From the NCBI RefSeq assembly GCF_029840635.1, contig NZ_JAOCCU010000029.1, forward strand, positions 1-64,000: a stretch of 64,000 nt of DNA. The letters run 5' to 3'. Below, piece by piece: positions 1 to 64,000 of the stretch. Positions within the stretch are counted from its first letter, which is position 1. Every line of letters begins with the position of its first letter. A program made the position numbers and the translations under genes. Origin of the DNA: Mitsuaria sp. GD03876 (GTDB lineage Bacteria; Pseudomonadota; Gammaproteobacteria; Burkholderiales; Burkholderiaceae_C). The notes beneath the pieces were generated by a model. It was given only the letters and a program-made list of their open reading frames with translations. It was not told where the DNA came from and did not search any database.

Positions 1-1459
1 AGTTGGGCGCTTCCTTGGTGATCTGCACGTCGTGGACGTGGCTCTCACGGATGCCGGCCGAGGTGATCTCGACGAACTCGGCCTTGTCGTGCATGTCGGC
101 GATGCTCGCGCAGCCGCAGTAGCCCATCGAGGCGCGCACGCCGCCGGCCATCTGGTGGACGATCGCGACCATCGAGCCCTTGTACGGAACGCGGCCCTCG
201 ATGCCCTCGGGCACCAGCTTGTCCGCGTTGGGGTTCGTCGTCTCGTCGTTTTCCTGGAAGTAGCGGTCCGCCGAGCCGGCCTTCATCGCGCCGATCGAGC
301 CCATGCCGCGGTAGCTCTTGTAGCTGCGGCCCTGGTACAGGATGACCTCGCCAGGAGCTTCCTCGGTGCCGGCGAACATGCCGCCCATCATCACCGTGCT
401 CGCGCCGGCGGCGATCGCCTTGGCGATGTCGCCCGAGTAGCGGATGCCGCCGTCCGCGATCAGCGGCACGCCGGTGCCCTTGAGCGCGGTGGCGACGAAG
501 TCGATTGCGGCGATCTGCGGCACGCCGACGCCGGCGACGATGCGGGTGGTGCAGATCGAGCCCGGGCCGATGCCGACCTTGACCGCGTCCGCGCCGGCTT
601 CCACCAGCGCCAGCGCCGCGGCGCCGGTGGCGATGTTGCCGCCGATGACCTCGACCTGCGGGTAGTGCTTCTTGACCCAGCGCACGCGCTCGATCACGCC
701 CTGGCTGTGGCCGTGCGCGGTGTCGACGACGATCGCGTCGACGCCGGCCTTCACCAGCAGCTCGACCCGTTCCTCGGTGCCGTCGCCCACGCCGACCGCG
801 GCGCCGACGCGCAGCTTGCCGTGGTCGTCACGGGCGGCGTTGGGGAAGTTGGTCTGCTTGGTGATGTCCTTGACGGTCATCAGGCCGCGCAGCTCGAACG
901 CGTCGTTGACGACCAGCACGCGCTCCAGCTTGTGGCGGTGCATCAGCGCCTTGCCCTCGTCGAGCGAGGCGCCTTCCCGGACGGTGATCAGGCGCTCGGC
1001 CGGGGTCATGATCTCGCTGACCGGGGCGTCCATGCGGGTCTCGAAGCGCAGGTCGCGGCCGGTGACGATGCCCACGACCTTCGCGCCCACCAGGACGGGA
1101 AAGCCGGAGATGCCGTGCTGGTCGCTGAGCTGCTTGACCTGGCGGACCGTCGTCTCGGGGGTGATCGTGATCGGGTCGCGGAGCACGCCGGACTCGTAGC
1201 GCTTGACCCGCGCGACCTCGGCGGCCTGCTGCTGAGGCGTGAGGTTCTTGTGGACGATGCCGATGCCGCCTTCCTGCGCGATGGCGATCGCCAGGCGGGC
1301 TTCGGTCACGGTGTCCATCGCGGCGGACACGAGGGGAAGGTTCAGGCGGATGCCACGCGTGAACTGCGTGGCCAGACTGGTGTCGCGCGGCAACACCTGG
1401 GAGAACGCCGGCACCAGCAACACATCGTCGAAGGTGAGGGCCTTTCCGAGTAGGCGCAT
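1..1459 (-). CDS. guaB: IMP dehydrogenase, 3' end truncated by window
   Basis: Inosine-5'-monophosphate dehydrogenase, which oxidises IMP to XMP with NAD in the committed step of guanine nucleotide synthesis (cytosol). The protein begins [18 protein letters not shown], and the catalytic-cysteine loop GPGSICTTR is encoded around 545-570. The two CBS domains lie between the halves of the barrel. The last visible residues, [15 protein letters not shown], match the family C-terminus, so only about three residues plus the stop lie outside the window. Start ATG is at 1459, preceded by a GGAG-like ribosome site. Divergent from the DUF4124 gene. Confidence 0.97.
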
Positions 1460-1485
1460 GAGGGAAGCTCCAGACGCAAAGGCGC

Positions 1486-1514
1486 ATTATAGAGAAGCCG
1501 GACGCTACACTCCA
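1486..1514 (-). promoter_or_regulatory. Candidate guaB promoter
   Basis: A perfect TATAAT (minus strand, 1491-1486) lies 26 bases upstream of the guaB start codon. The -35 hexamer at 17-bp spacing (TGGAGT, 1514-1509) is poor. The leader would be short. This is a motif reading only. Confidence 0.45.
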
Positions 1515-1519
1515 CGCCC

Positions 1520-2026
1520 ATGAAGATTCACCCCCTCCCGCGACGCCCGCTCGGCGTGATCTGCGCGCTGGCCCTGCTGGCGTTGACCTCGGTCGCGCAG
1601 GCCCAATGGAAGTGGAAGGACGCCGACGGCCGCGTCCAGTACAGCGACCGTCCGCCGCCGCCGGGCGTCGCGGACAAGGACATCCTCCAGCGCCCGTCCA
1701 ACGCGCAGCGCATCGCGACGCAGGCCCAGCCCGCGGCCATCGCCGCGTCCGACGCCGCCTCCGCCGCGTCGGCCCCGGGCCGGCCCGCCAGCGAGGTCTC
1801 CTCGCGCGAGAAGGTGGAGCGCGAACGCAAGGCGCAGGAAGACAAGGCGCGCGCCGACGTGATGGCGGAGAACTGCCGCCAGGCACAGACGCAGATGCGC
1901 ATGCTGGAGTCGGGCGTGCGCATGCGCACCGGCGCGCCGGGCGGCGAGTCGCAGCCGATGACGGACGCGATGCGCGCCGACAAGATGCGCCAGATGCAGA
2001 CGATGATCTCGACGAACTGCAAGTGA
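1520..2026 (+). CDS. Exported DUF4124 domain protein
   Basis: 168 residues. There is a signal peptide at about 1-28 (hydrophobic stretch ending in VAQAQ), followed at once by the DUF4124 core WKWKDADGRVQYSDRPPP, a small fold typical of betaproteobacterial periplasmic proteins of unknown role. The remainder is Ala/Ser-rich and then a charged, probably coiled segment (about 90-120). A late conserved pair of Cys is also visible (ENC and TNC). It is a single gene divergent from guaB. The family assignment is firm and the function is unknown. Confidence 0.85.
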   Translation: MKIHPLPRRPLGVICALALLALTSVAQAQWKWKDADGRVQYSDRPPPPGVADKDILQRPSNAQRIATQAQPAAIAASDAASAASAPGRPASEVSSREKVERERKAQEDKARADVMAENCRQAQTQMRMLESGVRMRTGAPGGESQPMTDAMRADKMRQMQTMISTNCK

Positions 2027-2041
2027 GCGTCGAGGGCGGGC

Positions 2042-2062
2042 GGCGTCGCGGGATGCGACGCC
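2042..2062. terminator. Hairpin between convergent genes
   Basis: Perfect stem GGCGTCGC / GCGACGCC with a five-base loop, extended by flanking GC pairs, between the convergent DUF4124 gene and rnfH. There is no T-tract on either strand, so termination is plausible but not certain. Confidence 0.4.
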
Positions 2063-2067
2063 CCGCC

Positions 2068-2391
2068 TCAGGCCTTGCGGCCCAGCGGCCGATGCCGCGT
2101 GACGATGCGCCGGCCCGTGGCCTGGTAACGCTGGCGGCGCGCTTCCTTCGGATCCACGGTCAAGGGCCGGTAGACCTCGACGCGGTCGCGCTCGCGCAGC
2201 GGCGTGTCCAGCGGCTGCATCCGCCCCCAGATCCCCGCCTTCAGCGCCTCGAGCCGGTCCGGCTCGAACCACGTGCTCGCGACGAGCGCGTCGCGCAGGG
2301 TGGCGCCGGCGGGCAGCGTCAATTGCCGCTCGCGCAGCTCGCCGGGCGCGGGACTCCAGACGAGCTCGATCGACAGCTCAGCGGGGACCAT
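2068..2391 (-). CDS. rnfH: RnfH family (UPF0125) protein
   Basis: 107 residues with the ubiquitin-like RnfH fold: ELSIELVWSPAPGE at the start, then GATLRDALVAS, GIWGRM, and RDRVEVYRPLTVDPKEARR near the C-terminus. Its biochemical role is not settled, and it is almost always encoded directly after ratA. Here its start overlaps the end of ratA by 14 bases, consistent with translational coupling in a two-gene operon. Confidence 0.93.
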   Translation of the reverse strand: MVPAELSIELVWSPAPGELRERQLTLPAGATLRDALVASTWFEPDRLEALKAGIWGRMQPLDTPLRERDRVEVYRPLTVDPKEARRQRYQATGRRIVTRHRPLGRKA

Positions 2392-2842
2392 GGACCTGTT
2401 CGGCGCGCTTGACGAAGCTGTCGACGAAGGTGTTGGCGATGCGGTCGAACACGGGGCTGACCACCGCCTCCAGCGCGAAGCTCGAGAAGGCGTAGCGCAG
2501 TTCGAATTCGATCTTGCAGGCTTTCGGTTCGCCGCCGGGCGGCGTGCCCGGGCGATTCAGCGGCTGGAAGTGCCACACGCCGTCCAGCATCGAGAACGGG
2601 CCGTCGACCAGCTCCATGCGCACGCGCTCGCAGGGCTCGTGCGTGTTGCGGGTGGTGAAGGCGTGGCGCAGGCCGGCGTAGTGCAGCGAGAGCTTGGCGG
2701 TCATGCCGTTGTCGTGGCGTTCCAGGACATCCGCGGCGGAACACCAGGGCAGGAACTCCGGGTAGCGCTCGACCTGGGTGACCAGGTCGTACATCTCGCG
2801 CGGCGAGTACCAAAGGAGGACTGTCTTCCGGACTTGCTTCAT
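2378..2842 (-). CDS. ratA: RatA-like START-domain protein (coenzyme Q-binding / ribosome-associated)
   Basis: 154 residues from the start MKQVRKTVLLWYSPREMYDL; longer upstream reading would run into smpB and is not used. It has the single-domain START/Coq10-like fold, with VERYPEFLPWCSAADV and the late FDRIANTFVDSFVKRA segment typical of RatA (YfjG). E. coli RatA has been described as a toxin blocking 70S assembly, while homologues are Coq10-like lipid binders, so the exact role here is uncertain. Operon with rnfH, divergent from smpB with only 36 bp between start codons. Confidence 0.92.
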   Translation of the reverse strand: MKQVRKTVLLWYSPREMYDLVTQVERYPEFLPWCSAADVLERHDNGMTAKLSLHYAGLRHAFTTRNTHEPCERVRMELVDGPFSMLDGVWHFQPLNRPGTPPGGEPKACKIEFELRYAFSSFALEAVVSPVFDRIANTFVDSFVKRAEQVHGPR

Positions 2843-2878
2843 GGCGGTTCTTAGAATGGCGGGATTGTAGGAGAGCGC

Positions 2879-3343
2879 ATGTCGATCGCAGAAAACCGCC
2901 GGGCCCGCTTCGAGTACCACATCGAAGAGCAGTACGAGGCCGGCATCGTCCTGGAAGGCTGGGAGGTCAAGGCGATCCGCGCCGGCCAGGTCCAGTTGCC
3001 GGACGGATACGTCCTGATCCGCGAGGGCGAGCTGTTCCTGATCGGCTGCCGGATCAACCCGCTGCGCACCGCCTCCACCCACGTGCACCCGCAGGCCGAC
3101 CGCACGAAGAAGCTGCTGATGAGCCGCGCCGACATCCGCCGGCTGATCGGCAAGGTGGAACAACGCGGCTTCACGTTGATCCCGCTGGACCTGCACTACA
3201 AGAACGGCCGGGTGAAGGCGCAGATCGCGCTGGCCAAGGGCAAGGCCCAGCACGACAAGCGCGAGACCGAGAAGAAGCGCGACTGGGAACGCGAGAAGGG
3301 CCGCCTGATGCGGCACAAGGTCTCCGGACCGGCGAAGGACTGA
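2879..3343 (+). CDS. smpB: SsrA-binding protein SmpB
   Basis: 154 residues, normal length. This RNA-binding partner delivers tmRNA to stalled ribosomes. It has the N-terminal [15 protein letters not shown], the oligonucleotide-binding barrel ([15 protein letters not shown]), and the basic C-terminal tail ([18 protein letters not shown]) that enters the mRNA channel. A good ribosome site (TAGGAG) lies 6-7 bases before the ATG. It is convergent with metC and divergent from ratA, the usual arrangement in Burkholderiales. Confidence 0.97.
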
Positions 3344-3353
3344 GGCTCAGTCC
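3337..3353. terminator. Short hairpin shared by smpB and metC ends
   Basis: GGACTGA / TCAGTCC stem with a three-base loop spans the stop codons of the convergent smpB and metC genes. No T-tract. A possible weak bidirectional terminator. Confidence 0.3.
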
Positions 3354-4561
3354 GCCAGCGTGGCCAGCGCGCGCGCCAGGTCGTCGCGCAGGTCCTCGAC
3401 CTCCTCCAGCCCGATGGCGAAGCGCACCAGCGTGCCGCCCTCCTCCGCCGTCCACGGCAGCCCCAGCGAGCGGCTGCGGCTCATCTCGTGCGGCACCGCC
3501 AGGCTCATCGGCCCGGCCCACGAATACCCGATCCCGAAGCACCGCAGCGCGTCGACGAACGCGTCGATGCGCGCCGGGCTGTAGGCGGGCTTGAAGAGCG
3601 CCGCGAACAGGCAGGCGGCGCCGTCGGGGCTGACCTCGCGCCAATGGGCGTGGCCCGGCGAATCGGGCAGCGCCGGGTGGAACACCCGCGCCACCTCGGG
3701 CCGGGCGGCCATCCAGCGGGCCAGGTCACGCGTCGCGGCGTCCTGCGCGCGATAGCGCAGCGCGATCGTCGGCAGGCCGCGCAGCACGGCCTCCACGTCG
3801 TTCTGCCCGAGTCCGTAGCCCAGGTTCTCGTGCATCGCCACGAGTTCCCGGTGCAACGCGATGTCGCGGGTGCAGACGGCACCCATCAGCACGTCGGCAC
3901 CACCGGAGGGGTACTTGGTCAGCGCCTGCATCGACAGGTCCACGCCGAGTCCCGGCTCACGATCGGGCAGCAGGTCGAACGCGTTGAACGCCAGCCCGGC
4001 TCCCCAGGTGTTGTCGAGCGCGACCCGCACGCCGCCATGCATGCGACAGGCCTTCAACAGGCCGACGACATCGGGGAACTCCAGCGTCACCGATCCCGCG
4101 GCCTCGATCCACACGAGCTTCGTCCGCTCCGACAGCAGCGCCTGGAAGGCAGGCAGGTCCAGCGGGTCGTAGAAGCGGTGCGCGATGTCGAGCCGGCGCA
4201 GCAGGCCGTTGGAGATGTGGCGGTTCTGGCCGTAGGCGTTGTCGGGGAGCAGGACCTCGTCGCCGGGCTTCAGGAACGCGAGGCTGGTCAGCGTGATCGC
4301 GGCCAGGCCGCTGGGCGTGAGGACGCAGTGCTCGGCGTGCTCGAGCGTGGCGATGCGCGCGGCCAGCGTGTAGGTCGTCGGCGTGCCGGGCAGGCCGTAG
4401 CGATAACTGATGCCGTCGCGGGCCCGAGGCGTGTTCAGCTGCGCCGTGTCCTTGAACAGCATCGTCGACGCCTTGTGCACGGGCACCGGCACGGCGTCCC
4501 AGCCCTCGGGCGCGCGGAACGGGTGATGGATCAGTTCGGTGGACGGGCCGCGCTTGCTCAC
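3347..4561 (-). CDS. metC: Cystathionine beta-lyase (PLP, Cys/Met metabolism family)
   Basis: 404 residues from a GTG start at 4561, chosen because AGGAGA sits seven bases upstream; an upstream ATG at 4654 has no such site. PLP-dependent C-S lyase that would cleave cystathionine to homocysteine, pyruvate and ammonia in the cytosol. Visible family motifs: YRYGLPGTPT, LTPSGLAAITL, VALDNTWGAG and the Schiff-base lysine motif LTKYPSGGADVLMG. Close relatives include cystathionine gamma-synthase and other transsulfuration enzymes, so the substrate is inferred. Confidence 0.88.
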   Translation of the reverse strand: MSKRGPSTELIHHPFRAPEGWDAVPVPVHKASTMLFKDTAQLNTPRARDGISYRYGLPGTPTTYTLAARIATLEHAEHCVLTPSGLAAITLTSLAFLKPGDEVLLPDNAYGQNRHISNGLLRRLDIAHRFYDPLDLPAFQALLSERTKLVWIEAAGSVTLEFPDVVGLLKACRMHGGVRVALDNTWGAGLAFNAFDLLPDREPGLGVDLSMQALTKYPSGGADVLMGAVCTRDIALHRELVAMHENLGYGLGQNDVEAVLRGLPTIALRYRAQDAATRDLARWMAARPEVARVFHPALPDSPGHAHWREVSPDGAACLFAALFKPAYSPARIDAFVDALRCFGIGYSWAGPMSLAVPHEMSRSRSLGLPWTAEEGGTLVRFAIGLEEVEDLRDDLARALATLAD

Positions 4562-4679
4562 GAAGTCTCCTGGTTCGACGGACGGACAGTGCGCGGCATT
4601 GTCCCGCACCGGTCGCATCGAGGAACTCAAGCGCCCACCAGGAGCAACTGACAACCCTCCTCCACGCTAGCCCGCACAC

Positions 4680-5282
4680 ATGCTGCCAACCCCCGCTGCC
4701 TTGACCCGATCCGACTCCTGGACGGACGTCACCGAGCACCTTCACCTGCTCAAGGACTCCAAGAACCCCCATCCCCTGGGCAATGCGCTCGAGGCCCTGC
4801 CCCAGTGGGAGACGTCGCTGCGACGCGCCTGCGAAACGCGCGCCGATCTACTGCTGGCCGAGCGCCCGGAGCCGGCGCTGACGCCGCCGGCGCGGCAGGT
4901 GGTGATCGCGCTCTTCGCGCACCTGGCCATCCGGGCCGATCATCTGGCCCTGTCTCGTCATGCCGGAAAGGGCCCCGCCCCCTCCGGCCTGATCGACGTC
5001 ATGGCGAATGCGAAGTTGTTCCTCGAGGCCAATGACGAGGCGGCGCTCGGCGCGCTGTTGCAGGACCCCGCCTGCCGACGGCACCTGACCGACTGGACCG
5101 ACCTCCGGGTGAGCGGGCTCATGCCGGGACGCCATCGCGAGGCGGTGGAATCCGCGCGCGACCAGGCCGAAGTCGAGCTGAGCGCGGTGATCAAGCGTCT
5201 CACCCGGGGCGCGCCCCGTCCCCTGCCGCCGGCATCGCCCGCCGGCGACGGGCCGGCGGTACTGCCGATCACGACGGCCTGA
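4680..5282 (+). CDS. Conserved hypothetical protein
   Basis: 200 residues, mostly alpha-helical in character, with no signal peptide or membrane segment and no motif I recognise. It contains a middle segment PARQVVIALFAHLAIRADH and a Pro/Ala-rich C-terminal tail. No strong ribosome site precedes the ATG, so the true start may lie further in. Faces rimO convergently. Coding is supported by uninterrupted frame and host-like codon use. Confidence 0.6.
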   Translation: MLPTPAALTRSDSWTDVTEHLHLLKDSKNPHPLGNALEALPQWETSLRRACETRADLLLAERPEPALTPPARQVVIALFAHLAIRADHLALSRHAGKGPAPSGLIDVMANAKLFLEANDEAALGALLQDPACRRHLTDWTDLRVSGLMPGRHREAVESARDQAEVELSAVIKRLTRGAPRPLPPASPAGDGPAVLPITTA

Positions 5283-5287
5283 CCCGC

Positions 5288-5314
5288 CGCGTTGCCGATC
5301 AGATGGGCAACGCG
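5288..5314. terminator. Hairpin at the rimO 3' end
   Basis: Nine-base perfect stem CGCGTTGCC / GGCAACGCG with a nine-base loop. It overlaps the last rimO codons and lies between two convergent genes. Terminator-like in place but without a T-run. Confidence 0.3.
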
Positions 5315-6702
5315 ATCAGGTCGTGGCCTTCGGCGCCGACGATGCGGGCGCGGGTGAACTCGCCCACGCGCAGCTGCTTGCTGGCCTTCTCGGGCGGCAA
5401 CAGGCGGACGGTGCCGTCGATCTCGGGCGCGTCCGCGTACGAACGGCCGACGCCGCCCTTGCGGCCGAGCGCCGGCGCCGAATCCACCAGCACCTGCATC
5501 GTCGCGCCGATGCGGCGCTGCAGCTTGGCGATCGAGACCTCCTCGGCCACCGCCATGAAGCGCGCGCGGCGCTCCTCGCGGACCTCGTCGGGCAGCGCGC
5601 CGTCGAGCGCGTTGGCCGGCGCGCCTTCGATCGGCGAGTAGGCGAAGCAGCCGGCGCGGTCGATCTGCGCTTCGCGCATGAAGTCGAGCAGGTACTGGAA
5701 CTCGGCCTCGGTCTCGCCGGGGAAGCCCGCGATGAAGGTCGAGCGGATCACCAGTTCCGGGCAGATCTCGCGCCAGCGCAGGATGCGCTCGAGGTTCTTC
5801 TCGCCGTTGGCGGGGCGCTTCATGCGCTTCTGCACGTCGGGATGGGCGTGCTGGAACGGCACGTCCAGGTAGGGAAGGATGAGGCCCTCGGCCATCATCG
5901 GCAGGATCTCGTCGACGTGGGGATACGGGTAGACGTAGTGCAGGCGCACCCAGGCGCCGTAGGGCTTGGCGATCTCGCCGAGCTGCGCGACCAGGTCGAA
6001 CATGCGCGTCTTCACCGGCTTGCCGTCCCAGAAGCCGGTGCGGTACTTGATGTCGACGCCGTAGGCGGAGGTGTCCTGGCTGATGACCAGCAGTTCCTTG
6101 ACGCCGGACTCGAACAGCGCCTTGGCCTCGGACAGCACGTCGCCGATCGGGCGCGAGACCAGGTCGCCGCGCATGCTCGGGATGATGCAGAAGCTGCAGC
6201 GGTGGTTGCAGCCTTCGGAGATCTTCAGGTAGGCGTAGTGCTTGGGCGTGAGCTTGATGCCGGCGACGCCGCGGGCCTCGGGCACGAGGTCGATGAACGG
6301 GTCGTGCGGCTTGGGGACGTGGGTGTGGACGGCGTCCATCACTTCCTGCGTCGCATGGGGGCCGGTGACGGCCAGGACGCTGGGGTGGATCTCGCGGACC
6401 ATGTTGTCCGAGGTGGCGCCGGCCTTGGCGCCGAGGCAGCCGGTGACGATGACCTTGCCGTTCTCGGCCAGCGCCTCGCCGATGGTGTCCAGCGACTCCT
6501 TGACCGCGTCGTCGATGAAGCCGCAGGTATTGACGATCACCAGGTCCGCGCCGGCGAAGGTCTTGGAGGTCTCGTAGCCCTCGGCGCGCAGCTGGGTGAG
6601 GATCAGTTCGGAGTCGGTCAGCGCCTTGGGGCACCCGAGGGATACGAATCCTATACTCGGCGCCCGTTTCGTTGCGGCGGGCGTTTCAATCGTGTTTGTC
6701 AT
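5299..6702 (-). CDS. rimO: Ribosomal protein S12 methylthiotransferase RimO (5' end phage-derived)
   Basis: 467 residues. Radical-SAM enzyme that methylthiolates the conserved aspartate of ribosomal protein S12. Domains in order: N-terminal UPF0004 ([16 protein letters not shown], Fe-S cysteines), radical SAM with CNHRCSFC (residues about 167-174), and a C-terminal TRAM domain. The first roughly 20-25 codons differ from the host version: the original beginning (MESTTYDPSAAKQAAAPK then IGFVSLGCP) is found at 44189-44106, on the other side of the prophage. The gene is therefore a phage/host chimera joined in frame within 6629-6651. Its start codon is only 12 bp from the divergent integrase start, so its promoter must lie in phage DNA. 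No clear ribosome site is visible. Confidence 0.96.
6629..6651. other. Left attachment junction (attL) inside rimO
   Basis: On the minus strand this encodes GFVSLGC plus flanking bases. Aligned to 44110-44132 it is identical at 19 of 23 positions, and all four differences fall at third codon positions. Longest identical blocks are five bases, as expected for a serine integrase, which needs only a two- or three-base crossover core. The exact crossover point cannot be placed. Confidence 0.85.
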
Positions 6703-6714
6703 GGTGATGTCGAT

Positions 6715-8340
6715 ATGACCGGTCTGGTTTTCAGCTACCTGCGCTTCTCAGATCCCAGCCAGGCCGCCGGACACAGCGCGGAGCGGCAGACGGCCTATGC
6801 GGCCAGGTGGGCAGAAGAGCACGGCTTGCGCCTGGACGATTCTTTGACGATGCGGGACGAAGGTCTCTCGGCCTATCACCAGCGCCACGTCAAGGCCGGT
6901 GCGCTGGGTGTGTTCCTGGCCGCCATCAACGAAGGGAAAGTGCCTGAGGGCTCTGTGCTTGTCGTGGAAGGACTAGACCGTCTATCCCGAGCTGAGCCAC
7001 TCTTGGCTCAAGCACAGCTGGGCTCGATTGTAAATGCGGGCATCACAGTCGTCACGGCACAAGACGGGAAGGCCTACAGCAGGGACAGCCTCAAGTCGAA
7101 CCCCATGGACCTCATTTACAGCCTACTGGTGATGATCAGAGCCCATGAGGAAAGCGACACGAAAAGCAAGCGGGTGACAGCTTCGATCGTGCGCCTATGC
7201 AGAGGCTGGGTGGACGGAACCTATCGAGGGCGCATAAGGAATGGGAAGGATCCGCAGTGGGTGCGCGAAGCCGACGCGGGCTGGGAGCTGATACCTGATC
7301 GGGTTGAGGCCCTCAGAGAGGCGATCCAGATGTACATGGACGGCCTTGGCCCGCGAGACATCATCAGCAGGCTTCGAGAAGCTGGCCGTACGCCACTCGA
7401 CAACTACCTCGCGGCGACTCACCTGTACAAGCTGCTCAAGAACCCAGCACTCATCGGCACAAAAAGGCTCTCAGTGGGCGGCGAGGACTTTGAGCTGGTC
7501 GACTACTACCCGAGAGTGCTCTCGGACGCAGAGTGGTCCGAACTTGCGACGGTGGGTAGTCAGCGAGGACGCCGCGGCGCCAAGAGCGACATTCCTCACG
7601 TGATCACCGGCCTCGGCATCACCTACTGCGGATATTGCGGGCGAGCCATGTCGGGACAGCACCTCTTCGGCAAGATCAAGAAGCGAGGGGACAAGCTGAA
7701 GGACGGCTACCGAAGGTTGCTTTGCGCTGGCCTCTCGTACGGCAAGGGCGGTCGCTGCGCGTACCCGAAATCACGAAGCGTCGCCCCCGTGGAGAGGGCA
7801 ATCATGGCGCATTGCTCGGACATCCTAAACCTGCGAGCTCTGTATGGCGGCGACCAATCTGCACCGGTGAGGGCTGAGATCGCGAGGTTGCGAGCCGAGC
7901 TGGCAACTGTGGATAGCCAGATCGATCGGCTGATGTCCGCGATGCTGGATTCGGGCTCCGATGACCCACCGGCGGTCTTCACCCGGAAGGCGCGCGACCT
8001 CGAGGCCCAGCGCGAAAAAATCCAGGCTGGGCTGCAGGCTGCAGAGCATCGGCTCAGCACCATTGCTCGAAAGGATCTGGCGGGCTCAGACAAGCTCTGG
8101 AGAGACCTGGCGCGAGGGGTGCAAGACCTGGAGTACGACGCGCGTCTCAAAGCCCGTCAGCTCGTTGCAGACACGTTCGAACGTATCGTGGTTTACGCCA
8201 GCGGCATGCGGCCGGCCGAGACCAGCAATTTCATCGACGTCGTGCTCATCGCCAAAGGGGGCCGATCGCGACTTCTTCGGATTGACACGAAGGGCCAATG
8301 GATCGCCGGCGAGGACGTCGAGCTTGCGAACCTACCCTGA
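6715..8340 (+). CDS. Large serine recombinase (prophage integrase)
   Basis: 541 residues from ATG 6715. N-terminal resolvase domain with [18 protein letters not shown]: the Ser after YLRF is the likely nucleophile, and EGLDRLSR carries catalytic arginines. A recombinase domain follows (about 170-300), then a zinc ribbon (YCGYCGRAM, later CAGLS and RCAYP) and a C-terminal coiled coil (about 380-450), the layout of large serine integrases. It lies immediately beside the left junction, so it is the enzyme expected to have recombined into rimO. No separate directionality factor is recognisable. Confidence 0.95.
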
Positions 8341-8390
8341 TGGCGAGCTACACAACCAGGCCCTCAAGCTGCGCTAGGCCAGGAGCACCG

Positions 8391-8873
8391 CTACGGCTGA
8401 GTCCGCAGATCCGGCGTGACCATCTGCACAGGAGACACACACCTGCCTCGATGTGGCAACGTGTCGCACCAATCGTCGAAGCGAAATCGCTTTACACCAC
8501 TGCCGATACGCTGACAGACCTTCTCCTCCCACGCCGGCAGTGCATAGACGGCAGAGGCGTTCGGCAATGGAAGTCTGGGCGCTCGCCGCGCCTCCTGGTG
8601 CGCGTCAGCCGCAGGACCAGCAAAGCCCGAGCGAACAACCGTGCCGACGATTACTGCGGTCCGATGCTTCTCCCCGACGACGTAGAAGCGCTTGTCGTCC
8701 GGCGCTTCGAAGGTCACCGCCGAGCAAGTTTTGACATCAAGTTCGACCCACACTTGATTTGCTGGAAGCGGCCCGTCGGCCAGCGCCTGTAGATGTAGCG
8801 TCGTCGCTAAAAGTGCCAGCAATGGAGTCCGCTTTCGGTGGCCGGCTGAGACCTTGCGCTGCAGCATTTTCAT
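8391..8873 (-). CDS. Small exported protein, paralogue of the next gene
   Basis: 160 residues with an N-terminal signal peptide (hydrophobic LLALLATTLHLQALA, cleavage near ALADG). The mature part shares with the 9022-9573 product the pattern VKTCS.xTFEAP, TAVI.GTVVRSGF.GPA, YALP.W, C..IG.GV.RFRF, and a C-terminal CxSP..xVxPDL. Four conserved cysteines would allow disulfides in the periplasm or outside. Function unknown. Last gene of the leftward six-gene exported-protein operon next to the integrase. Confidence 0.7.
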   Translation of the reverse strand: MKMLQRKVSAGHRKRTPLLALLATTLHLQALADGPLPANQVWVELDVKTCSAVTFEAPDDKRFYVVGEKHRTAVIVGTVVRSGFAGPAADAHQEARRAPRLPLPNASAVYALPAWEEKVCQRIGSGVKRFRFDDWCDTLPHRGRCVSPVQMVTPDLRTQP

Positions 8874-9021
8874 CGCACTTCTCGAAGTGTTGATAGAGAC
8901 ATCCTACCGGGGCGAATGCTGAACGAGCGCAACGAAGGGTCTGCGGCGATCAGTCCTGCCTTGGGGCCATGGCCGCTGTCGCCGCGAGGCGGCCGGCCAG
9001 CAGCTTCAGGCTGAAAGAGGT

Positions 9022-9573
9022 CTATCTCAGCGCAGCTAGATCTGGCCGAACCAGTCGAAACGGCGACAAGCATTGGCCCTGAGGATCGCCGGCGTCGCAG
9101 GCGTACGTGAAACGAAACCTTCTCACTCCTGTGCCAATCTGCCCACAGATCCTGTGGTCCCATCCGGGAAGCGCGTAGGTGACGGATGACCTTCTTGCAG
9201 GAAGTACCCCTGATCGACGAGCCTCGTCTTCCGAATCCAGGGCTGGACCATCGAAACCGGAACGCACAACAGTACCCGCGATGACGGCAGTGCGAAAACT
9301 GCCACCAGTCAAAGAGCGGTCGCTTCGGGGAGCTTCGAAGGTCATCGGCGAGCAGGTTTTGACGTCAACGTCGACCCACACCCAGTTCGCCGGAGGCGGC
9401 GCGTCGGCCTGGGCGCGTGGCGCGATACCAGCAATCAGCCACAACGCGCACAGGATGAGAGCAACGCGGCTTGAGCGCCGATCTTTCCCTCGCCCAGGAG
9501 CGCTAAAGGCTGATTGCAGCCGTTCGCTCCAAACCAAAGCAAGTTTGCAGGTCAGTCTTGCGCCTGTCGACAT
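9022..9573 (-). CDS. Small exported protein, paralogue of the preceding entry
   Basis: 183 residues. ATG 9573 overlaps the upstream gene by 22 bases and has AAAGG five bases before it. The signal segment VALILCALWLIAGIAPRAQA is preceded by an unusually long charged N-region, so an internal start is possible. The mature domain resembles that of 8391-8873 throughout, including the four cysteines, which indicates a tandem duplication followed by divergence. No known family recognised. Confidence 0.68.
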   Translation of the reverse strand: MSTGARLTCKLALVWSERLQSAFSAPGRGKDRRSSRVALILCALWLIAGIAPRAQADAPPPANWVWVDVDVKTCSPMTFEAPRSDRSLTGGSFRTAVIAGTVVRSGFDGPALDSEDEARRSGVLPARRSSVTYALPGWDHRICGQIGTGVRRFRFTYACDAGDPQGQCLSPFRLVRPDLAALR

Positions 9574-10226
9574 TTAACCTTTTCCGCCAACGCAACCATG
9601 GAGGCAGCACTGTTCGTGCCCAGCACGATTTCAGGGACCACCAGCTCATATGAGATTCCGGATATTTGCCAGTATGCATTCCATACTGTAAGCGTAGGTT
9701 CCCCCGCGACTACGCTGCGAGACACAGTGGCTCTTCTTCCATGAATGAAAGAATTTAGCGACTCTTCCGGAATGCTTATTGTCGCCTCATCCTTCTGAAA
9801 CTTCCAGCTCGTCAGCATCAGACGCACACCATCTTTATTCTTAAAGAAATGCGCAACCCTATTTTCCGACTCGAACAGCAATTTGGTAGGAGCCAACGAG
9901 GCATCGGCGATTGTGCACACCCTCAACTGTTCATCCCAGTCGCGGGACTTGGCGTTTCGCTCCAAATTCATCGCCACACCGGCATAACTCCTCGGAACTG
10001 AAACCTCAAAATAGTCAGAATAGTAAACCACGCCTTGACGAAAAAAATTACTATTCTTCAGTTCGCTTGCCTTGAATATCTTAACCCCATCCCGATTCAG
10101 GATTCCGGGGGTAGTGAAAACCTCTTTTACCGCCGGGGGTGGTGCGCTCGACTGGGGCGCAGCACCAACCATCAAGCTGCATTGATAGCATAAGACGGCT
10201 GCAATGACGCGCCTAACGCTGCTCAA
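9552..10226 (-). CDS. Exported protein of unknown function
   Basis: 224 residues from a TTG at 10226, chosen because GGAG precedes it and it overlaps the upstream stop by 14 bases; an ATG at 10310 would overlap by 98 bases. A short hydrophobic leader (VRRVIAAVLCYQCSLMVGAA) precedes a mature part rich in beta-type residues, with FKASELKNSNFFRQGVVYYS and ISGISYELVVPEIVLG. The composition is distinctly more AT-rich than the flanking phage genes. Unrecognised. Confidence 0.62.
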   Translation of the reverse strand: MSSVRRVIAAVLCYQCSLMVGAAPQSSAPPPAVKEVFTTPGILNRDGVKIFKASELKNSNFFRQGVVYYSDYFEVSVPRSYAGVAMNLERNAKSRDWDEQLRVCTIADASLAPTKLLFESENRVAHFFKNKDGVRLMLTSWKFQKDEATISIPEESLNSFIHGRRATVSRSVVAGEPTLTVWNAYWQISGISYELVVPEIVLGTNSAASMVALAEKVKCRQAQD

Positions 10227-10854
10227 ATCCCCACTCCGTGAGGTTGCAATTGGTAGACTCCGATTTCCCCAACGTGACCGTTTGGTTCCCATTGAAATTG
10301 AAGTATGCATGATAGCCTATTACCTTAAACTTCCAGAATCGCAACGGATCCGCCAGAGGAAATTGTTCAATAATTTCAGAGTTTCCAGCTCGCGCACTAT
10401 ATAAAAGTCCACGATTCTGAAAGAAGATTTCAAAGCGGGAATTCTTTGCCACATCGTCAGGGACCTTTTCCGCAGTCCAGCCGCCGCTTGACATGCTCCT
10501 TACATATTCAAACCCAATGAATGTATCCCGCGAGTCGAACCTCGCCTCATAAACTTGATTCTCAGCGTACAAATTATATCGCACCTCACCGTAATCGGTG
10601 GTTAACGATTCAATAATGAACGCAGATTCCCGTTGGGCTGCCGTGCCATTCCAAAGATAGTTAAATTTTCCAGAAGGCGCAGTGCTGATCACACTAAAAA
10701 AGTCCAGCGCGGTTGACTGGAGCGGGCGCGGAATATCCGCAAATCGACATGCGCGACTGAATTTGCTGAGCGCCAAAGCGGATCCCGCCGTACTACCTAA
10801 CATCAACAAGACGCATACCTTTGACGCGAAGCGACAGACGCTAGTCATTGACAT
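10213..10854 (-). CDS. Exported protein of unknown function
   Basis: 213 residues from ATG 10854; ATG 10848 is an equally good start, giving an ATGA overlap with the preceding stop. Signal peptide VCVLLMLGSTAGSALA. The mature part is Phe/Tyr/Asn-rich (FEIFFQNRGLLYSARAGN; YHAYFNFNGNQTVTLG) and ends in a Cys-containing segment. It shares a general feel with the 9552-10226 product (AT-rich, beta-rich) but I see no clear homology. Middle of the exported-protein operon. Confidence 0.6.
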   Translation of the reverse strand: MSMTSVCRFASKVCVLLMLGSTAGSALALSKFSRACRFADIPRPLQSTALDFFSVISTAPSGKFNYLWNGTAAQRESAFIIESLTTDYGEVRYNLYAENQVYEARFDSRDTFIGFEYVRSMSSGGWTAEKVPDDVAKNSRFEIFFQNRGLLYSARAGNSEIIEQFPLADPLRFWKFKVIGYHAYFNFNGNQTVTLGKSESTNCNLTEWGFEQR

Positions 10855-11198
10855 AGATTGTTGGGGCAAACAGGATAAATGAATGTGCTGCGATCTGGGG
10901 GATAAGGTGGCCGCCCCTGTGGCGGCATGACCTTTTCCATCGGAGCCTTTATCAGTTGCCCGGGCGCGGCCGGCGGCGTGGAGGCATTTCCAGCTGAGAG
11001 TGCAGCCTTCCTCTTCATTTCGATATATGCGGCAATAAAAGTAGGAATTACATCATCCTCCCCGGGATCTTCTTCGCTGGCGGATAGCGCCTTCACTTGA
11101 GGCGTCAATAAACTTCCTTTCTTGGCATCTTTACTTTGCGCCGACGCGTCGGCGAAGACAAGCGACAAGCAGATGGCGATTAGGGCACAAACTCGCAT
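10845..11198 (-). CDS. Small exported proline-rich protein
   Basis: 117 residues from ATG 11198, five bases after the upstream stop. Signal peptide VCALIAICLSLVFADASAQ. The mature part is charged and then proline-rich (PPQGRPPYPPDRS), with a terminal CPNNLC cysteine pair. Likely translationally coupled to its neighbours. Function not recognised. Confidence 0.6.
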   Translation of the reverse strand: MRVCALIAICLSLVFADASAQSKDAKKGSLLTPQVKALSASEEDPGEDDVIPTFIAAYIEMKRKAALSAGNASTPPAAPGQLIKAPMEKVMPPQGRPPYPPDRSTFIYPVCPNNLCQ

Positions 11199-11203
11199 AA
11201 CCT

Positions 11204-11527
11204 TTAGACGATTGCAATGTCGTAAAGCTTGCACTCACCGAACACCTTTGGATCATCGGTATTCACTCGAACAGCAACGGCACGCCCCATAGCAAAAGCA
11301 ATAAGGGCAGTGTTGTATGACGCCCGACCTGCACTAGTTGAGAGATCGACCCAGGCGCGAGAACCGCAGCCAGATCCGAAAGCGCCCACGGAAAAGATGG
11401 CAACGCCACTCTCAATTCGAGGCCCTTGAATCTGCCCCGTTGCCTGAACAATGGCGGCACTTGCTGCCGTCGGCAGGCTGCTTAAAAGTGCCGAGACAAT
11501 GCTTGCGAATACGAGAACCTGCTTCAT
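11204..11527 (-). CDS. Small exported protein, first gene of the exported-protein operon
   Basis: 107 residues. ATG 11527 is chosen for the excellent GGAGGAAGA site directly upstream. Signal peptide VLVFASIVSALLSSLPTAASA. The mature domain contains GSGCGSRAWVDLSTSAGRASYNTALIAFAMG and FGECKLYDI in sequence, with two cysteines that could pair. I recall similar small secreted proteins in other proteobacteria but cannot name a characterised family. Confidence 0.65.
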   Translation of the reverse strand: MKQVLVFASIVSALLSSLPTAASAAIVQATGQIQGPRIESGVAIFSVGAFGSGCGSRAWVDLSTSAGRASYNTALIAFAMGRAVAVRVNTDDPKVFGECKLYDIAIV

Positions 11528-11703
11528 TCTTCCTCCAAAAATTTTGAGTGTGCGCAAGCGTCAGCACGATTTCTGCCCCTCTTAGGTGGGATTGCTTGAC
11601 TCGAACATCCGACGTTCGGGTACGACGTCGACGCGGCTCACCGACGACAACGCTATGTCAGGCGCCAAAGGTCGCAAGTTGCGCGGGTATGACGACGGCC
11701 AAA

Positions 11704-12081
11704 TCAGACGCCATCGGCCGGCGCGGTCGACCATCTCGAACTCGAGGCGAAGAACTCGGATGCAGCCAGCCCTTCGCAAGGTGACGCGGATGTAGACCTC
11801 ATGTCGGTCTTCGGTGACATGCGGTACAGGTTGCACGTCGGCCGGGCCTTCGCCGGCGGATCTGCAGCGCAGTCGCCTTCGCTGTCGTCCTCGAGCGCCA
11901 TGGCCGCGATCGCGTCGATCGCAGCACTCCTGGCCTGCTCGGGCAGCTCGTACTCGCCGGCGAGCGGCACCCGCGTGACCTGGTCAGCGTCGTCGCCGAC
12001 ACCCATTACCAGCACCGGCACGAATTTGCCCTCCTCGGTCTCGTCGACGTCGACGTCAGCCCAAAAATTCTCTGCGTCCAT
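11704..12081 (-). CDS. Acidic hypothetical protein
   Basis: 125 residues from ATG 12081. The first 70 residues are acidic (MDAENFWADVDVDETEEGK; VGDDADQVTRVPLAGEYELP) and look coding. The C-terminal third is Ser/Ala-rich and less convincing. No ribosome site. It could be an anti-repressor-type or mimic protein, but that is speculation. Confidence 0.4.
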   Translation of the reverse strand: MDAENFWADVDVDETEEGKFVPVLVMGVGDDADQVTRVPLAGEYELPEQARSAAIDAIAAMALEDDSEGDCAADPPAKARPTCNLYRMSPKTDMRSTSASPCEGLAASEFFASSSRWSTAPADGV

Positions 12082-12141
12082 GAGGCGACTGTAGGTGCCG
12101 CCGGCGCCATCCGGAAGGCGCATCCCTAAAATTGGAACGGC

Positions 12142-12439
12142 CTCGGGAACTCCCTAATCTTCCTAACCAGTTCCCATAGAGCGACAAATTTCCATTACAG
12201 ATCATGGGCTTAGCGAAACCCATCCACCCTAATCTTTTTCTAACCTTGACCTAACCAGATTAGGAAGATCGACCTTAACTTCCCTCGAAAAAATAGTCCT
12301 TTCGAATCAACGGTTTACGGAAATGTTAGGTTTCTGGTTAGGTCTGATTAGGTTCACGCCCTAATCAGAAAAACATTGCAGCGACAACGACTTAGCCCAC
12401 CTTTTCAGGGGCGGTTAGGAAGATTAGGGAGTTCCCGAG
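12142..12439. repeat. 298-bp non-coding element with 27-bp perfect inverted ends and CTAAYC motifs
   Basis: The arms are 12142-12168 and 12413-12439, perfect reverse complements (CTCGGGAACTCCCTAATC... to the matching right arm). Between and within the arms the hexamer CTAATC or CTAACC occurs in both orientations at 12154, 12163, 12229, 12240, 12251, 12361 (forward) and 12258, 12336, 12346, 12413, 12422 (reverse), with a related GTTAGG at 12325. The block is AT-rich against its GC-rich surroundings and has no ORF. It could be a replication origin with iterons, a regulator-binding region or a MITE-like element; no target-site duplication is visible. Confidence 0.8.
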
Positions 12440-12919
12440 CAGCTTCCAGGAAATGCCTCGTCGCATGCTGAGCTGGGGCCGATTGCCCGGCCCCCCACCA
12501 ACGGCGGGAGCGGTCGACATCGCACGCAAACTCCGGCAGATCCCGTCACGCGGGCACACCGCATTTGGACCGCGCTAGGCAGCACCGCGCCTGGCGCCAG
12601 GCCCTTTCGGCATTGCCGTCGAAAGCGCCCCATTTAGCGCGCGGGCGGGGCGGGGTCCCGAGCGCGCGCCGGCGGGTTGGGTCGGCTGCGACAGCCCTCG
12701 GCCACTAACCCACGCCTCGGAGCCCCCACTCCAGGCGCCCGGATCGGCCCGGTAGGCGACGAACGCGGCCTCGCCTGGGTCCGGGCCGGCCTTGCCGCCT
12801 CCGAGCGCCTGCGCCCTCATGGCGCTACTGCGCACGCAACGGCGTTGAACAGGCGCAGCTGCACCATGCGGGTCCCTCGCTGAGTCTCCCTCCTCGCTAC
12901 AAACTGCTCGCGCCACCGA
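12440..12919. other. GC-rich stretch without recognisable gene
   Basis: About 480 bases, very GC-rich, lying between the inverted-repeat element and the TTGC array. Open frames exist on both strands but none has a convincing start, composition or familiar sequence. I see no tRNA or hairpin terminator. Confidence 0.4.
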
Positions 12920-13013
12920 TTGCGAGTGGTTGCCATAAGTTGCTAAGCGGTTGCGTTGCAGTTGCCAAGGGGTTGCATCGAAGTTGCCGGACGATTGCAT
13001 CGAGTTGCGCGGG
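12920..13013 (+). repeat. Nine TTGC-led repeats at 10-11 bp spacing (StbA-type array)
   Basis: TTGC begins at 12920, 12930, 12940, 12951, 12962, 12973, 12984, 12995 and 13005, one per helical turn. Two units (12973 and 12995) are exactly TTGCATCGA, and most are separated by two bases, usually ending in G. The geometry, a 9-bp unit plus 2-bp spacer, is that of the StbA-binding direct repeats of plasmid R388, whose unit as I recall is TTGCATCAT. An StbA-like gene is present at 41155-41589 in the same prophage. The array lies upstream of the nuclease-like gene. Confidence 0.75.
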
Positions 13014-13104
13014 CGGAAGCAATCGAAGCACTGCTACGGGCCCGGCTCTTGTGAACAGCAACGCCGAGGCGTCAAATCGTCGCGTCCAACGGCAGACTCG
13101 TGAC

Positions 13105-14526
13105 ATGACCCGACCCTCCATCGGCACCCCACCAGACCTCGACGACGAGACGGCTGGCCTATTGCGCCCCTACTTGCGTCTCGCCAAGGCACTCGGTGAG
13201 GAGTACATGCAAAAAGCCGAGCGATGGCATTTCCTCGTGAGTGATCACGGCTTCGCATCAGTGCCAGGTCCGCCAACTACCCGCGAAGAGTTCGAAGTCT
13301 TCTACGCGAAGTGCCACGACGGGTGGAAGCTGGCCCAGCGCGAAATTGCAGACTTCCTGATCGAGTCTCTACCGCAACTCACTGCTGCCAAGGCGGAGGA
13401 GAAGCGACTCCACGCCGCAAAGGACGTAACCGGGCGAAAGCTCGCCAAGGAAAATCGAAGGCGGATTGAAGCGGAGATCGCCGTAGCCAGGCGGATGCTT
13501 GATGCCGCGCTATGGACGATGGTGAGCTGTGAGCATTCCACGCTTCGCCGACTCTTGGTGGCTGACGGTCGACACAGCCTCACCGTCGCCAACATTCAGG
13601 AAGCGATGCGCGCAGCAGAGGAGTTCAACAAGGAGCCGATGACTATCGCTCTTTGCTGCGACATGCTTTCTCTAGTCCACATCGGGGATCTAGTGCTGTT
13701 TGACGCGAGGACCGGGACCCTATCCTTCGTTGAGCTCAAGGCGGGCGACAAGAACGTCGCGCTGGCCAAGGCTGCGGACTTCGCGGTCAAGTCTCAATGC
13801 GCGGCGTTCGAATCGTTCGCAACAGGTTCCTTGAGCCCGAAGGATCTGAAGCATTTCGCACGCGCGAAGCGGCAGGCCGAACGCAACAACGCAGCGATAT
13901 CGATCATCAAGAACGAAGGCGGAGACGACCCCTTCACCGGAGGACGCGTGCAGATCCAGCGGGTGGCACCACCCAAGACTTGGGGAGACCGAATCGCAGC
14001 ATGCGCAGCCTCGCTCACAGCGGAGCGCCAGTGGGCTATCGATGTAGTCGAAGACTGCGTCTATATCGGCGTCTACACGGACCCAAAGATGGCCTTCGCA
14101 GGCTTCCAAAGCTGGATGAAGATTCAGGCGTGCACCGCCCCCGTTGTGAACTTTCTTGATTCATTCCGCCAGCCCGCTGTCCGACCGCTAGGCGCTGCGA
14201 ACATGACCTACGAGCTGCGCTTGAAGGCCCTGCGAGGCGACATTCTGGTGATCTTGTGTCTGGACATTCACCGGCTCATAGAGCGCGGCAACAAGCTCCT
14301 GCCAGGTTTCATGCGCTTGGGATCAAGGTCCGAAGGTGCCAAGGCCCAGTCCCCACGAATACAGGACTTCACCTTGGATGGATGCCCCGTCATCTGCAAC
14401 GTCGGTGGGCAAGAGGTAATTCTTGGCGCAGGCACGCGAGATCGAATCCTCTTTGACTTTCACAGCCCAACTCAGCTGCTGCAGAACTACCTCGACTATC
14501 CGCCCGTGCCCTCCACTGAAGGCTAA
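13105..14526 (+). CDS. Putative PD-(D/E)XK nuclease-fold protein, possible defence gene
   Basis: 473 residues from ATG 13105; the frame is open further upstream but that region is the TTGC array. The N-terminal half is helical and Lys/Arg/Glu-rich. In the middle (about residues 190-225) lies GDLVLFDARTGTLSFVELKAGDKN in sequence, fitting the D...ExK signature of restriction-endonuclease-like folds (D of LFD, E and K of VELKAG). A longer C-terminal region has no recognised motif. It sits alone between non-coding DNA and the portal gene, a usual cargo position. Nuclease activity and a defence role are inference. Confidence 0.6.
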   Translation: MTRPSIGTPPDLDDETAGLLRPYLRLAKALGEEYMQKAERWHFLVSDHGFASVPGPPTTREEFEVFYAKCHDGWKLAQREIADFLIESLPQLTAAKAEEKRLHAAKDVTGRKLAKENRRRIEAEIAVARRMLDAALWTMVSCEHSTLRRLLVADGRHSLTVANIQEAMRAAEEFNKEPMTIALCCDMLSLVHIGDLVLFDARTGTLSFVELKAGDKNVALAKAADFAVKSQCAAFESFATGSLSPKDLKHFARAKRQAERNNAAISIIKNEGGDDPFTGGRVQIQRVAPPKTWGDRIAACAASLTAERQWAIDVVEDCVYIGVYTDPKMAFAGFQSWMKIQACTAPVVNFLDSFRQPAVRPLGAANMTYELRLKALRGDILVILCLDIHRLIERGNKLLPGFMRLGSRSEGAKAQSPRIQDFTLDGCPVICNVGGQEVILGAGTRDRILFDFHSPTQLLQNYLDYPPVPSTEG

Positions 14527-14537
14527 AAGCAGCGGCG

Positions 14538-15557
14538 TTACTCCCCGAGAGCTTCGCCGATCTCGTATGGCACGAAGTCGATGATCTGTTCGCCCACCCA
14601 ATCGTTCAGAGCTCGGAAGCGCGCCTGCAGCGGCTCGATCTCGTTGCGCGCGAAGACCTTCGCGGCCGGCAGCACGGCGCCGAATCCCCCGGTGTTGCCC
14701 GGCACGATGCCGAGCAACTGGGGCGGGATGCGATGAGCTGCTAGTACGTCGTCGCGACTCACGTTCTTGATGTTGAAGAACTCGTCCTTTGCGGCGACCT
14801 CGCTGACGGGGATGAGCTGCACGCCGTCCTTCTTCCCGTTGGGAGAGTAGAGGAACAGGTTGCGAAAGTTGCCCGGCCCCTTGCTGTCCTTCAGCGCCTG
14901 GCGGATCGCATCGATGTCCTCTTGCTGCTGCGCGGGGTCGCTGATGTACATGATGAAGCCGGCGTGCGAGCCGTTGTTGTAGTACCGGCGCCGGAACAGC
15001 GTCGCCGACTCGTTCAGCCAGGCGGCCTGCAGCGAGCTTAGGTACTCGGGCAGCCCGTACACCTCTTGGTTGATGTCGGCCTCGCGCATGTGGAACACGG
15101 AACCCCTCGGAAACTCGTGCTCGTCGCCCCATCGACGCACGAAGTGGTAGGTCTCCAGGTCCTCACCGCGGCGCACGTACTTCGCGAGCGCATGACGCAG
15201 CTCAAGCCCACGCCCCGTGAGCGATCTCGGCCGCTCCAAATAAGCGTTGCCAAAGATCAGGAAGTCCAGCACCAGCGCACCGAAGGTCTCGGCGCTGAGC
15301 AGCTTGTGCGGTTTGAACGTCGACACCAGGACGTTGCGCTTGAAGTAGATGCTGCTGCTGTGGTGCGTGCTGGCCCGGAAGCTCTTCGCGAGCCCTTCCC
15401 AGCTCACCGGCGGCTCGTACCACTTCCCCACGAGGCCGCACTCCAGATAATCGAGCAGATCCCGGTGATCCATCACCGGTACCGGATCGCCAAAGGTGAA
15501 CGCCTCGACGCGAGGCTCACGACGGCCCTGGGGTGCGGTCGCTTCAATCGTTTCCAT
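14538..15557 (-). CDS. Q: Phage portal protein (P2 gpQ family)
   Basis: 339 residues from ATG 15557, overlapping the terminase stop by one base; a GTG at 15560 is also possible. It forms the dodecameric portal through which DNA enters the head. Family features: YLECGLVGKWYEPPVSWEG, LIFGNAYLERPRS, YYNNGSHAGFIMYISD and RIPPQLLGIVPGNTGGFG. Normal length for gpQ. Operon with the terminase ATPase, transcribed leftward away from the scaffold-capsid operon as in P2. Confidence 0.97.
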   Translation of the reverse strand: METIEATAPQGRREPRVEAFTFGDPVPVMDHRDLLDYLECGLVGKWYEPPVSWEGLAKSFRASTHHSSSIYFKRNVLVSTFKPHKLLSAETFGALVLDFLIFGNAYLERPRSLTGRGLELRHALAKYVRRGEDLETYHFVRRWGDEHEFPRGSVFHMREADINQEVYGLPEYLSSLQAAWLNESATLFRRRYYNNGSHAGFIMYISDPAQQQEDIDAIRQALKDSKGPGNFRNLFLYSPNGKKDGVQLIPVSEVAAKDEFFNIKNVSRDDVLAAHRIPPQLLGIVPGNTGGFGAVLPAAKVFARNEIEPLQARFRALNDWVGEQIIDFVPYEIGEALGE

Positions 15558-17353
15558 CACGAGATCTCCATGATGCTGCGGCTCTGCAGCGTGAAGCCCT
15601 CCAGGGGCTCGTTGTCCAATGCATGCATGCAGGCCCAGGCCAGGTCTGCATGCCCTGTCTCTTCGCTGCGGCCCGCGTCATAGGTGACGCTGCGCCCGCT
15701 CGCCGTCAGGGTCCGGCGGATAGCAAGGAACGCGTGCGCCAGGTCGATCCAGCCCGCGTCGAACTCCAACCGGCCCTTGGCGATCACGCTCTTGGCCTTG
15801 AGCACCAGGCGCGTCTTCGTCTCCAGCGAGTAGTTGATCGCCTTCACCGCTGGGAAGAACTTCTGCACGATTTGATAGACGCCCTGCCCCAGGCCCGTCG
15901 TATCGATCCCGATGTGCTGCACGTTGAAGCGCTCGGTGATCTTGCGGATCGACTCGGCCTGCGCCTCGAAGTCCATGCCCTTGAACTGGTGGCGCTCGAG
16001 GACGCGGAACTTCCCACCAGGTGTGGCCGGCGGGGCAACGACGACGCACCCGGCGGTGTCGCCGGTGTGCGACGGGTCGTAGCCTACCCACACAGGCCGG
16101 TGGCCGAAGGGCCGCAGCGAGAAGGGCTTGACGTCGTCCCAGGCCTCCCAGCTGTCGACCATGCAGCGCTGCAACTCCGACAGCGGGAACACCGAATAGG
16201 TGTCGTCGATGAACCCGCACATCAGCAGGTTCTCGAACTCCTCGGGCGTGTACTCGAGGCGCAACTCATCAATGTCGAACAGGTCGCAGCCGCTGTTGGC
16301 GGCATCGATGATGTTGACGATGTTGCGCCAGACCTTGTCCTCGCCCGTGAAGCCACCGCCGCCCAGCCGGTCGTGGCTGAGGTCGAACGGCAAGCGCTCG
16401 TTCTTCGCGCGGCGCTTGTTGAACTTGTCTCCGCTCCAGTACTGGTAGGCCTCGTGCTGGATGGAACTGGGCGTGCTGAAGTAGGTCTTGCGGAACTGCT
16501 TGTGCATCGCCATGCCCGAGGCGACCTTGTTCAGCTCCTCGAAGCGGTGGGTCCAGAAGAACTCGTCGAAGTAGAAGTTGCCGTGGTAGCCCTGGGCGGT
16601 GCGCGCGTTGGTGCCTAGGAAGTAAATGTGGGCGCCGTTGGACAGCACGATCGGATCGCCGGCCAGCTCGACACCGCAAGACTCCGCAGCGAACTGCAGG
16701 ATGTACTGCTTGAAGATGTGCGCCTGCGCCTTGCTCGCCGACAGGAAGAGCTGATTGCGCCCCGTCTCGATCGCGTCCATCAGCGCCTCGCGGGCGAAGT
16801 ACCAGGTCGCGCCGATCTGCCGCGATTTCAGGATCTTGCGCGTGCGCTGGTGTCCATTGCGCAGCCACACCTTCTGATAGCCGAAGAGCGAGTCCTTGAA
16901 GGCCGACTGCAGCTTCTCGATCGCCTCCTCGCTGAAGTGGTTGCGCTCGGGCTTCTTCTTCGGCCCCTCGTTGCGGCGCTCGATGTTGGGGTTGAGGTCC
17001 GATTCCTTGCCGGTCTTCTCATACTTGCGCACTCGCGCCAGGCGCTCGACCTGACGGCCCAACAGGTCGATCTCCTTGAAGTCGCCGCCGGTCTTCTGGT
17101 CCTTGGCGATGAGCTGCACCAGGCGCGTCTCCAGCGCACCTTCGACGCGCTCGATGGGCTGCGCCTTGTCCCAGGCCTCGGCGTCCTTCCAGCCCTGCAC
17201 GGTCGAGCGCGGCTCCTCGATCCACTCGGCGATCGAGGACACGCGCCACCCCTGCCAGTAGAGGTGGCGCGCGGTGCGGCGCTTGTCTGCGTTGACGCCC
17301 TCGGCCGGCTTCTCACGTGAAGGCGGCAGGGCTTCGGCGGCTTGCGAAGTCAT
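15557..17353 (-). CDS. P: Terminase large (ATPase) subunit (P2 gpP family)
   Basis: 598 residues from ATG 17353 (MTSQAAEAL). It has an N-terminal HTH-like DNA-binding segment (WRVSSIAEWIEEPRSTVQGW), then the packaging ATPase with Walker-A-like ILKSRQIGATWYFA, acidic Walker-B-like FYFDEFFW, and a C-terminal nuclease-like domain beginning near VWVGYDPSHTGDTAG. Packages concatemeric or circular DNA into proheads with gpM and gpQ. Divergent from gpO. Confidence 0.97.
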   Translation of the reverse strand: MTSQAAEALPPSREKPAEGVNADKRRTARHLYWQGWRVSSIAEWIEEPRSTVQGWKDAEAWDKAQPIERVEGALETRLVQLIAKDQKTGGDFKEIDLLGRQVERLARVRKYEKTGKESDLNPNIERRNEGPKKKPERNHFSEEAIEKLQSAFKDSLFGYQKVWLRNGHQRTRKILKSRQIGATWYFAREALMDAIETGRNQLFLSASKAQAHIFKQYILQFAAESCGVELAGDPIVLSNGAHIYFLGTNARTAQGYHGNFYFDEFFWTHRFEELNKVASGMAMHKQFRKTYFSTPSSIQHEAYQYWSGDKFNKRRAKNERLPFDLSHDRLGGGGFTGEDKVWRNIVNIIDAANSGCDLFDIDELRLEYTPEEFENLLMCGFIDDTYSVFPLSELQRCMVDSWEAWDDVKPFSLRPFGHRPVWVGYDPSHTGDTAGCVVVAPPATPGGKFRVLERHQFKGMDFEAQAESIRKITERFNVQHIGIDTTGLGQGVYQIVQKFFPAVKAINYSLETKTRLVLKAKSVIAKGRLEFDAGWIDLAHAFLAIRRTLTASGRSVTYDAGRSEETGHADLAWACMHALDNEPLEGFTLQSRSIMEIS

Positions 17354-17499
17354 GAGCGCGAGGGTATGAGCGCGCGCGTGCATACGCGATGGATAGGGGC
17401 CCGCGCGCGGAGTTACCGGTCGCCGAGAAACCCGGAACGCGTTGATAGCAGGGCGCCCACCGAAGACGATGACGACACCAGCAACCTGCCCTGTTCGTC

Positions 17500-18336
17500 A
17501 TGTCCATCAAGTCCCGCAAGTTCCGCGTCGCCACCGAAGGCGCCACGACCGACGGTCGCACCATCCAGCGCGAGTGGCTCGTGCAGGCGGCCAAGAACTA
17601 CAACCCCAAGACCTACGGCGCGCGCGTCAACCTGGAGCACCTGCGCAGCGTCTATCCCGACAGCGCGTTCCGCGCATACGGCGACATCGTGTCGCTGGAG
17701 ACCAAGGAAGAAGACGGCAAGCTGCGCCTGTACGCCGAGATCAAGCCACTGCCCGAACTCGTCGCCCTGACCAAGGCCGGCCAGAAGCTGTTCACCAGCA
17801 TCGAGATCAATCCGAAGTTCGCCGACACGGGCGAGGCCTACGTGGTCGGCGTCGCGGTCACGGACAACCCGGCAAGCCTGGGCACCGACATGCTGAGCTT
17901 CGCGCAGCAGAACCCCAAGGCGAGCCCGTTCGCGGCCCGCAAGTCCTCGCCGGACGCGTTGTTCACCGAGGCCGTGGAGACCGAGCTGGCCTTCGAGGAC
18001 GAACCCGACAGCGAAGAGAGCAGGAAGTTCAGCGAGCGGCTGCGCGGGCTGGTGAAGTCGTTCACCAGCAAGGGCAAGAGTGATGACGCGCGCTTCGGCG
18101 AGCTGGTCGAGGCGCTCGAACAAATCACCGAGCACCTCTCCGACCAGGCCGAGGCCTCGGCGGCGCACCAGCGCCGCGCCGACGCCGCCGAGAAAGCCTT
18201 CAGCTCGTTGAAGACCGAGTTCGACCAGGTCAAGGCGACCGTCGCGAAATTCGACACCACGCCTGCCCCGGGCTTCTCGCAGCGCCCGCCGGCCACGGGC
18301 AGCAATCCCAACGCTGGCGCGCAGACCGACTGCTGA
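17500..18336 (+). CDS. O: Capsid scaffolding protein / prohead protease (P2 gpO family)
   Basis: 278 residues. The N-terminal serine-protease domain carries VNLEHLRS (His), DIVSLETKEEDGKL and FTSIEINPKF (Ser) in the gpO order. The C-terminal third is a helical, charged scaffold (about 170-250). It cleaves itself, gpN and gpL during head maturation. First gene of the rightward late operon. Confidence 0.96.
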   Translation: MSIKSRKFRVATEGATTDGRTIQREWLVQAAKNYNPKTYGARVNLEHLRSVYPDSAFRAYGDIVSLETKEEDGKLRLYAEIKPLPELVALTKAGQKLFTSIEINPKFADTGEAYVVGVAVTDNPASLGTDMLSFAQQNPKASPFAARKSSPDALFTEAVETELAFEDEPDSEESRKFSERLRGLVKSFTSKGKSDDARFGELVEALEQITEHLSDQAEASAAHQRRADAAEKAFSSLKTEFDQVKATVAKFDTTPAPGFSQRPPATGSNPNAGAQTDC

Positions 18337-18373
18337 TCAGCCACTCCCTTCACGCATCGCACCTAGGACCCTC

Positions 18374-19384
18374 ATGCGCAACGAAACCCGCGTCGTCTTC
18401 AACTCGTACATGTCCCGCGTCGCCGCGCTTAGCTCGGTCGCCAACGCGGCGCACACCTTCGCCGTGGCCCCTTCTGTCCAGCAGACGCTCGAAAAGAAAA
18501 TCCAGGAAACCAGCGACTTCCTCAAGCGCATCAACATCATCGGCGTGGCCGAGATGCAGGGCGAGAAGCTGGGCCTGGGCATTTCGGGTCCGGCGGCCAG
18601 CCGCACCAACACCGCCCAGAAGGATCGCCAGACGCGCGATCTGACCGGCATCGACGCGACGACCTACAAGTGCGAGAAGACGAACTTCGACACGCACATC
18701 GGCTATGCGAAGTTGGACGCCTGGGCGAAGTTCGCTGAGTTCCAGAACATGATCCGCGACCTGATCGTGCAGCGCCAGGCCCTGGACCGCATCATGATCG
18801 GCTTCAACGGCACCTCCGTGGCCGCCGAGACTGACGTCGTCGCCAATCCGCTGCTGCAGGACGTGAACATCGGATGGCTGCAGCAGATGCGCGAGAACGC
18901 GCCGGCGCGTGTCATGGGCAAGGCCAATGCCCCGATCAAGATCGGCGACGCGCAGGATGCCGACTACAAGAACCTCGACGCCGCCGTCTACGACGCGCGC
19001 CAACTGCTGGATCCGTGGTTCCAGGAAGACCCGGGCCTGGTCGCCATCCTGGGCCGCGACCTGATGCACGACAAGCTGTTCCCGATCGTGAACAGCGACA
19101 AGGCGCCGACCGAGATCCTCGCCGCCGACGTCGTGCTGTCGCAAAAGCGCGTGGGCGGCCTGCCGGCGGCCACGGTGCCCTTCTTCCCACCCAATGCGAT
19201 CCTGATCACGCGCTTCGACAACCTGTCGATCTACTGGCAGGAGAGCGCGCGCCGCCGTCGCGTCGAGGACAACCCCAAGCGCGACCGCATCGAGAACTAC
19301 GAATCCTCGAACGACGCCTTCGTGGTGGAGGACTACGGGCGCGCCGCGCTGGTGGAGCACATCGAGATCGCCGAGGCCGCCTGA
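18374..19384 (+). CDS. N: Major capsid protein (P2 gpN family)
   Basis: 336 residues, normal for gpN. Recognisable stretches: MRNETRVVFNSYMSRVA, FLKRINIIGVAEMQGEKLG, DKLFPIVN, and the late RFDNLSIYWQESARRR. HK97-fold shell protein, processed by gpO near its N-terminus. Follows gpO by 37 bp. Confidence 0.97.
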   Translation: MRNETRVVFNSYMSRVAALSSVANAAHTFAVAPSVQQTLEKKIQETSDFLKRINIIGVAEMQGEKLGLGISGPAASRTNTAQKDRQTRDLTGIDATTYKCEKTNFDTHIGYAKLDAWAKFAEFQNMIRDLIVQRQALDRIMIGFNGTSVAAETDVVANPLLQDVNIGWLQQMRENAPARVMGKANAPIKIGDAQDADYKNLDAAVYDARQLLDPWFQEDPGLVAILGRDLMHDKLFPIVNSDKAPTEILAADVVLSQKRVGGLPAATVPFFPPNAILITRFDNLSIYWQESARRRRVEDNPKRDRIENYESSNDAFVVEDYGRAALVEHIEIAEAA

Positions 19385-19386
19385 TC

Positions 19387-20094
19387 ATGCGCATGAGCCC
19401 TGCCCGCGCCCACCGCGCCCGCGTGCTCGCCGCCGAGGCCTGCGCCTCGGCTTCCGCTGGCGGCGAGCTGGTCGGCAGCGCCTACGAGCTGATGCGGGCC
19501 CAGCTCGTGGAGCATCTGCGCCATCTCAAGACGATCCAGTCCGTGGAACGCAAGATCGAGGCCAAGCGCAACTTCCTGCCGATCTACAAGGACTGGGTCG
19601 AGGCGGCCGTCGAAACGGGCCGCGGCGCGCAGGACCGGGTGCTCATGACTGTGCTGGTCTGGTTAATCGACGTCGGCGACTTCCAGGCCGCGCTCTACGT
19701 CGCGTCCTACGCCATCGAGCACGACCTGCAGATGCCCGACCAGTACGAGCGAAACCTCGCGACGGTGCTGCTCGACGAGATCGGCGGTGCTGCCCTGGCC
19801 GGGAAGTTGACGTTGGGCGAGTCCGTGCCGGTGTTGGACCGAGTCCTTGAGCTCACCCAGGACGCCGACACACCGGACCAGGCTCGCGCCAAGGTCCACA
19901 AGGCCTTGGGGTACGCCTACATGGGCCGTACGGGCGCCAGCGAGGTGGACGTCGGCACCGTGCCGGCGGACGCCGCCAAGCTCGCCCTGCAGCACTGCCG
20001 CCGCGCCCTGGAGCTGTTCGACCAGGTCGGCGTGAAAAAAGACATTGAGCGCCTGGAGCGCCGGCTGAAGTCCGCCGGCGAGTTGAGCGTCTGA
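19387..20094 (+). CDS. M: Terminase small/endonuclease subunit (P2 gpM family)
   Basis: 235 residues from ATG 19387, two bases after the capsid stop. Family features: MRMSPARAHRARVLAA, KRNFLPIYKDWVEAAVE and VLVWLIDVGDFQAAL. Cuts cos sites and works with gpP in DNA packaging. Confidence 0.95.
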   Translation: MRMSPARAHRARVLAAEACASASAGGELVGSAYELMRAQLVEHLRHLKTIQSVERKIEAKRNFLPIYKDWVEAAVETGRGAQDRVLMTVLVWLIDVGDFQAALYVASYAIEHDLQMPDQYERNLATVLLDEIGGAALAGKLTLGESVPVLDRVLELTQDADTPDQARAKVHKALGYAYMGRTGASEVDVGTVPADAAKLALQHCRRALELFDQVGVKKDIERLERRLKSAGELSV

Positions 20095-20186
20095 CCGCTT
20101 CCGGACCCCGGAACCCCGGCGGCTCGGGCTGATCGCGAAGGGCCTCGGCCTCGAAGCGTGACGCCCGACCACCGCCGACCTACACC

Positions 20187-20657
20187 ATGAGCTTCCTCGG
20201 AACCCCTCCCTCTCCCTCCGCCGCCGACGAGCAGCCGTTGAAGAACGACGGCTGGTTCCCCGACGTCGACCTGGCGCATCTGCGGGCCGCCTGTCGCCTC
20301 GACGGTACGGTGACCTCCCAACGGTTGCGCGAGGTCACGCTCGAGGCCGTGGCGAGCGTCAACGTCGAGCTGCAGGGTTACAAGGAAGCTCAGACCTCCG
20401 CCGGCCACGCCCGCCTAGCCGACGTCCCTGCGATCAAGCTCGACGACGAGAGCGTGCAGCTGCAGCGCTACCGCCGCGCCGTCTACGCCAGCGTCCAGGC
20501 CGACCTGATCGAGCTGTATCGGGACTTCGACACCACGGGCGCCGGCGACAAGGCCGCCGAGAAGCTGGAACTGCGCGTGGACGGCCTGCGCCGCGACCGG
20601 CGCTGGGCAATCTCCGCCCTCTACGGGCGCCGCCAGACGACGGTGGAGCTGATCTGA
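20187..20657 (+). CDS. L: Head completion/stabilisation protein (P2 gpL family)
   Basis: 156 residues with the gpL signatures WFPDVDLAHLRAACRLDGTV and YRRAVYASVQADLIELYRD. It plugs and stabilises filled heads at the portal. Ends overlapping the start of gpX by one base. Confidence 0.95.
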   Translation: MSFLGTPPSPSAADEQPLKNDGWFPDVDLAHLRAACRLDGTVTSQRLREVTLEAVASVNVELQGYKEAQTSAGHARLADVPAIKLDDESVQLQRYRRAVYASVQADLIELYRDFDTTGAGDKAAEKLELRVDGLRRDRRWAISALYGRRQTTVELI

Positions 20658-20857
20658 TGCGCGTGCGCACCCTGCAAGGCGACACGGTCGACGCGCTGTG
20701 CTGGCGCCACCTGGGCCGCACGGAAGGCGTCGTTGCCCAGACCCTGCTTCTCAACCCCGGCTTGGCCGACCACGGCCCTGTGCTTCCGGTCGGCCTGGCC
20801 GTCGACCTCCCCATCCCGCAACCTAGCACCCGCCCCATGGTGCAGCTCTGGACCTGA
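20657..20857 (+). CDS. X: Tail protein X (P2 gpX family, LysM-like)
   Basis: 66 residues beginning MRVRTLQGDTVDALCWRHLG, the typical LysM-like gpX start, and ending PSTRPMVQLWT. Small baseplate/tail protein placed between head completion and lysis genes as in P2. Confidence 0.94.
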   Translation: MRVRTLQGDTVDALCWRHLGRTEGVVAQTLLLNPGLADHGPVLPVGLAVDLPIPQPSTRPMVQLWT

Positions 20858-20859
20858 CC

Positions 20860-21102
20860 GTGACCATCAAGCAGGAGTTCAAGGACCTCGCCGTGCAAGC
20901 CGCCGTCGCCACGCCGACCAGCGCTTGGGCGCTCATCACCTCGCTGACCCTTGCCCAGTGGATCGCGCTGATCCTGGGCGCGCTCCAGGCCGCCTACCTG
21001 GTGCGCAAGTGGTGGCGTGAGGAGACCGAGTGGGGGGTGCACATGCGCCGCCTCGCGGGCCGGCCAGTCGCCGACACGCGCCAGGCGGAGATCGAGTCTT
21101 GA
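20860..21102 (+). CDS. Phage holin
   Basis: 80 residues from a GTG two bases after gpX. One or two hydrophobic segments (TSAWALITSLTLAQWIALIL; ILGALQAAYLV) are followed by a charged tail WWREETEW. Size, hydrophobicity and position directly before the endolysin indicate the holin that permeabilises the inner membrane. The start lacks a strong ribosome site and is probably coupled. Confidence 0.82.
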   Translation: MTIKQEFKDLAVQAAVATPTSAWALITSLTLAQWIALILGALQAAYLVRKWWREETEWGVHMRRLAGRPVADTRQAEIES

Positions 21103-21668
21103 GCCGCGCCCGCATCGCGATCGCGCTGCTCACCTTCAGCGCGGCTGCCTTCGTGCACCTGGCCGTGAGCGAGAACTACGTCGAAGTCGCCACCGTACCG
21201 GTCAAAGGCGACGTCCCGACGAACGGATTCGGCAGCACCCGGCAGCTCGATGGGTCGCCCGTGAAGCTGGGCGATCGCACTACGCCCGTGGCGGCGCTGC
21301 AGCGTTCCCTGGCCTACATGCAGACGGCAGAAGTCAGCTTCCGCCGCTGCGTCGACGTGCCGCTGCACCAGGCCGAGTTCGACCTATACCTGGACTTCGC
21401 CTACCAGTACGGCATGCCCACGCTGTGCGCGTCGCCGATCGTGGGGCATCTGCGCGCGCTGCGCTACGACCAGGCCTGCGACGCGCTCCTCGAGTTCCGT
21501 TTCATGACCTCGCCCATCGAGCATGACGGCTGGGAGGTGTCCCGGCGCGACAGCGCCGGCCGCCCGACGCGCTGGAAGTTCGACTGCGCCACGCCAGGGA
21601 ACAAGGTCTGCGCCGGGGTCTGGACGCGTCAGCAGCGGCGACACCAGCAGTGCAAGGCCGCCCAATGA
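21099..21668 (+). CDS. Endolysin, GH24 lysozyme with signal-anchor N-terminus
   Basis: 189 residues from a TTG overlapping the holin stop by four bases; upstream in-frame starts would lie deep in the holin gene. N-terminal hydrophobic IAIALLTFSAAAFVHLA looks like a signal-arrest-release anchor. The catalytic region SENYVEVATVPVKGDVPTNG carries the Glu, Asp and downstream Thr (FGST) of T4-type muramidases. Degrades peptidoglycan at lysis. Confidence 0.88.
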   Translation: MSRARIAIALLTFSAAAFVHLAVSENYVEVATVPVKGDVPTNGFGSTRQLDGSPVKLGDRTTPVAALQRSLAYMQTAEVSFRRCVDVPLHQAEFDLYLDFAYQYGMPTLCASPIVGHLRALRYDQACDALLEFRFMTSPIEHDGWEVSRRDSAGRPTRWKFDCATPGNKVCAGVWTRQQRRHQQCKAAQ

Positions 21669-22222
21669 ACCGGTTCGCTGATGGGGCACTGGTCCTGCTC
21701 GCGATTGCCGCCGCCTTCTGGCTAGGCTCCCTTCAGGGCCGCGCACTGGGGGGCGCCGATCAACAGCTCGCCGCAGAACAGCGCGAGCGCGACGTCTCCG
21801 CCCAACACGCCGCGGCTCTGCGGGCAGCGGATACGCGCCTACGCCGCGTCGAGGCGGACCTCCGCACCAGCTCGTCCACCGCCACTGACGCCCTGAAGCG
21901 GGCGCTACACGATGAGAAGACTCAACACGATCGCCTTGTGGCTGAGCTGCGCGCTGGCGCTGTCCGGCTGTCAGTCCCCATCGTCGCCACCGGCGGTGCG
22001 GCTTGTATCGCCGACGCTGCCCGAAGTGCCGGCACTGCCGGCGGAGATCGGAACGAAACGCGAGCCGAACTTGCGCCAGCGGCTGCTGAAGATCTTGCAG
22101 CCATTGCCACAGACGGCAATGCCGCCATCGTCCAGCTCAACGCCTGCATCGACCGCTACAACGAAGTCCGCCAGCGACTGAACGCGCTGCGCGAGGAGAT
22201 GGCCCGTGCTCAAGCCCAATAG
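21665..22222 (+). CDS. Spanin inner-membrane subunit (Rz/LysB)
   Basis: 185 residues from ATG 21665, ATGA overlap with the endolysin. N-terminal membrane anchor (ALVLLAIAAAFWLGSLQG) and a long periplasmic coiled coil (about 40-95). Works with the embedded Rz1 lipoprotein to fuse inner and outer membrane. Confidence 0.88.
   Translation: MNRFADGALVLLAIAAAFWLGSLQGRALGGADQQLAAEQRERDVSAQHAAALRAADTRLRRVEADLRTSSSTATDALKRALHDEKTQHDRLVAELRAGAVRLSVPIVATGGAACIADAARSAGTAGGDRNETRAELAPAAAEDLAAIATDGNAAIVQLNACIDRYNEVRQRLNALREEMARAQAQ
21912..22181 (+). CDS. Spanin outer-membrane lipoprotein (Rz1/LysC), nested in Rz
   Basis: 89 residues in the +1 frame wholly inside Rz. Signal peptide with lipobox LSGC at Cys 20, then a Pro/Ser-rich mature part, as in Rz1 proteins. 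The nested arrangement is known from P2 lysB/lysC and lambda Rz/Rz1. Longer than the shortest Rz1 proteins because of a Ser/Thr/Pro tail. Confidence 0.85.
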   Translation: MRRLNTIALWLSCALALSGCQSPSSPPAVRLVSPTLPEVPALPAEIGTKREPNLRQRLLKILQPLPQTAMPPSSSSTPASTATTKSASD

Positions 22223-22691
22223 CCTGCGCGAGCACCTGTCGCAGGCCGTCCCGGCACTGCGACGCGATCCGGACAAGCTCAGCGTGTTCCTGAAGGAGGG
22301 CAAGCTCGTTGCTGCCGCCGGGGAAACGCTGTCCTTCGAGTACCGCTACACGCTCAACCTGGTCCTGCTGGACTACGCTGAGCATGCCGACGCGGTCATG
22401 GTGCCGCTGCTGGCCTGGCTGCGCGTCAACCAGCCCGAGATCGCCGAGAACCCGGATCTGCGCGAGAAGGCGCTGCGGTTCGAGGTGGAGTTCCTCAACT
22501 CGAAGACGGTGGACCTGTCGATCGAGGTGGACCTCACGGAGCGAGTCTTGGTGCAGCCGCGCAAGAGCGCGTCCGGCTTCGACGTCAAGCACCTGGGCGA
22601 GCCCGCCCACGTTGGTCAAATGCCCGCTGGCGAGCGCTGGGACGTCTACTTCGCGGGCGATCTGCTCGCGAGCTGGACGTATCCGGCATGA
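22206..22691 (+). CDS. R: Tail completion protein (P2 gpR family)
   Basis: 161 residues from GTG 22206, overlapping the end of Rz. Features: MLKPNSLREHLSQAVPALRRDPDKL and, later, YRYTLNLVLLDYAEHADAV in sequence. gpR completes the tail tube end for head joining. Followed by gpS with a four-base overlap. Confidence 0.94.
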   Translation: MLKPNSLREHLSQAVPALRRDPDKLSVFLKEGKLVAAAGETLSFEYRYTLNLVLLDYAEHADAVMVPLLAWLRVNQPEIAENPDLREKALRFEVEFLNSKTVDLSIEVDLTERVLVQPRKSASGFDVKHLGEPAHVGQMPAGERWDVYFAGDLLASWTYPA

Positions 22692-23149
22692 CCGAAGACC
22701 TGCGCGCGCTTGACGACTGGCTCGCCCCGCTGCTCGCCGGCATCACCCCTACTGCGCGCCGGCGCCTGGCGCGCGACCTCGCGCGCGATCTCCGCCGCCA
22801 GCAGCAGCAGCGCATCGCTGCACAGCTCAACCCGGACGGAACGCGCTACGAGGCCCGCAAGGCGACGCTTCGCGATCGCAAGGGCAAGATTCGCCGTGGC
22901 GCCATGTTCGCGAAGATCCGCACCGCGACTCACCTTCGCGTCGAGGCCTCGCCTGACCAGGCGAGCGTCGGCTTCGCGGGACGTGTCGCGCGCATCGCTT
23001 CTGTGCACCAGCTCGGCCTGCGAGATCGGGTACGGCCGGACGGGCCCGAGGTCCAGTACGCGGCTCGCCGCCTCCTCGGACTGACCACAGAGGATCGCGA
23101 ATGGATTCGCGACCGGATCCTGCACGTGCTGGCCTCCTACGCGCCCTGA
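22688..23149 (+). CDS. S: Phage virion morphogenesis / tail completion protein (P2 gpS family)
   Basis: 153 residues. LDDWLAPLLAGITPTARR, the Arg-rich RDLARDLRRQQQQRI and VSVGF-like SVGFAGRVARIASVHQLGL are typical of gpS. Partners gpR in finishing the tail. Confidence 0.94.
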   Translation: MTEDLRALDDWLAPLLAGITPTARRRLARDLARDLRRQQQQRIAAQLNPDGTRYEARKATLRDRKGKIRRGAMFAKIRTATHLRVEASPDQASVGFAGRVARIASVHQLGLRDRVRPDGPEVQYAARRLLGLTTEDREWIRDRILHVLASYAP

Positions 23150-23326
23150 AGGCCATTAAGCCTGCGTCAAGCAGATTGCCGAGAACTTCCCAGAATGGCG
23201 CCCGCGCGGCGCGCCCATCGTGAACCGACGAAGAGCGGGCCGGGACGCCGGGCGTCAATCGGCGCGGCTTCATGGCGGATCAATTCCGCACTGATTTCGC
23301 GCTGCTATCAGCGAGAAGAAAGCAGT

Positions 23327-23563
23327 ATGGACATGCAAAGAAGAACGTCAGGGAACGGCAGCCATCACCTCAGTGCCGTCGTCAATCAACGGATCTCCGA
23401 CCTTGCCACGGCGATCAGCCAGGCCGATGACGGCATCGCCGCGCTATTGGCGCTGCTGGAAGCAGCACCGGGCCAGGTCTCCGCAGCGGGCGTAGCCGCG
23501 CTGTTGCGGCCCCATTCCACCGCTCTGCAGCGGGCGAGTGCTGCGCTACTCGATCACATGTGA
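23327..23563 (+). CDS. Small helical phage protein, possibly DUF1484-like
   Basis: 78 residues from ATG 23327, with a purine-rich GAGAAGAAAG upstream. Predicted helical: VVNQRISDLATAISQADDG then LLRPHSTALQRASAALLDHM. It resembles small DUF1484-type proteins in Ralstonia/Burkholderia prophages found at this same place between gpS and gpV, but I am not certain. Role unknown. Confidence 0.55.
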   Translation: MDMQRRTSGNGSHHLSAVVNQRISDLATAISQADDGIAALLALLEAAPGQVSAAGVAALLRPHSTALQRASAALLDHM

Positions 23564-23631
23564 TCGCAGCGGGGCTTGCCCGTCACGGGCAGACCCTGCA
23601 ACGCGTGCCTCGCGCGAGGCACGCCGGCAAG

Positions 23632-24312
23632 ATGAGCGGCATGGATTCTCCGGACATCAGCGACGTGATCCGCCGACTAGAAAACCTCTTGCGCCCTGGC
23701 ACCATCGACCAGATCGACGTCAACGCGGCGCTTGTCCGCGTGCGCACCGGCGGTCTGCTGTCGTCCTGGATCCGCTGGTTCACTCGTCGCGCCGGTGATG
23801 TGCGCGCCTGGTGCCCGCCGTCGGTCGGTGAGCAGTGCATGCTGTTCTCGCCAGGCGGTGACCTTGCCAACGGCTTTGCGCTCGTGGGCCTCTTCAGCGA
23901 TAGCCACCCGGCGAACGACAGCCGCGCCAGCACCGACGCAACGCTGCATCCGGACGGCACCCTTGTCGAGTACGACCACGCCGCCCATCGCCACCTGATC
24001 CAGTGCGTCGGCGACATCGTCGCGATCGCACAGGGCAACATCGCCAGCAAGGCCGAGGGCGACATCGCGCTCGAGGCGCAGGGAAATGTCTCCGCCCGCG
24101 CCGGAGGCTCCCTGGCCATCCAGGCCGCCCAGTCGATCGTCATCGAGGCCGGCACCAGCATCACACTCAAGGTCGGCGCGGCGTCGCTGACGATCGGCGC
24201 GTCCGGTATCAAGGGCTCTCCCGACATCGTCGTCGAGAACATCAGCCTGACACAGCACGCGCACGACCAGGTGCAAAGGGGCAACTTCACCTCCGGGAAG
24301 CCTGTCCCATGA
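23632..24312 (+). CDS. V: Baseplate spike protein (P2 gpV family)
   Basis: 226 residues from ATG 23632; ATG 23641 is an alternative and longer upstream reading overlaps the previous gene. N-terminal OB-like domain (IDQIDVNAALVRVRTGGLLS), then a beta-helical repeat region (about 130-200) with alternating hydrophobic residues (ASKAEGDIALEAQGNVSARA). The end contains TQHAHDQ, whose HxH fits the metal-binding apex of P2-type spikes. It pierces the outer membrane. Confidence 0.94.
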   Translation: MSGMDSPDISDVIRRLENLLRPGTIDQIDVNAALVRVRTGGLLSSWIRWFTRRAGDVRAWCPPSVGEQCMLFSPGGDLANGFALVGLFSDSHPANDSRASTDATLHPDGTLVEYDHAAHRHLIQCVGDIVAIAQGNIASKAEGDIALEAQGNVSARAGGSLAIQAAQSIVIEAGTSITLKVGAASLTIGASGIKGSPDIVVENISLTQHAHDQVQRGNFTSGKPVP

Positions 24313-24671
24313 GCGGCCTGAACCAGCGCACGGGTCGCGCCGTGGACGGCGTCGAGCACCTGCGCCAGAGCGTTGCCGACATCCTCACCACCCCCATCGG
24401 CAGCCGCATCGCGCGGCGCACCTACGGGAGCCTGCTGCCCGAGCTGGTCGACCATCCGGACAACGGCGCCACCCGCGTACGGATCTTCGCGGCCACGGCC
24501 GGCGCGCTGATGCGCTGGGAGCCGCGCCTCAAGGTCAGCCGCATCCGCCTGGCGCAGGGTGAGCGCCCCGGCCAGGTCGTTGTCGAGCTGGAGGGCGTCT
24601 ACCGTCCGCTGCAGGGCCAACAGCAGGCTCTCGCACTCGTGCTGCCGCTTCAGCTGAGGGCTGCCCTGTGA
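24309..24671 (+). CDS. W: Baseplate wedge protein (P2 gpW / T4 gp25 family)
   Basis: 120 residues from ATG 24309. SVADILTTPIGSRIARRTYG and SLLPELVDHPDN are diagnostic for gpW. Structural wedge component of the baseplate. Overlaps gpV and gpJ by four bases each. Confidence 0.95.
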   Translation: MSGLNQRTGRAVDGVEHLRQSVADILTTPIGSRIARRTYGSLLPELVDHPDNGATRVRIFAATAGALMRWEPRLKVSRIRLAQGERPGQVVVELEGVYRPLQGQQQALALVLPLQLRAAL

Positions 24672-25663
24672 TCGACCTCCCGCAACTGCCCGCCCCCGCC
24701 ATCGTCGAGGCGCTCGACTTCGAGACGCTGCTGGCCGAGCGCAAGCGCGCCTTCCTCGAGCTGATGCCCGAGGAGCAACGCGCCGACCTCGCGCAGGTTC
24801 TCAGCCTAGAGTCCGAACCGCTGACCAAGCTCCTCGAGGAGAACGTGTACCGCGAGCTGATCTGGCGCCAGCGCGTGAACGAAGCCGCCAAGGCCTCGCT
24901 TCTGGCCTACGCCCAGAAGACCGACCTGGACAACCGCGCCGCCGACTACGGCGTGAGGCGGCTGCTGCTGTCCCCGGCGGATCCGGATGCCGTCCCGCCC
25001 GTCGATGCCGTCTACGAGAGCGACGAACGCCTGCGTTATCGCTGCCAGATGGCGCTGGAGGGGCTCACCGTTGCTGGGAGCCGCGGCGCGTACCACTTCC
25101 ACGCCCTCTCCGCCCACGCCCAGATCTCCGACGCGTCGATCGACTCGCCTACCTTCGAGGCGGTCGACGTCGGCACCGAGCTGAGAGCGCTGCTGCCCGC
25201 CGGCGCCATCGTGGTCACCTGCAGCTATGCCGCCGGCCTGGTCGATCCGCTGCCCGGTGACGTGACCGTGGCGGTGCTGCCGGCCAAGACCGCCTCGGTG
25301 CCTGCCGACGAGCTCGTGACCATGACGCAAGCCGCGCTCTCTGCCGACGAGGTGCGCCCGCTGACGGACCGTCCCCGCGTACTCAGCGGCATGCCCACCG
25401 ACTACCTGGTCAGCGCCGTGCTGGAGTTCGAGGACGGACCGGATCACACCGTGGTGCTCGCCAACGCCAACCAGCGCCTGCAGGACGCGATCACGGCGGG
25501 ACGTAGGCTCGGCGGGCTCATGCCCCGTTCGGTGCTCTTCGCTGCCCTACAGGCGCCCGGCGTGCGGCGCGTCCTGCTCGATCAGCCGCCCGTCGACGTC
25601 GTCTGCGACCTGCGCCACTACCCGAACTGCACTGGCGTGACGATCGCGCAGGTCCAGCCATGA
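24668..25663 (+). CDS. J: Baseplate assembly protein (P2 gpJ family)
   Basis: 331 residues from GTG 24668. IDLPQLPAPAIVEALDFE at the start, RQRVNEAAKASLLAYA and YESDERLRYRCQMALEG are gpJ features. Builds the baseplate edge with gpW and gpI. Confidence 0.95.
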   Translation: MIDLPQLPAPAIVEALDFETLLAERKRAFLELMPEEQRADLAQVLSLESEPLTKLLEENVYRELIWRQRVNEAAKASLLAYAQKTDLDNRAADYGVRRLLLSPADPDAVPPVDAVYESDERLRYRCQMALEGLTVAGSRGAYHFHALSAHAQISDASIDSPTFEAVDVGTELRALLPAGAIVVTCSYAAGLVDPLPGDVTVAVLPAKTASVPADELVTMTQAALSADEVRPLTDRPRVLSGMPTDYLVSAVLEFEDGPDHTVVLANANQRLQDAITAGRRLGGLMPRSVLFAALQAPGVRRVLLDQPPVDVVCDLRHYPNCTGVTIAQVQP

Positions 25664-26307
25664 CGCTCGGCCCGATCCCCTCACTGCTGCCGCCCTCTGC
25701 GACCCGCCTCGAGCGTGCCGCCGCTGCGGTCTCGGTGCCGCCCATCGATCCGGCCCCGCTGCGCACCCTAGGCGACTCCAGCAGGATCCCGGCGACGTTC
25801 CTGCCGTGGCTCGCCTGGGGCGCCTCCACGGACGGATGGCAAGAAGCCCAGACCGAGGAGGCTCGTCGGGCGCTCGTGCGCAACTCCGTGGCGATTCACC
25901 AGCGCAAAGGCACCGCAGGCGCCATCCGGCGGGTGCTCGGCGCCATCGGCGCGTCGATCGATCTGGCGGAGTGGCAGCAGACAGGAGGCGCGCCCTACAC
26001 GTTCACGCTCACCGTCTGGGCCGGCAACAACCCGTCCGCCGGTGACGACGGCCTGATCAATCTCGAGCTGTATGCCCGGATCCGCCGCATGGTCGATGCG
26101 GTGAAGAACGAACGCAGTCACTACGGCCTCAACGTAGGAGCTCGCTTCGATCACGGCCTGTTCTTCGGATCGTCGGTCTCCGCAACCACGATCGCGCGCA
26201 ACTCCGCCGAGGCACTGCCCGTTCAGCCTCGCCCACTCGCCCAGTCCCTGCGTGCAGCCACCGGCGCGCAGGTCGTGACCATCGTTCGCGTAAGCATGGA
26301 GTCCTGA
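25660..26307 (+). CDS. I: Tail protein I (P2 gpI family)
   Basis: 215 residues, ATG overlapping gpJ by four bases. SVPPIDPAPLRTLGDSSRIP, WLAWGASTDGW and RKGTAGAIRRVLGAIG are gpI features. Baseplate component adjacent to the fibre attachment. Confidence 0.94.
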   Translation: MTLGPIPSLLPPSATRLERAAAAVSVPPIDPAPLRTLGDSSRIPATFLPWLAWGASTDGWQEAQTEEARRALVRNSVAIHQRKGTAGAIRRVLGAIGASIDLAEWQQTGGAPYTFTLTVWAGNNPSAGDDGLINLELYARIRRMVDAVKNERSHYGLNVGARFDHGLFFGSSVSATTIARNSAEALPVQPRPLAQSLRAATGAQVVTIVRVSMES

Positions 26308-26816
26308 TGACCACCCTCGTGACCACCACCCTGGAGGTCGGCCTGGCCGCGATCCTGCTCCAGGCCGGCGACGGCCTCGCCGCCAAGATCTCGCATGTCG
26401 CGCTCGGCGACGCAGCCTACACGCCTGCGCAGACCCAAGCCGGCCTGCGCAATGAGCGCGCTCGCTTCTCCGTCGCGGGAGGCAAGGTCGTGGGACCCAG
26501 ACAGTTCCACGTCGCCGCCAAGGCAGACGGCCCCACCGAGTTCTGGGTCCGAGAAGTGGGTTTCGTGCTGAGCGACGGCACCTTCCTGGCCGTTTGGAGC
26601 GATCCGGTCAAGCCACTCGCCTACAAGGCGCCCGGGGTCGATCTCCTGCTGGGCTTCGACCTCCTCTTGTCCGGCATTCCGGCTGGCTCCGTCGTCATCG
26701 AAGCGACCGGCGACCTCAATCTGTCGATGGCCGAGGAATTCGCCACGATGGCGAAAGCTCTCGTCGACCTTCAACATATTTCCGTCAAGCAGTTCGTTAA
26801 AGGAGCCCTGAAGTGA
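26307..26816 (+). CDS. Tail fibre N-terminal (attachment) domain protein (gpH N-terminus)
   Basis: 169 residues matching only the conserved virion-binding N-terminal domain of P2 gpH-type fibres (KISHVALGDAAYTP; REVGFVLSDGTFLAVWSD). Usual gpH proteins are several times longer, so the distal fibre is separately encoded by the next gene, which overlaps by four bases. The split is common in this phage group. Confidence 0.85.
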   Translation: MTTLVTTTLEVGLAAILLQAGDGLAAKISHVALGDAAYTPAQTQAGLRNERARFSVAGGKVVGPRQFHVAAKADGPTEFWVREVGFVLSDGTFLAVWSDPVKPLAYKAPGVDLLLGFDLLLSGIPAGSVVIEATGDLNLSMAEEFATMAKALVDLQHISVKQFVKGALK

Positions 26817-27580
26817 GTCTCGAGAGTCAGATTGCCGCGTTGGTCGACTCGACCAACCAACTCACCCAAACTGTCGCGTCGAAGATGGACGCCATCAACA
26901 CGACGGTCAACGCCAAGGTGGCGGAACTGGATGCGTTCAAGGCTGGGCTGCTCAGCCAGTTGCCCATGATGGCCTTGAACTACAACCACGACTTCCTCGA
27001 CGTCTCCGGCACAGCGCCGCAGCAGTTGCCGGTCGGACTCGCAGTCTCGGCCGATGGCGCGTTCTGGAACCGCTTCAGCGCGGAGCTGATTCCCGTCAAC
27101 ACGGGCGCGGATCCGGCGACGCGACATGACGAGGCGAAGGCGCTGCTGGACGCCATGGGCATCGGGCGCGGCACGCAGCATTTCACGAGCAGCTTCAACA
27201 TCCTGAAGCTCACCCGTAAGGATGCCGTGGTGATCTCCAGCCTGGTGTTCTACATCCCTGCCCGCCACGTGAAGTCCGGGAACGGCGCGTCATTCGTTGC
27301 ATACGCCAAGACGGTGGGATCGTCCACGTGGGACTACTTGCCCAGCACTGCCGGTCAATGGAAGCAATTCGCGACGACCTGGCCGGCCGGCACGAACGAT
27401 GGGCGCGGTGTGGGCTCCTACCTGCAGCTCGATTTCAAGGTGCAGAACAGCAGCGTGGGGGACGTCCTCTATCTCGCGTTGCCGACCGTGGTGCTCGGCT
27501 CGTGGCCCGAGGGCCGCAAGCTCGGCAACATCGTCAACATCGTCAACGAGGTGAAGCGCAACTTCCCCTCCATCGCCTGA
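26813..27580 (+). CDS. Probable distal tail fibre / receptor-binding protein
   Basis: 255 residues from GTG 26813 with AAAGGAG upstream. The first 50 residues form a likely trimeric coiled coil (LVDSTNQLTQTVASKMDAIN). The rest is a beta-rich domain with aromatic residues (GSSTWDYLPSTAGQWKQF; GDVLYLALPTVVLG). No family recognised, as expected for host-specificity proteins. The assignment rests on position directly after the fibre N-terminal protein. Confidence 0.6.
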   Translation: MSLESQIAALVDSTNQLTQTVASKMDAINTTVNAKVAELDAFKAGLLSQLPMMALNYNHDFLDVSGTAPQQLPVGLAVSADGAFWNRFSAELIPVNTGADPATRHDEAKALLDAMGIGRGTQHFTSSFNILKLTRKDAVVISSLVFYIPARHVKSGNGASFVAYAKTVGSSTWDYLPSTAGQWKQFATTWPAGTNDGRGVGSYLQLDFKVQNSSVGDVLYLALPTVVLGSWPEGRKLGNIVNIVNEVKRNFPSIA

Positions 27581-27584
27581 TCAC

Positions 27585-27854
27585 ATGAGCCAAGCCAGCA
27601 TGCAAGACTCCTCCCACATCGACGATGCCCAGCTGATGACCAGCGCGGGTCTTTCCACCCCCGCAGCGGAGGCCGCGCGCCGCCAGTGCGAGGACCACAT
27701 CGTCAAGTTCTATCCGCTGCACACGCAGATCAACCTCCTGCGCACCGGAGAACCCGAAGCCGTCTCGACGATGGGCACGTTCATCGACGCCTGCCGCGCA
27801 TGGTCGAACGGCGAGGCACCGAGCCTCGTTGATCTTCTGGAGATCCAGCCGTGA
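27585..27854 (+). CDS. Small tail-region protein, possible fibre chaperone
   Basis: 89 residues. CEDHIVKFYPLHTQINLLRT and TFIDACRAWSNGE are visible. Small proteins after fibre genes often assist fibre assembly, but no sequence match to a known assembly family is evident. Overlaps the next gene by four bases. Confidence 0.5.
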   Translation: MSQASMQDSSHIDDAQLMTSAGLSTPAAEAARRQCEDHIVKFYPLHTQINLLRTGEPEAVSTMGTFIDACRAWSNGEAPSLVDLLEIQP

Positions 27855-28123
27855 AGCTCCTCGAGCGGATCCCGCACGACAAAGCCCTGCATTGCCTTGG
27901 AGGCGTCGTAGCCTTCGGCGTCACTCGCAGCGCGGCGCTGGCCTTCGGTGTGACGGCGGTTGAGGCGGCGATCGCAGCCAGCGCGGTCGTGGTCATCGTC
28001 GGGTGCGCGAAGGAAGCTTATGACCTCCACCATCGCGCCAAGCACACGCCTGATCTGCTCGACGCCGCGGCTACCGTGATCGGCGGCCTGATCGCCTTCG
28101 CGTGCGGCATCGGCCCCCTGTAG
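27851..28123 (+). CDS. Small membrane protein
   Basis: 90 residues from GTG 27851. HDKALHCLGGVVAFGVTRS opens a protein with three hydrophobic stretches (about 12-35, 40-55, 70-88) and a central CAKEAYDLHHRAKHTPDLLD. The pattern DKALH..GG and KE.YD recalls YfiM-like membrane proteins. Role in this phage unknown; a second holin or antiholin is possible. Confidence 0.55.
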   Translation: MKLLERIPHDKALHCLGGVVAFGVTRSAALAFGVTAVEAAIAASAVVVIVGCAKEAYDLHHRAKHTPDLLDAAATVIGGLIAFACGIGPL

Positions 28124-28144
28124 TCCTATCTCGTCAGCAGTACC

Positions 28145-28169
28145 AGGGCGCCTTCAAGGCGCCCTTTCT
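28145..28169 (+). terminator. Intrinsic terminator after the V-to-fibre operon
   Basis: Perfect eight-base stem AGGGCGCC / GGCGCCCT with a TTCAA loop, followed by TTTCT. Ends the late operon after the small membrane protein. Confidence 0.75.
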
Positions 28170-28176
28170 AATCCCG

Positions 28177-28356
28177 ATGTACCAGCCCTCCCCCATCGTT
28201 CCCTGGCTTGGTGGCAAGCGCCGCTTGGCGGACCGCCTGATTCCCCGGGAGGTCCGCTACTCCGTGGGCAATGGTCGCGATGTGGAGCAGCGGCTCGCAA
28301 GTGGAGAGTTGGTCATCACAAACTGGGATGCATCTACATCAGGAGGATTGTTCTGA
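28177..28356 (+). pseudogene. Internally deleted DNA adenine methyltransferase remnant
   Basis: A 59-codon frame begins with the D12-class methyltransferase start SPIVPWLGGKRRLADRLIP (AdoMet-binding GGK motif). It jumps within a few bases to what looks like a methyltransferase C-terminus, REVRYSVGNGRDVEQRLASG, and ends ITNWDAS. The catalytic DPPY segment and about 200 residues are missing. It lies directly after the terminator. The reading as an in-frame internal deletion is inference from the two recognisable ends. Confidence 0.6.
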
Positions 28357-28424
28357 TTGCGCTATACATCCACGCAATGCGATGCTGCAACGCTAGCAAG
28401 CTAGCCTGATCAGGGAGGAACATC

Positions 28425-29276
28425 GTGTGGTTCTTGCTCTCTTTGTGGGTAGTTCTACTGGTGCCTCTTCCACTTGCGGCGGCGGAAGAAGCACGTTTTG
28501 TTCCCCCACCTTCTCCAGTGGCGGCCTCCTCGCCCGAGCCGAAGATCCTCGAAGCTCGAGGTACCCGAGAGAGTCCGTTCATCATCGATGCGGTTGAAGG
28601 TGCTGATCAGATCGCCCAACGGCAGGATGATCGACGTCACCGCTTGTTCGAAGAGAACCGTGACTACGTGCTTGGCGCCATCTCCGGTGCAACGCTCCTC
28701 GTCGCGATAGTGCAGGCCGTCATGTTCTTCTGGCAGTTGAGGATGGCCCGCGACGCAATCCGTGACGCTGAACACGCGGCGACTACGGCAGCGCGGAGCG
28801 CCGAGGCGACGCATCAAGCTGCCATCGCCCACAAGAATGCCGCTCGCGCCTGGATGAGACCTGATGAAATACACGGCTCGGACTCGCAGGGCCGCTGGAG
28901 CTTCGGATTCAAGTGGACGAATGTTGGCGTCACGCCCGGGATAAACGGAGCAACACAGGCGGGCCTTATCCTGCTCAAAAACGGCGATCCTGTCCCGGAT
29001 TCATACATCGACTCGTTGGAATGGCTCCCAGCAGCTGTGGTCTTCCCAGGTCAGTTCTTTGAAGCACCCCCGATCAAGCTCGATGAACGCTCATTGGAAA
29101 TTGCCTTGGCAAGACAGGGCGAACTCAAACTTTTCGGCCGGATGAGGTACATAGATACGGTGAACGGTGGCGAACATGTCACAACAGTCTGCAGGATTGT
29201 TCGCCCACTGCGACGCCCCGACGGCGCTCTGAGGTTCGAGTACGACCACATACTGGAACACAACACGGCCGATTGA
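28425..29276 (+). CDS. Membrane protein, probable moron
   Basis: 283 residues. N-terminal hydrophobic signal/anchor (LLSLWVVLLVPLPLAAA), a Pro-rich linker, a second membrane helix (about 82-104: LGAISGATLLVAIVQAVMFF), a short coiled coil (AIRDAEHAATTAARSAEATH) and a C-terminal beta-type domain (about 150-270). This site between the fibre and sheath genes is where P2-like phages carry extra genes such as Z/fun. Function unknown; surface exclusion or host-phenotype change are possibilities. Confidence 0.55.
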   Translation: MWFLLSLWVVLLVPLPLAAAEEARFVPPPSPVAASSPEPKILEARGTRESPFIIDAVEGADQIAQRQDDRRHRLFEENRDYVLGAISGATLLVAIVQAVMFFWQLRMARDAIRDAEHAATTAARSAEATHQAAIAHKNAARAWMRPDEIHGSDSQGRWSFGFKWTNVGVTPGINGATQAGLILLKNGDPVPDSYIDSLEWLPAAVVFPGQFFEAPPIKLDERSLEIALARQGELKLFGRMRYIDTVNGGEHVTTVCRIVRPLRRPDGALRFEYDHILEHNTAD

Positions 29277-29368
29277 ACAGCTCAGGAATGGATCGCACGA
29301 CTGTCTAGGTTGATCCGACGTCAGCAAACTCTTAAGTGCATGACTTAGCGCGACGCACCGCGCACATT

Positions 29369-29391
29369 GGCGGCTCCTTCTCGGAGCCGCC
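29369..29391. terminator. Hairpin upstream of the sheath gene
   Basis: Nine-base perfect stem GGCGGCTCC / GGAGCCGCC around a TTCTC loop, 55 bases before the sheath start. There is no T-tract, so it may be an mRNA leader structure rather than a terminator. Confidence 0.35.
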
Positions 29392-29446
29392 AGCACGTCA
29401 GGGTTTCGTCCCGGTGCGGGCTCCCCCTTCACCCCCAGGGAGCCCC

Positions 29447-30640
29447 ATGGCACTCGACTCCTACCACCACGGCGTGCGCGTCATCGAGATCAGCGACGGC
29501 GTCCGTCCGATCCGATCCATCTCCACCGCCATCATCGGTCTCGTGGGCACGGCCTCCGACGCCGACGCGGCGACGTTCCCTCTGAACAAACCCGCGCTGG
29601 TCACCAACGTCAACTCCGCCATCGGCAAGGCCGGCACGAAGGGCACGCTCGCCGCGGCCCTCGACGCGATCAGCCAGCAGTCCTCGCCCATCATCGTCGT
29701 CGTGCGCGTCGCTGACGGAGTCGGCGAGACCGCTGAAGCGAAGGCCGCCGACCAGGTCAGCAAGATCATCGGCACGACGCTGCCCTCCGGTCAGTACACG
29801 GGCATGAAGGCGCTGCTCGCGGCGCAGACCCAGCTCGGCGTGAAGCCGCGCATCCTTGGCGTCCCCGAGTACGACTCCGAGGAGGTGACAACCGCGCTGG
29901 TGGCGATTGCGCAGAAACTGCGCGCCTTCGCCTACGCCAGCACCGCCGGCGCCGAGACGATCGCCGAGGCGATCACCTACCGGGACAAATTCGGCGCGCG
30001 CGAGCTGATGCTGCTGCACCCCGAGTTCACGCGATGGGACACGACGACCAACGCGACGATCAGCGTTTCGCCGGTGGCCTACGCCCTAGGCCTGCGCGCC
30101 AAGATCGACCAGGAGGTCGGCTGGCACAAGACGCTGTCCAACCTGCCGATCAACGGCGTGACCGGCCTCTCGCGCGACATCTACTGGGACCTGCAGGAAT
30201 CCGCGACCGACGCCGGCCTGCTCAACGAGAGCGAGGTCACGGCGCTGATCAACGCGCAGGGCTACCGCTTCTGGGGCTCGCGCACCTGCAGCGATGACCC
30301 GCTGTTCGCCTTCGAGAGCGCCACGCGTACCGCGCAGGTCCTGGCCGACTCGATCGCCGAGGCCCACTTCTGGGCCGTCGACAAGCCGCTGCACCCGTCG
30401 CTGGTCAAGGACATCCTCGAAGGCGTCAACGCCAAGTTCCGGGAGCTGAAGAACTTCGGCTACATCCTCGACGGCAAGGCCTGGTACGACGAGGAGGCCA
30501 ACTCCGCGTCCTCGCTCAAGTCCGGCAAGCTGATCATCGACTACGACTACACGCCGATCCCGCCGGTGGAAGACCTCTCCTTCCGCCAGCGCATCACGGA
30601 CAAGTACTTCGCGGACTTCGCCGCGCGCGTCAACGCTTGA
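29447..30640 (+). CDS. FI: Tail sheath protein (P2 gpFI family)
   Basis: 397 residues from ATG 29447; the frame is open further upstream but this matches the family start. HHGVRVIEISDGVRPIRSIS, the mid GVPEYDSEEVT, and the C-terminal DYDYTPIPPVEDLSFRQRIT are diagnostic. Contractile sheath subunit. First gene of the FI-FII-E-T-U-D operon. Confidence 0.97.
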   Translation: MALDSYHHGVRVIEISDGVRPIRSISTAIIGLVGTASDADAATFPLNKPALVTNVNSAIGKAGTKGTLAAALDAISQQSSPIIVVVRVADGVGETAEAKAADQVSKIIGTTLPSGQYTGMKALLAAQTQLGVKPRILGVPEYDSEEVTTALVAIAQKLRAFAYASTAGAETIAEAITYRDKFGARELMLLHPEFTRWDTTTNATISVSPVAYALGLRAKIDQEVGWHKTLSNLPINGVTGLSRDIYWDLQESATDAGLLNESEVTALINAQGYRFWGSRTCSDDPLFAFESATRTAQVLADSIAEAHFWAVDKPLHPSLVKDILEGVNAKFRELKNFGYILDGKAWYDEEANSASSLKSGKLIIDYDYTPIPPVEDLSFRQRITDKYFADFAARVNA

Positions 30641-30701
30641 CGCCACCTCGCCGCCGGCAGTCGCCAGCGGCGGCCCCTATCCCCCTCCGCAGATCTAAGC
30701 A

Positions 30702-31211
30702 ATGGCATTGCCCCGCAAGCTCAAGAACTTCATCCTCTTCAACGACGGCGTCCGCTACATGGGCGAGGTGCCGGAAGTGAATCTGCCCAAGCTCAGCCGC
30801 AAGACCGAGGACTATCGCGGCGGCGGCATGAACGGCCCCATCAAGCTCGACAACGGGATGGAAGGCATGGAGATGGAGTGGACCGCCGCAGGCTATCTGC
30901 GCGAAGTCTTCACCCAGTTCGGCACGCTGAAGGTCGACGGCGTGCTGCTGCGCTTCAACGGCGCCCTGCAGGCCGACGACATGGAGCGCCCGCAGACGCT
31001 GGAAGTCGTCGTGCGCGGCCGCCACACCGAGATCGACCCCGGCAAGGCCAAGGCCGGCGACAACACCGAGGTCAAGATCAAGACGGCCCTGAGCTACTAC
31101 AAGCTCACGCTCGACGGCGAGCTCCTCGTCGAGATCGACTTCGTCAACATGATCGAGAACATCGGCGGCATCGACCGCCTGGCCGAAGTCCGCGCTGCCC
31201 TGTCCATCTGA
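30702..31211 (+). CDS. FII: Major tail tube protein (P2 gpFII family)
   Basis: 169 residues, normal length. MALPRKLKNFILFNDGVRY, VNLPKLSRKTEDYRGGGMNG and LTLDGELLVEIDFVNMI. Forms the inner tail tube. Confidence 0.97.
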   Translation: MALPRKLKNFILFNDGVRYMGEVPEVNLPKLSRKTEDYRGGGMNGPIKLDNGMEGMEMEWTAAGYLREVFTQFGTLKVDGVLLRFNGALQADDMERPQTLEVVVRGRHTEIDPGKAKAGDNTEVKIKTALSYYKLTLDGELLVEIDFVNMIENIGGIDRLAEVRAALSI

Positions 31212-31225
31212 TCCCCTGACCGACC

Positions 31226-31519
31226 ATGACCACCACCACCATCACCCTCGACCAGCCCATCAAGCGCGGCACCCAGGAGATCAACCAGGTCGAGCTGCGC
31301 AAGCCCAGCGCCGGCGAGCTGCGCGGCGTTTCCCTCTTCGACCTGGTGCGAATGGATGTCGCTGCCGCGCAAACGATCCTGCCGCGCATCACGGTCCCTT
31401 CGCTGACGCGCCCCGAGATCGACGCCCTCGACCCGGCCGACTTGTTCCAGCTCTCTGCGGAGGTCGCCGCTTTTTTGTCGCCGAAAGCCGCGAAGGAGCA
31501 GGACTACCAGACCGCGTAG
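31226..31519 (+). CDS. E: Tail assembly chaperone gpE (P2 family), 0-frame product
   Basis: 97 residues: LDQPIKRGTQEINQVELRKP, then AAQTILPRITVPSLTRPEID. Tail-length chaperone that coats the tape measure. It carries a T6G slippery heptamer at 31471-31477 read as T TTT TTG, near its 3' end, allowing a -1 shift into E'. Confidence 0.94.
   Translation: MTTTTITLDQPIKRGTQEINQVELRKPSAGELRGVSLFDLVRMDVAAAQTILPRITVPSLTRPEIDALDPADLFQLSAEVAAFLSPKAAKEQDYQTA
31471..31477 (+). promoter_or_regulatory. Programmed -1 frameshift site (T6G) between E and E'
   Basis: TTTTTTG with codon phase T-TTT-TTG in the gpE frame. The -1 frame stays open from here through the ATG of E' at 31528 to the stop at 31644, so slippage gives a 139-residue gpE-E' fusion. 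P2 is known to use the same T6G heptamer for E+E'. Confidence 0.85.
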
Positions 31520-31527
31520 AGGACGCG

Positions 31528-31644
31528 ATGGCGGACCTCGCCATCGTCTTCCACTGGGCGCCGTCCGACATGGACGGCCTCTCGATCCCCGAGCTGATGG
31601 ACTGGCGAGAGCGCGCGCGGTCCCGGCATGAACCGTCCGAGTGA
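31528..31644 (+). CDS. GpE'-type tail protein (frameshift extension), 38 codons
   Basis: MADLAIVFHWAPSDMDGLSI followed by PELMDWRERARSR: the GpE (PF06528-type) short domain. In P2 it is made mainly as the C-terminal extension of gpE by -1 frameshift. It lies in the -1 frame relative to gpE, ahead of the tape measure gene. Confidence 0.85.
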   Translation: MADLAIVFHWAPSDMDGLSIPELMDWRERARSRHEPSE

Positions 31645-31650
31645 GCCGCC

Positions 31651-34257
31651 ATGGCAATGAGCGACCTGCGCCTGCAGGTGATCCTTCAGGCAATCGACCG
31701 CGCCACGGCGCCGCTGCAGCGCATCAACACCGGCAGCACGGCAACCGCCAAGGCGCTGCGGGAGACGCGCGAGCGCCTGAAGGAACTCGGCACGCAGCAG
31801 AAGGCGATCGGCGAGTTCCGCGAGATGCGGACCGGCCTGGGCGCCACCAGCGCAAAGCTCGAGAACGCGCGGGAGAAGGCTACCCGGCTGGCCCGCGAAC
31901 TCAGCCAGGCCGGCCCGCCTACCAAGGCCATGACGGCCCAGCTCGCCACGGCTCGCCAGTTCGCCCGCGATCTGGCCGACCAGCATCAGCGCCAGAGCGT
32001 GCAACTCCAGGCCGTCCGCGACCGGCTCAGCGCCGTGGGCATCAGCACCCGGGACCTCGCCACGCATGAGCGAGATCTGCGCTCGAGCATCGCGTCGACC
32101 ACCGAGAGCATCGGACGGCAGACGGCAGCGCTGCGCGAGCTGGCCGAGCGCCAGCGCCGCAGCGTCGCCGCCGGCGCGGCGCTGTCCAAGGCCCAGGCCC
32201 TGCAGGGCAAACTCACCGGCACCGGCGTCGCCATGGGCGCGACGGGCGCCGCGATCGGCGCCCCTATCGCGATCGCCGTGCGGGACTTCGCCTCGTTCGA
32301 GGACCACATGCTGGGCATCGCCCGCCAAGTACAGGGCGCGCGAGATGACGCCGGGCGGCTCACCCCCGTCTACGCCGCCGTCCGGCAGCAGATCCGCGAG
32401 CTGGGGCGAGAGATCCCCTTGGCGACCAATGAGATCGCGGACATGGTCACCGCCGGCGCGCGCATGGAGGTGGCGACGGATCAGCTCAAGGACTTCACCC
32501 GCACGGCGGCGATGATGGCGACGGCATTCGACGCGGTGCCCGGCGAGATTGCCGAGCAGATGGGCAAGGTCGCGAAGAACTTCAAGATCCCCATCATGCA
32601 GATCGAGGGCCTGGCCGACTCGATCAACTACCTCGACGACAACGCGATCTCGAAGGGCGACGAGATCATCAACGTGCTCAACCGGATCTCGGGGGTCGTC
32701 TCCACGGTCAAGATGAGCGCGCAGGACGCCGCTGCGCTGTCGTCCACGCTGCTCACGCTCGGCGAGCGCCCTGAGACCGCCGCCACCGCGATCAACGCCA
32801 TCACGCAGAAGTTGGCTGCCGCCACCAAGGGCACGAAGAAGTTCCAGGCCGCCGTCGACGAGATCGGCCTGAAGAGCAAGGACATCCAGCAAGGGATGGC
32901 GACAGATGCGTCGGCCACCTTCGACAAGGTGATCGCGGGCATCCGCAGGCTGCCGGAGAGCCAGCGCGTCGGCGTCATGGTCGAGCTGGTTGGCCTGGAG
33001 CACTCGGACACGCTCGCCAAGCTGGTCGACAAGCCCGAGGAGCTGGCGCGCCAGCGCGAGCTAGCGAACGGCACCGCGGCAAAGGGCTCCATGCGGCGCG
33101 AGGCGGACGCCCGCAGCCAGACGACGTCGGCGCAGTGGATCATGGCGAAGAACCGCGCCTTCGAGCTGACGACCACGCTCGGCGAGGCCTTGAAGCCCGC
33201 CCTGGTCGACATCATGACCACCTTGGGGTCCATGGCCTCGAAGCTGGCCGCCTTCGCAGCGGCCCACCCTGGCCTGGTGAGCTTCATTCTGAAAGCCGCC
33301 GCCGCCCTCTCCGTCCTTCTCGTGGTGGGCGGAACGGTCACGGTGGCACTGGCGTCGTTGATCGGTCCGTTCGCGCTGTTGCGCTACGGCATGGCGATGC
33401 TGAGCATCAACGGCGTCGGCGTGGCGTCCGTGATAGGGCGCATCGGCAGCGCGCTGCGCATCGCCGGTCAGGCGGTGCTCTGGCTCGGTCGCGCTCTCCT
33501 GATGACGCCCATCGGCCTGGCGATCACCGCGATCGCTGTAGCGGCCTTCTTGCTCATCCGCTACTGGGAGCCCATCAAGGCCTTCTTCGGCGGTGTGTGG
33601 AGCAGCGTCCGCGAGGCGTTCTCCGGCGGCATTGGCGGTGTGTCTGCGCTGCTGGTGAACTGGTCACCGCTGGGTCTCCTCTACCACGCGTTTGCCGGTG
33701 TGCTGCGCTGGTTCGGCTTCGACCTGCCGCAGAAGTTCAGCGAGTTCGGCGCCAACATCCTGCAGGGGTTGGCCGGGGGCATCACCAGCCGCCTGGCACT
33801 GGTCCGTGACGCGATCAGCGGGGCTGCAGACGGTGCGATTGGCTGGTTCAAGGAGAAGCTCGGCATCCGCAGCCCGAGCCGCGTCTTTATCGACGCCGGC
33901 GAGGAGATCTCGAACGGCGCCGCCGCCGGCGTCGCCAACCGGCAGGCCAGCGTCCGGCGCGCGGTGATGGCAATGGCCGTCGGCGCCACCGTGGCCATGC
34001 CTGCAGCCGCCATGAACGTATCGCCAGACGGCGACTTCTCCACCAGGCCCTCTACCGTCCACATGGACCGGCGGGCCCCGCTCTCGGCGCCGGCCGCTGC
34101 CGCGCCCGTGAGCGCCGGCGATAAGTACGAGATCCACATCCACGCCGCCCCGGGCATGGACGAGCGCACCCTGGCGCGGGTCGTCTGCGCCGAGCTGGAT
34201 CGGCGCGAGCGCACGAAGCTGGCGGCGCGCCGGTCCAGCCTCAGCGACATCAGCTAA
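31651..34257 (+). CDS. T: Tail tape measure protein (P2 gpT family)
   Basis: 868 residues. N-terminal coiled-coil region (about 25-180), the conserved TMP core SFEDHMLGIARQVQGARDD, membrane-like segments (about 535-640: AAALSVLLVVGGTVTVALAS; TPIGLAITAIAVAAFLLI), and a C-terminal region with IRSPSRVFIDAGEEISNG. Sets tail length and probably forms the DNA channel. Confidence 0.96.
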   Translation: MAMSDLRLQVILQAIDRATAPLQRINTGSTATAKALRETRERLKELGTQQKAIGEFREMRTGLGATSAKLENAREKATRLARELSQAGPPTKAMTAQLATARQFARDLADQHQRQSVQLQAVRDRLSAVGISTRDLATHERDLRSSIASTTESIGRQTAALRELAERQRRSVAAGAALSKAQALQGKLTGTGVAMGATGAAIGAPIAIAVRDFASFEDHMLGIARQVQGARDDAGRLTPVYAAVRQQIRELGREIPLATNEIADMVTAGARMEVATDQLKDFTRTAAMMATAFDAVPGEIAEQMGKVAKNFKIPIMQIEGLADSINYLDDNAISKGDEIINVLNRISGVVSTVKMSAQDAAALSSTLLTLGERPETAATAINAITQKLAAATKGTKKFQAAVDEIGLKSKDIQQGMATDASATFDKVIAGIRRLPESQRVGVMVELVGLEHSDTLAKLVDKPEELARQRELANGTAAKGSMRREADARSQTTSAQWIMAKNRAFELTTTLGEALKPALVDIMTTLGSMASKLAAFAAAHPGLVSFILKAAAALSVLLVVGGTVTVALASLIGPFALLRYGMAMLSINGVGVASVIGRIGSALRIAGQAVLWLGRALLMTPIGLAITAIAVAAFLLIRYWEPIKAFFGGVWSSVREAFSGGIGGVSALLVNWSPLGLLYHAFAGVLRWFGFDLPQKFSEFGANILQGLAGGITSRLALVRDAISGAADGAIGWFKEKLGIRSPSRVFIDAGEEISNGAAAGVANRQASVRRAVMAMAVGATVAMPAAAMNVSPDGDFSTRPSTVHMDRRAPLSAPAAAAPVSAGDKYEIHIHAAPGMDERTLARVVCAELDRRERTKLAARRSSLSDIS

Positions 34258-34269
34258 GGAGATCCCACC

Positions 34270-34722
34270 ATGATGATGGGCTACGGTCAGTTCGTGTTCA
34301 GCCTGCCGACGCTGGCCTACCAGGACCTGCAGCGGCAGTCTGCCTGGCGCCACCCCAGCAACAGCCGAGTGGGCGCGCGCCCAGCTCGCCAGTTCCTCGG
34401 GCCAGGGGACGACACGATCAACCTCTCCGGGATCGTGGCGCCGGAGTTCGTCGGCGACGTCGCGAGCCTGGACCAGTTGCGTGAGATGGCGGACGCGGGC
34501 CTCGCCTGGCCGCTCGTTTCCGGCGTCGGCGAGGTGATCGGCGCCTTCGTGATAGAGAGCCTGAACGAGACGCGCACGGTCTTCATGGACGACGGCAGTG
34601 CGCGGCGGATCGAGTTCCAGATCCAGCTGACCCGCGTCGACGAGGATGAGGGAACTGAGCTGGGCGTGGACGAGGCCTCGCCGAGCGACGCGGCGCCGGC
34701 GGACATTGGAGGTGGCGAGTGA
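34270..34722 (+). CDS. U: Tail protein U (P2 gpU family)
   Basis: 150 residues. MMGYGQFVFSLPTLAYQDLQ at the start and RQFLGPGDDTINLSGIVAPE are diagnostic. Tail terminus/baseplate hub factor. Overlaps gpD by four bases. Confidence 0.95.
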   Translation: MMMGYGQFVFSLPTLAYQDLQRQSAWRHPSNSRVGARPARQFLGPGDDTINLSGIVAPEFVGDVASLDQLREMADAGLAWPLVSGVGEVIGAFVIESLNETRTVFMDDGSARRIEFQIQLTRVDEDEGTELGVDEASPSDAAPADIGGGE

Positions 34723-35759
34723 CCCGCAGCAGCTACCCGGCGCCAGACTACCGCCTGGTCGTCGACGGCACTGACATCACGGTGAAGATCAACCCTCGGT
34801 TGATCAGCCTCAGCCTGACCGAGTGCCGTGGTGGCGAGGCGGACCAGCTTGACCTGGTGCTCGATGACGCTGACGGTCGGCTGGCAATCCCGCCGAAGAA
34901 GGCCACGATCGAGCTGCACCTGGGATGGGCCGGGCAGGCGCTGGTCGACAAGGGCACCTTCGTCGTCGACGAGGTCGAACACAGCGGAGCTCCGGACCAG
35001 CTCCAGATCCGCGCGCGCAGCGCCGACATGGCGCAGACCATCAAAGTTCGCGTCGAGAGAAGCTGGCACCAGCACCAACTCGGCACCATCGTCGGATCCA
35101 TCGCCGCCAAGCATGGCCTCACGCCACGTATCGACAAGCGGCTGGCCTCAACCGTGGTCGATCACATCGACCAGACCAACGAGAGCGACCTCAACTTCAT
35201 CTCGCGTCTGGCGAAGCGCTTCGACGCCGTCTCAAGCGTCAAGAAGGGGACGCTGATCTTCGTGCCGATCAACGGCACGCGAGACAGCCAGGGCCTGGCT
35301 TTGAGCCCGCAGACCATCTCACGCGACGCCGGCGACGGCCACCGATTCCATTCCGCTGAGCGGGAGGTCTACAGCGGCGTGCGCGCGTATTGGCACGACA
35401 CGAAGCGTGCGAAGCGGCGCGGGGTCATTGTGGGGCTCAGCGGCAACGCGAAACGGTTGCGCGACACCTACGCCAACCAGGCCGACGCGCTCGCGGGCGC
35501 GAAAGCCGAGTGGCAGCGCATACAGCGTGGTGCGGCGACGCTGGAACTCACGCTGGCGCGCGGGCGGCCTGAGCTGGGACCGCAAACGCCGGTGACTGTG
35601 GTCGGCTTCAAGCCGGCGATCGACGCTGTGTCGTGGCTTACCGTGAAGTCCACGCACAGCCTCGGCGACGGTGGGCTGGTCACGCGCATCGAGCTAGAGA
35701 CGTCCACCTCCGTCGATGGCTCGCACAAGGTGGAGGACAGCGATGCGCCGACTGCCTAA
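34719..35759 (+). CDS. D: Late control / baseplate hub protein D (P2 gpD family)
   Basis: 346 residues from GTG 34719. YPAPDYRLVVDGTDITVKIN, DHIDQTNESDLNFISRLAKR and the later ANQADALAGAKAEWQRIQRG are typical. Part of the central hub joining tail tube and spike. Last gene of the late tail operon. Confidence 0.96.
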   Translation: MTRSSYPAPDYRLVVDGTDITVKINPRLISLSLTECRGGEADQLDLVLDDADGRLAIPPKKATIELHLGWAGQALVDKGTFVVDEVEHSGAPDQLQIRARSADMAQTIKVRVERSWHQHQLGTIVGSIAAKHGLTPRIDKRLASTVVDHIDQTNESDLNFISRLAKRFDAVSSVKKGTLIFVPINGTRDSQGLALSPQTISRDAGDGHRFHSAEREVYSGVRAYWHDTKRAKRRGVIVGLSGNAKRLRDTYANQADALAGAKAEWQRIQRGAATLELTLARGRPELGPQTPVTVVGFKPAIDAVSWLTVKSTHSLGDGGLVTRIELETSTSVDGSHKVEDSDAPTA

Positions 35760-35793
35760 CGATGCTCGAAGGCAGGGCGCCAAGTCGAAGTCG

Positions 35794-36120
35794 TCATTCG
35801 ACGACCTGGCCGAGCGCACTGACTACCCGAAGCGCCACTTCTCGATCCTGCAGCGACAGGATTGCGAAGTCGCTGATCAGGCGCAGTTGATCTGGCGTGA
35901 GCCTCGCAGCGTCGACAGACGCATGCTCTCCAGTCAGCAGATACACGACATCGACGCCGTGGGGGATGAGCGTCATGAGGTAGTCCGCATCAGGGCTCCT
36001 TTCGCCCTTTTCATAGTTGATCTGCGTCGACTTCGTGACGCTTCCCAGCGCGCCAAAGTCGATCTGGTTCAGACCCAACCGGATGCGCTCCTCGCGCAAT
36101 CGTTCCCCAAAGGTAGACAA
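35794..36120 (-). CDS. Phage repressor, XRE-type helix-turn-helix
   Basis: 108 residues from a TTG at 36120, chosen because related repressors begin with the same segment STFGERLREERIRLGLNQ, because GGAGG lies four bases upstream, and because an ATG at 36174 would put the operator palindrome inside the gene. HTH at about 15-60 (FGALGSVTKSTQINYEKGER), then DADYLMTLIPHGVDVVYLLTG. Would silence the lytic genes transcribed to the right. Convergent with gpD. Confidence 0.88.
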   Translation of the reverse strand: MSTFGERLREERIRLGLNQIDFGALGSVTKSTQINYEKGERSPDADYLMTLIPHGVDVVYLLTGEHASVDAARLTPDQLRLISDFAILSLQDREVALRVVSALGQVVE

Positions 36121-36136
36121 ACGACCTCCAAATTCA

Positions 36137-36166
36137 TTGACGAGGTCGAAATATTTCGACCATAAT
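36137..36166 (+). promoter_or_regulatory. Early lytic promoter with nested repressor operator
   Basis: -35 TTGACG (36137-36142), 18-bp spacer, -10 CATAAT (36161-36166), facing the early genes. The spacer is almost entirely the perfect 18-bp palindrome GGTCGAAATATTTCGACC (36144-36161). A repressor bound there would block the promoter and could also cover its own upstream region. Confidence 0.75.
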
Positions 36167-36226
36167 TTGTGCATCCACTTACATCGCGAGGATACACACC
36201 GTTTCCTCGAAAGCCGGTGAGGAGCC

Positions 36227-36442
36227 ATGCCCAAAACTGCAACGAAACGAGAGCCCGAAAAGAAGAGTCGAGCCCCGACCGGCGTGCTGACACGCAGCCC
36301 GGTTTCGTTGCGGCTGTACGAGGACGAGCTGAAGCGCTTGAAGGCCGGAGCACACAAGGAACAGCGCACCGACGCGGCCTTCGCCCGGCTACTCGTGCTC
36401 TACGCCCTCAAGGTTTTTGAGGCCGGCAAACCAATTTCCTGA
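36227..36442 (+). CDS. Small basic early protein
   Basis: 71 residues with GAGGAG before the ATG. Basic N-terminus (PKTATKREPEKKSRAPTG) and a helical remainder VSLRLYEDELKRLKAGAHKE, which resembles a ribbon-helix-helix DNA-binding fold. It takes the Cox/early-regulator position opposite the repressor, so it may be a regulator, but that is inference. Confidence 0.55.
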   Translation: MPKTATKREPEKKSRAPTGVLTRSPVSLRLYEDELKRLKAGAHKEQRTDAAFARLLVLYALKVFEAGKPIS

Positions 36443-36493
36443 CTTCCTCTTTCCTCTGTTCATCGGTCCTGTTCTGTCATTTCGAAGGCACCC

Positions 36494-36685
36494 ATGTATC
36501 CAGACCCGAAGCGCGTCCGCAACAACCGCATCACCTTGCGACTGGACGACTACGAGTACCAGCTGATCAGCGCCCTGGCGAACTACCAGGGAGATCAGCC
36601 GAGCACGATGGCGCGCGAGCTGCTGTTGCGTGAGGCGCAGCAGGTCCTGACCGGCGACGTGAGTGTCGAGTCGCGCGTCGCCTGA
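36494..36685 (+). CDS. Small ribbon-helix-helix-like early protein
   Basis: 63 residues: NNRITLRLDDYEYQLISALA fits the beta strand and first helix of CopG/Arc-type DNA-binding proteins, followed by a second helix (TMARELLLREAQQVL). No ribosome site of note. Possibly an early regulator. Confidence 0.5.
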   Translation: MYPDPKRVRNNRITLRLDDYEYQLISALANYQGDQPSTMARELLLREAQQVLTGDVSVESRVA

Positions 36686-36730
36686 TCCCAGGCTTTCTGA
36701 AGCGCATCAACGTCTGACGAAAAGCTACCC

Positions 36731-36922
36731 ATGCCCGAGCTGCAGATCGCCATCAACGAAGCCGACCGCGACGTGCTTGAGCGCGTCCGTCTGCAGCAGG
36801 GGCTCGACACGTTGGAGCAGGCAGCCGAATGGCTGATCAAGAGCAGGCTGCGCCGTTCGGTGCGCAGCATTACGGGCCGAGGAAGAGCCCTGTATGTAGT
36901 GCCGAGGGGGGCACCCAAATGA
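36731..36922 (+). CDS. Small early protein
   Basis: 63 residues: PELQIAINEADRDVLERVRL then a helical DTLEQAAEWLIKSRLRRSVR with a basic tail. It looks like another small two-helix regulator; not recognised. Its stop overlaps the Ogr-like start by four bases. Confidence 0.5.
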   Translation: MPELQIAINEADRDVLERVRLQQGLDTLEQAAEWLIKSRLRRSVRSITGRGRALYVVPRGAPK

Positions 36923-37242
36923 GAGTGACGATCAAGTGCCCGCATTGCTCTTCCCGCGCCCGAGCGGTGAAGAGCCGCGAAATGACGGTGACGATGCGAG
37001 AGGTGACCTATCAATGCACGAACGTGCTTTGCGGCCACACCTACGTTGCCGGCCTGGAGGTCATGCGCACGCTGTCGCCCAGCGCTATGCCCAACCCGCA
37101 GGTGAACATTCCTCTCAGCCCCCACGTCGAGCGAAGACTGCTGAGCGTGCAGCTCGACGTCGCTCCGGTCTCGACCGTCCGTGAGTTGGACGCGCCGGCG
37201 AGGAACCTGGATCTGTTCGAGGGCGCCGCACACGGCCCCTGA
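36919..37242 (+). CDS. ogr: Ogr/Delta-like zinc-finger late-gene activator
   Basis: 107 residues. MRVTIKCPHCSSRARAVKSR gives the first CxxC, and YQCTNVLCGHTYV the second pair (C-x4-C), as in P2 Ogr and P4 Delta. These activate late phage promoters with host RNA polymerase. Somewhat longer C-terminal tail than P2 Ogr. Confidence 0.9.
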   Translation: MRVTIKCPHCSSRARAVKSREMTVTMREVTYQCTNVLCGHTYVAGLEVMRTLSPSAMPNPQVNIPLSPHVERRLLSVQLDVAPVSTVRELDAPARNLDLFEGAAHGP

Positions 37243-37352
37243 TCCACGCGTACCCGGGTAGGTAGCCCTACCCCGCCATCCCCACGAATTCATGCCTAGC
37301 GATGCCTGTTTGGAGGCAACGCGGGCAGCGCTCACCCTGAAAGGTCTCCACG

Positions 37353-37724
37353 ATGAACTCCGACCCGAAGCAGCGGCTGTACTCGCGAGCTGTCCTCGAT
37401 GCGTCGAACTCCTACGCCGCGCGGGTCCGCGAGCTGCGCGCCATGCGCCTGAGCTTGGACCTGTTCGAGCCCGACCTGGCGGCGCTGGAGAAGCGTCGCA
37501 TCGCGCCGCAGCCTGAGCAGATTCGCTGGATCCCGCTGCCCGCTTCGCTCTCGATCCACATGGGTTGCCGAGATGACGCGAACCGCCTGCACGCTGCGCT
37601 GCTCGAGCTGGGCTATACGGAAGTGTTCCGGGAAGACTTCGTTGGCGGAATCAGCCTGGTCGCGGTTGCCAAAGGCGCTGTGCGCATCAGCGTCAGCGTT
37701 TATCGCCCGAGGGACGCCGCGTGA
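37353..37724 (+). CDS. Hypothetical phage protein
   Basis: 123 residues: NSDPKQRLYSRAVLDASNSY, a helical middle and a beta-rich end (ISLVAVAKGAVRISVSVY). Overlaps the primase-helicase start by four bases, so it belongs to the replication operon. Not recognised. Confidence 0.55.
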   Translation: MNSDPKQRLYSRAVLDASNSYAARVRELRAMRLSLDLFEPDLAALEKRRIAPQPEQIRWIPLPASLSIHMGCRDDANRLHAALLELGYTEVFREDFVGGISLVAVAKGAVRISVSVYRPRDAA

Positions 37725-40459
37725 ACCAGGCAGAGCTGGCGGATCGCGTTGAGGAGCTGCGCAAGGCAGTTCTGCAAGAGCTGCGCGAGTTCGGGTTCAA
37801 GGATGCGAACAGCGGGGGATGGATGCGCAAGGGCGAGTGCCCTTCCTGCAAGAAGCGGGAGCTGTACATCAAGGAGGACAAGCCATGGATCGTGCGCTGC
37901 GGACGGCTCAACAACTGCGGCTACGAGGCCCATGTCAAGGACCTCTACCCGTTCCTCTTTAACGACTGGAGCAAGCGGGCCGAGCCGATGAAGGCCACGA
38001 ACCCGAACGCCGCCGCAGACCTGTACCTGCAGCAGGCGAGAGGCTTCGACCTGTCGTTCATCAAGGGCTGGTACACGGAGGAGAGCCACTACGACCGCCA
38101 GGCCGACAACGGGAAGGGCGCTGGCAGCGCCACCGTGCGCTTCGCTGTTGGCACCGGGCATTGGGAGCGTCTGATCGACCGGCCCTCCCGCTTCGGCAAG
38201 AAGAAGGCCATGTTCAAGCCGGGCATGAGCTACCAGGGCACCTGGTGGTGCCCGCCCAACTTCGTTCCCGCTGAGGCGGACGAGTTGTGGATGGTCGAGG
38301 GCATCTTCGATTCCATCGCGCTCGGCCACAGCGGCGTTAACGCGGTGGCGCTGATGAGCTGCAACAACTACCCCGAACTGGCGTTGGAGCAGCTGCGCAA
38401 GGACTGCGTTGCGACGGGCCGCGGTTTGCCGCGCCTGGTTTTCGGCCTCGACGGCGACCACGCCGGCCAGGCATACACGCTCAAGCACGTCGAGCGCGCG
38501 CGGCAGGACGGTTGGACCTGCGAAGCGGCCCAGATCCCCCAGCCCGCTCGCGGCAAGGTGGACTGGAACGATCTACTGCTGCGCGACCGTCTCAAGCCTG
38601 AGGACTTCAAGGAGTACCGCCATCACGGCGCGCTGTTGATCGCGCCATCCGCTGGCGAAAAGGCTCTGGAGACCTACCGCCACTCGGGCGGCCAGAAGAC
38701 TGAGTTTGACGTCGCGTTCCGCAAGCGCCTGTACTGGTTCAAGCTAGACCTGGAGGCGTTCGACCGCGCGGTGCGCACGATCGAGGACGGCAACGAAGGC
38801 CGGCTGAGCGAGGAGGAGATCCGCGAAGAGGCGCTGAAGAAATCGCACAACATCAGGCCGATCGCCAACTGCCTGCCCTCGCCGCTGTACTACCAGCGCA
38901 ACGCTCTCACGGACGAGAGCTGGTACTACTTCCGCGTGGAGTTTCCGCACGACGCGCCGGCGGTGAAGAACACTTTCACCAGCTCGCACCTCAGCGCGGC
39001 GGCGGAGTTCAAGAAGCGCCTGCTGCACCTGGCGCCTGGCGCGGTCTTCACCGGCACGAGCCAGATGCTCGAGCGGATGATGGAGCGCCAGCTCTTCAAC
39101 ATCCAGCGCGTCGAGACGATCGACTACATCGGCTACTCGCGGGAGCACGGCGCCTTCGTCCTCGGCGACACCGCCGTGAAGGATGGCCGGCTGTACGAGA
39201 TCAACGCCGAGGACTACTTCGACATGGGCAACCTGTCGCTGAAGTCGCTCAACCAATCCGTCCAGCTCACCATTAACCGCGACCTGGCCGACTACAACGC
39301 GGATTGGCTGGGCTTGCTCTGGAACTGCTTCGGCGCCAAAGGTCTGGCCGCCCTCACCTTCTGGCTCGGCGCCCTCTTTGCCGAGCAGATCCGCGCCACG
39401 CAGAAGTCCTTCCCGTTTCTGGAGATCGTCGGCGAGGCCGGCGCCGGCAAGTCCACGCTGATCGAGTTCCTCTGGAAGCTGTGCGGCCGCCGCGACTACG
39501 AAGGCTTCGACCCGAGCAAGTCCTCGCTGGCCGCGCGCGCTCGCAACTTCGCTCAGGTCAGCAACCTGCCCGTGGTGCTGATCGAGTCGGATCGCGAGCG
39601 CCTGGGCAGCGAGAAGGGCCCGCACGTGAAGTCGTTCGATTGGGACGAGCTCAAGACCGCCTTCAACGGTCGCAGCGTGCGCGCACGCGGTATGGCGACC
39701 GGCGGCAACGAGACCTACGAGCCGCCGTTCCGGGGCGCCATCGTGATCAGCCAAAACAACGAGGTCAACGCCTCCGACCCGATCCTGCAGCGGATCGTCC
39801 ACCTGACCTTCGACAAGTCGCGCCAAACGCCCAAGACGCGTCAGGACGCAACAGCGCTGGAAGGCATGCCGGTGGAGGACGTCAGCGGTTTCATCCTTCT
39901 CGCCGCGCAGCGCGAGGAGCAGATCTTGAAGACGCTGGCCGAGAGGACGCCGGTCCATGAGGTCGCGCTGCTCGATCACCCTCAGGTGCGCAGCACCCGC
40001 GTTGCGAAGAACCACGCTCAGCTCCTCGCTCTCGCCGATGCGCTGCTGCACGTGGTCCCGCTGAGCGAGGAGCAGCACCAGGCGCTGCAGGTGCAGATCG
40101 TGGTGATGGCGACAGAGCGTCAGCAAGCCATCAACAGCGATCACCCGCTGGTGCAGGAGTTCTGGGAAGCCTTCGAGTACCTGGACGGCGGCAATGCGCC
40201 GCTGAACCACTCGCGCAAGCCCGACGAGGAAATCGCGATCAACCTGAACCACTTCATCCAGGTGGCGCGCGAGCGCAATCAGCAGGTGCCATCGATCGGC
40301 GACCTGAAGAAGGTGCTGAAGACCAGCCGCCTACACCGGTTCAAGGACATCAAGAACGTCAACAGCGCCATCCGGGGCCAGCTCGACGAGCAACGAGACG
40401 TCCGCTCCGTCGCCGTGCATTGCTGGACCTTCGAGCGCAACAAGGCTGCCAAGGCTTGA
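37721..40459 (+). CDS. Primase-helicase (zinc ribbon, TOPRIM, AAA/DUF-type helicase)
   Basis: 912 residues from GTG 37721. The N-terminal zinc ribbon CPSCKKRELYI...CGRLNNCG (about 40-67) is followed by a TOPRIM core with LWMVEGIFDS (Glu) and FGLDGDHAGQAY (Asp-x-Asp) around residues 190-250. A C-terminal ATPase has Walker A GEAGAGKSTLIEF (about 570) and Walker B-like VVLIESD. It would prime and unwind DNA at the phage origin. P2 itself uses the unrelated HUH protein gpA, which I do not find here. Confidence 0.85.
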   Translation: MNQAELADRVEELRKAVLQELREFGFKDANSGGWMRKGECPSCKKRELYIKEDKPWIVRCGRLNNCGYEAHVKDLYPFLFNDWSKRAEPMKATNPNAAADLYLQQARGFDLSFIKGWYTEESHYDRQADNGKGAGSATVRFAVGTGHWERLIDRPSRFGKKKAMFKPGMSYQGTWWCPPNFVPAEADELWMVEGIFDSIALGHSGVNAVALMSCNNYPELALEQLRKDCVATGRGLPRLVFGLDGDHAGQAYTLKHVERARQDGWTCEAAQIPQPARGKVDWNDLLLRDRLKPEDFKEYRHHGALLIAPSAGEKALETYRHSGGQKTEFDVAFRKRLYWFKLDLEAFDRAVRTIEDGNEGRLSEEEIREEALKKSHNIRPIANCLPSPLYYQRNALTDESWYYFRVEFPHDAPAVKNTFTSSHLSAAAEFKKRLLHLAPGAVFTGTSQMLERMMERQLFNIQRVETIDYIGYSREHGAFVLGDTAVKDGRLYEINAEDYFDMGNLSLKSLNQSVQLTINRDLADYNADWLGLLWNCFGAKGLAALTFWLGALFAEQIRATQKSFPFLEIVGEAGAGKSTLIEFLWKLCGRRDYEGFDPSKSSLAARARNFAQVSNLPVVLIESDRERLGSEKGPHVKSFDWDELKTAFNGRSVRARGMATGGNETYEPPFRGAIVISQNNEVNASDPILQRIVHLTFDKSRQTPKTRQDATALEGMPVEDVSGFILLAAQREEQILKTLAERTPVHEVALLDHPQVRSTRVAKNHAQLLALADALLHVVPLSEEQHQALQVQIVVMATERQQAINSDHPLVQEFWEAFEYLDGGNAPLNHSRKPDEEIAINLNHFIQVARERNQQVPSIGDLKKVLKTSRLHRFKDIKNVNSAIRGQLDEQRDVRSVAVHCWTFERNKAAKA

Positions 40460-40472
40460 ACGGGAGGGAATC

Positions 40473-40646
40473 ATGCAGAAGAACCGAACGATCCGACTGC
40501 GTCGCTATCGCGCCCGCTACCTGCTGTCCTCGGGTCAGCGTGGGCGCCTGGTCATCGTCACGAGCTGCGGCGGCAGCGCTGCTGCGATCGCCGTCCGGCT
40601 GCTTGGTGACGACCTGGTGCAGCTGCGTGTCCGGCCGGCCGCTTGA
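40473..40646 (+). CDS. Small phage protein, 57 residues
   Basis: Starts ATG 40473 with an excellent GGGAGGG upstream and ends TGA 40646. Sequence begins MQKNRTIRLRRYRARYLLSS and ends VQLRVRPAA; basic with a short hydrophobic middle (AAAIAVRLLG). Fits tightly between the primase and the next gene. Function unknown. Confidence 0.55.
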   Translation: MQKNRTIRLRRYRARYLLSSGQRGRLVIVTSCGGSAAAIAVRLLGDDLVQLRVRPAA

Positions 40647-40653
40647 GGACGCC

Positions 40654-40851
40654 ATGGTCAAGCCTGTGCTCAACAAGCCCTACACGCCTTGGCACGCTAC
40701 CGACGTGCGCCAGGCCTTCGAGCTTGAGCGCCAGCGGATCGCCAGAGAAGCATCCGATCGGTTGAACCAGTCGTTCGGCGCCGCTCTCGCGGTCGCTTTG
40801 GTCGACGCGGCGCGAGCCAGCTCCGTCAGTGCGCCGGGAGCTAAGCCGTGA
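40654..40851 (+). CDS. Small phage protein
   Basis: 65 residues, GAGGAC before the ATG. VKPVLNKPYTPWHATDVRQA, then a helical segment rich in Arg and Ala. Overlaps the next start by four bases. Unrecognised. Confidence 0.5.
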   Translation: MVKPVLNKPYTPWHATDVRQAFELERQRIAREASDRLNQSFGAALAVALVDAARASSVSAPGAKP

Positions 40852-41144
40852 GCCTGCTGTTCGTTTCGCATGCGGATCTACCGGAGAGTCTCCTCCGAGA
40901 GGCCTGGGAGCGGATGCGCCCTGGTCGCGATCACTGGCCTGCCGACTTCGGTGCGGCCATGCAGGACCCGCTGCTCTCTCGATTGCTTCGCATCGCTGCC
41001 GGAGCCAAGGTCAGAGCAGCCGCCAACGCGCCAGAACGGCCCGCCAAGGCTCAAACGGAGACGCGCTGGCCCTACCCCCGCCAAACGAGGGCGTCGCAAG
41101 CGCTGGACCGCAAGCGCGCCGCCGCGGCTGACCGCGATGACTGA
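40848..41144 (+). CDS. Small phage protein
   Basis: 98 residues from GTG 40848. SLLFVSHADLPESLLREAWE then DHWPADFGAAMQDPLLSRLL; basic C-terminal third. Conserved-looking but no known family. Just upstream of the Stb-like operon. Confidence 0.5.
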   Translation: MSLLFVSHADLPESLLREAWERMRPGRDHWPADFGAAMQDPLLSRLLRIAAGAKVRAAANAPERPAKAQTETRWPYPRQTRASQALDRKRAAAADRDD

Positions 41145-41154
41145 AGGAGGCCCC

Positions 41155-41589
41155 ATGACCGAGAAGTCCCTCGAGGACTGGATGGCGAGCAATCCGCCTG
41201 CAAAGCGCGGGCCGCTCGCGCCGCATAGGAAGGCGATGCAGCAGCTCTCCGACGCTGGCTACACGCATGAAGAGATCCGCACCTGGTTGGCCGCCCAAGG
41301 CGTCCAGGTGTCGCGCCAGGCCGTGACCAAGGCCCTGGCATCCGAACCGGCGTCGACGCCGGCGTCCAACCGGCCCCAGCGCGGTGAATCGCCGCTGAGC
41401 CACATGCAAGGAGAGGCAACAGGAACGCAGCCATGGAAGACATCGACGAACCCAAGCGCCGCTCCCCGACCCGGGCCCGACGCAACCCTCAAGGATCGCG
41501 CCCAGGCCGTGGGCGACCAGTACCTCAACAAGATCCACAACCCGCTGGTGACGCGATTGCTGTCCAGCAAGACCAACCGAAAGACCTGA
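41155..41589 (+). CDS. StbA-like DNA-binding protein
   Basis: 144 residues with a strong GAAGGAGG site. The N-terminal half contains a helix-turn-helix (RKAMQQLSDAGYTHEEIRTW and GVQVSRQAVTKALA), as in plasmid StbA of R388 (about 142 residues, N-terminal HTH that binds direct repeats). The C-terminal half is Pro/Ser-rich and less conserved. It is followed by StbB-like and StbC-like genes in the plasmid order. The assignment rests on size, HTH, gene order and the matching repeat array at 12.9 kb. Confidence 0.6.
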   Translation: MTEKSLEDWMASNPPAKRGPLAPHRKAMQQLSDAGYTHEEIRTWLAAQGVQVSRQAVTKALASEPASTPASNRPQRGESPLSHMQGEATGTQPWKTSTNPSAAPRPGPDATLKDRAQAVGDQYLNKIHNPLVTRLLSSKTNRKT

Positions 41590-41594
41590 CCCCC

Positions 41595-42299
41595 ATGAAG
41601 AACATCGTCCTGCTCTCCTATTCGGGCAACGCCGGCAAGACCACCCTGGCCCGCAACCTCTTCGCGCCACGCATCCCTGGCGCGCTCCTGGCCTCGGTGG
41701 AGAGCATCAACGCCGATGGCAAGGAGGACGTGACGCTGCGCGGTCGTCAGTTCACCGAGCTGCTCGACGTGGTCGCCATCAGCGACAACGGCGTCGTCGT
41801 CGACGTCGGCGCCAGCAACGTCGAGGACTGGTTGCAACGCCTGTCCCAGACCCGGCGATCGCACCAGCTCTTCGATGCGTTCATCGTGCCGGTGATGCCG
41901 GGCGCCAAACAGATCCGTGACGCGATCGCCACGATCGACGCGCTGTCGCAGATTGGCGTGCCGTCCGACAAGGTGAAGGTCATCCTGAACGGCCTCGAGG
42001 CGACCGAGACCGCCGCAACGGCCTTCGCCCCGCTGCTGGCCTACCTGGAGGAAACGAAGCGCGGGAGCGTTGTCCAGGGCCACATCAGCGACAGCGAGGT
42101 CTATGGCCGCCTGGCGGCGTCGGGCCAGACGATTGCTCAGGTCGTGATGCAGGACTTCGGCCAGCTCGAGCTGGCCCGCAAGAGCGCGAAGTCGCCCGAC
42201 GAGCGCCTGGCTGTCGTCCGCGCGATCGCGACGCTCGGCATGGCCGAGTCCGCGCAAGACGAGCTGGACCAGGTCTGGGCTGGCCTGGCTCAGGCGTAA
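41595..42299 (+). CDS. StbB-like ParA/MinD-family ATPase
   Basis: 234 residues. MKNIVLLSYSGNAGKTTLAR has a deviant Walker A (GNAGKTT). DNGVVVDVGASNVEDWL corresponds to Walker B and DAFIVPVMPGAKQIRDAI to a downstream ParA-type segment. This matches StbB/MobD-type ATPases of broad-host-range plasmids rather than classical ParA. Expected to act with the StbA-like protein in maintenance or localisation of the element. Confidence 0.78.
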   Translation: MKNIVLLSYSGNAGKTTLARNLFAPRIPGALLASVESINADGKEDVTLRGRQFTELLDVVAISDNGVVVDVGASNVEDWLQRLSQTRRSHQLFDAFIVPVMPGAKQIRDAIATIDALSQIGVPSDKVKVILNGLEATETAATAFAPLLAYLEETKRGSVVQGHISDSEVYGRLAASGQTIAQVVMQDFGQLELARKSAKSPDERLAVVRAIATLGMAESAQDELDQVWAGLAQA

Positions 42300-42318
42300 G
42301 GCATCGGAGGGAGAGAAC

Positions 42319-42804
42319 GTGTCCAAGACCAACAAGAGCCGCGCTCCCTCGCGCGGCCTTCCCAACAATTCCGTCGCGCACGCCGTGGCTCGCAACACCA
42401 TGCGCAGCCACGCACGAAGCGTCGGCATCGTGATCTTCTTGACCCAGGACGGCGACCATGCGAAGGGGCTGCTATCGCACCTGACCTGGATCATCGGCAT
42501 GGGCGCCGAGATCGCGCTGCAGGTCGTGGAGGGCAGCGTCACTGCCCGGCGCCAGCACACCGTACTGCGCAACCTGGTTCAGCTCGCGATTGCTGACTGC
42601 CGCTGGCGAGCCGACCTGGCGGAGCCGATCTGGGCTGCAGTGGAGGAAGCTCGCGACTTGATGATGGCCCACCCGAACGCTGCGGTAGTCGCGGTGGCCG
42701 GTGCCGATTTCCTGTCCGCCCGAGTGCGCAGCGGCACCGTTCGAATGGACGACGTCGCCGGCGCGGAGATCTACCAGGTCACGCCATTGGAGCTGGCGGC
42801 ATGA
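42319..42804 (+). CDS. StbC-like protein
   Basis: 161 residues from GTG 42319 with GGAGGGAGAG upstream. RTMRSHARSVG-like basic N-terminus (SVAHAVARNTMRSHARSVGI), then helical VTARRQHTVLRNLVQLAIAD. Gene order after an StbB-type ATPase suggests StbC, a poorly characterised plasmid protein. Sequence-level recognition is weaker than for StbB. Confidence 0.5.
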   Translation: MSKTNKSRAPSRGLPNNSVAHAVARNTMRSHARSVGIVIFLTQDGDHAKGLLSHLTWIIGMGAEIALQVVEGSVTARRQHTVLRNLVQLAIADCRWRADLAEPIWAAVEEARDLMMAHPNAAVVAVAGADFLSARVRSGTVRMDDVAGAEIYQVTPLELAA

Positions 42805-43004
42805 AGCGCGAAGTGATCGAGTGGCAGGAGCTGCCGCAGGACGGCATGCCCGATGCCGAAGTGACCGTGTTGCTGAGCACTGCCGAAGCGGGCGTGGACT
42901 CCGGCTTCTTCGACGGCGTGGAATGGCGCTGGTGCGAGAGCGGTGGCGTTGTCGCCGAGCCGGTGCAGGCTTGGGCCGTCGTTCCCAAAGGGATAGTCGA
43001 ATGA
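42801..43004 (+). CDS. Small phage protein, DUF551-like pattern
   Basis: 67 residues: VIEWQELPQDGMPDAEVTVL, FFDGVEWRWCESGGV and VQAWAVVPKG. The Trp-rich pattern (W..LP..g..VL...W) is that of DUF551-type phage proteins. Overlaps both neighbours by four bases. Confidence 0.55.
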   Translation: MKREVIEWQELPQDGMPDAEVTVLLSTAEAGVDSGFFDGVEWRWCESGGVVAEPVQAWAVVPKGIVE

Positions 43005-43228
43005 ACGCTTTCGATCGGAACTACGTCGGTCAGATCGCCAGCATGGCTATGACCCCCAAGGGGCGCCAGGCATCAGCGGCGTCTGGCAAGGCCAGTGCTC
43101 GCGTCGCCGCCATGCGAGCCTCGGACGACCCGTATCAACGTGCACTTGCGTCGGGATGCATCCCGGGTCTCGGGATCCGCGCTGACGCGTCGAAGACAAG
43201 TCGAATCCTAAAACCGGCCAACCTTTGA
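43001..43228 (+). CDS. Small phage protein
   Basis: 75 residues: MNAFDRNYVGQIASMAMTPK, then Ala/Ser/Arg-rich, ending PGLGIRADASKTSRILKP. No family recognised; position in the operon and coupled start support coding. Confidence 0.45.
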   Translation: MNAFDRNYVGQIASMAMTPKGRQASAASGKASARVAAMRASDDPYQRALASGCIPGLGIRADASKTSRILKPANL

Positions 43229-43235
43229 AACACCC

Positions 43236-43481
43236 ATGATCGGAGATCAAGAACAGGGCGCCATCGAAGGTGTCGTCATCACGGCGATATCCCATCAGGG
43301 CCTCACCGTCTCGATAGACGGAAAGCCAGGGCGACTTGCAGTGCTGACCGAAGACGGTCACGTGATCGCAGAAGGAGATCGCGTCGCGCGAGAGGCTGAA
43401 GCGGTGGCCGTGAATGCCTATCGCGAGATGCTGCAAGGACGAGGACATATGCGCGTTGTCGGCGCGCCCCTGCCTCGCTGA
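43236..43481 (+). CDS. Small phage protein, last gene of the rightward operon
   Basis: 81 residues: AIEGVVITAISHQGLTVSID and LAVLTEDGHVIAEGDRVARE, a small beta-rich fold. Not recognised. Followed at once by a terminator. Confidence 0.5.
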   Translation: MIGDQEQGAIEGVVITAISHQGLTVSIDGKPGRLAVLTEDGHVIAEGDRVAREAEAVAVNAYREMLQGRGHMRVVGAPLPR

Positions 43482-43505
43482 GTCGCCCCCTCCTGCAACA
43501 AGAAG

Positions 43506-43528
43506 GGCCCGCATCTGCGGGCCTTTTC
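43506..43528 (+). terminator. Intrinsic terminator at the end of the early/Stb operon
   Basis: GGCCCGC / GCGGGCC stem with an ATCT loop, then TTTTCTC. Also usable in reverse because AAG precedes the stem, so it separates the operon from the convergent gene at 43567-44079. Confidence 0.78.
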
Positions 43529-43566
43529 TCTTCTGATTTCCCTGGTCGTCGCAGAGCGGGGAGGCC

Positions 43567-44079
43567 CTACAAAGGAAGCTGTGTCCGTGAGAACAACTCG
43601 TGCATCCGCCTCACCAACGCAGAGAGCTGTTCGTTGTAGGTCTGCACCCGGCCAAGCTTCAGAACCGGCTGTCCCGCGTCTTGAATAAGCTTGATGCCGT
43701 CATGCTCTGTCGCAACGTCCCTGCCATCGAGACCCAGGGTAAACGGGTTGTGCAGGATCTTGTTTCGCATCGGGGCGGCGGCGATTGCGTCGGCCCAGAA
43801 TTCAGACCATTCATCGGCCAACTGAGCGTCTTTGACATGCGCAGCCATCAAGACATCAGCGCGTTGGCACCGAGCCTTGAAGAGCAACTTGGAGGACCGC
43901 AAACGATCCGCAGGTGCCTCTAACTTCTCGACCACCACGTAGGCGGCCCATTCAACCTGCGCAAAGAAGTAGGCTACCCAGCCCAGGGCGTCAAACCAGT
44001 AACCGGTTTCGGTATGCCCATAGATCATGTAGCCCTTAACTGGGGGCTCAGGACCCAGCATGACGTCGGGAAAGGCCAT
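43567..44079 (-). CDS. Hypothetical protein with HEPN-like RNxxxH motif
   Basis: 170 residues. Helical; TETGYWFDALGWVAYFFAQV and WAAYVVVEKLEAPADRLRSS precede PMRNKILHNPFTLGL, whose R-N-x3-H spacing fits the HEPN ribonuclease signature. It lies alone at the right end, transcribed leftward, adjacent to the attachment junction: a classic place for phage cargo. Whether it is a HEPN toxin or defence protein is inference. Confidence 0.5.
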   Translation of the reverse strand: MAFPDVMLGPEPPVKGYMIYGHTETGYWFDALGWVAYFFAQVEWAAYVVVEKLEAPADRLRSSKLLFKARCQRADVLMAAHVKDAQLADEWSEFWADAIAAAPMRNKILHNPFTLGLDGRDVATEHDGIKLIQDAGQPVLKLGRVQTYNEQLSALVRRMHELFSRTQLPL

Positions 44080-44105
44080 CTGTCGGATGGTATAGAACTC
44101 TTGGC

Positions 44106-44189
44106 TTAAGGGCAGCCGAGCGAGACGAAGCCGATCTTGGGCGCGGCAGCCTGCTTGGCGGCGGAGGGGTCGTAAGTCGTTGATTCCAT
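44106..44189 (-). pseudogene. rimO: Displaced original 5' end of host rimO
   Basis: Twenty-seven codons starting ATG 44189: MESTTYDPSAAKQAAAPK followed by IGFVSLGCP and then a TAA formed with phage sequence. The last nine residues are identical to RimO residues in the rejoined gene at 6702-5299. It is the host's own rimO start, cut off by the prophage; removing 6.6-44.1 kb restores an uninterrupted gene. Confidence 0.93.
44110..44132. other. Right attachment junction (attR)
   Basis: 23 bases matching 6629-6651 at 19 positions, with every difference synonymous in the rimO frame. The host side lies to the right of it. Confidence 0.85.
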
Positions 44190-44319
44190 TTGATTTCCGC
44201 CGGAGGGCCTGGCTGGGAGCTGGGGCGGCATTCTACGACACTGCCCCTGGCGGCGTGCGCCCGGGGCATGCGACTTGCCGCCACCTTGCCGTCAATTCCC
44301 CACACGGAGGGCGTCCGCC

Positions 44320-44787
44320 ATGCACCTCGAAGGCTCCTGCCACTGCGGCAGCATCCGCTTCTCGCTCGACTCGACCGAGCCCTATCCGTTCATGCGCTGC
44401 TACTGCTCGATCTGCCGCAAGACCGCCGGCACCGGCGGCTACGCGATCAACATCGCCGGCGACCACCACAGCTTCAAGCTGCTCCAGGGCAAACGCGACC
44501 TGAAGGTCTACCGCGCCGTCATCGACGGCAAGGAAAGCTCCGGCCAGCGCCACTTCTGCGGCCGTTGCGGCACCGCCCTCTGGATGTACGACGACAACTG
44601 GCCCGACCTCATCCACCCGCACGCCAGCGCGATCGACACGCCGCTCCCGGAGCCGCCGGAGAACGTGCATGGGCTGCTCGACTCGAAGGCGTCCTGGGTG
44701 CAGGTGGAAGGGAAACCGGGCGACGCGCGCTTCGACCAGTTCCCCGACGAATCGCTGGCCGACTGGCATCGCCGGCACGGGCTCTAG
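44320..44787 (+). CDS. GFA family (CENP-V/GFA) zinc-binding protein
   Basis: 155 residues from ATG 44320 with GGAGG upstream. HLEGSCHCGSIRF, CYCSICRKTAG and FCGRCGTALW give the seven zinc-ligand cysteines of the fold named after glutathione-dependent formaldehyde-activating enzyme. Most members have no proven substrate. Host gene that was originally the divergent neighbour of rimO. Confidence 0.9.
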   Translation: MHLEGSCHCGSIRFSLDSTEPYPFMRCYCSICRKTAGTGGYAINIAGDHHSFKLLQGKRDLKVYRAVIDGKESSGQRHFCGRCGTALWMYDDNWPDLIHPHASAIDTPLPEPPENVHGLLDSKASWVQVEGKPGDARFDQFPDESLADWHRRHGL

Positions 44788-44910
44788 CGGCCGGGCCGTC
44801 CCCTCGAACCGGGGAGCCCGGCCTCGGATCGGCGCGCGGCGCGCATTCGGTCACGGCCGGGCGGCGCGCCGGCGCAGACAAGGCCGAACCGGCTGTCTAG
44901 CATCCCGCCC

Positions 44911-45159
44911 ATGTCCCGCACCCGCCCCGCCCCGCTGCTCGACGACACCCCCCGCGCGCGCGCCGAACCCTTCGCCTGGACGAAGCGGCGCCCCGTGTTG
45001 ACGGGGCTCGCGCTGATCGGGGGAATCGTGCTGCTGGCGATCTGGACCGGCCAGGACCACCAGGCCGACCATGAGGCCTGCCTCGAACGCGAGGGCACGC
45101 CGGTCGTCGTGAACGCGGCGCTCAACCAGATCGAGTGCCGCCTCGGGTCCGGTCGGTGA
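44911..45159 (+). CDS. Small inner-membrane protein
   Basis: 82 residues: a basic N-terminal part, one membrane helix (about 31-47: LTGLALIGGIVLLAIW) and a short outside part with two cysteines (EACLERE; IECRLGS). Convergent with phaR, three bases between the stop codons. No known family. Confidence 0.6.
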   Translation: MSRTRPAPLLDDTPRARAEPFAWTKRRPVLTGLALIGGIVLLAIWTGQDHQADHEACLEREGTPVVVNAALNQIECRLGSGR

Positions 45160-45162
45160 CCC

Positions 45163-45750
45163 TCACTTCTTCGTCGGCGGCGTGAAGCCCGGCATGCCGG
45201 GCACGCCCGGGAAGATGTTGCCCGCGTTCTGGAACTGCTCCTGCATCTGCAGGAACAGCTTCTGCGACTGCTCCAGGTAGTTGCCCATCAGGCCCTGCAT
45301 CATCGGCGCCTGGCCGCTCATGAACTGCGACCACAGCTGAGGGTCGAAACCCGCGCCCTTGCTCTGCTCGGCGAAACGCGACTGCATCTCGGCGAAGGCG
45401 TGCAGGTTCTTCTCGAGGTAGGCGCCCATCAGGCCCTGCATCGCATGGCCGTAGAACCGGATGATCTGCGCCAGCAGCGGCGTCGAGAACATCGGCATCC
45501 CGCCCATCTCCTCCTCCAGGATGATCTGCAGCAGGATGGAGCGGGTCAGTTCCTCGCCCGACTTGGCGTCTCGGACTTCGAAGTCCTCCCCCTCCAGCAC
45601 CATCTTCTTGACGTCCGCCAAGGTGATGTAGCTGCTGGTCTGGGTGTCGTAGAGCCGCCGGTTGGGGTACTTCTTCAGGACCCGCGGTCCCTTCGGTTGC
45701 GCCGGATCGTCGCTGCCGGGGGCGGTCTTGCCGCGTCGGGCCGTCACCAT
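45163..45750 (-). CDS. phaR: Polyhydroxyalkanoate synthesis repressor PhaR
   Basis: 195 residues. The N-terminal DNA-binding domain RVLKKYPNRRLYDTQTSSYI is diagnostic. It is followed by two PHB-accumulation-regulator repeats (FYGHAMQGLMGAYLEKNL and PMMQGLMGNYLEQSQKLF) that bind PHA granules. Represses phasin genes until granules titrate it. Shows that the host makes polyhydroxyalkanoates. phaR near rimO is a common Burkholderiales arrangement, here separated by the prophage. Confidence 0.97.
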   Translation of the reverse strand: MVTARRGKTAPGSDDPAQPKGPRVLKKYPNRRLYDTQTSSYITLADVKKMVLEGEDFEVRDAKSGEELTRSILLQIILEEEMGGMPMFSTPLLAQIIRFYGHAMQGLMGAYLEKNLHAFAEMQSRFAEQSKGAGFDPQLWSQFMSGQAPMMQGLMGNYLEQSQKLFLQMQEQFQNAGNIFPGVPGMPGFTPPTKK

Positions 45751-45881
45751 GCTGTCTCCTCTGAGGGTCTGAAACCCATTCTAGGAGGCCCCCGTCGAGC
45801 CCTCCGCCGGGTGATTTCCCTTGCTGTGCGGGAGGCGTTCCGCCCATCGACGCCCGGGCGACGCCGGGCGCGCGGATCCGC

Positions 45882-46874
45882 TCAGTCCGGCTTGACGTTG
45901 CCGTCCTTGATCACCTTGGCCCACTTGGCCTGCTCCGCCTTCTGGAACTCGGCGAACTGGGCCGGCGTGTTGGGCGCGTACTCCAGCCCCAGCGCCTCCA
46001 TCTTGGCCTTCACCTCGGGCTGCGCGACGACCTTCTGCACCTCGGCGTTGAGCCTGGCGACGATCGCCGCCGGCGTGCCCGCCGGCAGGTACAGCGCCTG
46101 CCAGCTCGACACGTCGAAGCCGGGCACGCCGGACTCGGCCAGCGTCGGCACGTCGGGCAGCTGCGCGCTGCGCTTGCCCGAGGTCACCGCCAGCGCCTGG
46201 ACCTTGCCCGCCTTGATCTGCGGCAGCGCCACGGTCACCGTCTCGAAGCTCATCGGCACCTGGCCGCCCATGACGTCCTGGATCGCCGGGGCGCTGCCCT
46301 TGTAGGGGACATGCGTCAGCTGCGCGCCGGTCAGCAGGCGGAACATCTCGCCCGACAGGTGCTGCGACGTCCCCTGCCCCGCCGAGGCGAAGGTCAGGTC
46401 GCCGGGCTTGGCCTTCGCGGCCGCGACGATGTCCTTCACCGTCTTCGCCTGCGAGCCCGGCCCGATCAGCAGCACGTTGGAGATCTTGCCCAGCAGGATC
46501 ACCGGGGCGAAGTCCCTGTCGGCCTTGTAGGGCACCTTGGGCAGCAGCGCCGGATTGATCGCGTGCGTCGCGATCGTGCCCAGCAGCACCGTGTAGCCGT
46601 CGGGCGCCGCCTTGGCGACGCTGTCCGCGCCCAGCACGCCGCCGGCGCCGGCCTTGTTGTCGACGACGATGGTCTGCTTGAGCGCCACTTGCAGCCGCGC
46701 CGCGATCTCGCGCGCCAGCACGTCCGACGTGCCACCCGGCGCGAATGGCACCACCAGCTTCACCGGCTGGCTCGGCCAGTTGTCGGCGGCCCAGGCCGAG
46801 GACATCGACCCGGCCGCCAGTGCCGCCGCCGCGACCGCCAGGATCCGCAGGCGGTTCCGATTCACCGAATTCAT
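45882..46874 (-). CDS. Bug-family (TctC-type) periplasmic solute-binding protein
   Basis: 330 residues from ATG 46874 (MNSVNRNRLR). Signal peptide (LAVAAAALAAGSMSSAWA), then PVKLVVPFAPGGTSDVLARE, DNKAGAGGVLGADSVAKA and HVPYKGSAPAIQDVMGGQVP, the family hallmarks. Binds carboxylates or similar small solutes in the periplasm; the ligand cannot be read from sequence. No TctA/TctB partners nearby, as is usual for Bug orphans. Preceded by paired LacI-type operators. Confidence 0.95.
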   Translation of the reverse strand: MNSVNRNRLRILAVAAAALAAGSMSSAWAADNWPSQPVKLVVPFAPGGTSDVLAREIAARLQVALKQTIVVDNKAGAGGVLGADSVAKAAPDGYTVLLGTIATHAINPALLPKVPYKADRDFAPVILLGKISNVLLIGPGSQAKTVKDIVAAAKAKPGDLTFASAGQGTSQHLSGEMFRLLTGAQLTHVPYKGSAPAIQDVMGGQVPMSFETVTVALPQIKAGKVQALAVTSGKRSAQLPDVPTLAESGVPGFDVSSWQALYLPAGTPAAIVARLNAEVQKVVAQPEVKAKMEALGLEYAPNTPAQFAEFQKAEQAKWAKVIKDGNVKPD

Positions 46875-46924
46875 CTCGCTTGTCTCCGTCCATGACGGCA
46901 TCCGGTCCCGCGCCCCAACAGCGT

Positions 46925-46970
46925 TGGTACCGATACCATCGTTGTGATGGCACGAATGGTATCGGTACCG
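46925..46970. promoter_or_regulatory. Two LacI-type operators in front of the Bug gene
   Basis: TGGTACCGATACCA (46925-46938) and TGGTATCGGTACCG (46957-46970), each a TGGTA..CG..TACCA dyad with central CG, with centres 32 bp apart (three helical turns). Together they also form a large inverted repeat (14-bp arms, 16-bp spacer). They sit between lacI and the Bug gene, so the neighbouring LacI protein is the likely ligand. Confidence 0.8.
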
Positions 46971-47061
46971 TCCCGAGCGTCAAGACGGCGTGGATGAGGG
47001 ATTCCCCCGGGGTCGCGGCGAGGGGGCGAGGGGCGGCCGCGCGGGCGGCGTCAGGGGGAAG

Positions 47062-48108
47062 TCAGGCGCTGGCGCGCCGGACCAGCTCGAAGCCGATGTC
47101 GATCGAGCGCCGGTCCACCGGCCCGTCGGCGCGGTCGAGGATGAAGCGCGCGGCCTGGCGGCCGATCGCGAAGCCGTCGATGCGCACCGTGGTCAGCGCC
47201 GGCTCCAGATCGCGGGCCAGCGCCAGGTCGCCGAAGCCGACGATGGCGAGGTCCTCGGGCACGCGCAACCCGCGGGCCTGCGCCTCGATCAGCACGCCCA
47301 GCGCCAGCGAGTCGGAACTGCAGAACACCGCGTCGATGCCCGCCGGATGCTCGAGCAGCTCGGCCAGCCCGCGGCGGCCGCTGCCCAGCGTCGTCGGCGT
47401 CTCGACGGTGGCCACCGGCACGTCGGCGATGCCCAGCGCGCGGGCCTGGTCCTGGAACGCGCGGAAGCGCCGCATCGCGCGTTCGTCGCTGCCCGCGACG
47501 CCGGCCAGGCGCCGGCAGCCGCGCCCGTGCAGGAAGCTCGCGACCTGGCGGCCCACCTCCACGTGCGAGAACCCGACCAGCATGTCGATCGGATCGTCGC
47601 TCTGGTCCCAAGTCTCGACCACCGGCACGCCGGCGGCGCGCAGCCGCGTGCGCGCCTGCGGCGAATGGCTGGTGCCGGTCAGCACCAGGCCGTCGGGACG
47701 GCGGCCGATCATGGCGTCGAGCCACGCGTCCTCGCGGGCGTTGTCGTAGCCGGTCTGGCCGAGCAGCACCTGGTAGCCGGCCTCGAACAGCGCCTCGGTC
47801 AGGCTCTGCACCGTGTCCAGGAACACCGGCCCGGCGATCGTCGGCACCGCGACGCCCACCATGCGGCTCTTCATCGACGACAGCGCGCCGGCCAGCAGGT
47901 TGGGCACGTAGCCGGTCTGCTTCACCGCCTCGGTCACGCGCGCGCGGACCTCGGGCGAGACCTGCTGCGGCGTGTTGATCGCGCGCGACGCGGTGATCGG
48001 CGCCACCCCGGCGAGTTGCGCGACATCGCGCAGCGTGACGGCGCCGCTCCCTTTGCGGCGGCGCGGACGGGGAAAGGTCTCGGTGTCGGACATATGGGCG
48101 CCGATCAT
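47062..48108 (-). CDS. LacI/GntR-type transcriptional regulator
   Basis: 348 residues from ATG 48108 (ATGA overlap with the preceding stop); ATG 48093 is an alternative start. N-terminal HTH VTLRDVAQLAGVAPITASRA, hinge NLLAGALSSMKSRMVGVAVP, then a periplasmic-binding-type sensor domain (about 70-340). Likely controls the Bug gene through the operators at 46925-46970. Confidence 0.93.
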   Translation of the reverse strand: MIGAHMSDTETFPRPRRRKGSGAVTLRDVAQLAGVAPITASRAINTPQQVSPEVRARVTEAVKQTGYVPNLLAGALSSMKSRMVGVAVPTIAGPVFLDTVQSLTEALFEAGYQVLLGQTGYDNAREDAWLDAMIGRRPDGLVLTGTSHSPQARTRLRAAGVPVVETWDQSDDPIDMLVGFSHVEVGRQVASFLHGRGCRRLAGVAGSDERAMRRFRAFQDQARALGIADVPVATVETPTTLGSGRRGLAELLEHPAGIDAVFCSSDSLALGVLIEAQARGLRVPEDLAIVGFGDLALARDLEPALTTVRIDGFAIGRQAARFILDRADGPVDRRSIDIGFELVRRASA

Positions 48109-48485
48109 AGGGGCGCGGATTCGCCGTCGTAGGCCAGCACGACATTGCGTCCCGCCGCCTCCAGCCCCTCCCGGCGCGAGGTCACGAACATCAGCTGGTT
48201 GACGTTGGCCGTGGCCCAGGCGAGCGCGCGCGGCTGGGCCAGCGCCGGCGAGGCCAGCCGCAGCCGCAGCGCCTCGTCGGCCACCGCCTCGCCGATCGAC
48301 AGCCGCTCGAAGGTGCGCAGGAAACCGCGCGTGGGCTCGAGCAGCCCGGCCGGGCAGCGCGCCATCACCGACAGCCAGGTGACGACGCTGATCGAGCGGT
48401 GCGCGCAGGCCTCCAGCGCCCGCGCCGCGCGCGGCTCGCCGTTCAGGTAGTCGAGCAGCAGGTCCTCGTCGATGACGGCATTCAC
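48105..48485 (-). CDS. PIN-domain (VapC-like) protein with degenerate active site
   Basis: 126 residues from GTG 48485, overlapping the VapB-like gene by four bases. The fold is suggested by NAVIDEDLLLDYLNGE (first Asp kept), VVTWLSVMARCP and WATANVNQLMFVTSRREG. At the second site, where PIN nucleases have Glu (TWxEV), there is Ser, and the Asp preceding WATA is Arg. The ribonuclease may be inactive. Confidence 0.65.
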   Translation of the reverse strand: MNAVIDEDLLLDYLNGEPRAARALEACAHRSISVVTWLSVMARCPAGLLEPTRGFLRTFERLSIGEAVADEALRLRLASPALAQPRALAWATANVNQLMFVTSRREGLEAAGRNVVLAYDGESAPL

Positions 48486-48688
48486 CGGCGCTCTCCGGGC
48501 GGCGGGGTGCCGGCCTCGCCCTGCCCCTTCCACAGCCCGAAGGCCTCGGGCGTCACCTCGGCATGGCCGACGGCGAAGGCCGCGAGCGCCCGGCGCACCG
48601 CCTCCGCGCGCGAGATGCCCATCAGCCGGCACAGCCGGTCGATCTCGACGAGCTGCGCGGCGGGGATGTCGACGATGGTGCGGGTCAT
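48482..48688 (-). CDS. Ribbon-helix-helix antitoxin (VapB-like)
   Basis: 68 residues: RTIVDIPAAQLVEIDRLCRL and GISRAEAVRRALAAFAVGHA form the strand-helix-helix of RHH antitoxins; the Pro/Gly-rich tail would wrap its partner. Operon with the PIN gene. Confidence 0.8.
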   Translation of the reverse strand: MTRTIVDIPAAQLVEIDRLCRLMGISRAEAVRRALAAFAVGHAEVTPEAFGLWKGQGEAGTPPPGERR

Positions 48689-48706
48689 GCGGCTCGGCCT
48701 TCGCGC

Positions 48707-49339
48707 TCAGCGGACCAGGAAGTCGGGCTGGCGGAACTTCTCCTCGAGGAAGTGCCCGTTGGCGATCAGCGCCTGCGCGTCCTGCCGGGCCGCGTTGGCG
48801 ACGATCTCGCGCATCTGCGCCTCCAGCAGCGCGAGCTGCTCCGCCAGCAGCTGCCGCGCGGTCTTGCCGTCCTTGAGCGCATGGCTGGCCCGGAACGCCG
48901 GCGGCAGCGCGACGTAGTTGGCCAGCGTCTCCGGCAGGTAGCGCAGCACCGTCTGGCGCACGGTGAACAGGTCCTCGCTGTGCAGGCCGGAGTCGCGCAG
49001 CCGCGGCAGCACCTCGGCCACCGAGGCCCGGATCGAGGCCAGTCCCGGCCGGACCTCGTCGGGCAGGTGCGGCAGCGCGTGCGCGATCACGTCGTCCAGG
49101 CGCTGCATCGTCTGCTCGTGGGTCAGGCTGTCCTCGATCGCGCGCTCGAGCTCGGGCTGGCGCCGGCCCAGCAGCAGGCCCGCGACATACAGCCCGGCGG
49201 TGATCAGCAGCCAGCCGTGGTCGATGACGCCGGCGAACAGCAGCGCCGGCCCGGCCAGCGCCAGCGCGCAGCCCAGGATGTTGCCGCTGCCGTACAGGAA
49301 CAGCAGCGCGCGGAGCTTCAGGGATCGCTGCGCCGCCAT
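48707..49339 (-). CDS. XpaC-like membrane-anchored helical protein
   Basis: 210 residues. Two membrane helices at the N-terminus (ILGCALALAGPALLFAGV; WLLITAGLYVAGLLLG) and a long cytoplasmic helical region with EDLFTVRQTVLRYLPETLAN. This resembles XpaC-type proteins, which are often encoded with TelA. Last gene of the TelA cluster, two bases after the VWA gene in transcription order. Confidence 0.65.
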   Translation of the reverse strand: MAAQRSLKLRALLFLYGSGNILGCALALAGPALLFAGVIDHGWLLITAGLYVAGLLLGRRQPELERAIEDSLTHEQTMQRLDDVIAHALPHLPDEVRPGLASIRASVAEVLPRLRDSGLHSEDLFTVRQTVLRYLPETLANYVALPPAFRASHALKDGKTARQLLAEQLALLEAQMREIVANAARQDAQALIANGHFLEEKFRQPDFLVR

Positions 49340-49340
49340 G

Positions 49341-50915
49341 TCACTGGTAGCCGCGGATCTCGCGGAACACCTGCGCCAGGCGCGAGCGGCGGCCGTCGAA
49401 CTCGCGCCCGCCGGTCATCTGCGCGATCTGCTTCATCTCGTCGACGTTGCCCTCGCCGAACAGGATCGGGAACACCCGCGCCGGCGCGCCCTGCCCGTAG
49501 CGCTGCTTGAACGCGGCGAAGGACAGGCCCTTGTTGCTCTCGCCGTCGGTCAGCAGCGCGACGCTGACGAAGCGCTCGGGGTGCTCGCGGCGTTCCTGCG
49601 CGGCGACCTCCAGCGCCGCCGCCAGCGCCGAGTACACCGCCGTGCCGCCGCGCGGGCGCAGCTCGTCGGCGACGCCGGCCAGCCGGGCGCGGGCGCCGGC
49701 GATGTCGCCGGCGTCGAAGGGCACCAGGATGGGCTCGTCGACGCGGTCGTCGAACGGGATCAGGATCACGCGCTCCCGCCCCTGGAAGGCCGCGAGCCGC
49801 GCGCTGGCCGTGGTCTGCGCCGCGCCGCCGAGCACCTTGAGCGCCTCGCGCATCAGCTCGATGCGCTCGCCCTTCATCGAGCCGCTGATGTCGAGCACGA
49901 AGATCGACGTCGAGGGCTTGCGCCACTTGGCCTGGTAGGCCGACAGCACCGCGTCGATGACCTCGAGCTTGTTGGGGAAGGACAGTTCCGCGATCGCCGC
50001 GGTGGGCAGCGCGGCCGCGGCGGCGACCTGCGGATTGGCCGGTCGCAGGAAGGCCGGGCCGAGCGCGTCGCGCTGGAACTCCACCGCCTTGAGCGCGGCG
50101 ACCAGCTTGTTGTAGGGCTCGCGCCGGGCCTCGTTCAGCAGCATCAGCGGGTAGTCCGCCGAGATCATCCCGTCGCGCGGGTAGACCAGCGTCAGGCGCT
50201 GCGCCGGCGGCAGCTTCTCGTTGGCGCGCAGGATCACCGCCTCGTAGTTCACCATCGCGTCGATCGGGCCGGGGTCCTGGGCGAAGGCGTCGGCCAGCCA
50301 GCCGGAGCTGCCCGCCGTCAGCCGCTGGCCGGACAGGAAGGCGGTGATGACCTTCTCGTCGACATCGGACGCGGCCATGTCCTCGGTCTTGCCCGAGGAC
50401 GCCGCGGCGACCGCGAACAGCGCGCTCATGCCCGAATTGGAGCTGGCCGCGTTCGTCATCGCGTAATGCAGCTTGCCGCCGCTGGCGGCCTTGGCGATGT
50501 CGGCCCAGGTCGGCGCGCGCCGGTCCCAGCCCAGGTCGGCCAGCTTGGCCGCCTTCACGCCCAGCGCGATGCGCGAGTAGAAGAGCTTCTCCCGCGCCAG
50601 CGGCGGCTTGGCCAGCGCCAGCGACGGATAGGCGCCGTTGGGCGGCAGGATCGCGTCGAACGCCTCGCCGGCGTTGATGCGCTCGACGATGTCGAGCGTG
50701 CCGGCGTAGCTCATCTTCACCTCGACCCCGGCGGCCTTGCCGGCGGCGACGATCGCGGGTTCGAGGTCCTTGACCTCGGAACCGGCCAGCACGGTGAACG
50801 CCAGCGACGCGGGCGCGGCGGGCGGCGCGCTCGAGGCCTCGTCGCGCCTTCCGCAGCCCGCGAGCAGCAGCGTCGAGGACAGCGCCGCAGCCGCCCACCG
50901 CATCGCCGACCTCAC
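49341..50915 (-). CDS. Lipoprotein with solute-binding-like and von Willebrand A domains
   Basis: 524 residues. Lipobox LLLAGC (Cys 21). Residues about 38-300 resemble type-2 extracellular solute-binding proteins (FTVLAGSEVKDLEPAIVAAG; YPRDGMISADYPLMLL). A VWA domain follows with MIDAS motif DISGSM (about 343), later Thr (GGTAVYS) and Asp (LLTDGES). Start overlaps telA by four bases. Likely an envelope protein working with TelA and the membrane-anchored binding protein encoded upstream. Confidence 0.82.
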   Translation of the reverse strand: MRSAMRWAAAALSSTLLLAGCGRRDEASSAPPAAPASLAFTVLAGSEVKDLEPAIVAAGKAAGVEVKMSYAGTLDIVERINAGEAFDAILPPNGAYPSLALAKPPLAREKLFYSRIALGVKAAKLADLGWDRRAPTWADIAKAASGGKLHYAMTNAASSNSGMSALFAVAAASSGKTEDMAASDVDEKVITAFLSGQRLTAGSSGWLADAFAQDPGPIDAMVNYEAVILRANEKLPPAQRLTLVYPRDGMISADYPLMLLNEARREPYNKLVAALKAVEFQRDALGPAFLRPANPQVAAAAALPTAAIAELSFPNKLEVIDAVLSAYQAKWRKPSTSIFVLDISGSMKGERIELMREALKVLGGAAQTTASARLAAFQGRERVILIPFDDRVDEPILVPFDAGDIAGARARLAGVADELRPRGGTAVYSALAAALEVAAQERREHPERFVSVALLTDGESNKGLSFAAFKQRYGQGAPARVFPILFGEGNVDEMKQIAQMTGGREFDGRRSRLAQVFREIRGYQ

Positions 50916-52162
50916 AGGGACACCTCCCCCGAGGCCTGCAGCGCCGCGGCGGATTCCTGGCGGCGCACGCGGTCCAGGTAGGTCTTGCTCTTGGCGACCT
51001 CGTCCGAGAGCACGTCGACCGTCGTCTGCATCGACGCGAGCGCCTTCGTCTTGAAGTCGGCGATCGTGTCCATCGTCTGGTAGATGTTGGTGAAGGCCTG
51101 CTGCAACTTGGCGATCTCGATGGTGCTGGAGGCGGCCTGCTGGTGGATCGCGGCGCTCTGGTCGCGCAGCAGCTCGCTGGTGCCGGCGATCAGGTTGCCG
51201 GTGGTGGTGTTCAGCGCGGAGATCTGGTCCAGCACCAGCTTCTGGTTGTTGAGCGCCTGCGCCACGATCACCGCGGTGCGCAGCGCCGAGACGGTCGTCG
51301 TCGTCGCGCGGTCGACGCCCTTGATCAGCTCCAGGTTGTTCTTGCGGATCAGGTCCAGCGCCAGGTAGCCCTGGATGTTCACGGCCTGCTGCGTCAGCAG
51401 GTCGGTGACCTTCTGCCGCGTGTAGAAGAGCATCTCCTCGCGCACGACGCGGGCCTTCTCGCCGTCGACCAGGTCGAGCGCCTTGGCCTTCGCGTCGAGC
51501 TGGCCATCGAGCGTCTTGCCGATGTGGATGTACTTCTCCAGCCGCTCCATCAGCGTCCAGAGGTTGACCTTCTCCTGCTCGATGGCGGCGTTGTCGCGCA
51601 TCAGCTCGTCCTTGCCGCCCTTGAGCGCCTCGATGATCGCGTTCAGGTGGGCCTGGGAGGACTGGTAGCGGTCGAAGTAGTCGGCCAGCTTGTTGCCCAT
51701 CGGGATGAAGCCCAGCAGCTTGCGCGCGGAGAACAGGTCGCCCTGGCGCGACGGATCGAGGTCCTCGACGGTGCGGCGCAGGTCGATCAGCGACTGGCCG
51801 ATCTGCGCGCCCTGGTCGAGGATGCCGTTCTTCAGCGAGCCCACCGGGCGGTCCAGCATCCGGTTGGAGGCCGAAGCGGCCGCCTCGATGTCCTTGTTGC
51901 CCATCGCGTGGATGCGCTCGACGGCCTGCTTGAAGGTCGGATGCTGGGCGTCGTGGGTGGTGATGTCGTCGATGAACTGGCGCACCTGGCCGTCGAGCTC
52001 GGCGACGTCCTCGGGCTTGAGCCGCACCTTGCCGGCGGCGGCCTCGGCGGGCACGACCTGCACCGGCGCGGGCGGCTCCAGCGTGAAGGCCTGCGGCGGC
52101 TGGAGCGTGTCCAGCGCGGTGGGAGCGGCGGTGGTGGTGGTCTGGTTCTGCGAAGCGGTCAT
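50912..52162 (-). CDS. Toxic anion resistance protein, TelA/KlaA family
   Basis: 416 residues, mostly coiled coil and helix. AELDGQVRQFIDDITTHDAQ, DLDPSRQGDLFSARKLLGFIP-like core (split here as RQGDLFSARKLLGF), YFDRYQSSQAHLNAI and YLALDLIRKNNLELIKGVDR are family features. Linked to tellurite and other stress resistance in some bacteria, mechanism unclear. Cytosolic partner in the four-gene cluster. Confidence 0.9.
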   Translation of the reverse strand: MTASQNQTTTTAAPTALDTLQPPQAFTLEPPAPVQVVPAEAAAGKVRLKPEDVAELDGQVRQFIDDITTHDAQHPTFKQAVERIHAMGNKDIEAAASASNRMLDRPVGSLKNGILDQGAQIGQSLIDLRRTVEDLDPSRQGDLFSARKLLGFIPMGNKLADYFDRYQSSQAHLNAIIEALKGGKDELMRDNAAIEQEKVNLWTLMERLEKYIHIGKTLDGQLDAKAKALDLVDGEKARVVREEMLFYTRQKVTDLLTQQAVNIQGYLALDLIRKNNLELIKGVDRATTTTVSALRTAVIVAQALNNQKLVLDQISALNTTTGNLIAGTSELLRDQSAAIHQQAASSTIEIAKLQQAFTNIYQTMDTIADFKTKALASMQTTVDVLSDEVAKSKTYLDRVRRQESAAALQASGEVSL

Positions 52163-52184
52163 GCGGTCCTCCTGGGGACGAGGG

Positions 52185-53309
52185 TCACTTGAAGCGGGCT
52201 TCGACGCCCTGGATCATGCGTTCGAGCCATTCGTAGCTCGGCGGGTCGACGACGTCGACCAGCACCGGCGGCACCTTGACGCCGCGCTGGGCCCAGGTCT
52301 CGGGGCCCTTGACGTCGCCGCCGGTGCGGAAACCGTATTCATGCGCGAGCTCGCGCAGCTTGGGATCGGTGTCCAGCGCCTCGCCCAGGCGGGCGCCCTT
52401 GTCGTTGTAGGGCACCAGCACGTGTTTCGAGTACACGGTCGGGCGCGGATAGAGCACCACCATGTCGCCCTTGACCCGGTCCGGGTTGCGCAGCCAGAAC
52501 TCGACCATCTGCGACTCGTAGGCGACCAGCAGCGGCGCCTTGCCCATGCCCAGCGCGAGGTAGTCCTCGAAGGGGCCGGCCGAGCTCTGCTCCTGGAAGC
52601 CCTGGCGCAGGAACAGCGGCGCGACCACCGGCAGCACCTGCTCGACCTCCTCCTGGCTCTGGACGATCTGCTGCTGGTTGGCCAGGTAGCTGGCCAGCGC
52701 CAGGTACATCGCGGCGGAATTGGAGGTGCGCACGTCGGTGGAGTTCACCAGCACCGCCTTGCCGGTGGCGAAGGCCTCGCTCTTCTTGAGGTCGCGCCAG
52801 CGGGTGCCCTGCTCGATCAGCGTCATCAGGCGCTGCAGGTCGACGATGTAATAGAAGTCGCCGTCGCGCTGGGCGATGCCGTTGGCCACGAGGATCTCGG
52901 CGATCGGCTTCCAGCTGGCGAAGACGATGGGCGTGTAGAACGGCGTGTAGACGTTGGGCGCCTTGGCCGCCGCCTTGAGCTGCTGGCCGGCGGGAGCGCC
53001 GGAGGGGAAGCCGAAGTCGTACTTCGTGGCGTCGACCCGGGCGGCGATGGCGCGGGAGCCGGCCTTCTCGACCGCGACCGTGATGCCGCGGGCGGCGAGC
53101 GCCTGCTGGACGCGGGGGTCGTTGAAGAAGGCTTCCTTCTCCGAGCCGATCAGCCCGCGCAGCGTGACCTGGCGGTCGCGCTCCTGCTGGGCGGTGACGG
53201 CGGCGGTCTTGTCCTGCCCGAGCCGCGCGTTGGAGTACCAGATGCCGCCGCCCACCGCGGCGATGAGCGCGATCGCCAGGACGGGGGCGATCAGTTTGCG
53301 AATTTCCAA
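52185..53309 (-). CDS. Membrane-anchored solute-binding-like protein of the TelA cluster
   Basis: 374 residues from a TTG at 53309 with AAGGGG upstream; longer upstream starts enter a low-complexity region. N-terminal membrane anchor (LIAPVLAIALIAAVGGGIWY), then a periplasmic region with type-2 binding-protein character (KYDFGFPSGAPAGQQLKAAA; KAVLVNSTDVRTSNSAAMYL; APLLVAYESQMVEFWLRNPD). First gene of the leftward cluster with telA, the VWA lipoprotein and the XpaC-like gene. Confidence 0.75.
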   Translation of the reverse strand: MEIRKLIAPVLAIALIAAVGGGIWYSNARLGQDKTAAVTAQQERDRQVTLRGLIGSEKEAFFNDPRVQQALAARGITVAVEKAGSRAIAARVDATKYDFGFPSGAPAGQQLKAAAKAPNVYTPFYTPIVFASWKPIAEILVANGIAQRDGDFYYIVDLQRLMTLIEQGTRWRDLKKSEAFATGKAVLVNSTDVRTSNSAAMYLALASYLANQQQIVQSQEEVEQVLPVVAPLFLRQGFQEQSSAGPFEDYLALGMGKAPLLVAYESQMVEFWLRNPDRVKGDMVVLYPRPTVYSKHVLVPYNDKGARLGEALDTDPKLRELAHEYGFRTGGDVKGPETWAQRGVKVPPVLVDVVDPPSYEWLERMIQGVEARFK

Positions 53310-53642
53310 GGTGACAAGCCCCTTGAAGGCAGGCGTGAAAGGCCACGCGAGGGCGGACGATATCGACCGGTGATGACGCCAACAAGTCACCCCGTGGAGT
53401 GTGTGACGAGCGGCAGGGCCCGAAAGAGCCAGGAAGACCCAGGGCGAGCCGCCTCCCCCGCGGTCGCCACGGCCGTCCCGCCGTCCGGCGTCCGGCGTCC
53501 GGCGCCGCCGGGTGGCCCACAGGCGTCGGCACATTGCCTACACGCGGCTGCGTGGACGCGCGGACCCGGGGTGTCGCCCCTGGCTTCTGTTGGAGAACCT
53601 CCCTGGAAACGAAGATTCATCCATCACAAAGCAGGGGGTCAC
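53310..53642. other. Intergenic region between the TelA cluster and the spore-coat-U gene
   Basis: About 330 bases between divergent genes. It holds a short tandem GTCCGGC repeat (three copies near 53482-53503) and is otherwise GC-rich. No convincing promoter or small gene seen. Confidence 0.4.
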
Positions 53643-54176
53643 ATGAACACGTTCTCGAAGCAAGCCATCCGTTTCAAGCGCATCGCCATCGGCCTGGGCC
53701 TGGCCGCGGCGGCCACCGGCACGATGACGGCCAACGCCACCACGGCGCAGAACACCTTCCAGGTGACGGCGACGATCTCCAGCTCGTGCACCGTGTCGGG
53801 CTCGACGCTGAACTTCGGCAGCGCGATCGACCCGCTGGCGGCCGGCGTGCCGCTGGACGCGACCTCGACGCTGACGGTCACCTGCTCGAACACGACCCCC
53901 TACGCGGTCGCCCTGAACGCCGGCGCCAACGCCGGCGGCGCGTCCAACTTCACGACCCGCACGATGAAGAGCGGTTCCAACACCCTGGGCTACCAGCTCT
54001 ACCTGGACTCGGGCCGCACGACGGTCTTCGGCGACGGCACCGCCAGCTCCAGCACCAAGAGCGGCACCGGCTCGGGCAGCGCCCAGTCCGTCACCGTCTA
54101 CGGCCGCATCCCGTCGCTGGCCAACGTGGTGCCGGGCACCTACACCGACACGGTGACGGTCACCATCACCTACTGA
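53643..54176 (+). CDS. Spore coat protein U (SCPU) domain secreted protein
   Basis: 177 residues from ATG 53643 (GGGGGT upstream). Signal peptide IGLGLAAAATGTMTANA, then TFQVTATISSSCTVSGSTLN, TVTCSNTTPYAVALNAGAN and a C-terminal VVPGTYTDTVTVTITY, the SCPU pattern. Such proteins are usually minor or major pilins of archaic chaperone-usher systems, but no chaperone or usher is encoded nearby, so this is an orphan. Confidence 0.85.
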   Translation: MNTFSKQAIRFKRIAIGLGLAAAATGTMTANATTAQNTFQVTATISSSCTVSGSTLNFGSAIDPLAAGVPLDATSTLTVTCSNTTPYAVALNAGANAGGASNFTTRTMKSGSNTLGYQLYLDSGRTTVFGDGTASSSTKSGTGSGSAQSVTVYGRIPSLANVVPGTYTDTVTVTITY

Positions 54177-54253
54177 TCCCCCCGGCACGGGCCTCCCCGG
54201 CCGCGGGTTCCCCCTCCCCGCGGCCCGGCGTCCAGGCGCCGCCGCCCGCCCCC

Positions 54254-54278
54254 AAGGCGCGCCCCCGGGCGCGCCTTT
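54254..54278 (+). terminator. Terminator after the SCPU gene
   Basis: Eleven-base stem AAGGCGCGCCC / GGGCGCGCCTT with a minimal loop, followed by TTGGCATTT. It is a strong hairpin with a weak T-run. Confidence 0.55.
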
Positions 54279-54336
54279 GGCATTTCCGTCCGGCGACAAT
54301 CCGCCCCGCTTCAGGCCCTGACGGGTGGACCGGACG

Positions 54337-56307
54337 ATGACGCATGCCGAGGTGATGGAGGACATGGCAGGCCGCGCGCAGCAGCGGCTGGCGCTGCTCA
54401 TGACGCTGGCGGTGCTGGCGTCGATGGCGCTGGCCCTGCCGTTCGCCTCGCTGCCGCTGCAGGCGCTGCCGCACGTGAGCGGCATCTACGGCGCCGCCAC
54501 CGCCATGATCGACCTGGCGACCTTCTGGCTGCTGGCCTCCGCGCCGCGGCAGCCCCGTTCGCACGCGATCCTGGCCGCGGCCTACCTGTTCGCCGGCCTG
54601 ATGGCCGTGCTGCACGTGCTGACCTTCCCTGGCGCGGTCTTTCCCGGCCAGCCGGTGCTGGGCTCGCCGCACGCGGTCAGCCTGCTGTTCATCGCCTGGC
54701 GGGCCGGTTTCGCCGCCTTCGTCTTCTGGGCCGTGCTGGTCGCCGGCCGGGAGACCGCGCCCGGCCCGCGCCAGGCCGGCTCGGCCCCGATCCTGATCGC
54801 GCTGCTGGCCACGGTGGCGGCCTTCGCGGTGTCGCAGTGGTCGGACGCCGCGGCCCTGTCGACGGTCGCCGGGCGGCAGATGTTCAGCGACGTCAGCCGC
54901 CACGGCTCGTACGCGAGCGCGGCCTTCGCGGCGCTGGCGACCGCGCTGATCGGGCTGCGCGGGCTGTTCCGGCGTTCCCTCTTCGTCTGGCTGGTCTTCG
55001 TGCTGATGGCCGAGGCCGCGGGCGTCTGGCTGAGCACCTTCAGCGGCGGGCGCTACACGCTGGCCTGGTACGTCACCCGCGCCGAGGGCCTGGTCGCCAG
55101 CACCGTCGTGCTGGTGGTGCTGGCGCGGCACTTCCGCAGCCTGCAACTGGACCTGGCGGAGACGGTGACGATGCTGCAGGGCCGCACGGAGGCGCTGCAG
55201 GCGGAGATCCACCGGCGCGAGCGCGCCGAGGCGCACCTGGCGCAGGCGAAGAAGCTCGAGGCCGTCGGCCAGTTGGGCGCGGGCCTGGCGCATGACCTGA
55301 ACAACATCCTGCAGGTGGTGACGGGCCGGCTGTCGATCCTGCAGCGGCGGGCGGGCGAGGTGGTCGACGCCGACGTGGCGGTGATCCGGCGCAACGTGCG
55401 CAAGGGCGAGGCGCTGACCCGGCAGCTGACGCTGCTGTCGGGACGGCGCAGCCTGAACGCGCGGCCGCTGGATCCGGCGACGGTGCTGCCGGAGATCGCC
55501 GAGGGGCTGCGGGCGCTACTGGCGCCGCGCCACGAGGTCCGGCTGAGCCTGGAGACGCCGTTGCCCGGCATCGAGGCGGACCCGCTGGAGCTCGAGATCG
55601 CGCTGACCAACCTGGCGACGAACGCGCGCGACGCGATGCCGGACGGCGGGACGGTGGAGATCGCCGCGTCCCGGTCGGCGGCGGCCGGCCGCGCGTCGCT
55701 GGTCCTGCGGGTGCGCGACAGCGGCGCCGGCATGGCGCCGGAGCTGCTGGAACGCGTCTTCGAGCCCTTCTTCACGACTAAGGAACCCGGCAGGGGCACG
55801 GGGCTGGGGCTGCCGCAGGTCTACGGCTTCGTGTCGGCCAGCGGCGGCGCGATCGAGGTGGACAGCGCGCCGGGCCGCGGCACGACGGTGACGATGACCT
55901 TCCCGGTCGACGACGCGAAGGCCGCCGGCCACGCGGAGACGGTGCCGTCGGACGGCCTGCGCGCCGGGCAGGTGGTGCTGCTGGTCGACGACAACGACGA
56001 TGTCCGCGAGGCGTCGGCGCAGTTGCTGGCGGCCGGCGGCTGGGTCGTGCGCAGCGCCAGGAACGCGACGGAGGCGCTGGCGCTGCTCGAAGGCGAGCTG
56101 CGCGCGGACGTGATGATCTCGGACGTCGTGATGCCGGGCGGCATCGACGGCGTCGCGCTGGCGCGCCGCGCCCGCGGCCTCAAGCCGGACCTGCGCGTGG
56201 TGCTGGTCACCGGCTACAGCGACGCCGCCGCGACCGCGAGCGCGGAAGGCCTGCCGGTGATCAGGAAGCCGTACGACCTGGCGGCGCTGGGGCGGGCGCT
56301 CCAGTGA
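54337..56307 (+). CDS. Hybrid sensor histidine kinase with MASE4-like sensor and receiver
   Basis: 656 residues from ATG 54337 (GTG 54325 is possible). There are seven or eight membrane helices in residues 15-265 in a MASE4-like arrangement (ALPHVSGIYGAATAMIDLAT), then a coiled linker and HisKA with phospho-acceptor His in GLAHDLNNILQ (about 326). A HATPase domain follows (NLATNARDAMPDGGT; GRGTGLGLPQVYGF), then a C-terminal receiver (VVLLVDDNDDVREAS, phospho-Asp in ISDVVMPGG, Lys in VIRKPYD). No partner response regulator lies next to it, so output is unknown. Confidence 0.92.
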   Translation: MTHAEVMEDMAGRAQQRLALLMTLAVLASMALALPFASLPLQALPHVSGIYGAATAMIDLATFWLLASAPRQPRSHAILAAAYLFAGLMAVLHVLTFPGAVFPGQPVLGSPHAVSLLFIAWRAGFAAFVFWAVLVAGRETAPGPRQAGSAPILIALLATVAAFAVSQWSDAAALSTVAGRQMFSDVSRHGSYASAAFAALATALIGLRGLFRRSLFVWLVFVLMAEAAGVWLSTFSGGRYTLAWYVTRAEGLVASTVVLVVLARHFRSLQLDLAETVTMLQGRTEALQAEIHRRERAEAHLAQAKKLEAVGQLGAGLAHDLNNILQVVTGRLSILQRRAGEVVDADVAVIRRNVRKGEALTRQLTLLSGRRSLNARPLDPATVLPEIAEGLRALLAPRHEVRLSLETPLPGIEADPLELEIALTNLATNARDAMPDGGTVEIAASRSAAAGRASLVLRVRDSGAGMAPELLERVFEPFFTTKEPGRGTGLGLPQVYGFVSASGGAIEVDSAPGRGTTVTMTFPVDDAKAAGHAETVPSDGLRAGQVVLLVDDNDDVREASAQLLAAGGWVVRSARNATEALALLEGELRADVMISDVVMPGGIDGVALARRARGLKPDLRVVLVTGYSDAAATASAEGLPVIRKPYDLAALGRALQ

Positions 56308-56335
56308 GCGCCGCCCGGCACCGCCCGGGGCATCC

Positions 56336-58012
56336 TCACCACTCCGCCCGCATCGCCCCCTGCGTCTTCGACGCATCGAACACCATCCGTCCCGGCCAGG
56401 TCGGCCAGTAGCTGCCCAGGCTCGCGTTCTGCGGATTCCCGGTCCAGGCGAACGCGCCGATCGACCGCATCATCGCGTCCGACAGCGCCAGCCGGCCCGG
56501 CTTGTTGGCCTCGCTGAAGGCGAAGGACAGCGCGCTGCGGCCGAAGTTGCCGAACACGAACGGCAGGTCCATCGCATGCGCCGCGCCGTACACCGTGTCG
56601 AACGGCGCCGGCTCCTCGTCCCAGTCGAAGCGGTAGTACCAGGTCTGCCACGGCTGCTGGAAGGACAGCGCGTTCATCGACTCGATCGTCCCCTTGCCGA
56701 AGACCGCCGTCGTCGCCACCGACGAGATCGTGTTCCAGCCCGTGACCGGCCGGTCCACCGGCAGGAACAGCGGGTTCAGGAAATCCGCCTCCGTCAGCGT
56801 CGGCGGCGCGTCGGGATCGAACTGGTACTGCATCGTGAAGCGGTCGTACTCGCTCGCCTTGAACGGGCCGAACAGCTTGCCCTCGTCCCGCGTGTTGCCC
56901 GCCAGCATCGGCACGCGGTTGTACTGGCCCGTCCAGATCGCGGCGATCGGACTGGACGGCAGCACCGTGCCGTCGGCGAAGACCGCCGGCGCCGGCACGC
57001 CCACCGCCCGTTCCGCCTGCACCAGCTGCTGCGCCGTGCGCGAACGCAGGAAGTCCGCCACCTGCTGCCGCGTCTGCGTGAGCAGGTAGAGCTCCGCGGA
57101 AACGTCGTCCCAGGCCCGGCCGTCGGCGATCAGCAGCTTGTGCATCAGCGCGCCGGCGTACAGCTTGGCCGTCAGCCCGTCGGTGGTCTGCATGCCGCCG
57201 CTCATCGACACCGCCTTGTGGAACAGCCCCCGCGCCAGCGGCGACACCAGCAGCGCCCAGGTGTTCACCGAGCCGGCGGACTCGCCCATCACCGTGACGT
57301 TGCCCGGATCGCCGCCGAAGGCCGCGATGTTGGTCCGGATGTACTTGAGCGCCTGCAGGTGGTCCAGGTTGCCGAAGTTGCCGGAGTCGTTGCGGGGCTC
57401 GCCGGTCTTGAGCTGTCCCATGTCCAGCCAGCCGAACAGCCCGAGCCGGTAGTTGATCGTCACCACCACCGCCCGCGCCTTCGCTGCCAGCGGGCCGCCC
57501 TGGTAGATCGGGTCCGACGAGTAGCCGCTGATGTTGCTGCCGCCGTGGATGAAGACGATCACCGGCAGCGGGCCGGCGTTGTCCGCGGGGCGCCAGACGT
57601 TGAGCGTCAGGCAGTCCTCCGAGCCCACCAGTTGCCCGAAGCCGTCGCGCACCGACAGCCCGAACGGCGCGTTGTCCGGCGCGGGGCTGAAGAAGCGCCC
57701 CGACTGCGCGCACGACGGGCCGAAGGCCGTCGCATCGCGCGCGCCCGCCCAGGCGTCGGGATCGACCGGCGGCTTCCAGCGCAGCGCGCCGGTTGGCGGC
57801 TTGGCGTACGGCAGGCCGAGCCACCGGAAGGTGCCGGTGCGGGCCTCCGCCGCGCCGCGCACCAGCCCCTGGGCGGTGGCGCGCCACAGGCGCGGGTCGA
57901 CGGACGCGGCGCCCGCCGTCGCCTCGGCGGCCATGGCCGCGGGGGCGGCGGCCGCGAGCAGCGCGGCGCCGGCAAGGACAAGGGCATGGGCCATCCAACG
58001 GAATCTCGGCAT
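56336..58012 (-). CDS. Exported carboxylesterase, type B
   Basis: 558 residues from ATG 58012 with AGGAGAC upstream. Signal peptide (HALVLAGAALLAAAAPAAMA). Alpha/beta-hydrolase of the cholinesterase/para-nitrobenzyl esterase family: SEDCLTLNVWRP, oxyanion-hole FIHGGSNISG, nucleophile elbow VMGESAGSVN (Ser), and GAAHAMDLPFVFGN carrying the late catalytic His region. Would hydrolyse esters in the periplasm. Follows the ligase-dehydrogenase fusion and the liv genes on the same strand. Confidence 0.92.
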   Translation of the reverse strand: MPRFRWMAHALVLAGAALLAAAAPAAMAAEATAGAASVDPRLWRATAQGLVRGAAEARTGTFRWLGLPYAKPPTGALRWKPPVDPDAWAGARDATAFGPSCAQSGRFFSPAPDNAPFGLSVRDGFGQLVGSEDCLTLNVWRPADNAGPLPVIVFIHGGSNISGYSSDPIYQGGPLAAKARAVVVTINYRLGLFGWLDMGQLKTGEPRNDSGNFGNLDHLQALKYIRTNIAAFGGDPGNVTVMGESAGSVNTWALLVSPLARGLFHKAVSMSGGMQTTDGLTAKLYAGALMHKLLIADGRAWDDVSAELYLLTQTRQQVADFLRSRTAQQLVQAERAVGVPAPAVFADGTVLPSSPIAAIWTGQYNRVPMLAGNTRDEGKLFGPFKASEYDRFTMQYQFDPDAPPTLTEADFLNPLFLPVDRPVTGWNTISSVATTAVFGKGTIESMNALSFQQPWQTWYYRFDWDEEPAPFDTVYGAAHAMDLPFVFGNFGRSALSFAFSEANKPGRLALSDAMMRSIGAFAWTGNPQNASLGSYWPTWPGRMVFDASKTQGAMRAEW

Positions 58013-58074
58013 CGTTGTCTCCTGGTCGTTGTCGTTGGGGAACAAGCGCTCAGGCAGCGGCCCGTGCCGCGGCC

Positions 58075-60642
58075 CTACGCGGGGGGTACGCCTTCCGGAC
58101 GGAGGTGGCGGGCCTCGAAGGCCGCCGCGAGCTGCTGGTCCACCTGGACGCTGCCCGCGCCGGGGATGGAGTCGCCGGCCCGCTCGCTGATGTCTTCCCA
58201 GTGGGACTGCACGCGCTGGGCCGCGTCCGGCGCCATGCCGATGTAGCGGCCCGCCGTCAGCGACACATAGGCCCGCGCGTAGTGGCCGGCGCCGGCGCAC
58301 AGGATGGCCCGCGTGGGCGCGTCGCCGCCCACCAGCGCGAGCAGCGCGGGACTGACCGCCTCGGGCACCAGCGCGCGCTTGGCCTCGGGGGTCAGCAGGC
58401 TGTCGGTCATGCCGGTGGCCGCGGTCGGCGCCAGGCAGTTGACGCGGATGTCGTACTTCGCACCCTCCAGCGCCAGCGTCTGCATCAGGCCGACCACCGC
58501 CATCTTCGCGGCGCCGTAGTTGGCCTGGCCGAAGTTGCCGTACAGGCCGGAGGACGAGCTGGTCATCACGATGCGCCCGTGGTTCTGCCGCCGCATCACC
58601 TCCCACACCGCCTTGGAGCAGATCACCGAGCCCATCAGGTGCACGTCCAGCACCAGCCGGAACTCGTCCAGGCTCATCTTGGCGAAGCTCTTGTCGCGCA
58701 GGATGCCGGCGTTGTTGACCAGGATGTCGATCCGGCCCCAGCGCCGGCGCGTGTCGGCCACCACCGCCTGGATCTGCGCCTCGTCGGTGACGGAGGCCTG
58801 GTGCGCCACCGCCTCGCCGCCGGCGCGCGCGATCTCCTCGGCCACGCCCGCGGCGCTGTCGCCCAGGTCCACCAGCACCACGCGCGCGCCCTGCCCTGCC
58901 AGGAACTTCGCATGCGCGCGGCCCAGCCCGGCGCCCGCGCCGGTGACGATGGCCACGCGGCCCTGCAGCGGCATCGCGCCGCCCTCTCGCGGCGGCTGCG
59001 CGTACGCGGCCAGCGGCGGCTCGCGCAGCTCGCGGCGCAGCACCTTGCCCACCGACGAGGTCGGCAGGCTCTCCAGGAACACCACGTGGCGCGGCACCTT
59101 GTAGGCGGCCAGTTGCTCGCGGCAGTGCGCCAGCACGTCGGCCTCGGTCAATGCCGCGTCGCGCTTCACGACGAAGGCGCGCACCGCCTCGCCGGTCTTC
59201 TCGTCGGGCACGCCGATGACCGCGCAGCCGGCCACGCCGGGCAACGCGGCGATCACGCCCTCGACCTCGTTCGGGTACACGTTGAAGCCCGACACCAGCA
59301 CCATGTCCTTCTGCCGGTCGCAGATGCGCAGCAGGCCCTGCTCGTCCAGCAGGCCGATGTCGCCGGTGCGGAAGTAGCCGTCCGCGGTGAACGCCACCTC
59401 GTTGGCCTGCGGCTGGTGCCAGTAGCCGCGCATCACCTGCGGGCCCTTGACGCAGATCTCGCCCTGCTCGCCCGGTGGCAGCGGCCGCCCCGCGGCGTCG
59501 GCGATGCGCACGTCGGTCGACGGCACCGGCAGGCCCACCGTGCCGCTGAAGCGCGTCTGCGCGAACGAGTTCACCGTCAGCACCGGCGCGGTCTCGCTCA
59601 GGCCGTAGCCCTCCAGGATGTGCCGGCCGACGCGCTCGCACCAGCGCTCGGAGGTCGCGCGCTGCACCGCCGCGCCGCCGCCGATCGCCAGCTTCACCCG
59701 CCGCAGGTGCTCGTCCCGCAGCTGCGGCAGCGCCAGCAGGATGCCGAACAGCGTGTTGACGCCGGTCACGGCGGTCACCCGCTCATGGGTGAAGGCGCGG
59801 GACAGCGCCTCGGCATTGCGCGGATCGGCCACCAGCACGTTGCGCGCGCCGAAGGTCGCGAAGGTCAGCAGGTTCACCGTCAACGCGAAGATGTGATACA
59901 GCGGCAGCGCCGTCAGGATCGCCTCCGCGCCCGGCGTGATCGCGCCGCCCAGCATCGCGCGCATCTGCAGGATGTTGGCCACCAGGTTGCCGTGCGTCAG
60001 CTCCGCGCCCTTGGACAGGCCGGTCGTGCCGCCGGTGTACTGCAGCAGCGCCAGGTCCTCGCGCCGCAACGGCGGCGGCGTCCAGCCGGCGGCCTCCGCG
60101 CCGCGCGCCAGCGCGTCGTCGAAGGACACGGCGCTCACCCGCCCGCGCGCGACGCTCGCCGGCGTGCTGCCCACCACGACGATGCGGTCGACCTCGGCCG
60201 CGTCCAGCGCGTTCACCGCGACCGGCAAGGCCTGCGGCGACACCACCAGCACCCGCGCGCCGCAGTCGCGCAGCTGGTGACGCAACTCGCGCACCGTGTA
60301 CTGCGGATTCACGCTGACCTGCACCGCGCCGGCCTTCAGGCAACCGAGCAGCACGATGGGGAAGGCCATCACGTTGCCCAGCATCACCGCGACGCGGTCG
60401 CCCGGCCGCACGCCGGCGACCGCGCCGAGCCACGCGGCCCAGGCGTTCGCGCGGGCATGCAGCTCGGCGAAGCCCAGGTGCTCGTCGCCGCTCGTCACCG
60501 CGACCTGCGCGGCGAACGGCGCGGTCATCGCCTCCAGCAGCGCCGGCAGGTTGTCGAAGGCGGCGGCGTCGATCTCGGCCTCGGCGCCGGGCGGGTAATG
60601 CGCGAGCCAGGGGCGCGCGGCGGTCGGAGTCCTGGAAGTCAT
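58075..60642 (-). CDS. Acyl-CoA ligase fused to short-chain dehydrogenase
   Basis: 855 residues in one open frame. Residues 1-about 545 are an AMP-forming fatty-acyl-CoA ligase: P-loop LLQYTGGTTGLSKGAELTHG (about 195), YGLSETAPVLTVN, GYFRTGDIGLLDEQG and the late lysine motif GKVLRRELRE. After a short Pro-rich linker, residues 557-855 are a complete SDR of the MFE-2 / 3-hydroxyacyl-CoA dehydrogenase type: VTGAGAGLGRAH, LVNNAGILRD, VMTSSSSG and YGAAK (catalytic Tyr and Lys). The dehydrogenase retains its own ATG (58974) with GAGAGGG eight bases upstream, so it could also be made alone. Links uptake by the Liv-type transporter to acyl-CoA oxidation; substrate unknown. Confidence 0.9.
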   Translation of the reverse strand: MTSRTPTAARPWLAHYPPGAEAEIDAAAFDNLPALLEAMTAPFAAQVAVTSGDEHLGFAELHARANAWAAWLGAVAGVRPGDRVAVMLGNVMAFPIVLLGCLKAGAVQVSVNPQYTVRELRHQLRDCGARVLVVSPQALPVAVNALDAAEVDRIVVVGSTPASVARGRVSAVSFDDALARGAEAAGWTPPPLRREDLALLQYTGGTTGLSKGAELTHGNLVANILQMRAMLGGAITPGAEAILTALPLYHIFALTVNLLTFATFGARNVLVADPRNAEALSRAFTHERVTAVTGVNTLFGILLALPQLRDEHLRRVKLAIGGGAAVQRATSERWCERVGRHILEGYGLSETAPVLTVNSFAQTRFSGTVGLPVPSTDVRIADAAGRPLPPGEQGEICVKGPQVMRGYWHQPQANEVAFTADGYFRTGDIGLLDEQGLLRICDRQKDMVLVSGFNVYPNEVEGVIAALPGVAGCAVIGVPDEKTGEAVRAFVVKRDAALTEADVLAHCREQLAAYKVPRHVVFLESLPTSSVGKVLRRELREPPLAAYAQPPREGGAMPLQGRVAIVTGAGAGLGRAHAKFLAGQGARVVLVDLGDSAAGVAEEIARAGGEAVAHQASVTDEAQIQAVVADTRRRWGRIDILVNNAGILRDKSFAKMSLDEFRLVLDVHLMGSVICSKAVWEVMRRQNHGRIVMTSSSSGLYGNFGQANYGAAKMAVVGLMQTLALEGAKYDIRVNCLAPTAATGMTDSLLTPEAKRALVPEAVSPALLALVGGDAPTRAILCAGAGHYARAYVSLTAGRYIGMAPDAAQRVQSHWEDISERAGDSIPGAGSVQVDQQLAAAFEARHLRPEGVPPA

Positions 60643-60772
60643 GTCGATGAGGAATGGAAAGACGAAAACGGACGTGAGTCGGCGAACAGGCGGGGGCGGG
60701 GGCGTGGTCGCGGGCCCGGGCGCGACGCCGCGTGCGGCGCGGCCGGGCGGCCGGCGATGGCGGCGAGGCGCG

Positions 60773-61549
60773 TCACACCTCCAGCCACTCCTTGCGAACG
60801 GCGGTGTCGTCGAGCAGGCGCTGCGGCGTGCCGTCGAAGACGATGCTGCCGTGCCCCATCACGAGCACGCGGTCGGAGATGGACAGCGCGATGGTCAGCT
60901 TCTGCTCGATCAACAGCACCGAGACGCCGCGCGCCTTCAGCGTCTGCAGGTACTGCCCCACCAGCTCGACGATCTTGGGCGCCAGCCCCTCCGTCGGCTC
61001 GTCGATGAGGATCAGCTCGGGATCGCCCATCAGCGCGCGGCACAGCGTCAGCATCTGCTGCTCGCCGCCGGAGAGCACGCCGGCCTCGACATGCTCGCGC
61101 TCCTTCAGCCGCGGGAACATCGCGTACATGTCGTCGAAGGTCCAGCCGCCGGGCCGACGCGGGGCGAGCGCCTCGCCGGACCGCCCCAAGAGGCGCTCAC
61201 CCCCTCGGGGGGCGGGCGCCGTACCCGGCGACCTGGGGGCCCGCTTCTGGCCCAGCATCAGGTTCTGGTGCACGGTCAGCCGCGGGAAGATGTCGCGGCT
61301 CTCCGGCACGTAGGCGATGCCGCGGTGCGCGATCTCGTAGGGCGCCAGGCCGTTGAGCGGCCGGCCCTGCCAGCGCAGCCCGCCGCGCGCGTCCACCATG
61401 CCCATGATGGCCTTGGCGGTCGTGGAGCGGCCCGATCCGTTGCGCCCCAGCAGGGCCACGATCTCCCCGGGCGCGACGCGCAGGTGCACGCCGTGCAGCA
61501 CGTGGCTCTTGCCATAGAAGGCATGCAGGTCGTCGATCTCGAGCGCCAT
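60773..61549 (-). CDS. livF: Branched-chain-type ABC transporter ATPase LivF
   Basis: 258 residues. Walker A LLGRNGSGRSTTAKAI (Arg in place of the invariant Lys of GKST, unusual), Walker B ELILIDEPTEGLAPK, signature VLSGGEQQM, and late MGHGSIVFDG. An extra Pro/Arg/Gly-rich segment (about residues 103-135, RAPRSPGTAPAPRGGERL and onward) interrupts the usual sequence between NLMLGQK and WTFDDMY; it is encoded by a palindromic insertion at 61147-61243. Operon livH-M-G-F. Confidence 0.9.
   Translation of the reverse strand: MALEIDDLHAFYGKSHVLHGVHLRVAPGEIVALLGRNGSGRSTTAKAIMGMVDARGGLRWQGRPLNGLAPYEIAHRGIAYVPESRDIFPRLTVHQNLMLGQKRAPRSPGTAPAPRGGERLLGRSGEALAPRRPGGWTFDDMYAMFPRLKEREHVEAGVLSGGEQQMLTLCRALMGDPELILIDEPTEGLAPKIVELVGQYLQTLKARGVSVLLIEQKLTIALSISDRVLVMGHGSIVFDGTPQRLLDDTAVRKEWLEV
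61147..61243. repeat. Palindromic (REP-like) insertion inside livF
   Basis: About 97 bases of very GC-rich DNA with nested inverted repeats: GAGCGCCTC (61166-61174) pairs with GAGGCGCTC (61190-61198), and CCCCC with GGGGG around 61200-61211. It is read through in frame, adding roughly 30 residues to LivF. Similar palindromes are scattered between genes in related Burkholderiales, as I recall. Boundaries are approximate. Confidence 0.6.
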
Positions 61550-62319
61550 CAGTGGCCTCCTCCTTGCGCGTCGGCCACGGCGGAGCCGAGGTAGGCCTCC
61601 TGCACCCGCGCGTCGGCGCGGACCTTCTCCGGCGTGTCGAAGGCGATCACCTCGCCGTACACGACCACCGCGATCCGGTCGGCCAGGCCGAACACCACGC
61701 CCATGTCGTGCTCCACCGTCAGCAGCGTGCGGCCTTGCATGACGTCCTTGATCAGCGCGATGAAATGGCGCGTCTCGGCGCGGCTCATGCCCGCCGTCGG
61801 CTCGTCGAGCAGCACCACGCTGGCACCGCCGGCGATGGTGATGCCGACCTCCAGCGCGCGCTGCTCGGCGTAGGTCAGGTCCATCGCCTTCACGTCGCGC
61901 CGGGCCTCCAGCCGCAGCTGCTGCAGCAGCTGCTCGGTGCGTTCGTTCGCGTCCCGCAGGCCCGACAGCAGCTTCAGGAAGCTGTAGCGATGGCCCAGGC
62001 TCCACAGCACCGCGCAGCGCAGGTTCTCGTACACCGACAGCGTCGGGAACAGGTTGCTGATCTGGAAGCTGCGCGAGAGCCCCAGGCGGTTGATCTCGAA
62101 CGGCGTACGTCCGTCGATGCGCTGGCCGTGCAGCAGCACCTCGCCGCTGGTGGGCGCGAAGCGGCCGCTGATCAGGTTGAACAGCGTGGACTTGCCCGCG
62201 CCGTTGGGACCGATGACGGCGACGCGCTCACCGGGCTTCACCTGCAGGTGGCAGCCGCGGATGATCTCCGCGCGGCCGAAGCGCTTGCGCAGGTCCTTCA
62301 GTTCGAGCGCGTAGCTCAT
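61549..62319 (-). CDS. livG: Branched-chain-type ABC transporter ATPase LivG
   Basis: 256 residues. Walker A VIGPNGAGKSTLFNLI, signature-region MDLTYAEQRALEVGITIAGG, Walker B SVVLLDEPTAGMS, and the LivG-type C-terminal VRADARVQEAYLGSA. Overlaps livM by four bases and livF by one. Energises uptake with LivF. Confidence 0.95.
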   Translation of the reverse strand: MSYALELKDLRKRFGRAEIIRGCHLQVKPGERVAVIGPNGAGKSTLFNLISGRFAPTSGEVLLHGQRIDGRTPFEINRLGLSRSFQISNLFPTLSVYENLRCAVLWSLGHRYSFLKLLSGLRDANERTEQLLQQLRLEARRDVKAMDLTYAEQRALEVGITIAGGASVVLLDEPTAGMSRAETRHFIALIKDVMQGRTLLTVEHDMGVVFGLADRIAVVVYGEVIAFDTPEKVRADARVQEAYLGSAVADAQGGGH

Positions 62320-63710
62320 CGCGCGTCCCTCCGCCTAGTCTCTTCCTCGATGACCGCCTGCGCGGCCTCCCAGCGATCCGCGAAGCGCCGCCGCGCGACG
62401 CTGAACAACGCCAGGCCGGCCACCATCGCGATCGCCGCGGCGATCCAGTGCCCGGGCGCCTTGGCGTTCAGCGGCAGGCCGAGGAAGGTCAGCGCCGGGC
62501 CGAGCGCGGCGTTCAGCTGCAGGTGGTAGACCATCTCGATCAGCGTCGCGGCGCCGAGCAGCGCCGTCAGCAGCGTCGCGGCCAGCGCCAGGTAGGCCGG
62601 CAGCAGCGCCTTCAGCCGGCCGTGCGCCGCGACGCGGACGTTGGCCATCACCAGGCTGGCCAGCCCGCCCGGCGCCCACAGCACCATCGCCACGAAGGCG
62701 ATGCCCAGGTACAGCAGCCAGGCGCGCGTGAACTCCGACAGCAGCGCGAAGGCCAGCACCATCAGCACGCCGCCGATGATCGGCCCCATGAAGAAGGTGG
62801 TGCCGCCGACGAAGGTGAACAGCAGGTAGGCGCCGGAGCGCGACGCGCCCACCACCTCGGCGGTGACGATCTCGGCGTTCAGCGCGGTCAGCCCGCCGGC
62901 GATGCCGGCGAAGAACGCAGAGATCACGAACACCAGGTAGCGCACGCGGCGGGTGTCGTAGCCGATGAACAGCACGCGCTCGGGGTTGTCGCGCACCGCG
63001 TTGCTGATGCGGCCCAGCGGCGTGCGCGTGAAGGCGTACATCGCCGCCGTGCACGCGAAGGTGTAGAGCGCGATCAGGCCGTACATCTGGATCTGCGGGC
63101 CGTAGCTCAGGCCCAGGCCGGGCAGGAAACCCGCCGCCTCGGCCGCGGCGACACGGTTGCCGGAGATGCCGCCCTCGCCGCCGAAGAACTCGGGGAACAT
63201 CAGCGCGGACGCCCACACCAGTTCGCCGATGCCCAGCGTGATCATCGCGAAGGGCGTGCCGGCCTTCTTCGTGCTGACGTGGCCGAGGACCATCGCGAGC
63301 GCCATCGCGGCCAGGCCGCCGGCGACGGGCACCAGGCTCACCGGCAGCGGCAACCGGCCGTCGGCCACCAGGTTCAGCGCATGCATGCCCATGAAGGCGC
63401 CGAAGCCGGCGTACACCGCGTGGCCGAAGCTCAGCATGCCGCCCTGCCCCAGCAGCATGTTGTAGGACAGGCACACGATGATCGCGATGCCGATCTGGCT
63501 CAGGATGGTCTGCCCCAGGCCGCCGCTGAACACCAGCGGCGCGACCGCCAGCAGCAGCGCGAAGCCGCCCCAGACGAGCACGGGACCGACGGCCCGCCGC
63601 CCGCTCGCCGACGGCGACGCGGAGGCGGGGAGCGAGGTGGGCGAGGACGCGGAGGACGGCGAGGACGAGGACATCGATGAGGACGGGAGATGCGTGGCGG
63701 GCGTGCTCAT
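62316..63710 (-). CDS. livM: Branched-chain-type ABC transporter permease LivM
   Basis: 464 residues, about 100 longer than a typical LivM. A Ser/Pro-rich cytosolic N-terminus (1-40) precedes about eight membrane helices with LSYNMLLGQGGMLSFGHAVY and RTPLGRISNAVRDNPERVLF, the family hallmarks. The C-terminal extension contains at least two further membrane helices (LALAATLLTALLGAATLIEM; WIAAAIAMVAGLALFSVA). Variants of this type accompany fatty-acid or aromatic-acid gene sets in Burkholderiales. Confidence 0.93.
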   Translation of the reverse strand: MSTPATHLPSSSMSSSSPSSASSPTSLPASASPSASGRRAVGPVLVWGGFALLLAVAPLVFSGGLGQTILSQIGIAIIVCLSYNMLLGQGGMLSFGHAVYAGFGAFMGMHALNLVADGRLPLPVSLVPVAGGLAAMALAMVLGHVSTKKAGTPFAMITLGIGELVWASALMFPEFFGGEGGISGNRVAAAEAAGFLPGLGLSYGPQIQMYGLIALYTFACTAAMYAFTRTPLGRISNAVRDNPERVLFIGYDTRRVRYLVFVISAFFAGIAGGLTALNAEIVTAEVVGASRSGAYLLFTFVGGTTFFMGPIIGGVLMVLAFALLSEFTRAWLLYLGIAFVAMVLWAPGGLASLVMANVRVAAHGRLKALLPAYLALAATLLTALLGAATLIEMVYHLQLNAALGPALTFLGLPLNAKAPGHWIAAAIAMVAGLALFSVARRRFADRWEAAQAVIEEETRRRDAR

Positions 63711-63711
63711 G

Positions 63712-64000
63712 TCATCCCTCCCGCTTGCCGAGCAGGCCCTTGGGCCGGAACACCAGGATCAGCACCAGGAACAGGTAGGGCAGGATCGGCGCGACCTGGC
63801 TGACCTTGAGCTTGAGCACCGCGTAGCCGAAGGTCTGCGGCGTGACGGTCACGCCCAGCGACTGCAGCGCGCCGGGCAGCGAAGCGTCGATGCCCACCGC
63901 GAAGGTCTGCACCACGCCGATCAGCAGCGACGCGATGAAGGCACCCACCAGCGAGCCCATGCCGCCCACCACCACGACCACGAAGATCAGCGAGCCGACG
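63712..64000 (-). CDS. livH: Branched-chain-type ABC transporter permease LivH, 5' part outside window
   Basis: C-terminal 95 residues only: FVVVVVGGMGSLVGAFIASL, a membrane segment, and the end LILVFRPKGLLGKREG, typical for LivH. One base separates it from livM. The rest and the binding protein are expected to the right of the window. Confidence 0.93.
   Translation of the reverse strand, partial: VGSLIFVVVVVGGMGSLVGAFIASLLIGVVQTFAVGIDASLPGALQSLGVTVTPQTFGYAVLKLKVSQVAPILPYLFLVLILVFRPKGLLGKREG

Follow-up and report, generated by a model that had tools for sequence, protein, structure and literature searches.

rimO and the prophage junctions

The window, a stretch of 64,000 nucleotides from Mitsuaria sp. 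GD03876, contains rimO on the minus strand at 5299..6702. The ORF list gives it 467 amino acids, and Pfam finds the domains UPF0004, Radical_SAM, and TRAM_2, as in RimO, which identifies the interrupted gene as rimO and not dusA. The ATG and first 23 codons of this gene (6634..6702, minus strand) are phage supplied, and the crossover dinucleotide TG follows at 6632..6633, where it opens the codon for Cys24. The native rimO start is stranded at the right end of a prophage, at 44106..44189 on the same strand, where 27 codons are ended by a phage-supplied TAA just past the junction; comparison of the att junctions places the TG on this side at 44113..44114 (minus strand). The two crossover points and the phage modules between them delimit a prophage of ~37.5 kb (6633..44114).

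The empty site was examined in 15 same-genus relatives, which are other species and not sister strains. rimO is uninterrupted in all 15. Its product begins with MESTTY, the N-terminus type of the stranded start, in 14 of them and with MSDTSV in the other (L015), where the start adjoins what by eye is an apparent counterpart of the window's upstream gene. None begins with MTNTIE, the phage-type start. Joining the flanks of the window in silico at the TG core gives an open rimO of 469 codons with the start MESTTYDPSAAKQAAAPKIGF. An earlier note on this DNA had placed a prophage within rimO, rebuilding its 5′ end, and had held that prophage-free relatives would lack the phage-type start and that removing the element would leave an intact gene. 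The two starts, which it had put at 6702-5299 and 44189-44106, the uninterrupted gene of the relatives, and the open flank join bear it out on each point. The junctions, empty site, reading frame, attP motif, and recurrence described here are all read from sequence.

Prophage genes and integrase

The integrase gene int (6715..8340, plus strand) diverges from rimO, with 12 bp between the two ATGs. Its product of 541 amino acids matches the PHROG integrase group and the Pfam families Resolvase (5.1e-11) and Recombinase (1.9e-8), both above cut-off, and Zn_ribbon_recom (2.5e-4) at 21.8 bits, below the cut-off of 25.3. Resolvase and Recombinase domains with a zinc ribbon in a protein of about 450-650 amino acids characterize a large serine recombinase. 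The catalytic serine motif of these enzymes is YxRxS; here it reads YLRFS, and Y8, R10, and S12 are invariant across nine aligned integrases.

The element carries a portal gene (14538-15560, phrog_68), a terminase gene (15557-17383, Terminase_5/6), and genes for the major head protein (18374-19384, phrog_70), tail sheath (29336-30640, phrog_23), tape measure (31651-34257), and primase (37721-40459), assigned from Pfam and PHROGs. P2-type portal, terminase, capsid, and sheath are all present, and by gene order and families the structural genes are P2-like. P2 itself carries a tyrosine integrase, whereas the gene checked at the attachment site here encodes a serine integrase.

Recurrence across genomes and possible expression of the rebuilt gene

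rimO is restarted beside int in 54 of the 80 integrase-relative loci kept from a genome scan. In each of the 54, an in-frame ATG lies 10 to 23 codons ahead of the SLGC serine and no stop intervenes; the gene is whole in 49, truncated by the end of a contig in 5, and broken in none. In a TPP-riboswitch follow-up, six genomes had a ThiC hit; thiC lay on another contig in five of them and was 1.1 Mb from int in the remaining one, so this did not show what lies at the far end of the elements there.

The signals in front of the rebuilt gene are less clear. No Shine-Dalgarno match of at least 4 nt was found before the window's phage ATG, and such matches occur in 12 of 41 loci, a count made from the closest ATG, which was often internal. 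The sole sigma-70-like match directed toward rimO is 325 nt upstream, within int. Promoter and ribosome-binding-site scans gave nothing convincing, and expression of the rebuilt rimO is uncertain. The earlier note had the phage replace the promoter as well as the start: a replacement follows from the anatomy of the locus, but the scans found no promoter to take the place of the old one. Integration might accordingly turn rimO off or down, the in-frame phage start being a by-product of an attP that resembles attB. A locus in Aromatoleum (L085), among the 25 not scored as rimO, has by eye a rimO site frameshifted at the core, and the sections of PMC8409611 on a dusA element describe new signals that are weaker than the native ones. 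Against this stand the 54 open starts in 54 loci and the 49 intact genes among 49 complete ones, which point to selection for a working gene; we regard a switch-off or lowering of rimO as improbable.

attP architecture and dual coding

attP is an imperfect palindrome that adjoins int, GTRTAGG - 17 bp - TG - 17 bp - CTAWAC. In the window, the left arm is GTATAGG (6650..6656, minus strand), which is read in the rimO frame through the codons S-I-G and is conserved in phage halves, and the right arm is CTATAC (44090..44095, minus strand), an exact mirror of GTATAG about the TG core. The phage left half also encodes S/R-I/V-G-x-V/I-S-L-G in frame, with the crossover TG forming the first two bases of the SLGC cysteine codon.

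Phage and host halves were compared in pairs. From 48 stub candidates, 3 rimO-side sequences, 1 unrelated sequence, 1 that was too short, and 1 without a rimO-side row were removed; with the window added, this gave 43 pairs, or 42 with one per genome (stubs were not found in 3 of 52 genomes searched, and one locus, L104, lay outside this set). A sensitivity run without G434 and G441, whose "stub" is another phage start, retained 40 pairs and 39 distinct left halves. The strict set of 29 consists of the pairs found whole on a single contig, to which the window and G090 were added; for G429, the second stub replaces the first.

In the strict set, the left arm GTRTAG is found in 29/29 phage halves and 0/29 host halves. 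T at -13 occurs in 29 phage halves versus 1 host half (P = 2e-15) and A at -10 in 29 versus 3 (P = 3e-13), statistics that take the pairs as independent although the phages are related. The nearest mismatch to the left of the core is at +8 in 24 of the 29 pairs and to the right at +11 in 6, which confines the crossover to TG; the shared TG is partly by construction, since SLGC (Cys = TGY) served to recognize the loci and the pattern used for stubs also contains TGY. Position +8 is G in 24 phage halves, 2 host halves, and none of the 15 same-genus relatives. The right arm, TAWA[CG] in the same register, is present in 24/29 phage and 0/29 host right halves. Fifteen uninterrupted attP sites (13 distinct) from phage sequences, including those of phages JC1 and Rb1, all have the left arm and an in-frame RimO-like peptide, and 11 have the right arm, which is therefore not universal.

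For the window, the earlier note had reported that the two 23-bp regions match at 19 of 23 positions and differ only at synonymous third positions. A count by eye agrees, with all four differences of that kind. Its conclusion that the phage conserves the protein rather than the DNA holds in part: the peptide is encoded, but GTRTAG is kept in every phage half of the strict set and in no host half, so that the third-position differences belong to a conserved, protein-coding attP half-site. The contrary reading, in which the phage half derives from the rimO of another host, was picked up by imprecise excision, and has diverged neutrally under protein selection alone, accounts for IGFVSLG being encoded in frame. 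It also accounts for the free variation of the third positions at +2 and +5 (commonest base 38% each) beside first and second positions from 0 to +7 that are 73 to 100% fixed across 56 rows. It does not account for the third positions at -13 and -10, which are nearly fixed in the same rows (T in 55/56 and A in 56/56). Across the host part of rimO (40 loci), only 63 of 2,685 Ile/Val codons end in A, against 42/42 at the arm, and the residue before I/V, Lys in 35/40 hosts, is Arg or Ser in 40/40 phage halves. These three observations disfavor neutral divergence, which we regard as very unlikely.

GTRTA shows no enrichment near int in the 25 integrase loci that were not scored as rimO (6/25 versus 4.1 expected by shuffling). 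The arm is thus not confirmed as an integrase motif outside rimO, and the count speaks against a motif general to the whole integrase family.

Although the window comes from a draft assembly of 94 contigs, there is next to no chance that the two rimO starts are an assembly or duplication artefact and not an integration, since one contig holds both junctions with phage modules between them, 28 of 41 stub candidates share a contig with int (at a distance of 31 to 54 kb in 22 cases; G441, counted among the 28, represents another phage start and not a host stub), and the integration of JC1 was mapped experimentally according to the JC1 passages of PMC9144972.

Proposed mechanism

We consider it highly probable that a temperate P2-like phage entered rimO at its 5′ end by means of a large serine integrase and that the dual-coded attP of the phage rebuilds the gene. 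The integrase would recombine attP with rimO at TG, the first two bases of the SLGC cysteine codon. The left half of attP would bring an integrase half-site, an in-frame ATG, and a RimO N-terminus in one sequence, and because it is dual coded, rimO would be open again after integration with an N-terminus of phage origin. The native start would be left at the far end, where in this genome a stop codon of the phage right half terminates it immediately. We further infer binding of the integrase to the attP arms, a rebuilt RimO that is made and active, and restoration of the native gene on excision.

A broader reading, which we hold less likely than not, is that the rimO integrases are a family of wide distribution and that their attP is constrained by dual coding: a single sequence would serve as half-site, as enzyme start, and as the crossover point in an invariant cysteine codon, and a stop in the other half would often silence the stranded start. 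Since integration replaces the transcription and translation signals of RimO, and int starts on the opposite strand at a distance of 12 bp, RimO dosage may be set by lysogeny. If so, methylthiolation of S12 would report the state of the prophage.

Relation to known systems

Burkholderia phage JC1 (Lessievirus, OM283127) integrates into the 5′ end of rimO and supplies an in-frame ATG, as described in the JC1 passages of PMC9144972. The window matches it in having a large serine recombinase homologous to gp1 (52.4% identity over 99%, both in one integrase tree), an attP just upstream of int, a site in the 5′ end of rimO, and an in-frame phage start. JC1 differs in being a podovirus, whereas the window's element has P2-like structural genes, and in an attP/attB overlap given there as 18 bp with one difference, against 19/23 here. 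Those passages do not describe dual coding or arms, a crossover core of TG, or a stop codon following the stub. The integrase of Xanthomonas phage Rb1 (PQ569993) is 47% identical to that of the window, and the sequence upstream of its int encodes NPSIAMISLGCPKK in frame and has the left arm; from this attP alone, its target is probably rimO.

The dusA-specific integrases are tyrosine recombinases, and the integrase of the SXT ICE, a conjugative element unlike the prophage in the window, is a tyrosine integrase. The former, with their islands, have a different target but likewise insert at the 5′ end of a gene for RNA modification and provide it with a new 5′ end, according to the parts of PMC4482086 and PMC8409611 that treat them. 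The SXT ICE replaces the 5′ end of the translation gene prfC with a new promoter and N-terminus (cited in PMC8409611). Rebuilding of a 5′ end is therefore not new in kind, being described in these sources for JC1 at rimO (PMC9144972) and for others at dusA and prfC (PMC4482086, PMC8409611).

The rimO site shows in simple form how a serine-integrase attP can answer to two constraints simultaneously. An unchangeable crossover codon together with a start brought by the phage suggests why many genera offer a ribosome-modification gene for docking. Lysogens at rimO should be recognizable in genome data by an in-frame GTRTAG ahead of SLGC and by Arg or Ser in place of the host Lys, and an odd rimO N-terminus with a short rimO stub tens of kilobases off can be annotated as one element. 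For work on integrases, the natural variation among these attP/attB pairs, whose TG core is defined, is a resource.

The stranded start and the right end

A stop codon directly follows the stub in 20 of 42 genomes, the window included, and in 13 of the 29 strict pairs. Where the post-stub position is T, it begins a stop in 20/20 cases; one uninterrupted attP (L164) has TGT there, so the rule is not absolute. At the right end, hairpin-plus-T sites within 250 bp were found in 5/42 genomes in the forward and 8/42 in the reverse direction (5 and 6 of 208 control windows), which indicates a tendency and not a rule of terminator insulation. The first mechanical ORF of at least 90 amino acids after the stub has the direction of the stub in 21 of 42 genomes and the opposite one in the other 21, and we reject a general takeover in which the rimO promoter drives a right-end phage gene.

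In the window, the right-end ORF (43567..44079, minus strand, 170 amino acids) is codirectional with the stranded start and begins 26 nt past the stub stop, so that in this element the host rimO promoter might drive it. It has no PHROGs match, and we rejected a defense role for its product because it has no PADLOC match and no Pfam family above cut-off. By eye only, the stretch RNKILH in this product resembles a HEPN motif.

The rimO-integrated prophage and its empty site

In the window, the rebuilt rimO (5299-6702, minus strand), read from the ORF as having a phage-type start, and the stranded native rimO start (44106-44189, minus strand; 27 residues followed by TAA), here called the stub, enclose portal, terminase, capsid, sheath, tape measure, and primase genes that are read as P2-like. 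Domain and ORF analysis identified a large serine recombinase (int, 6715-8340, plus strand) whose ATG is separated by 12 bp from the opposite-strand ATG of rimO. GC content tends to be higher in the flanks and lower in the element interior, and ARAGORN found no tRNA genes in the window. The closest matches to its RimO among the named loci compared were those of a Pelomonas MAG (88%, Sphaerotilaceae) and of Comamonadaceae, which makes a host within the Burkholderiales probable.

The earlier note had proposed that a prophage interrupts rimO and supplies it with a new 5' end, and that excision would restore the gene. Joining the flanks in silico at the crossover produced a single open reading frame for rimO, 469 codons long and beginning with the native N-terminus. 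As that proposal predicts, rimO was uninterrupted in 15/15 same-genus relatives, all other species, and none carried the phage-type start. Native starts in these relatives were MESTTY in 14 and MSDTSV in one, where rimO adjoins an apparent counterpart, judged by eye, of the window's upstream gene. Around the junction, 52 to 64 of 66 bases of the joined sequence agreed with the relatives, compared to 47 to 54 for the unjoined rimO side.

Rebuilding of rimO by the prophage holds up and is explained, and cases of this kind have already been published. The window integrase is homologous to that of Burkholderia phage JC1 (52.4% identity over 99%), a published rimO 5'-end integrator that supplies an in-frame ATG (OM283127, PMC9144972). 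PMC9658991 tabulates a Variovorax prophage that lies at rimO and has a serine integrase, and the rimO of Polaromonas naphthalenivorans CJ2 is a reported mobile-element target in PMC4482086. Replacement of a 5' end with a new N-terminus and promoter was shown for dusA in PMC8409611, which cites the same for prfC. What is added here is family-wide dual coding and a predicted crossover in a Cys codon; we recognized no description of dual coding of a serine-integrase attP among the titles and abstracts of the literature searched. Sequence scans for expression signals of the rebuilt rimO turned up neither a convincing promoter nor a convincing ribosome-binding site.

A 170-aa ORF at the right end (43567-44079, minus strand) starts 26 nt past the stub's stop codon and is codirectional with the stub. 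It matched no family above its cut-off; its RNKILH resembles a HEPN motif by eye.

Dual coding of the attachment site

Junctions on the rimO side and the stub side were paired in 42 genomes (43 pairs, 29 with both ends on one contig), and offsets are relative to the start of the Ser codon in SLGC. GTRTAG, the left arm, was present at -14 in 29/29 phage halves and 0/29 host halves. T at -13 occurred in 29 phage halves versus 1 host half (P = 2e-15, n = 29 pairs) and A at -10 in 29 versus 3 (P = 3e-13, n = 29 pairs), in tests that count related phages as independent; using one row per distinct left half (39 pairs) gave the same outcome. A mirror arm, TAWA[CG], was found at +29 in 24/29 phage right halves and 0/29 host right halves. 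This putative integrase arm was absent from the other 5 pairs. Near int at 25 loci not scored as rimO, GTRTA was not enriched (6 versus 4.1 expected).

A TG at +9 is equidistant from both arms. It was common to both halves in 29/29 pairs, partly by construction because SLGC served to recognize the loci, and a pattern containing TGY the stubs. Not by construction, the nearest mismatch fell at +8 in 24/29 pairs and at +11 in 6/29, and G at +8 occurred in 24 phage halves versus 2 host halves (n = 29) and in 0/15 same-genus relatives. Because of these mismatches and the phage-biased G, the predicted crossover is assigned to the Cys codon, at its first two bases. We take this Cys to be an iron-sulfur ligand of RimO.

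Of 170 related viral contigs, 80 were kept: the sequence was too short to judge in 38, continued into rimO in 18, reached a stop in 13, and lacked SLGC in 11. The 13 with a stop, together with the JC1 and Xanthomonas phage Rb1 (PQ569993) records, gave 15 uninterrupted attP sites, 13 of them distinct. All 15 encode the left arm and an in-frame RimO-like start, whose frame stops after the core; the right arm is present in 11 and absent in 4.

A stop codon immediately follows SLGCP of the stub in 20/42 genomes, and every post-SLGCP codon beginning with T was a stop (20/20). One free attP (L164) is an exception to this rule, with TGT in that position. Across the 39 rows of the tree, the stop was gained or lost 11 times. 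These sequence patterns may reflect selection to terminate translation of the stub.

Distribution of rimO-type integrases

One genome from each of 84,980 species was searched with a nine-integrase alignment, which found 100 relatives. Among the best 80 of the 100, 54 have a rimO that restarts next to int, on the other strand; of these, 49 carry an intact rimO, 5 have one truncated by a contig end, and none has a broken one. Their hosts are Beta- and Gammaproteobacteria, one Acidithiobacillus, and one Verrucomicrobiota MAG. No such restart was seen in the remaining 26, among them L066, which has too little sequence. Within the window's own family, any integrase match, many of them weak, was found in 26/399 genomes, the window's included. 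The integrase tree has 79 rows, with 7 short ones left out; on it, rimO as a target required 12 changes versus 21.5 with shuffled labels; therefore, rimO targeting is clustered, yet it has been gained or lost several times.

At L085 (Aromatoleum), one of the 26, rimO is rebuilt just upstream of int, and its core appears by eye to carry a one-base frameshift; this is possibly a natural rimO-off lysogen.

A sister integrase branch (4 tree rows) forms one clade with support of 100. In this branch, int immediately follows a TPP-riboswitch-like sequence at genome loci L086, L093, L081, and L108, and at L040 and L041. RF00059 matched L086 with E = 3.6e-6 and the other five more weakly, all six below the gathering score, and had no match at L143. 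Phage int may have been brought under a host riboswitch that integration altered; the thiC gene does not adjoin int.

In two genomes (L260 with L138 in G449, L254 with L135 in G447), a truncated int lies just some 3 and 9 kb away from the stub and rimO is still rebuilt, which suggests that decayed prophages keep the phage rimO start. Extra phage-type rimO starts in two genomes already holding an integrated element (L256 and L257 in G441, L255 in G434) suggest that rimO att sites there hold tandem or second elements.
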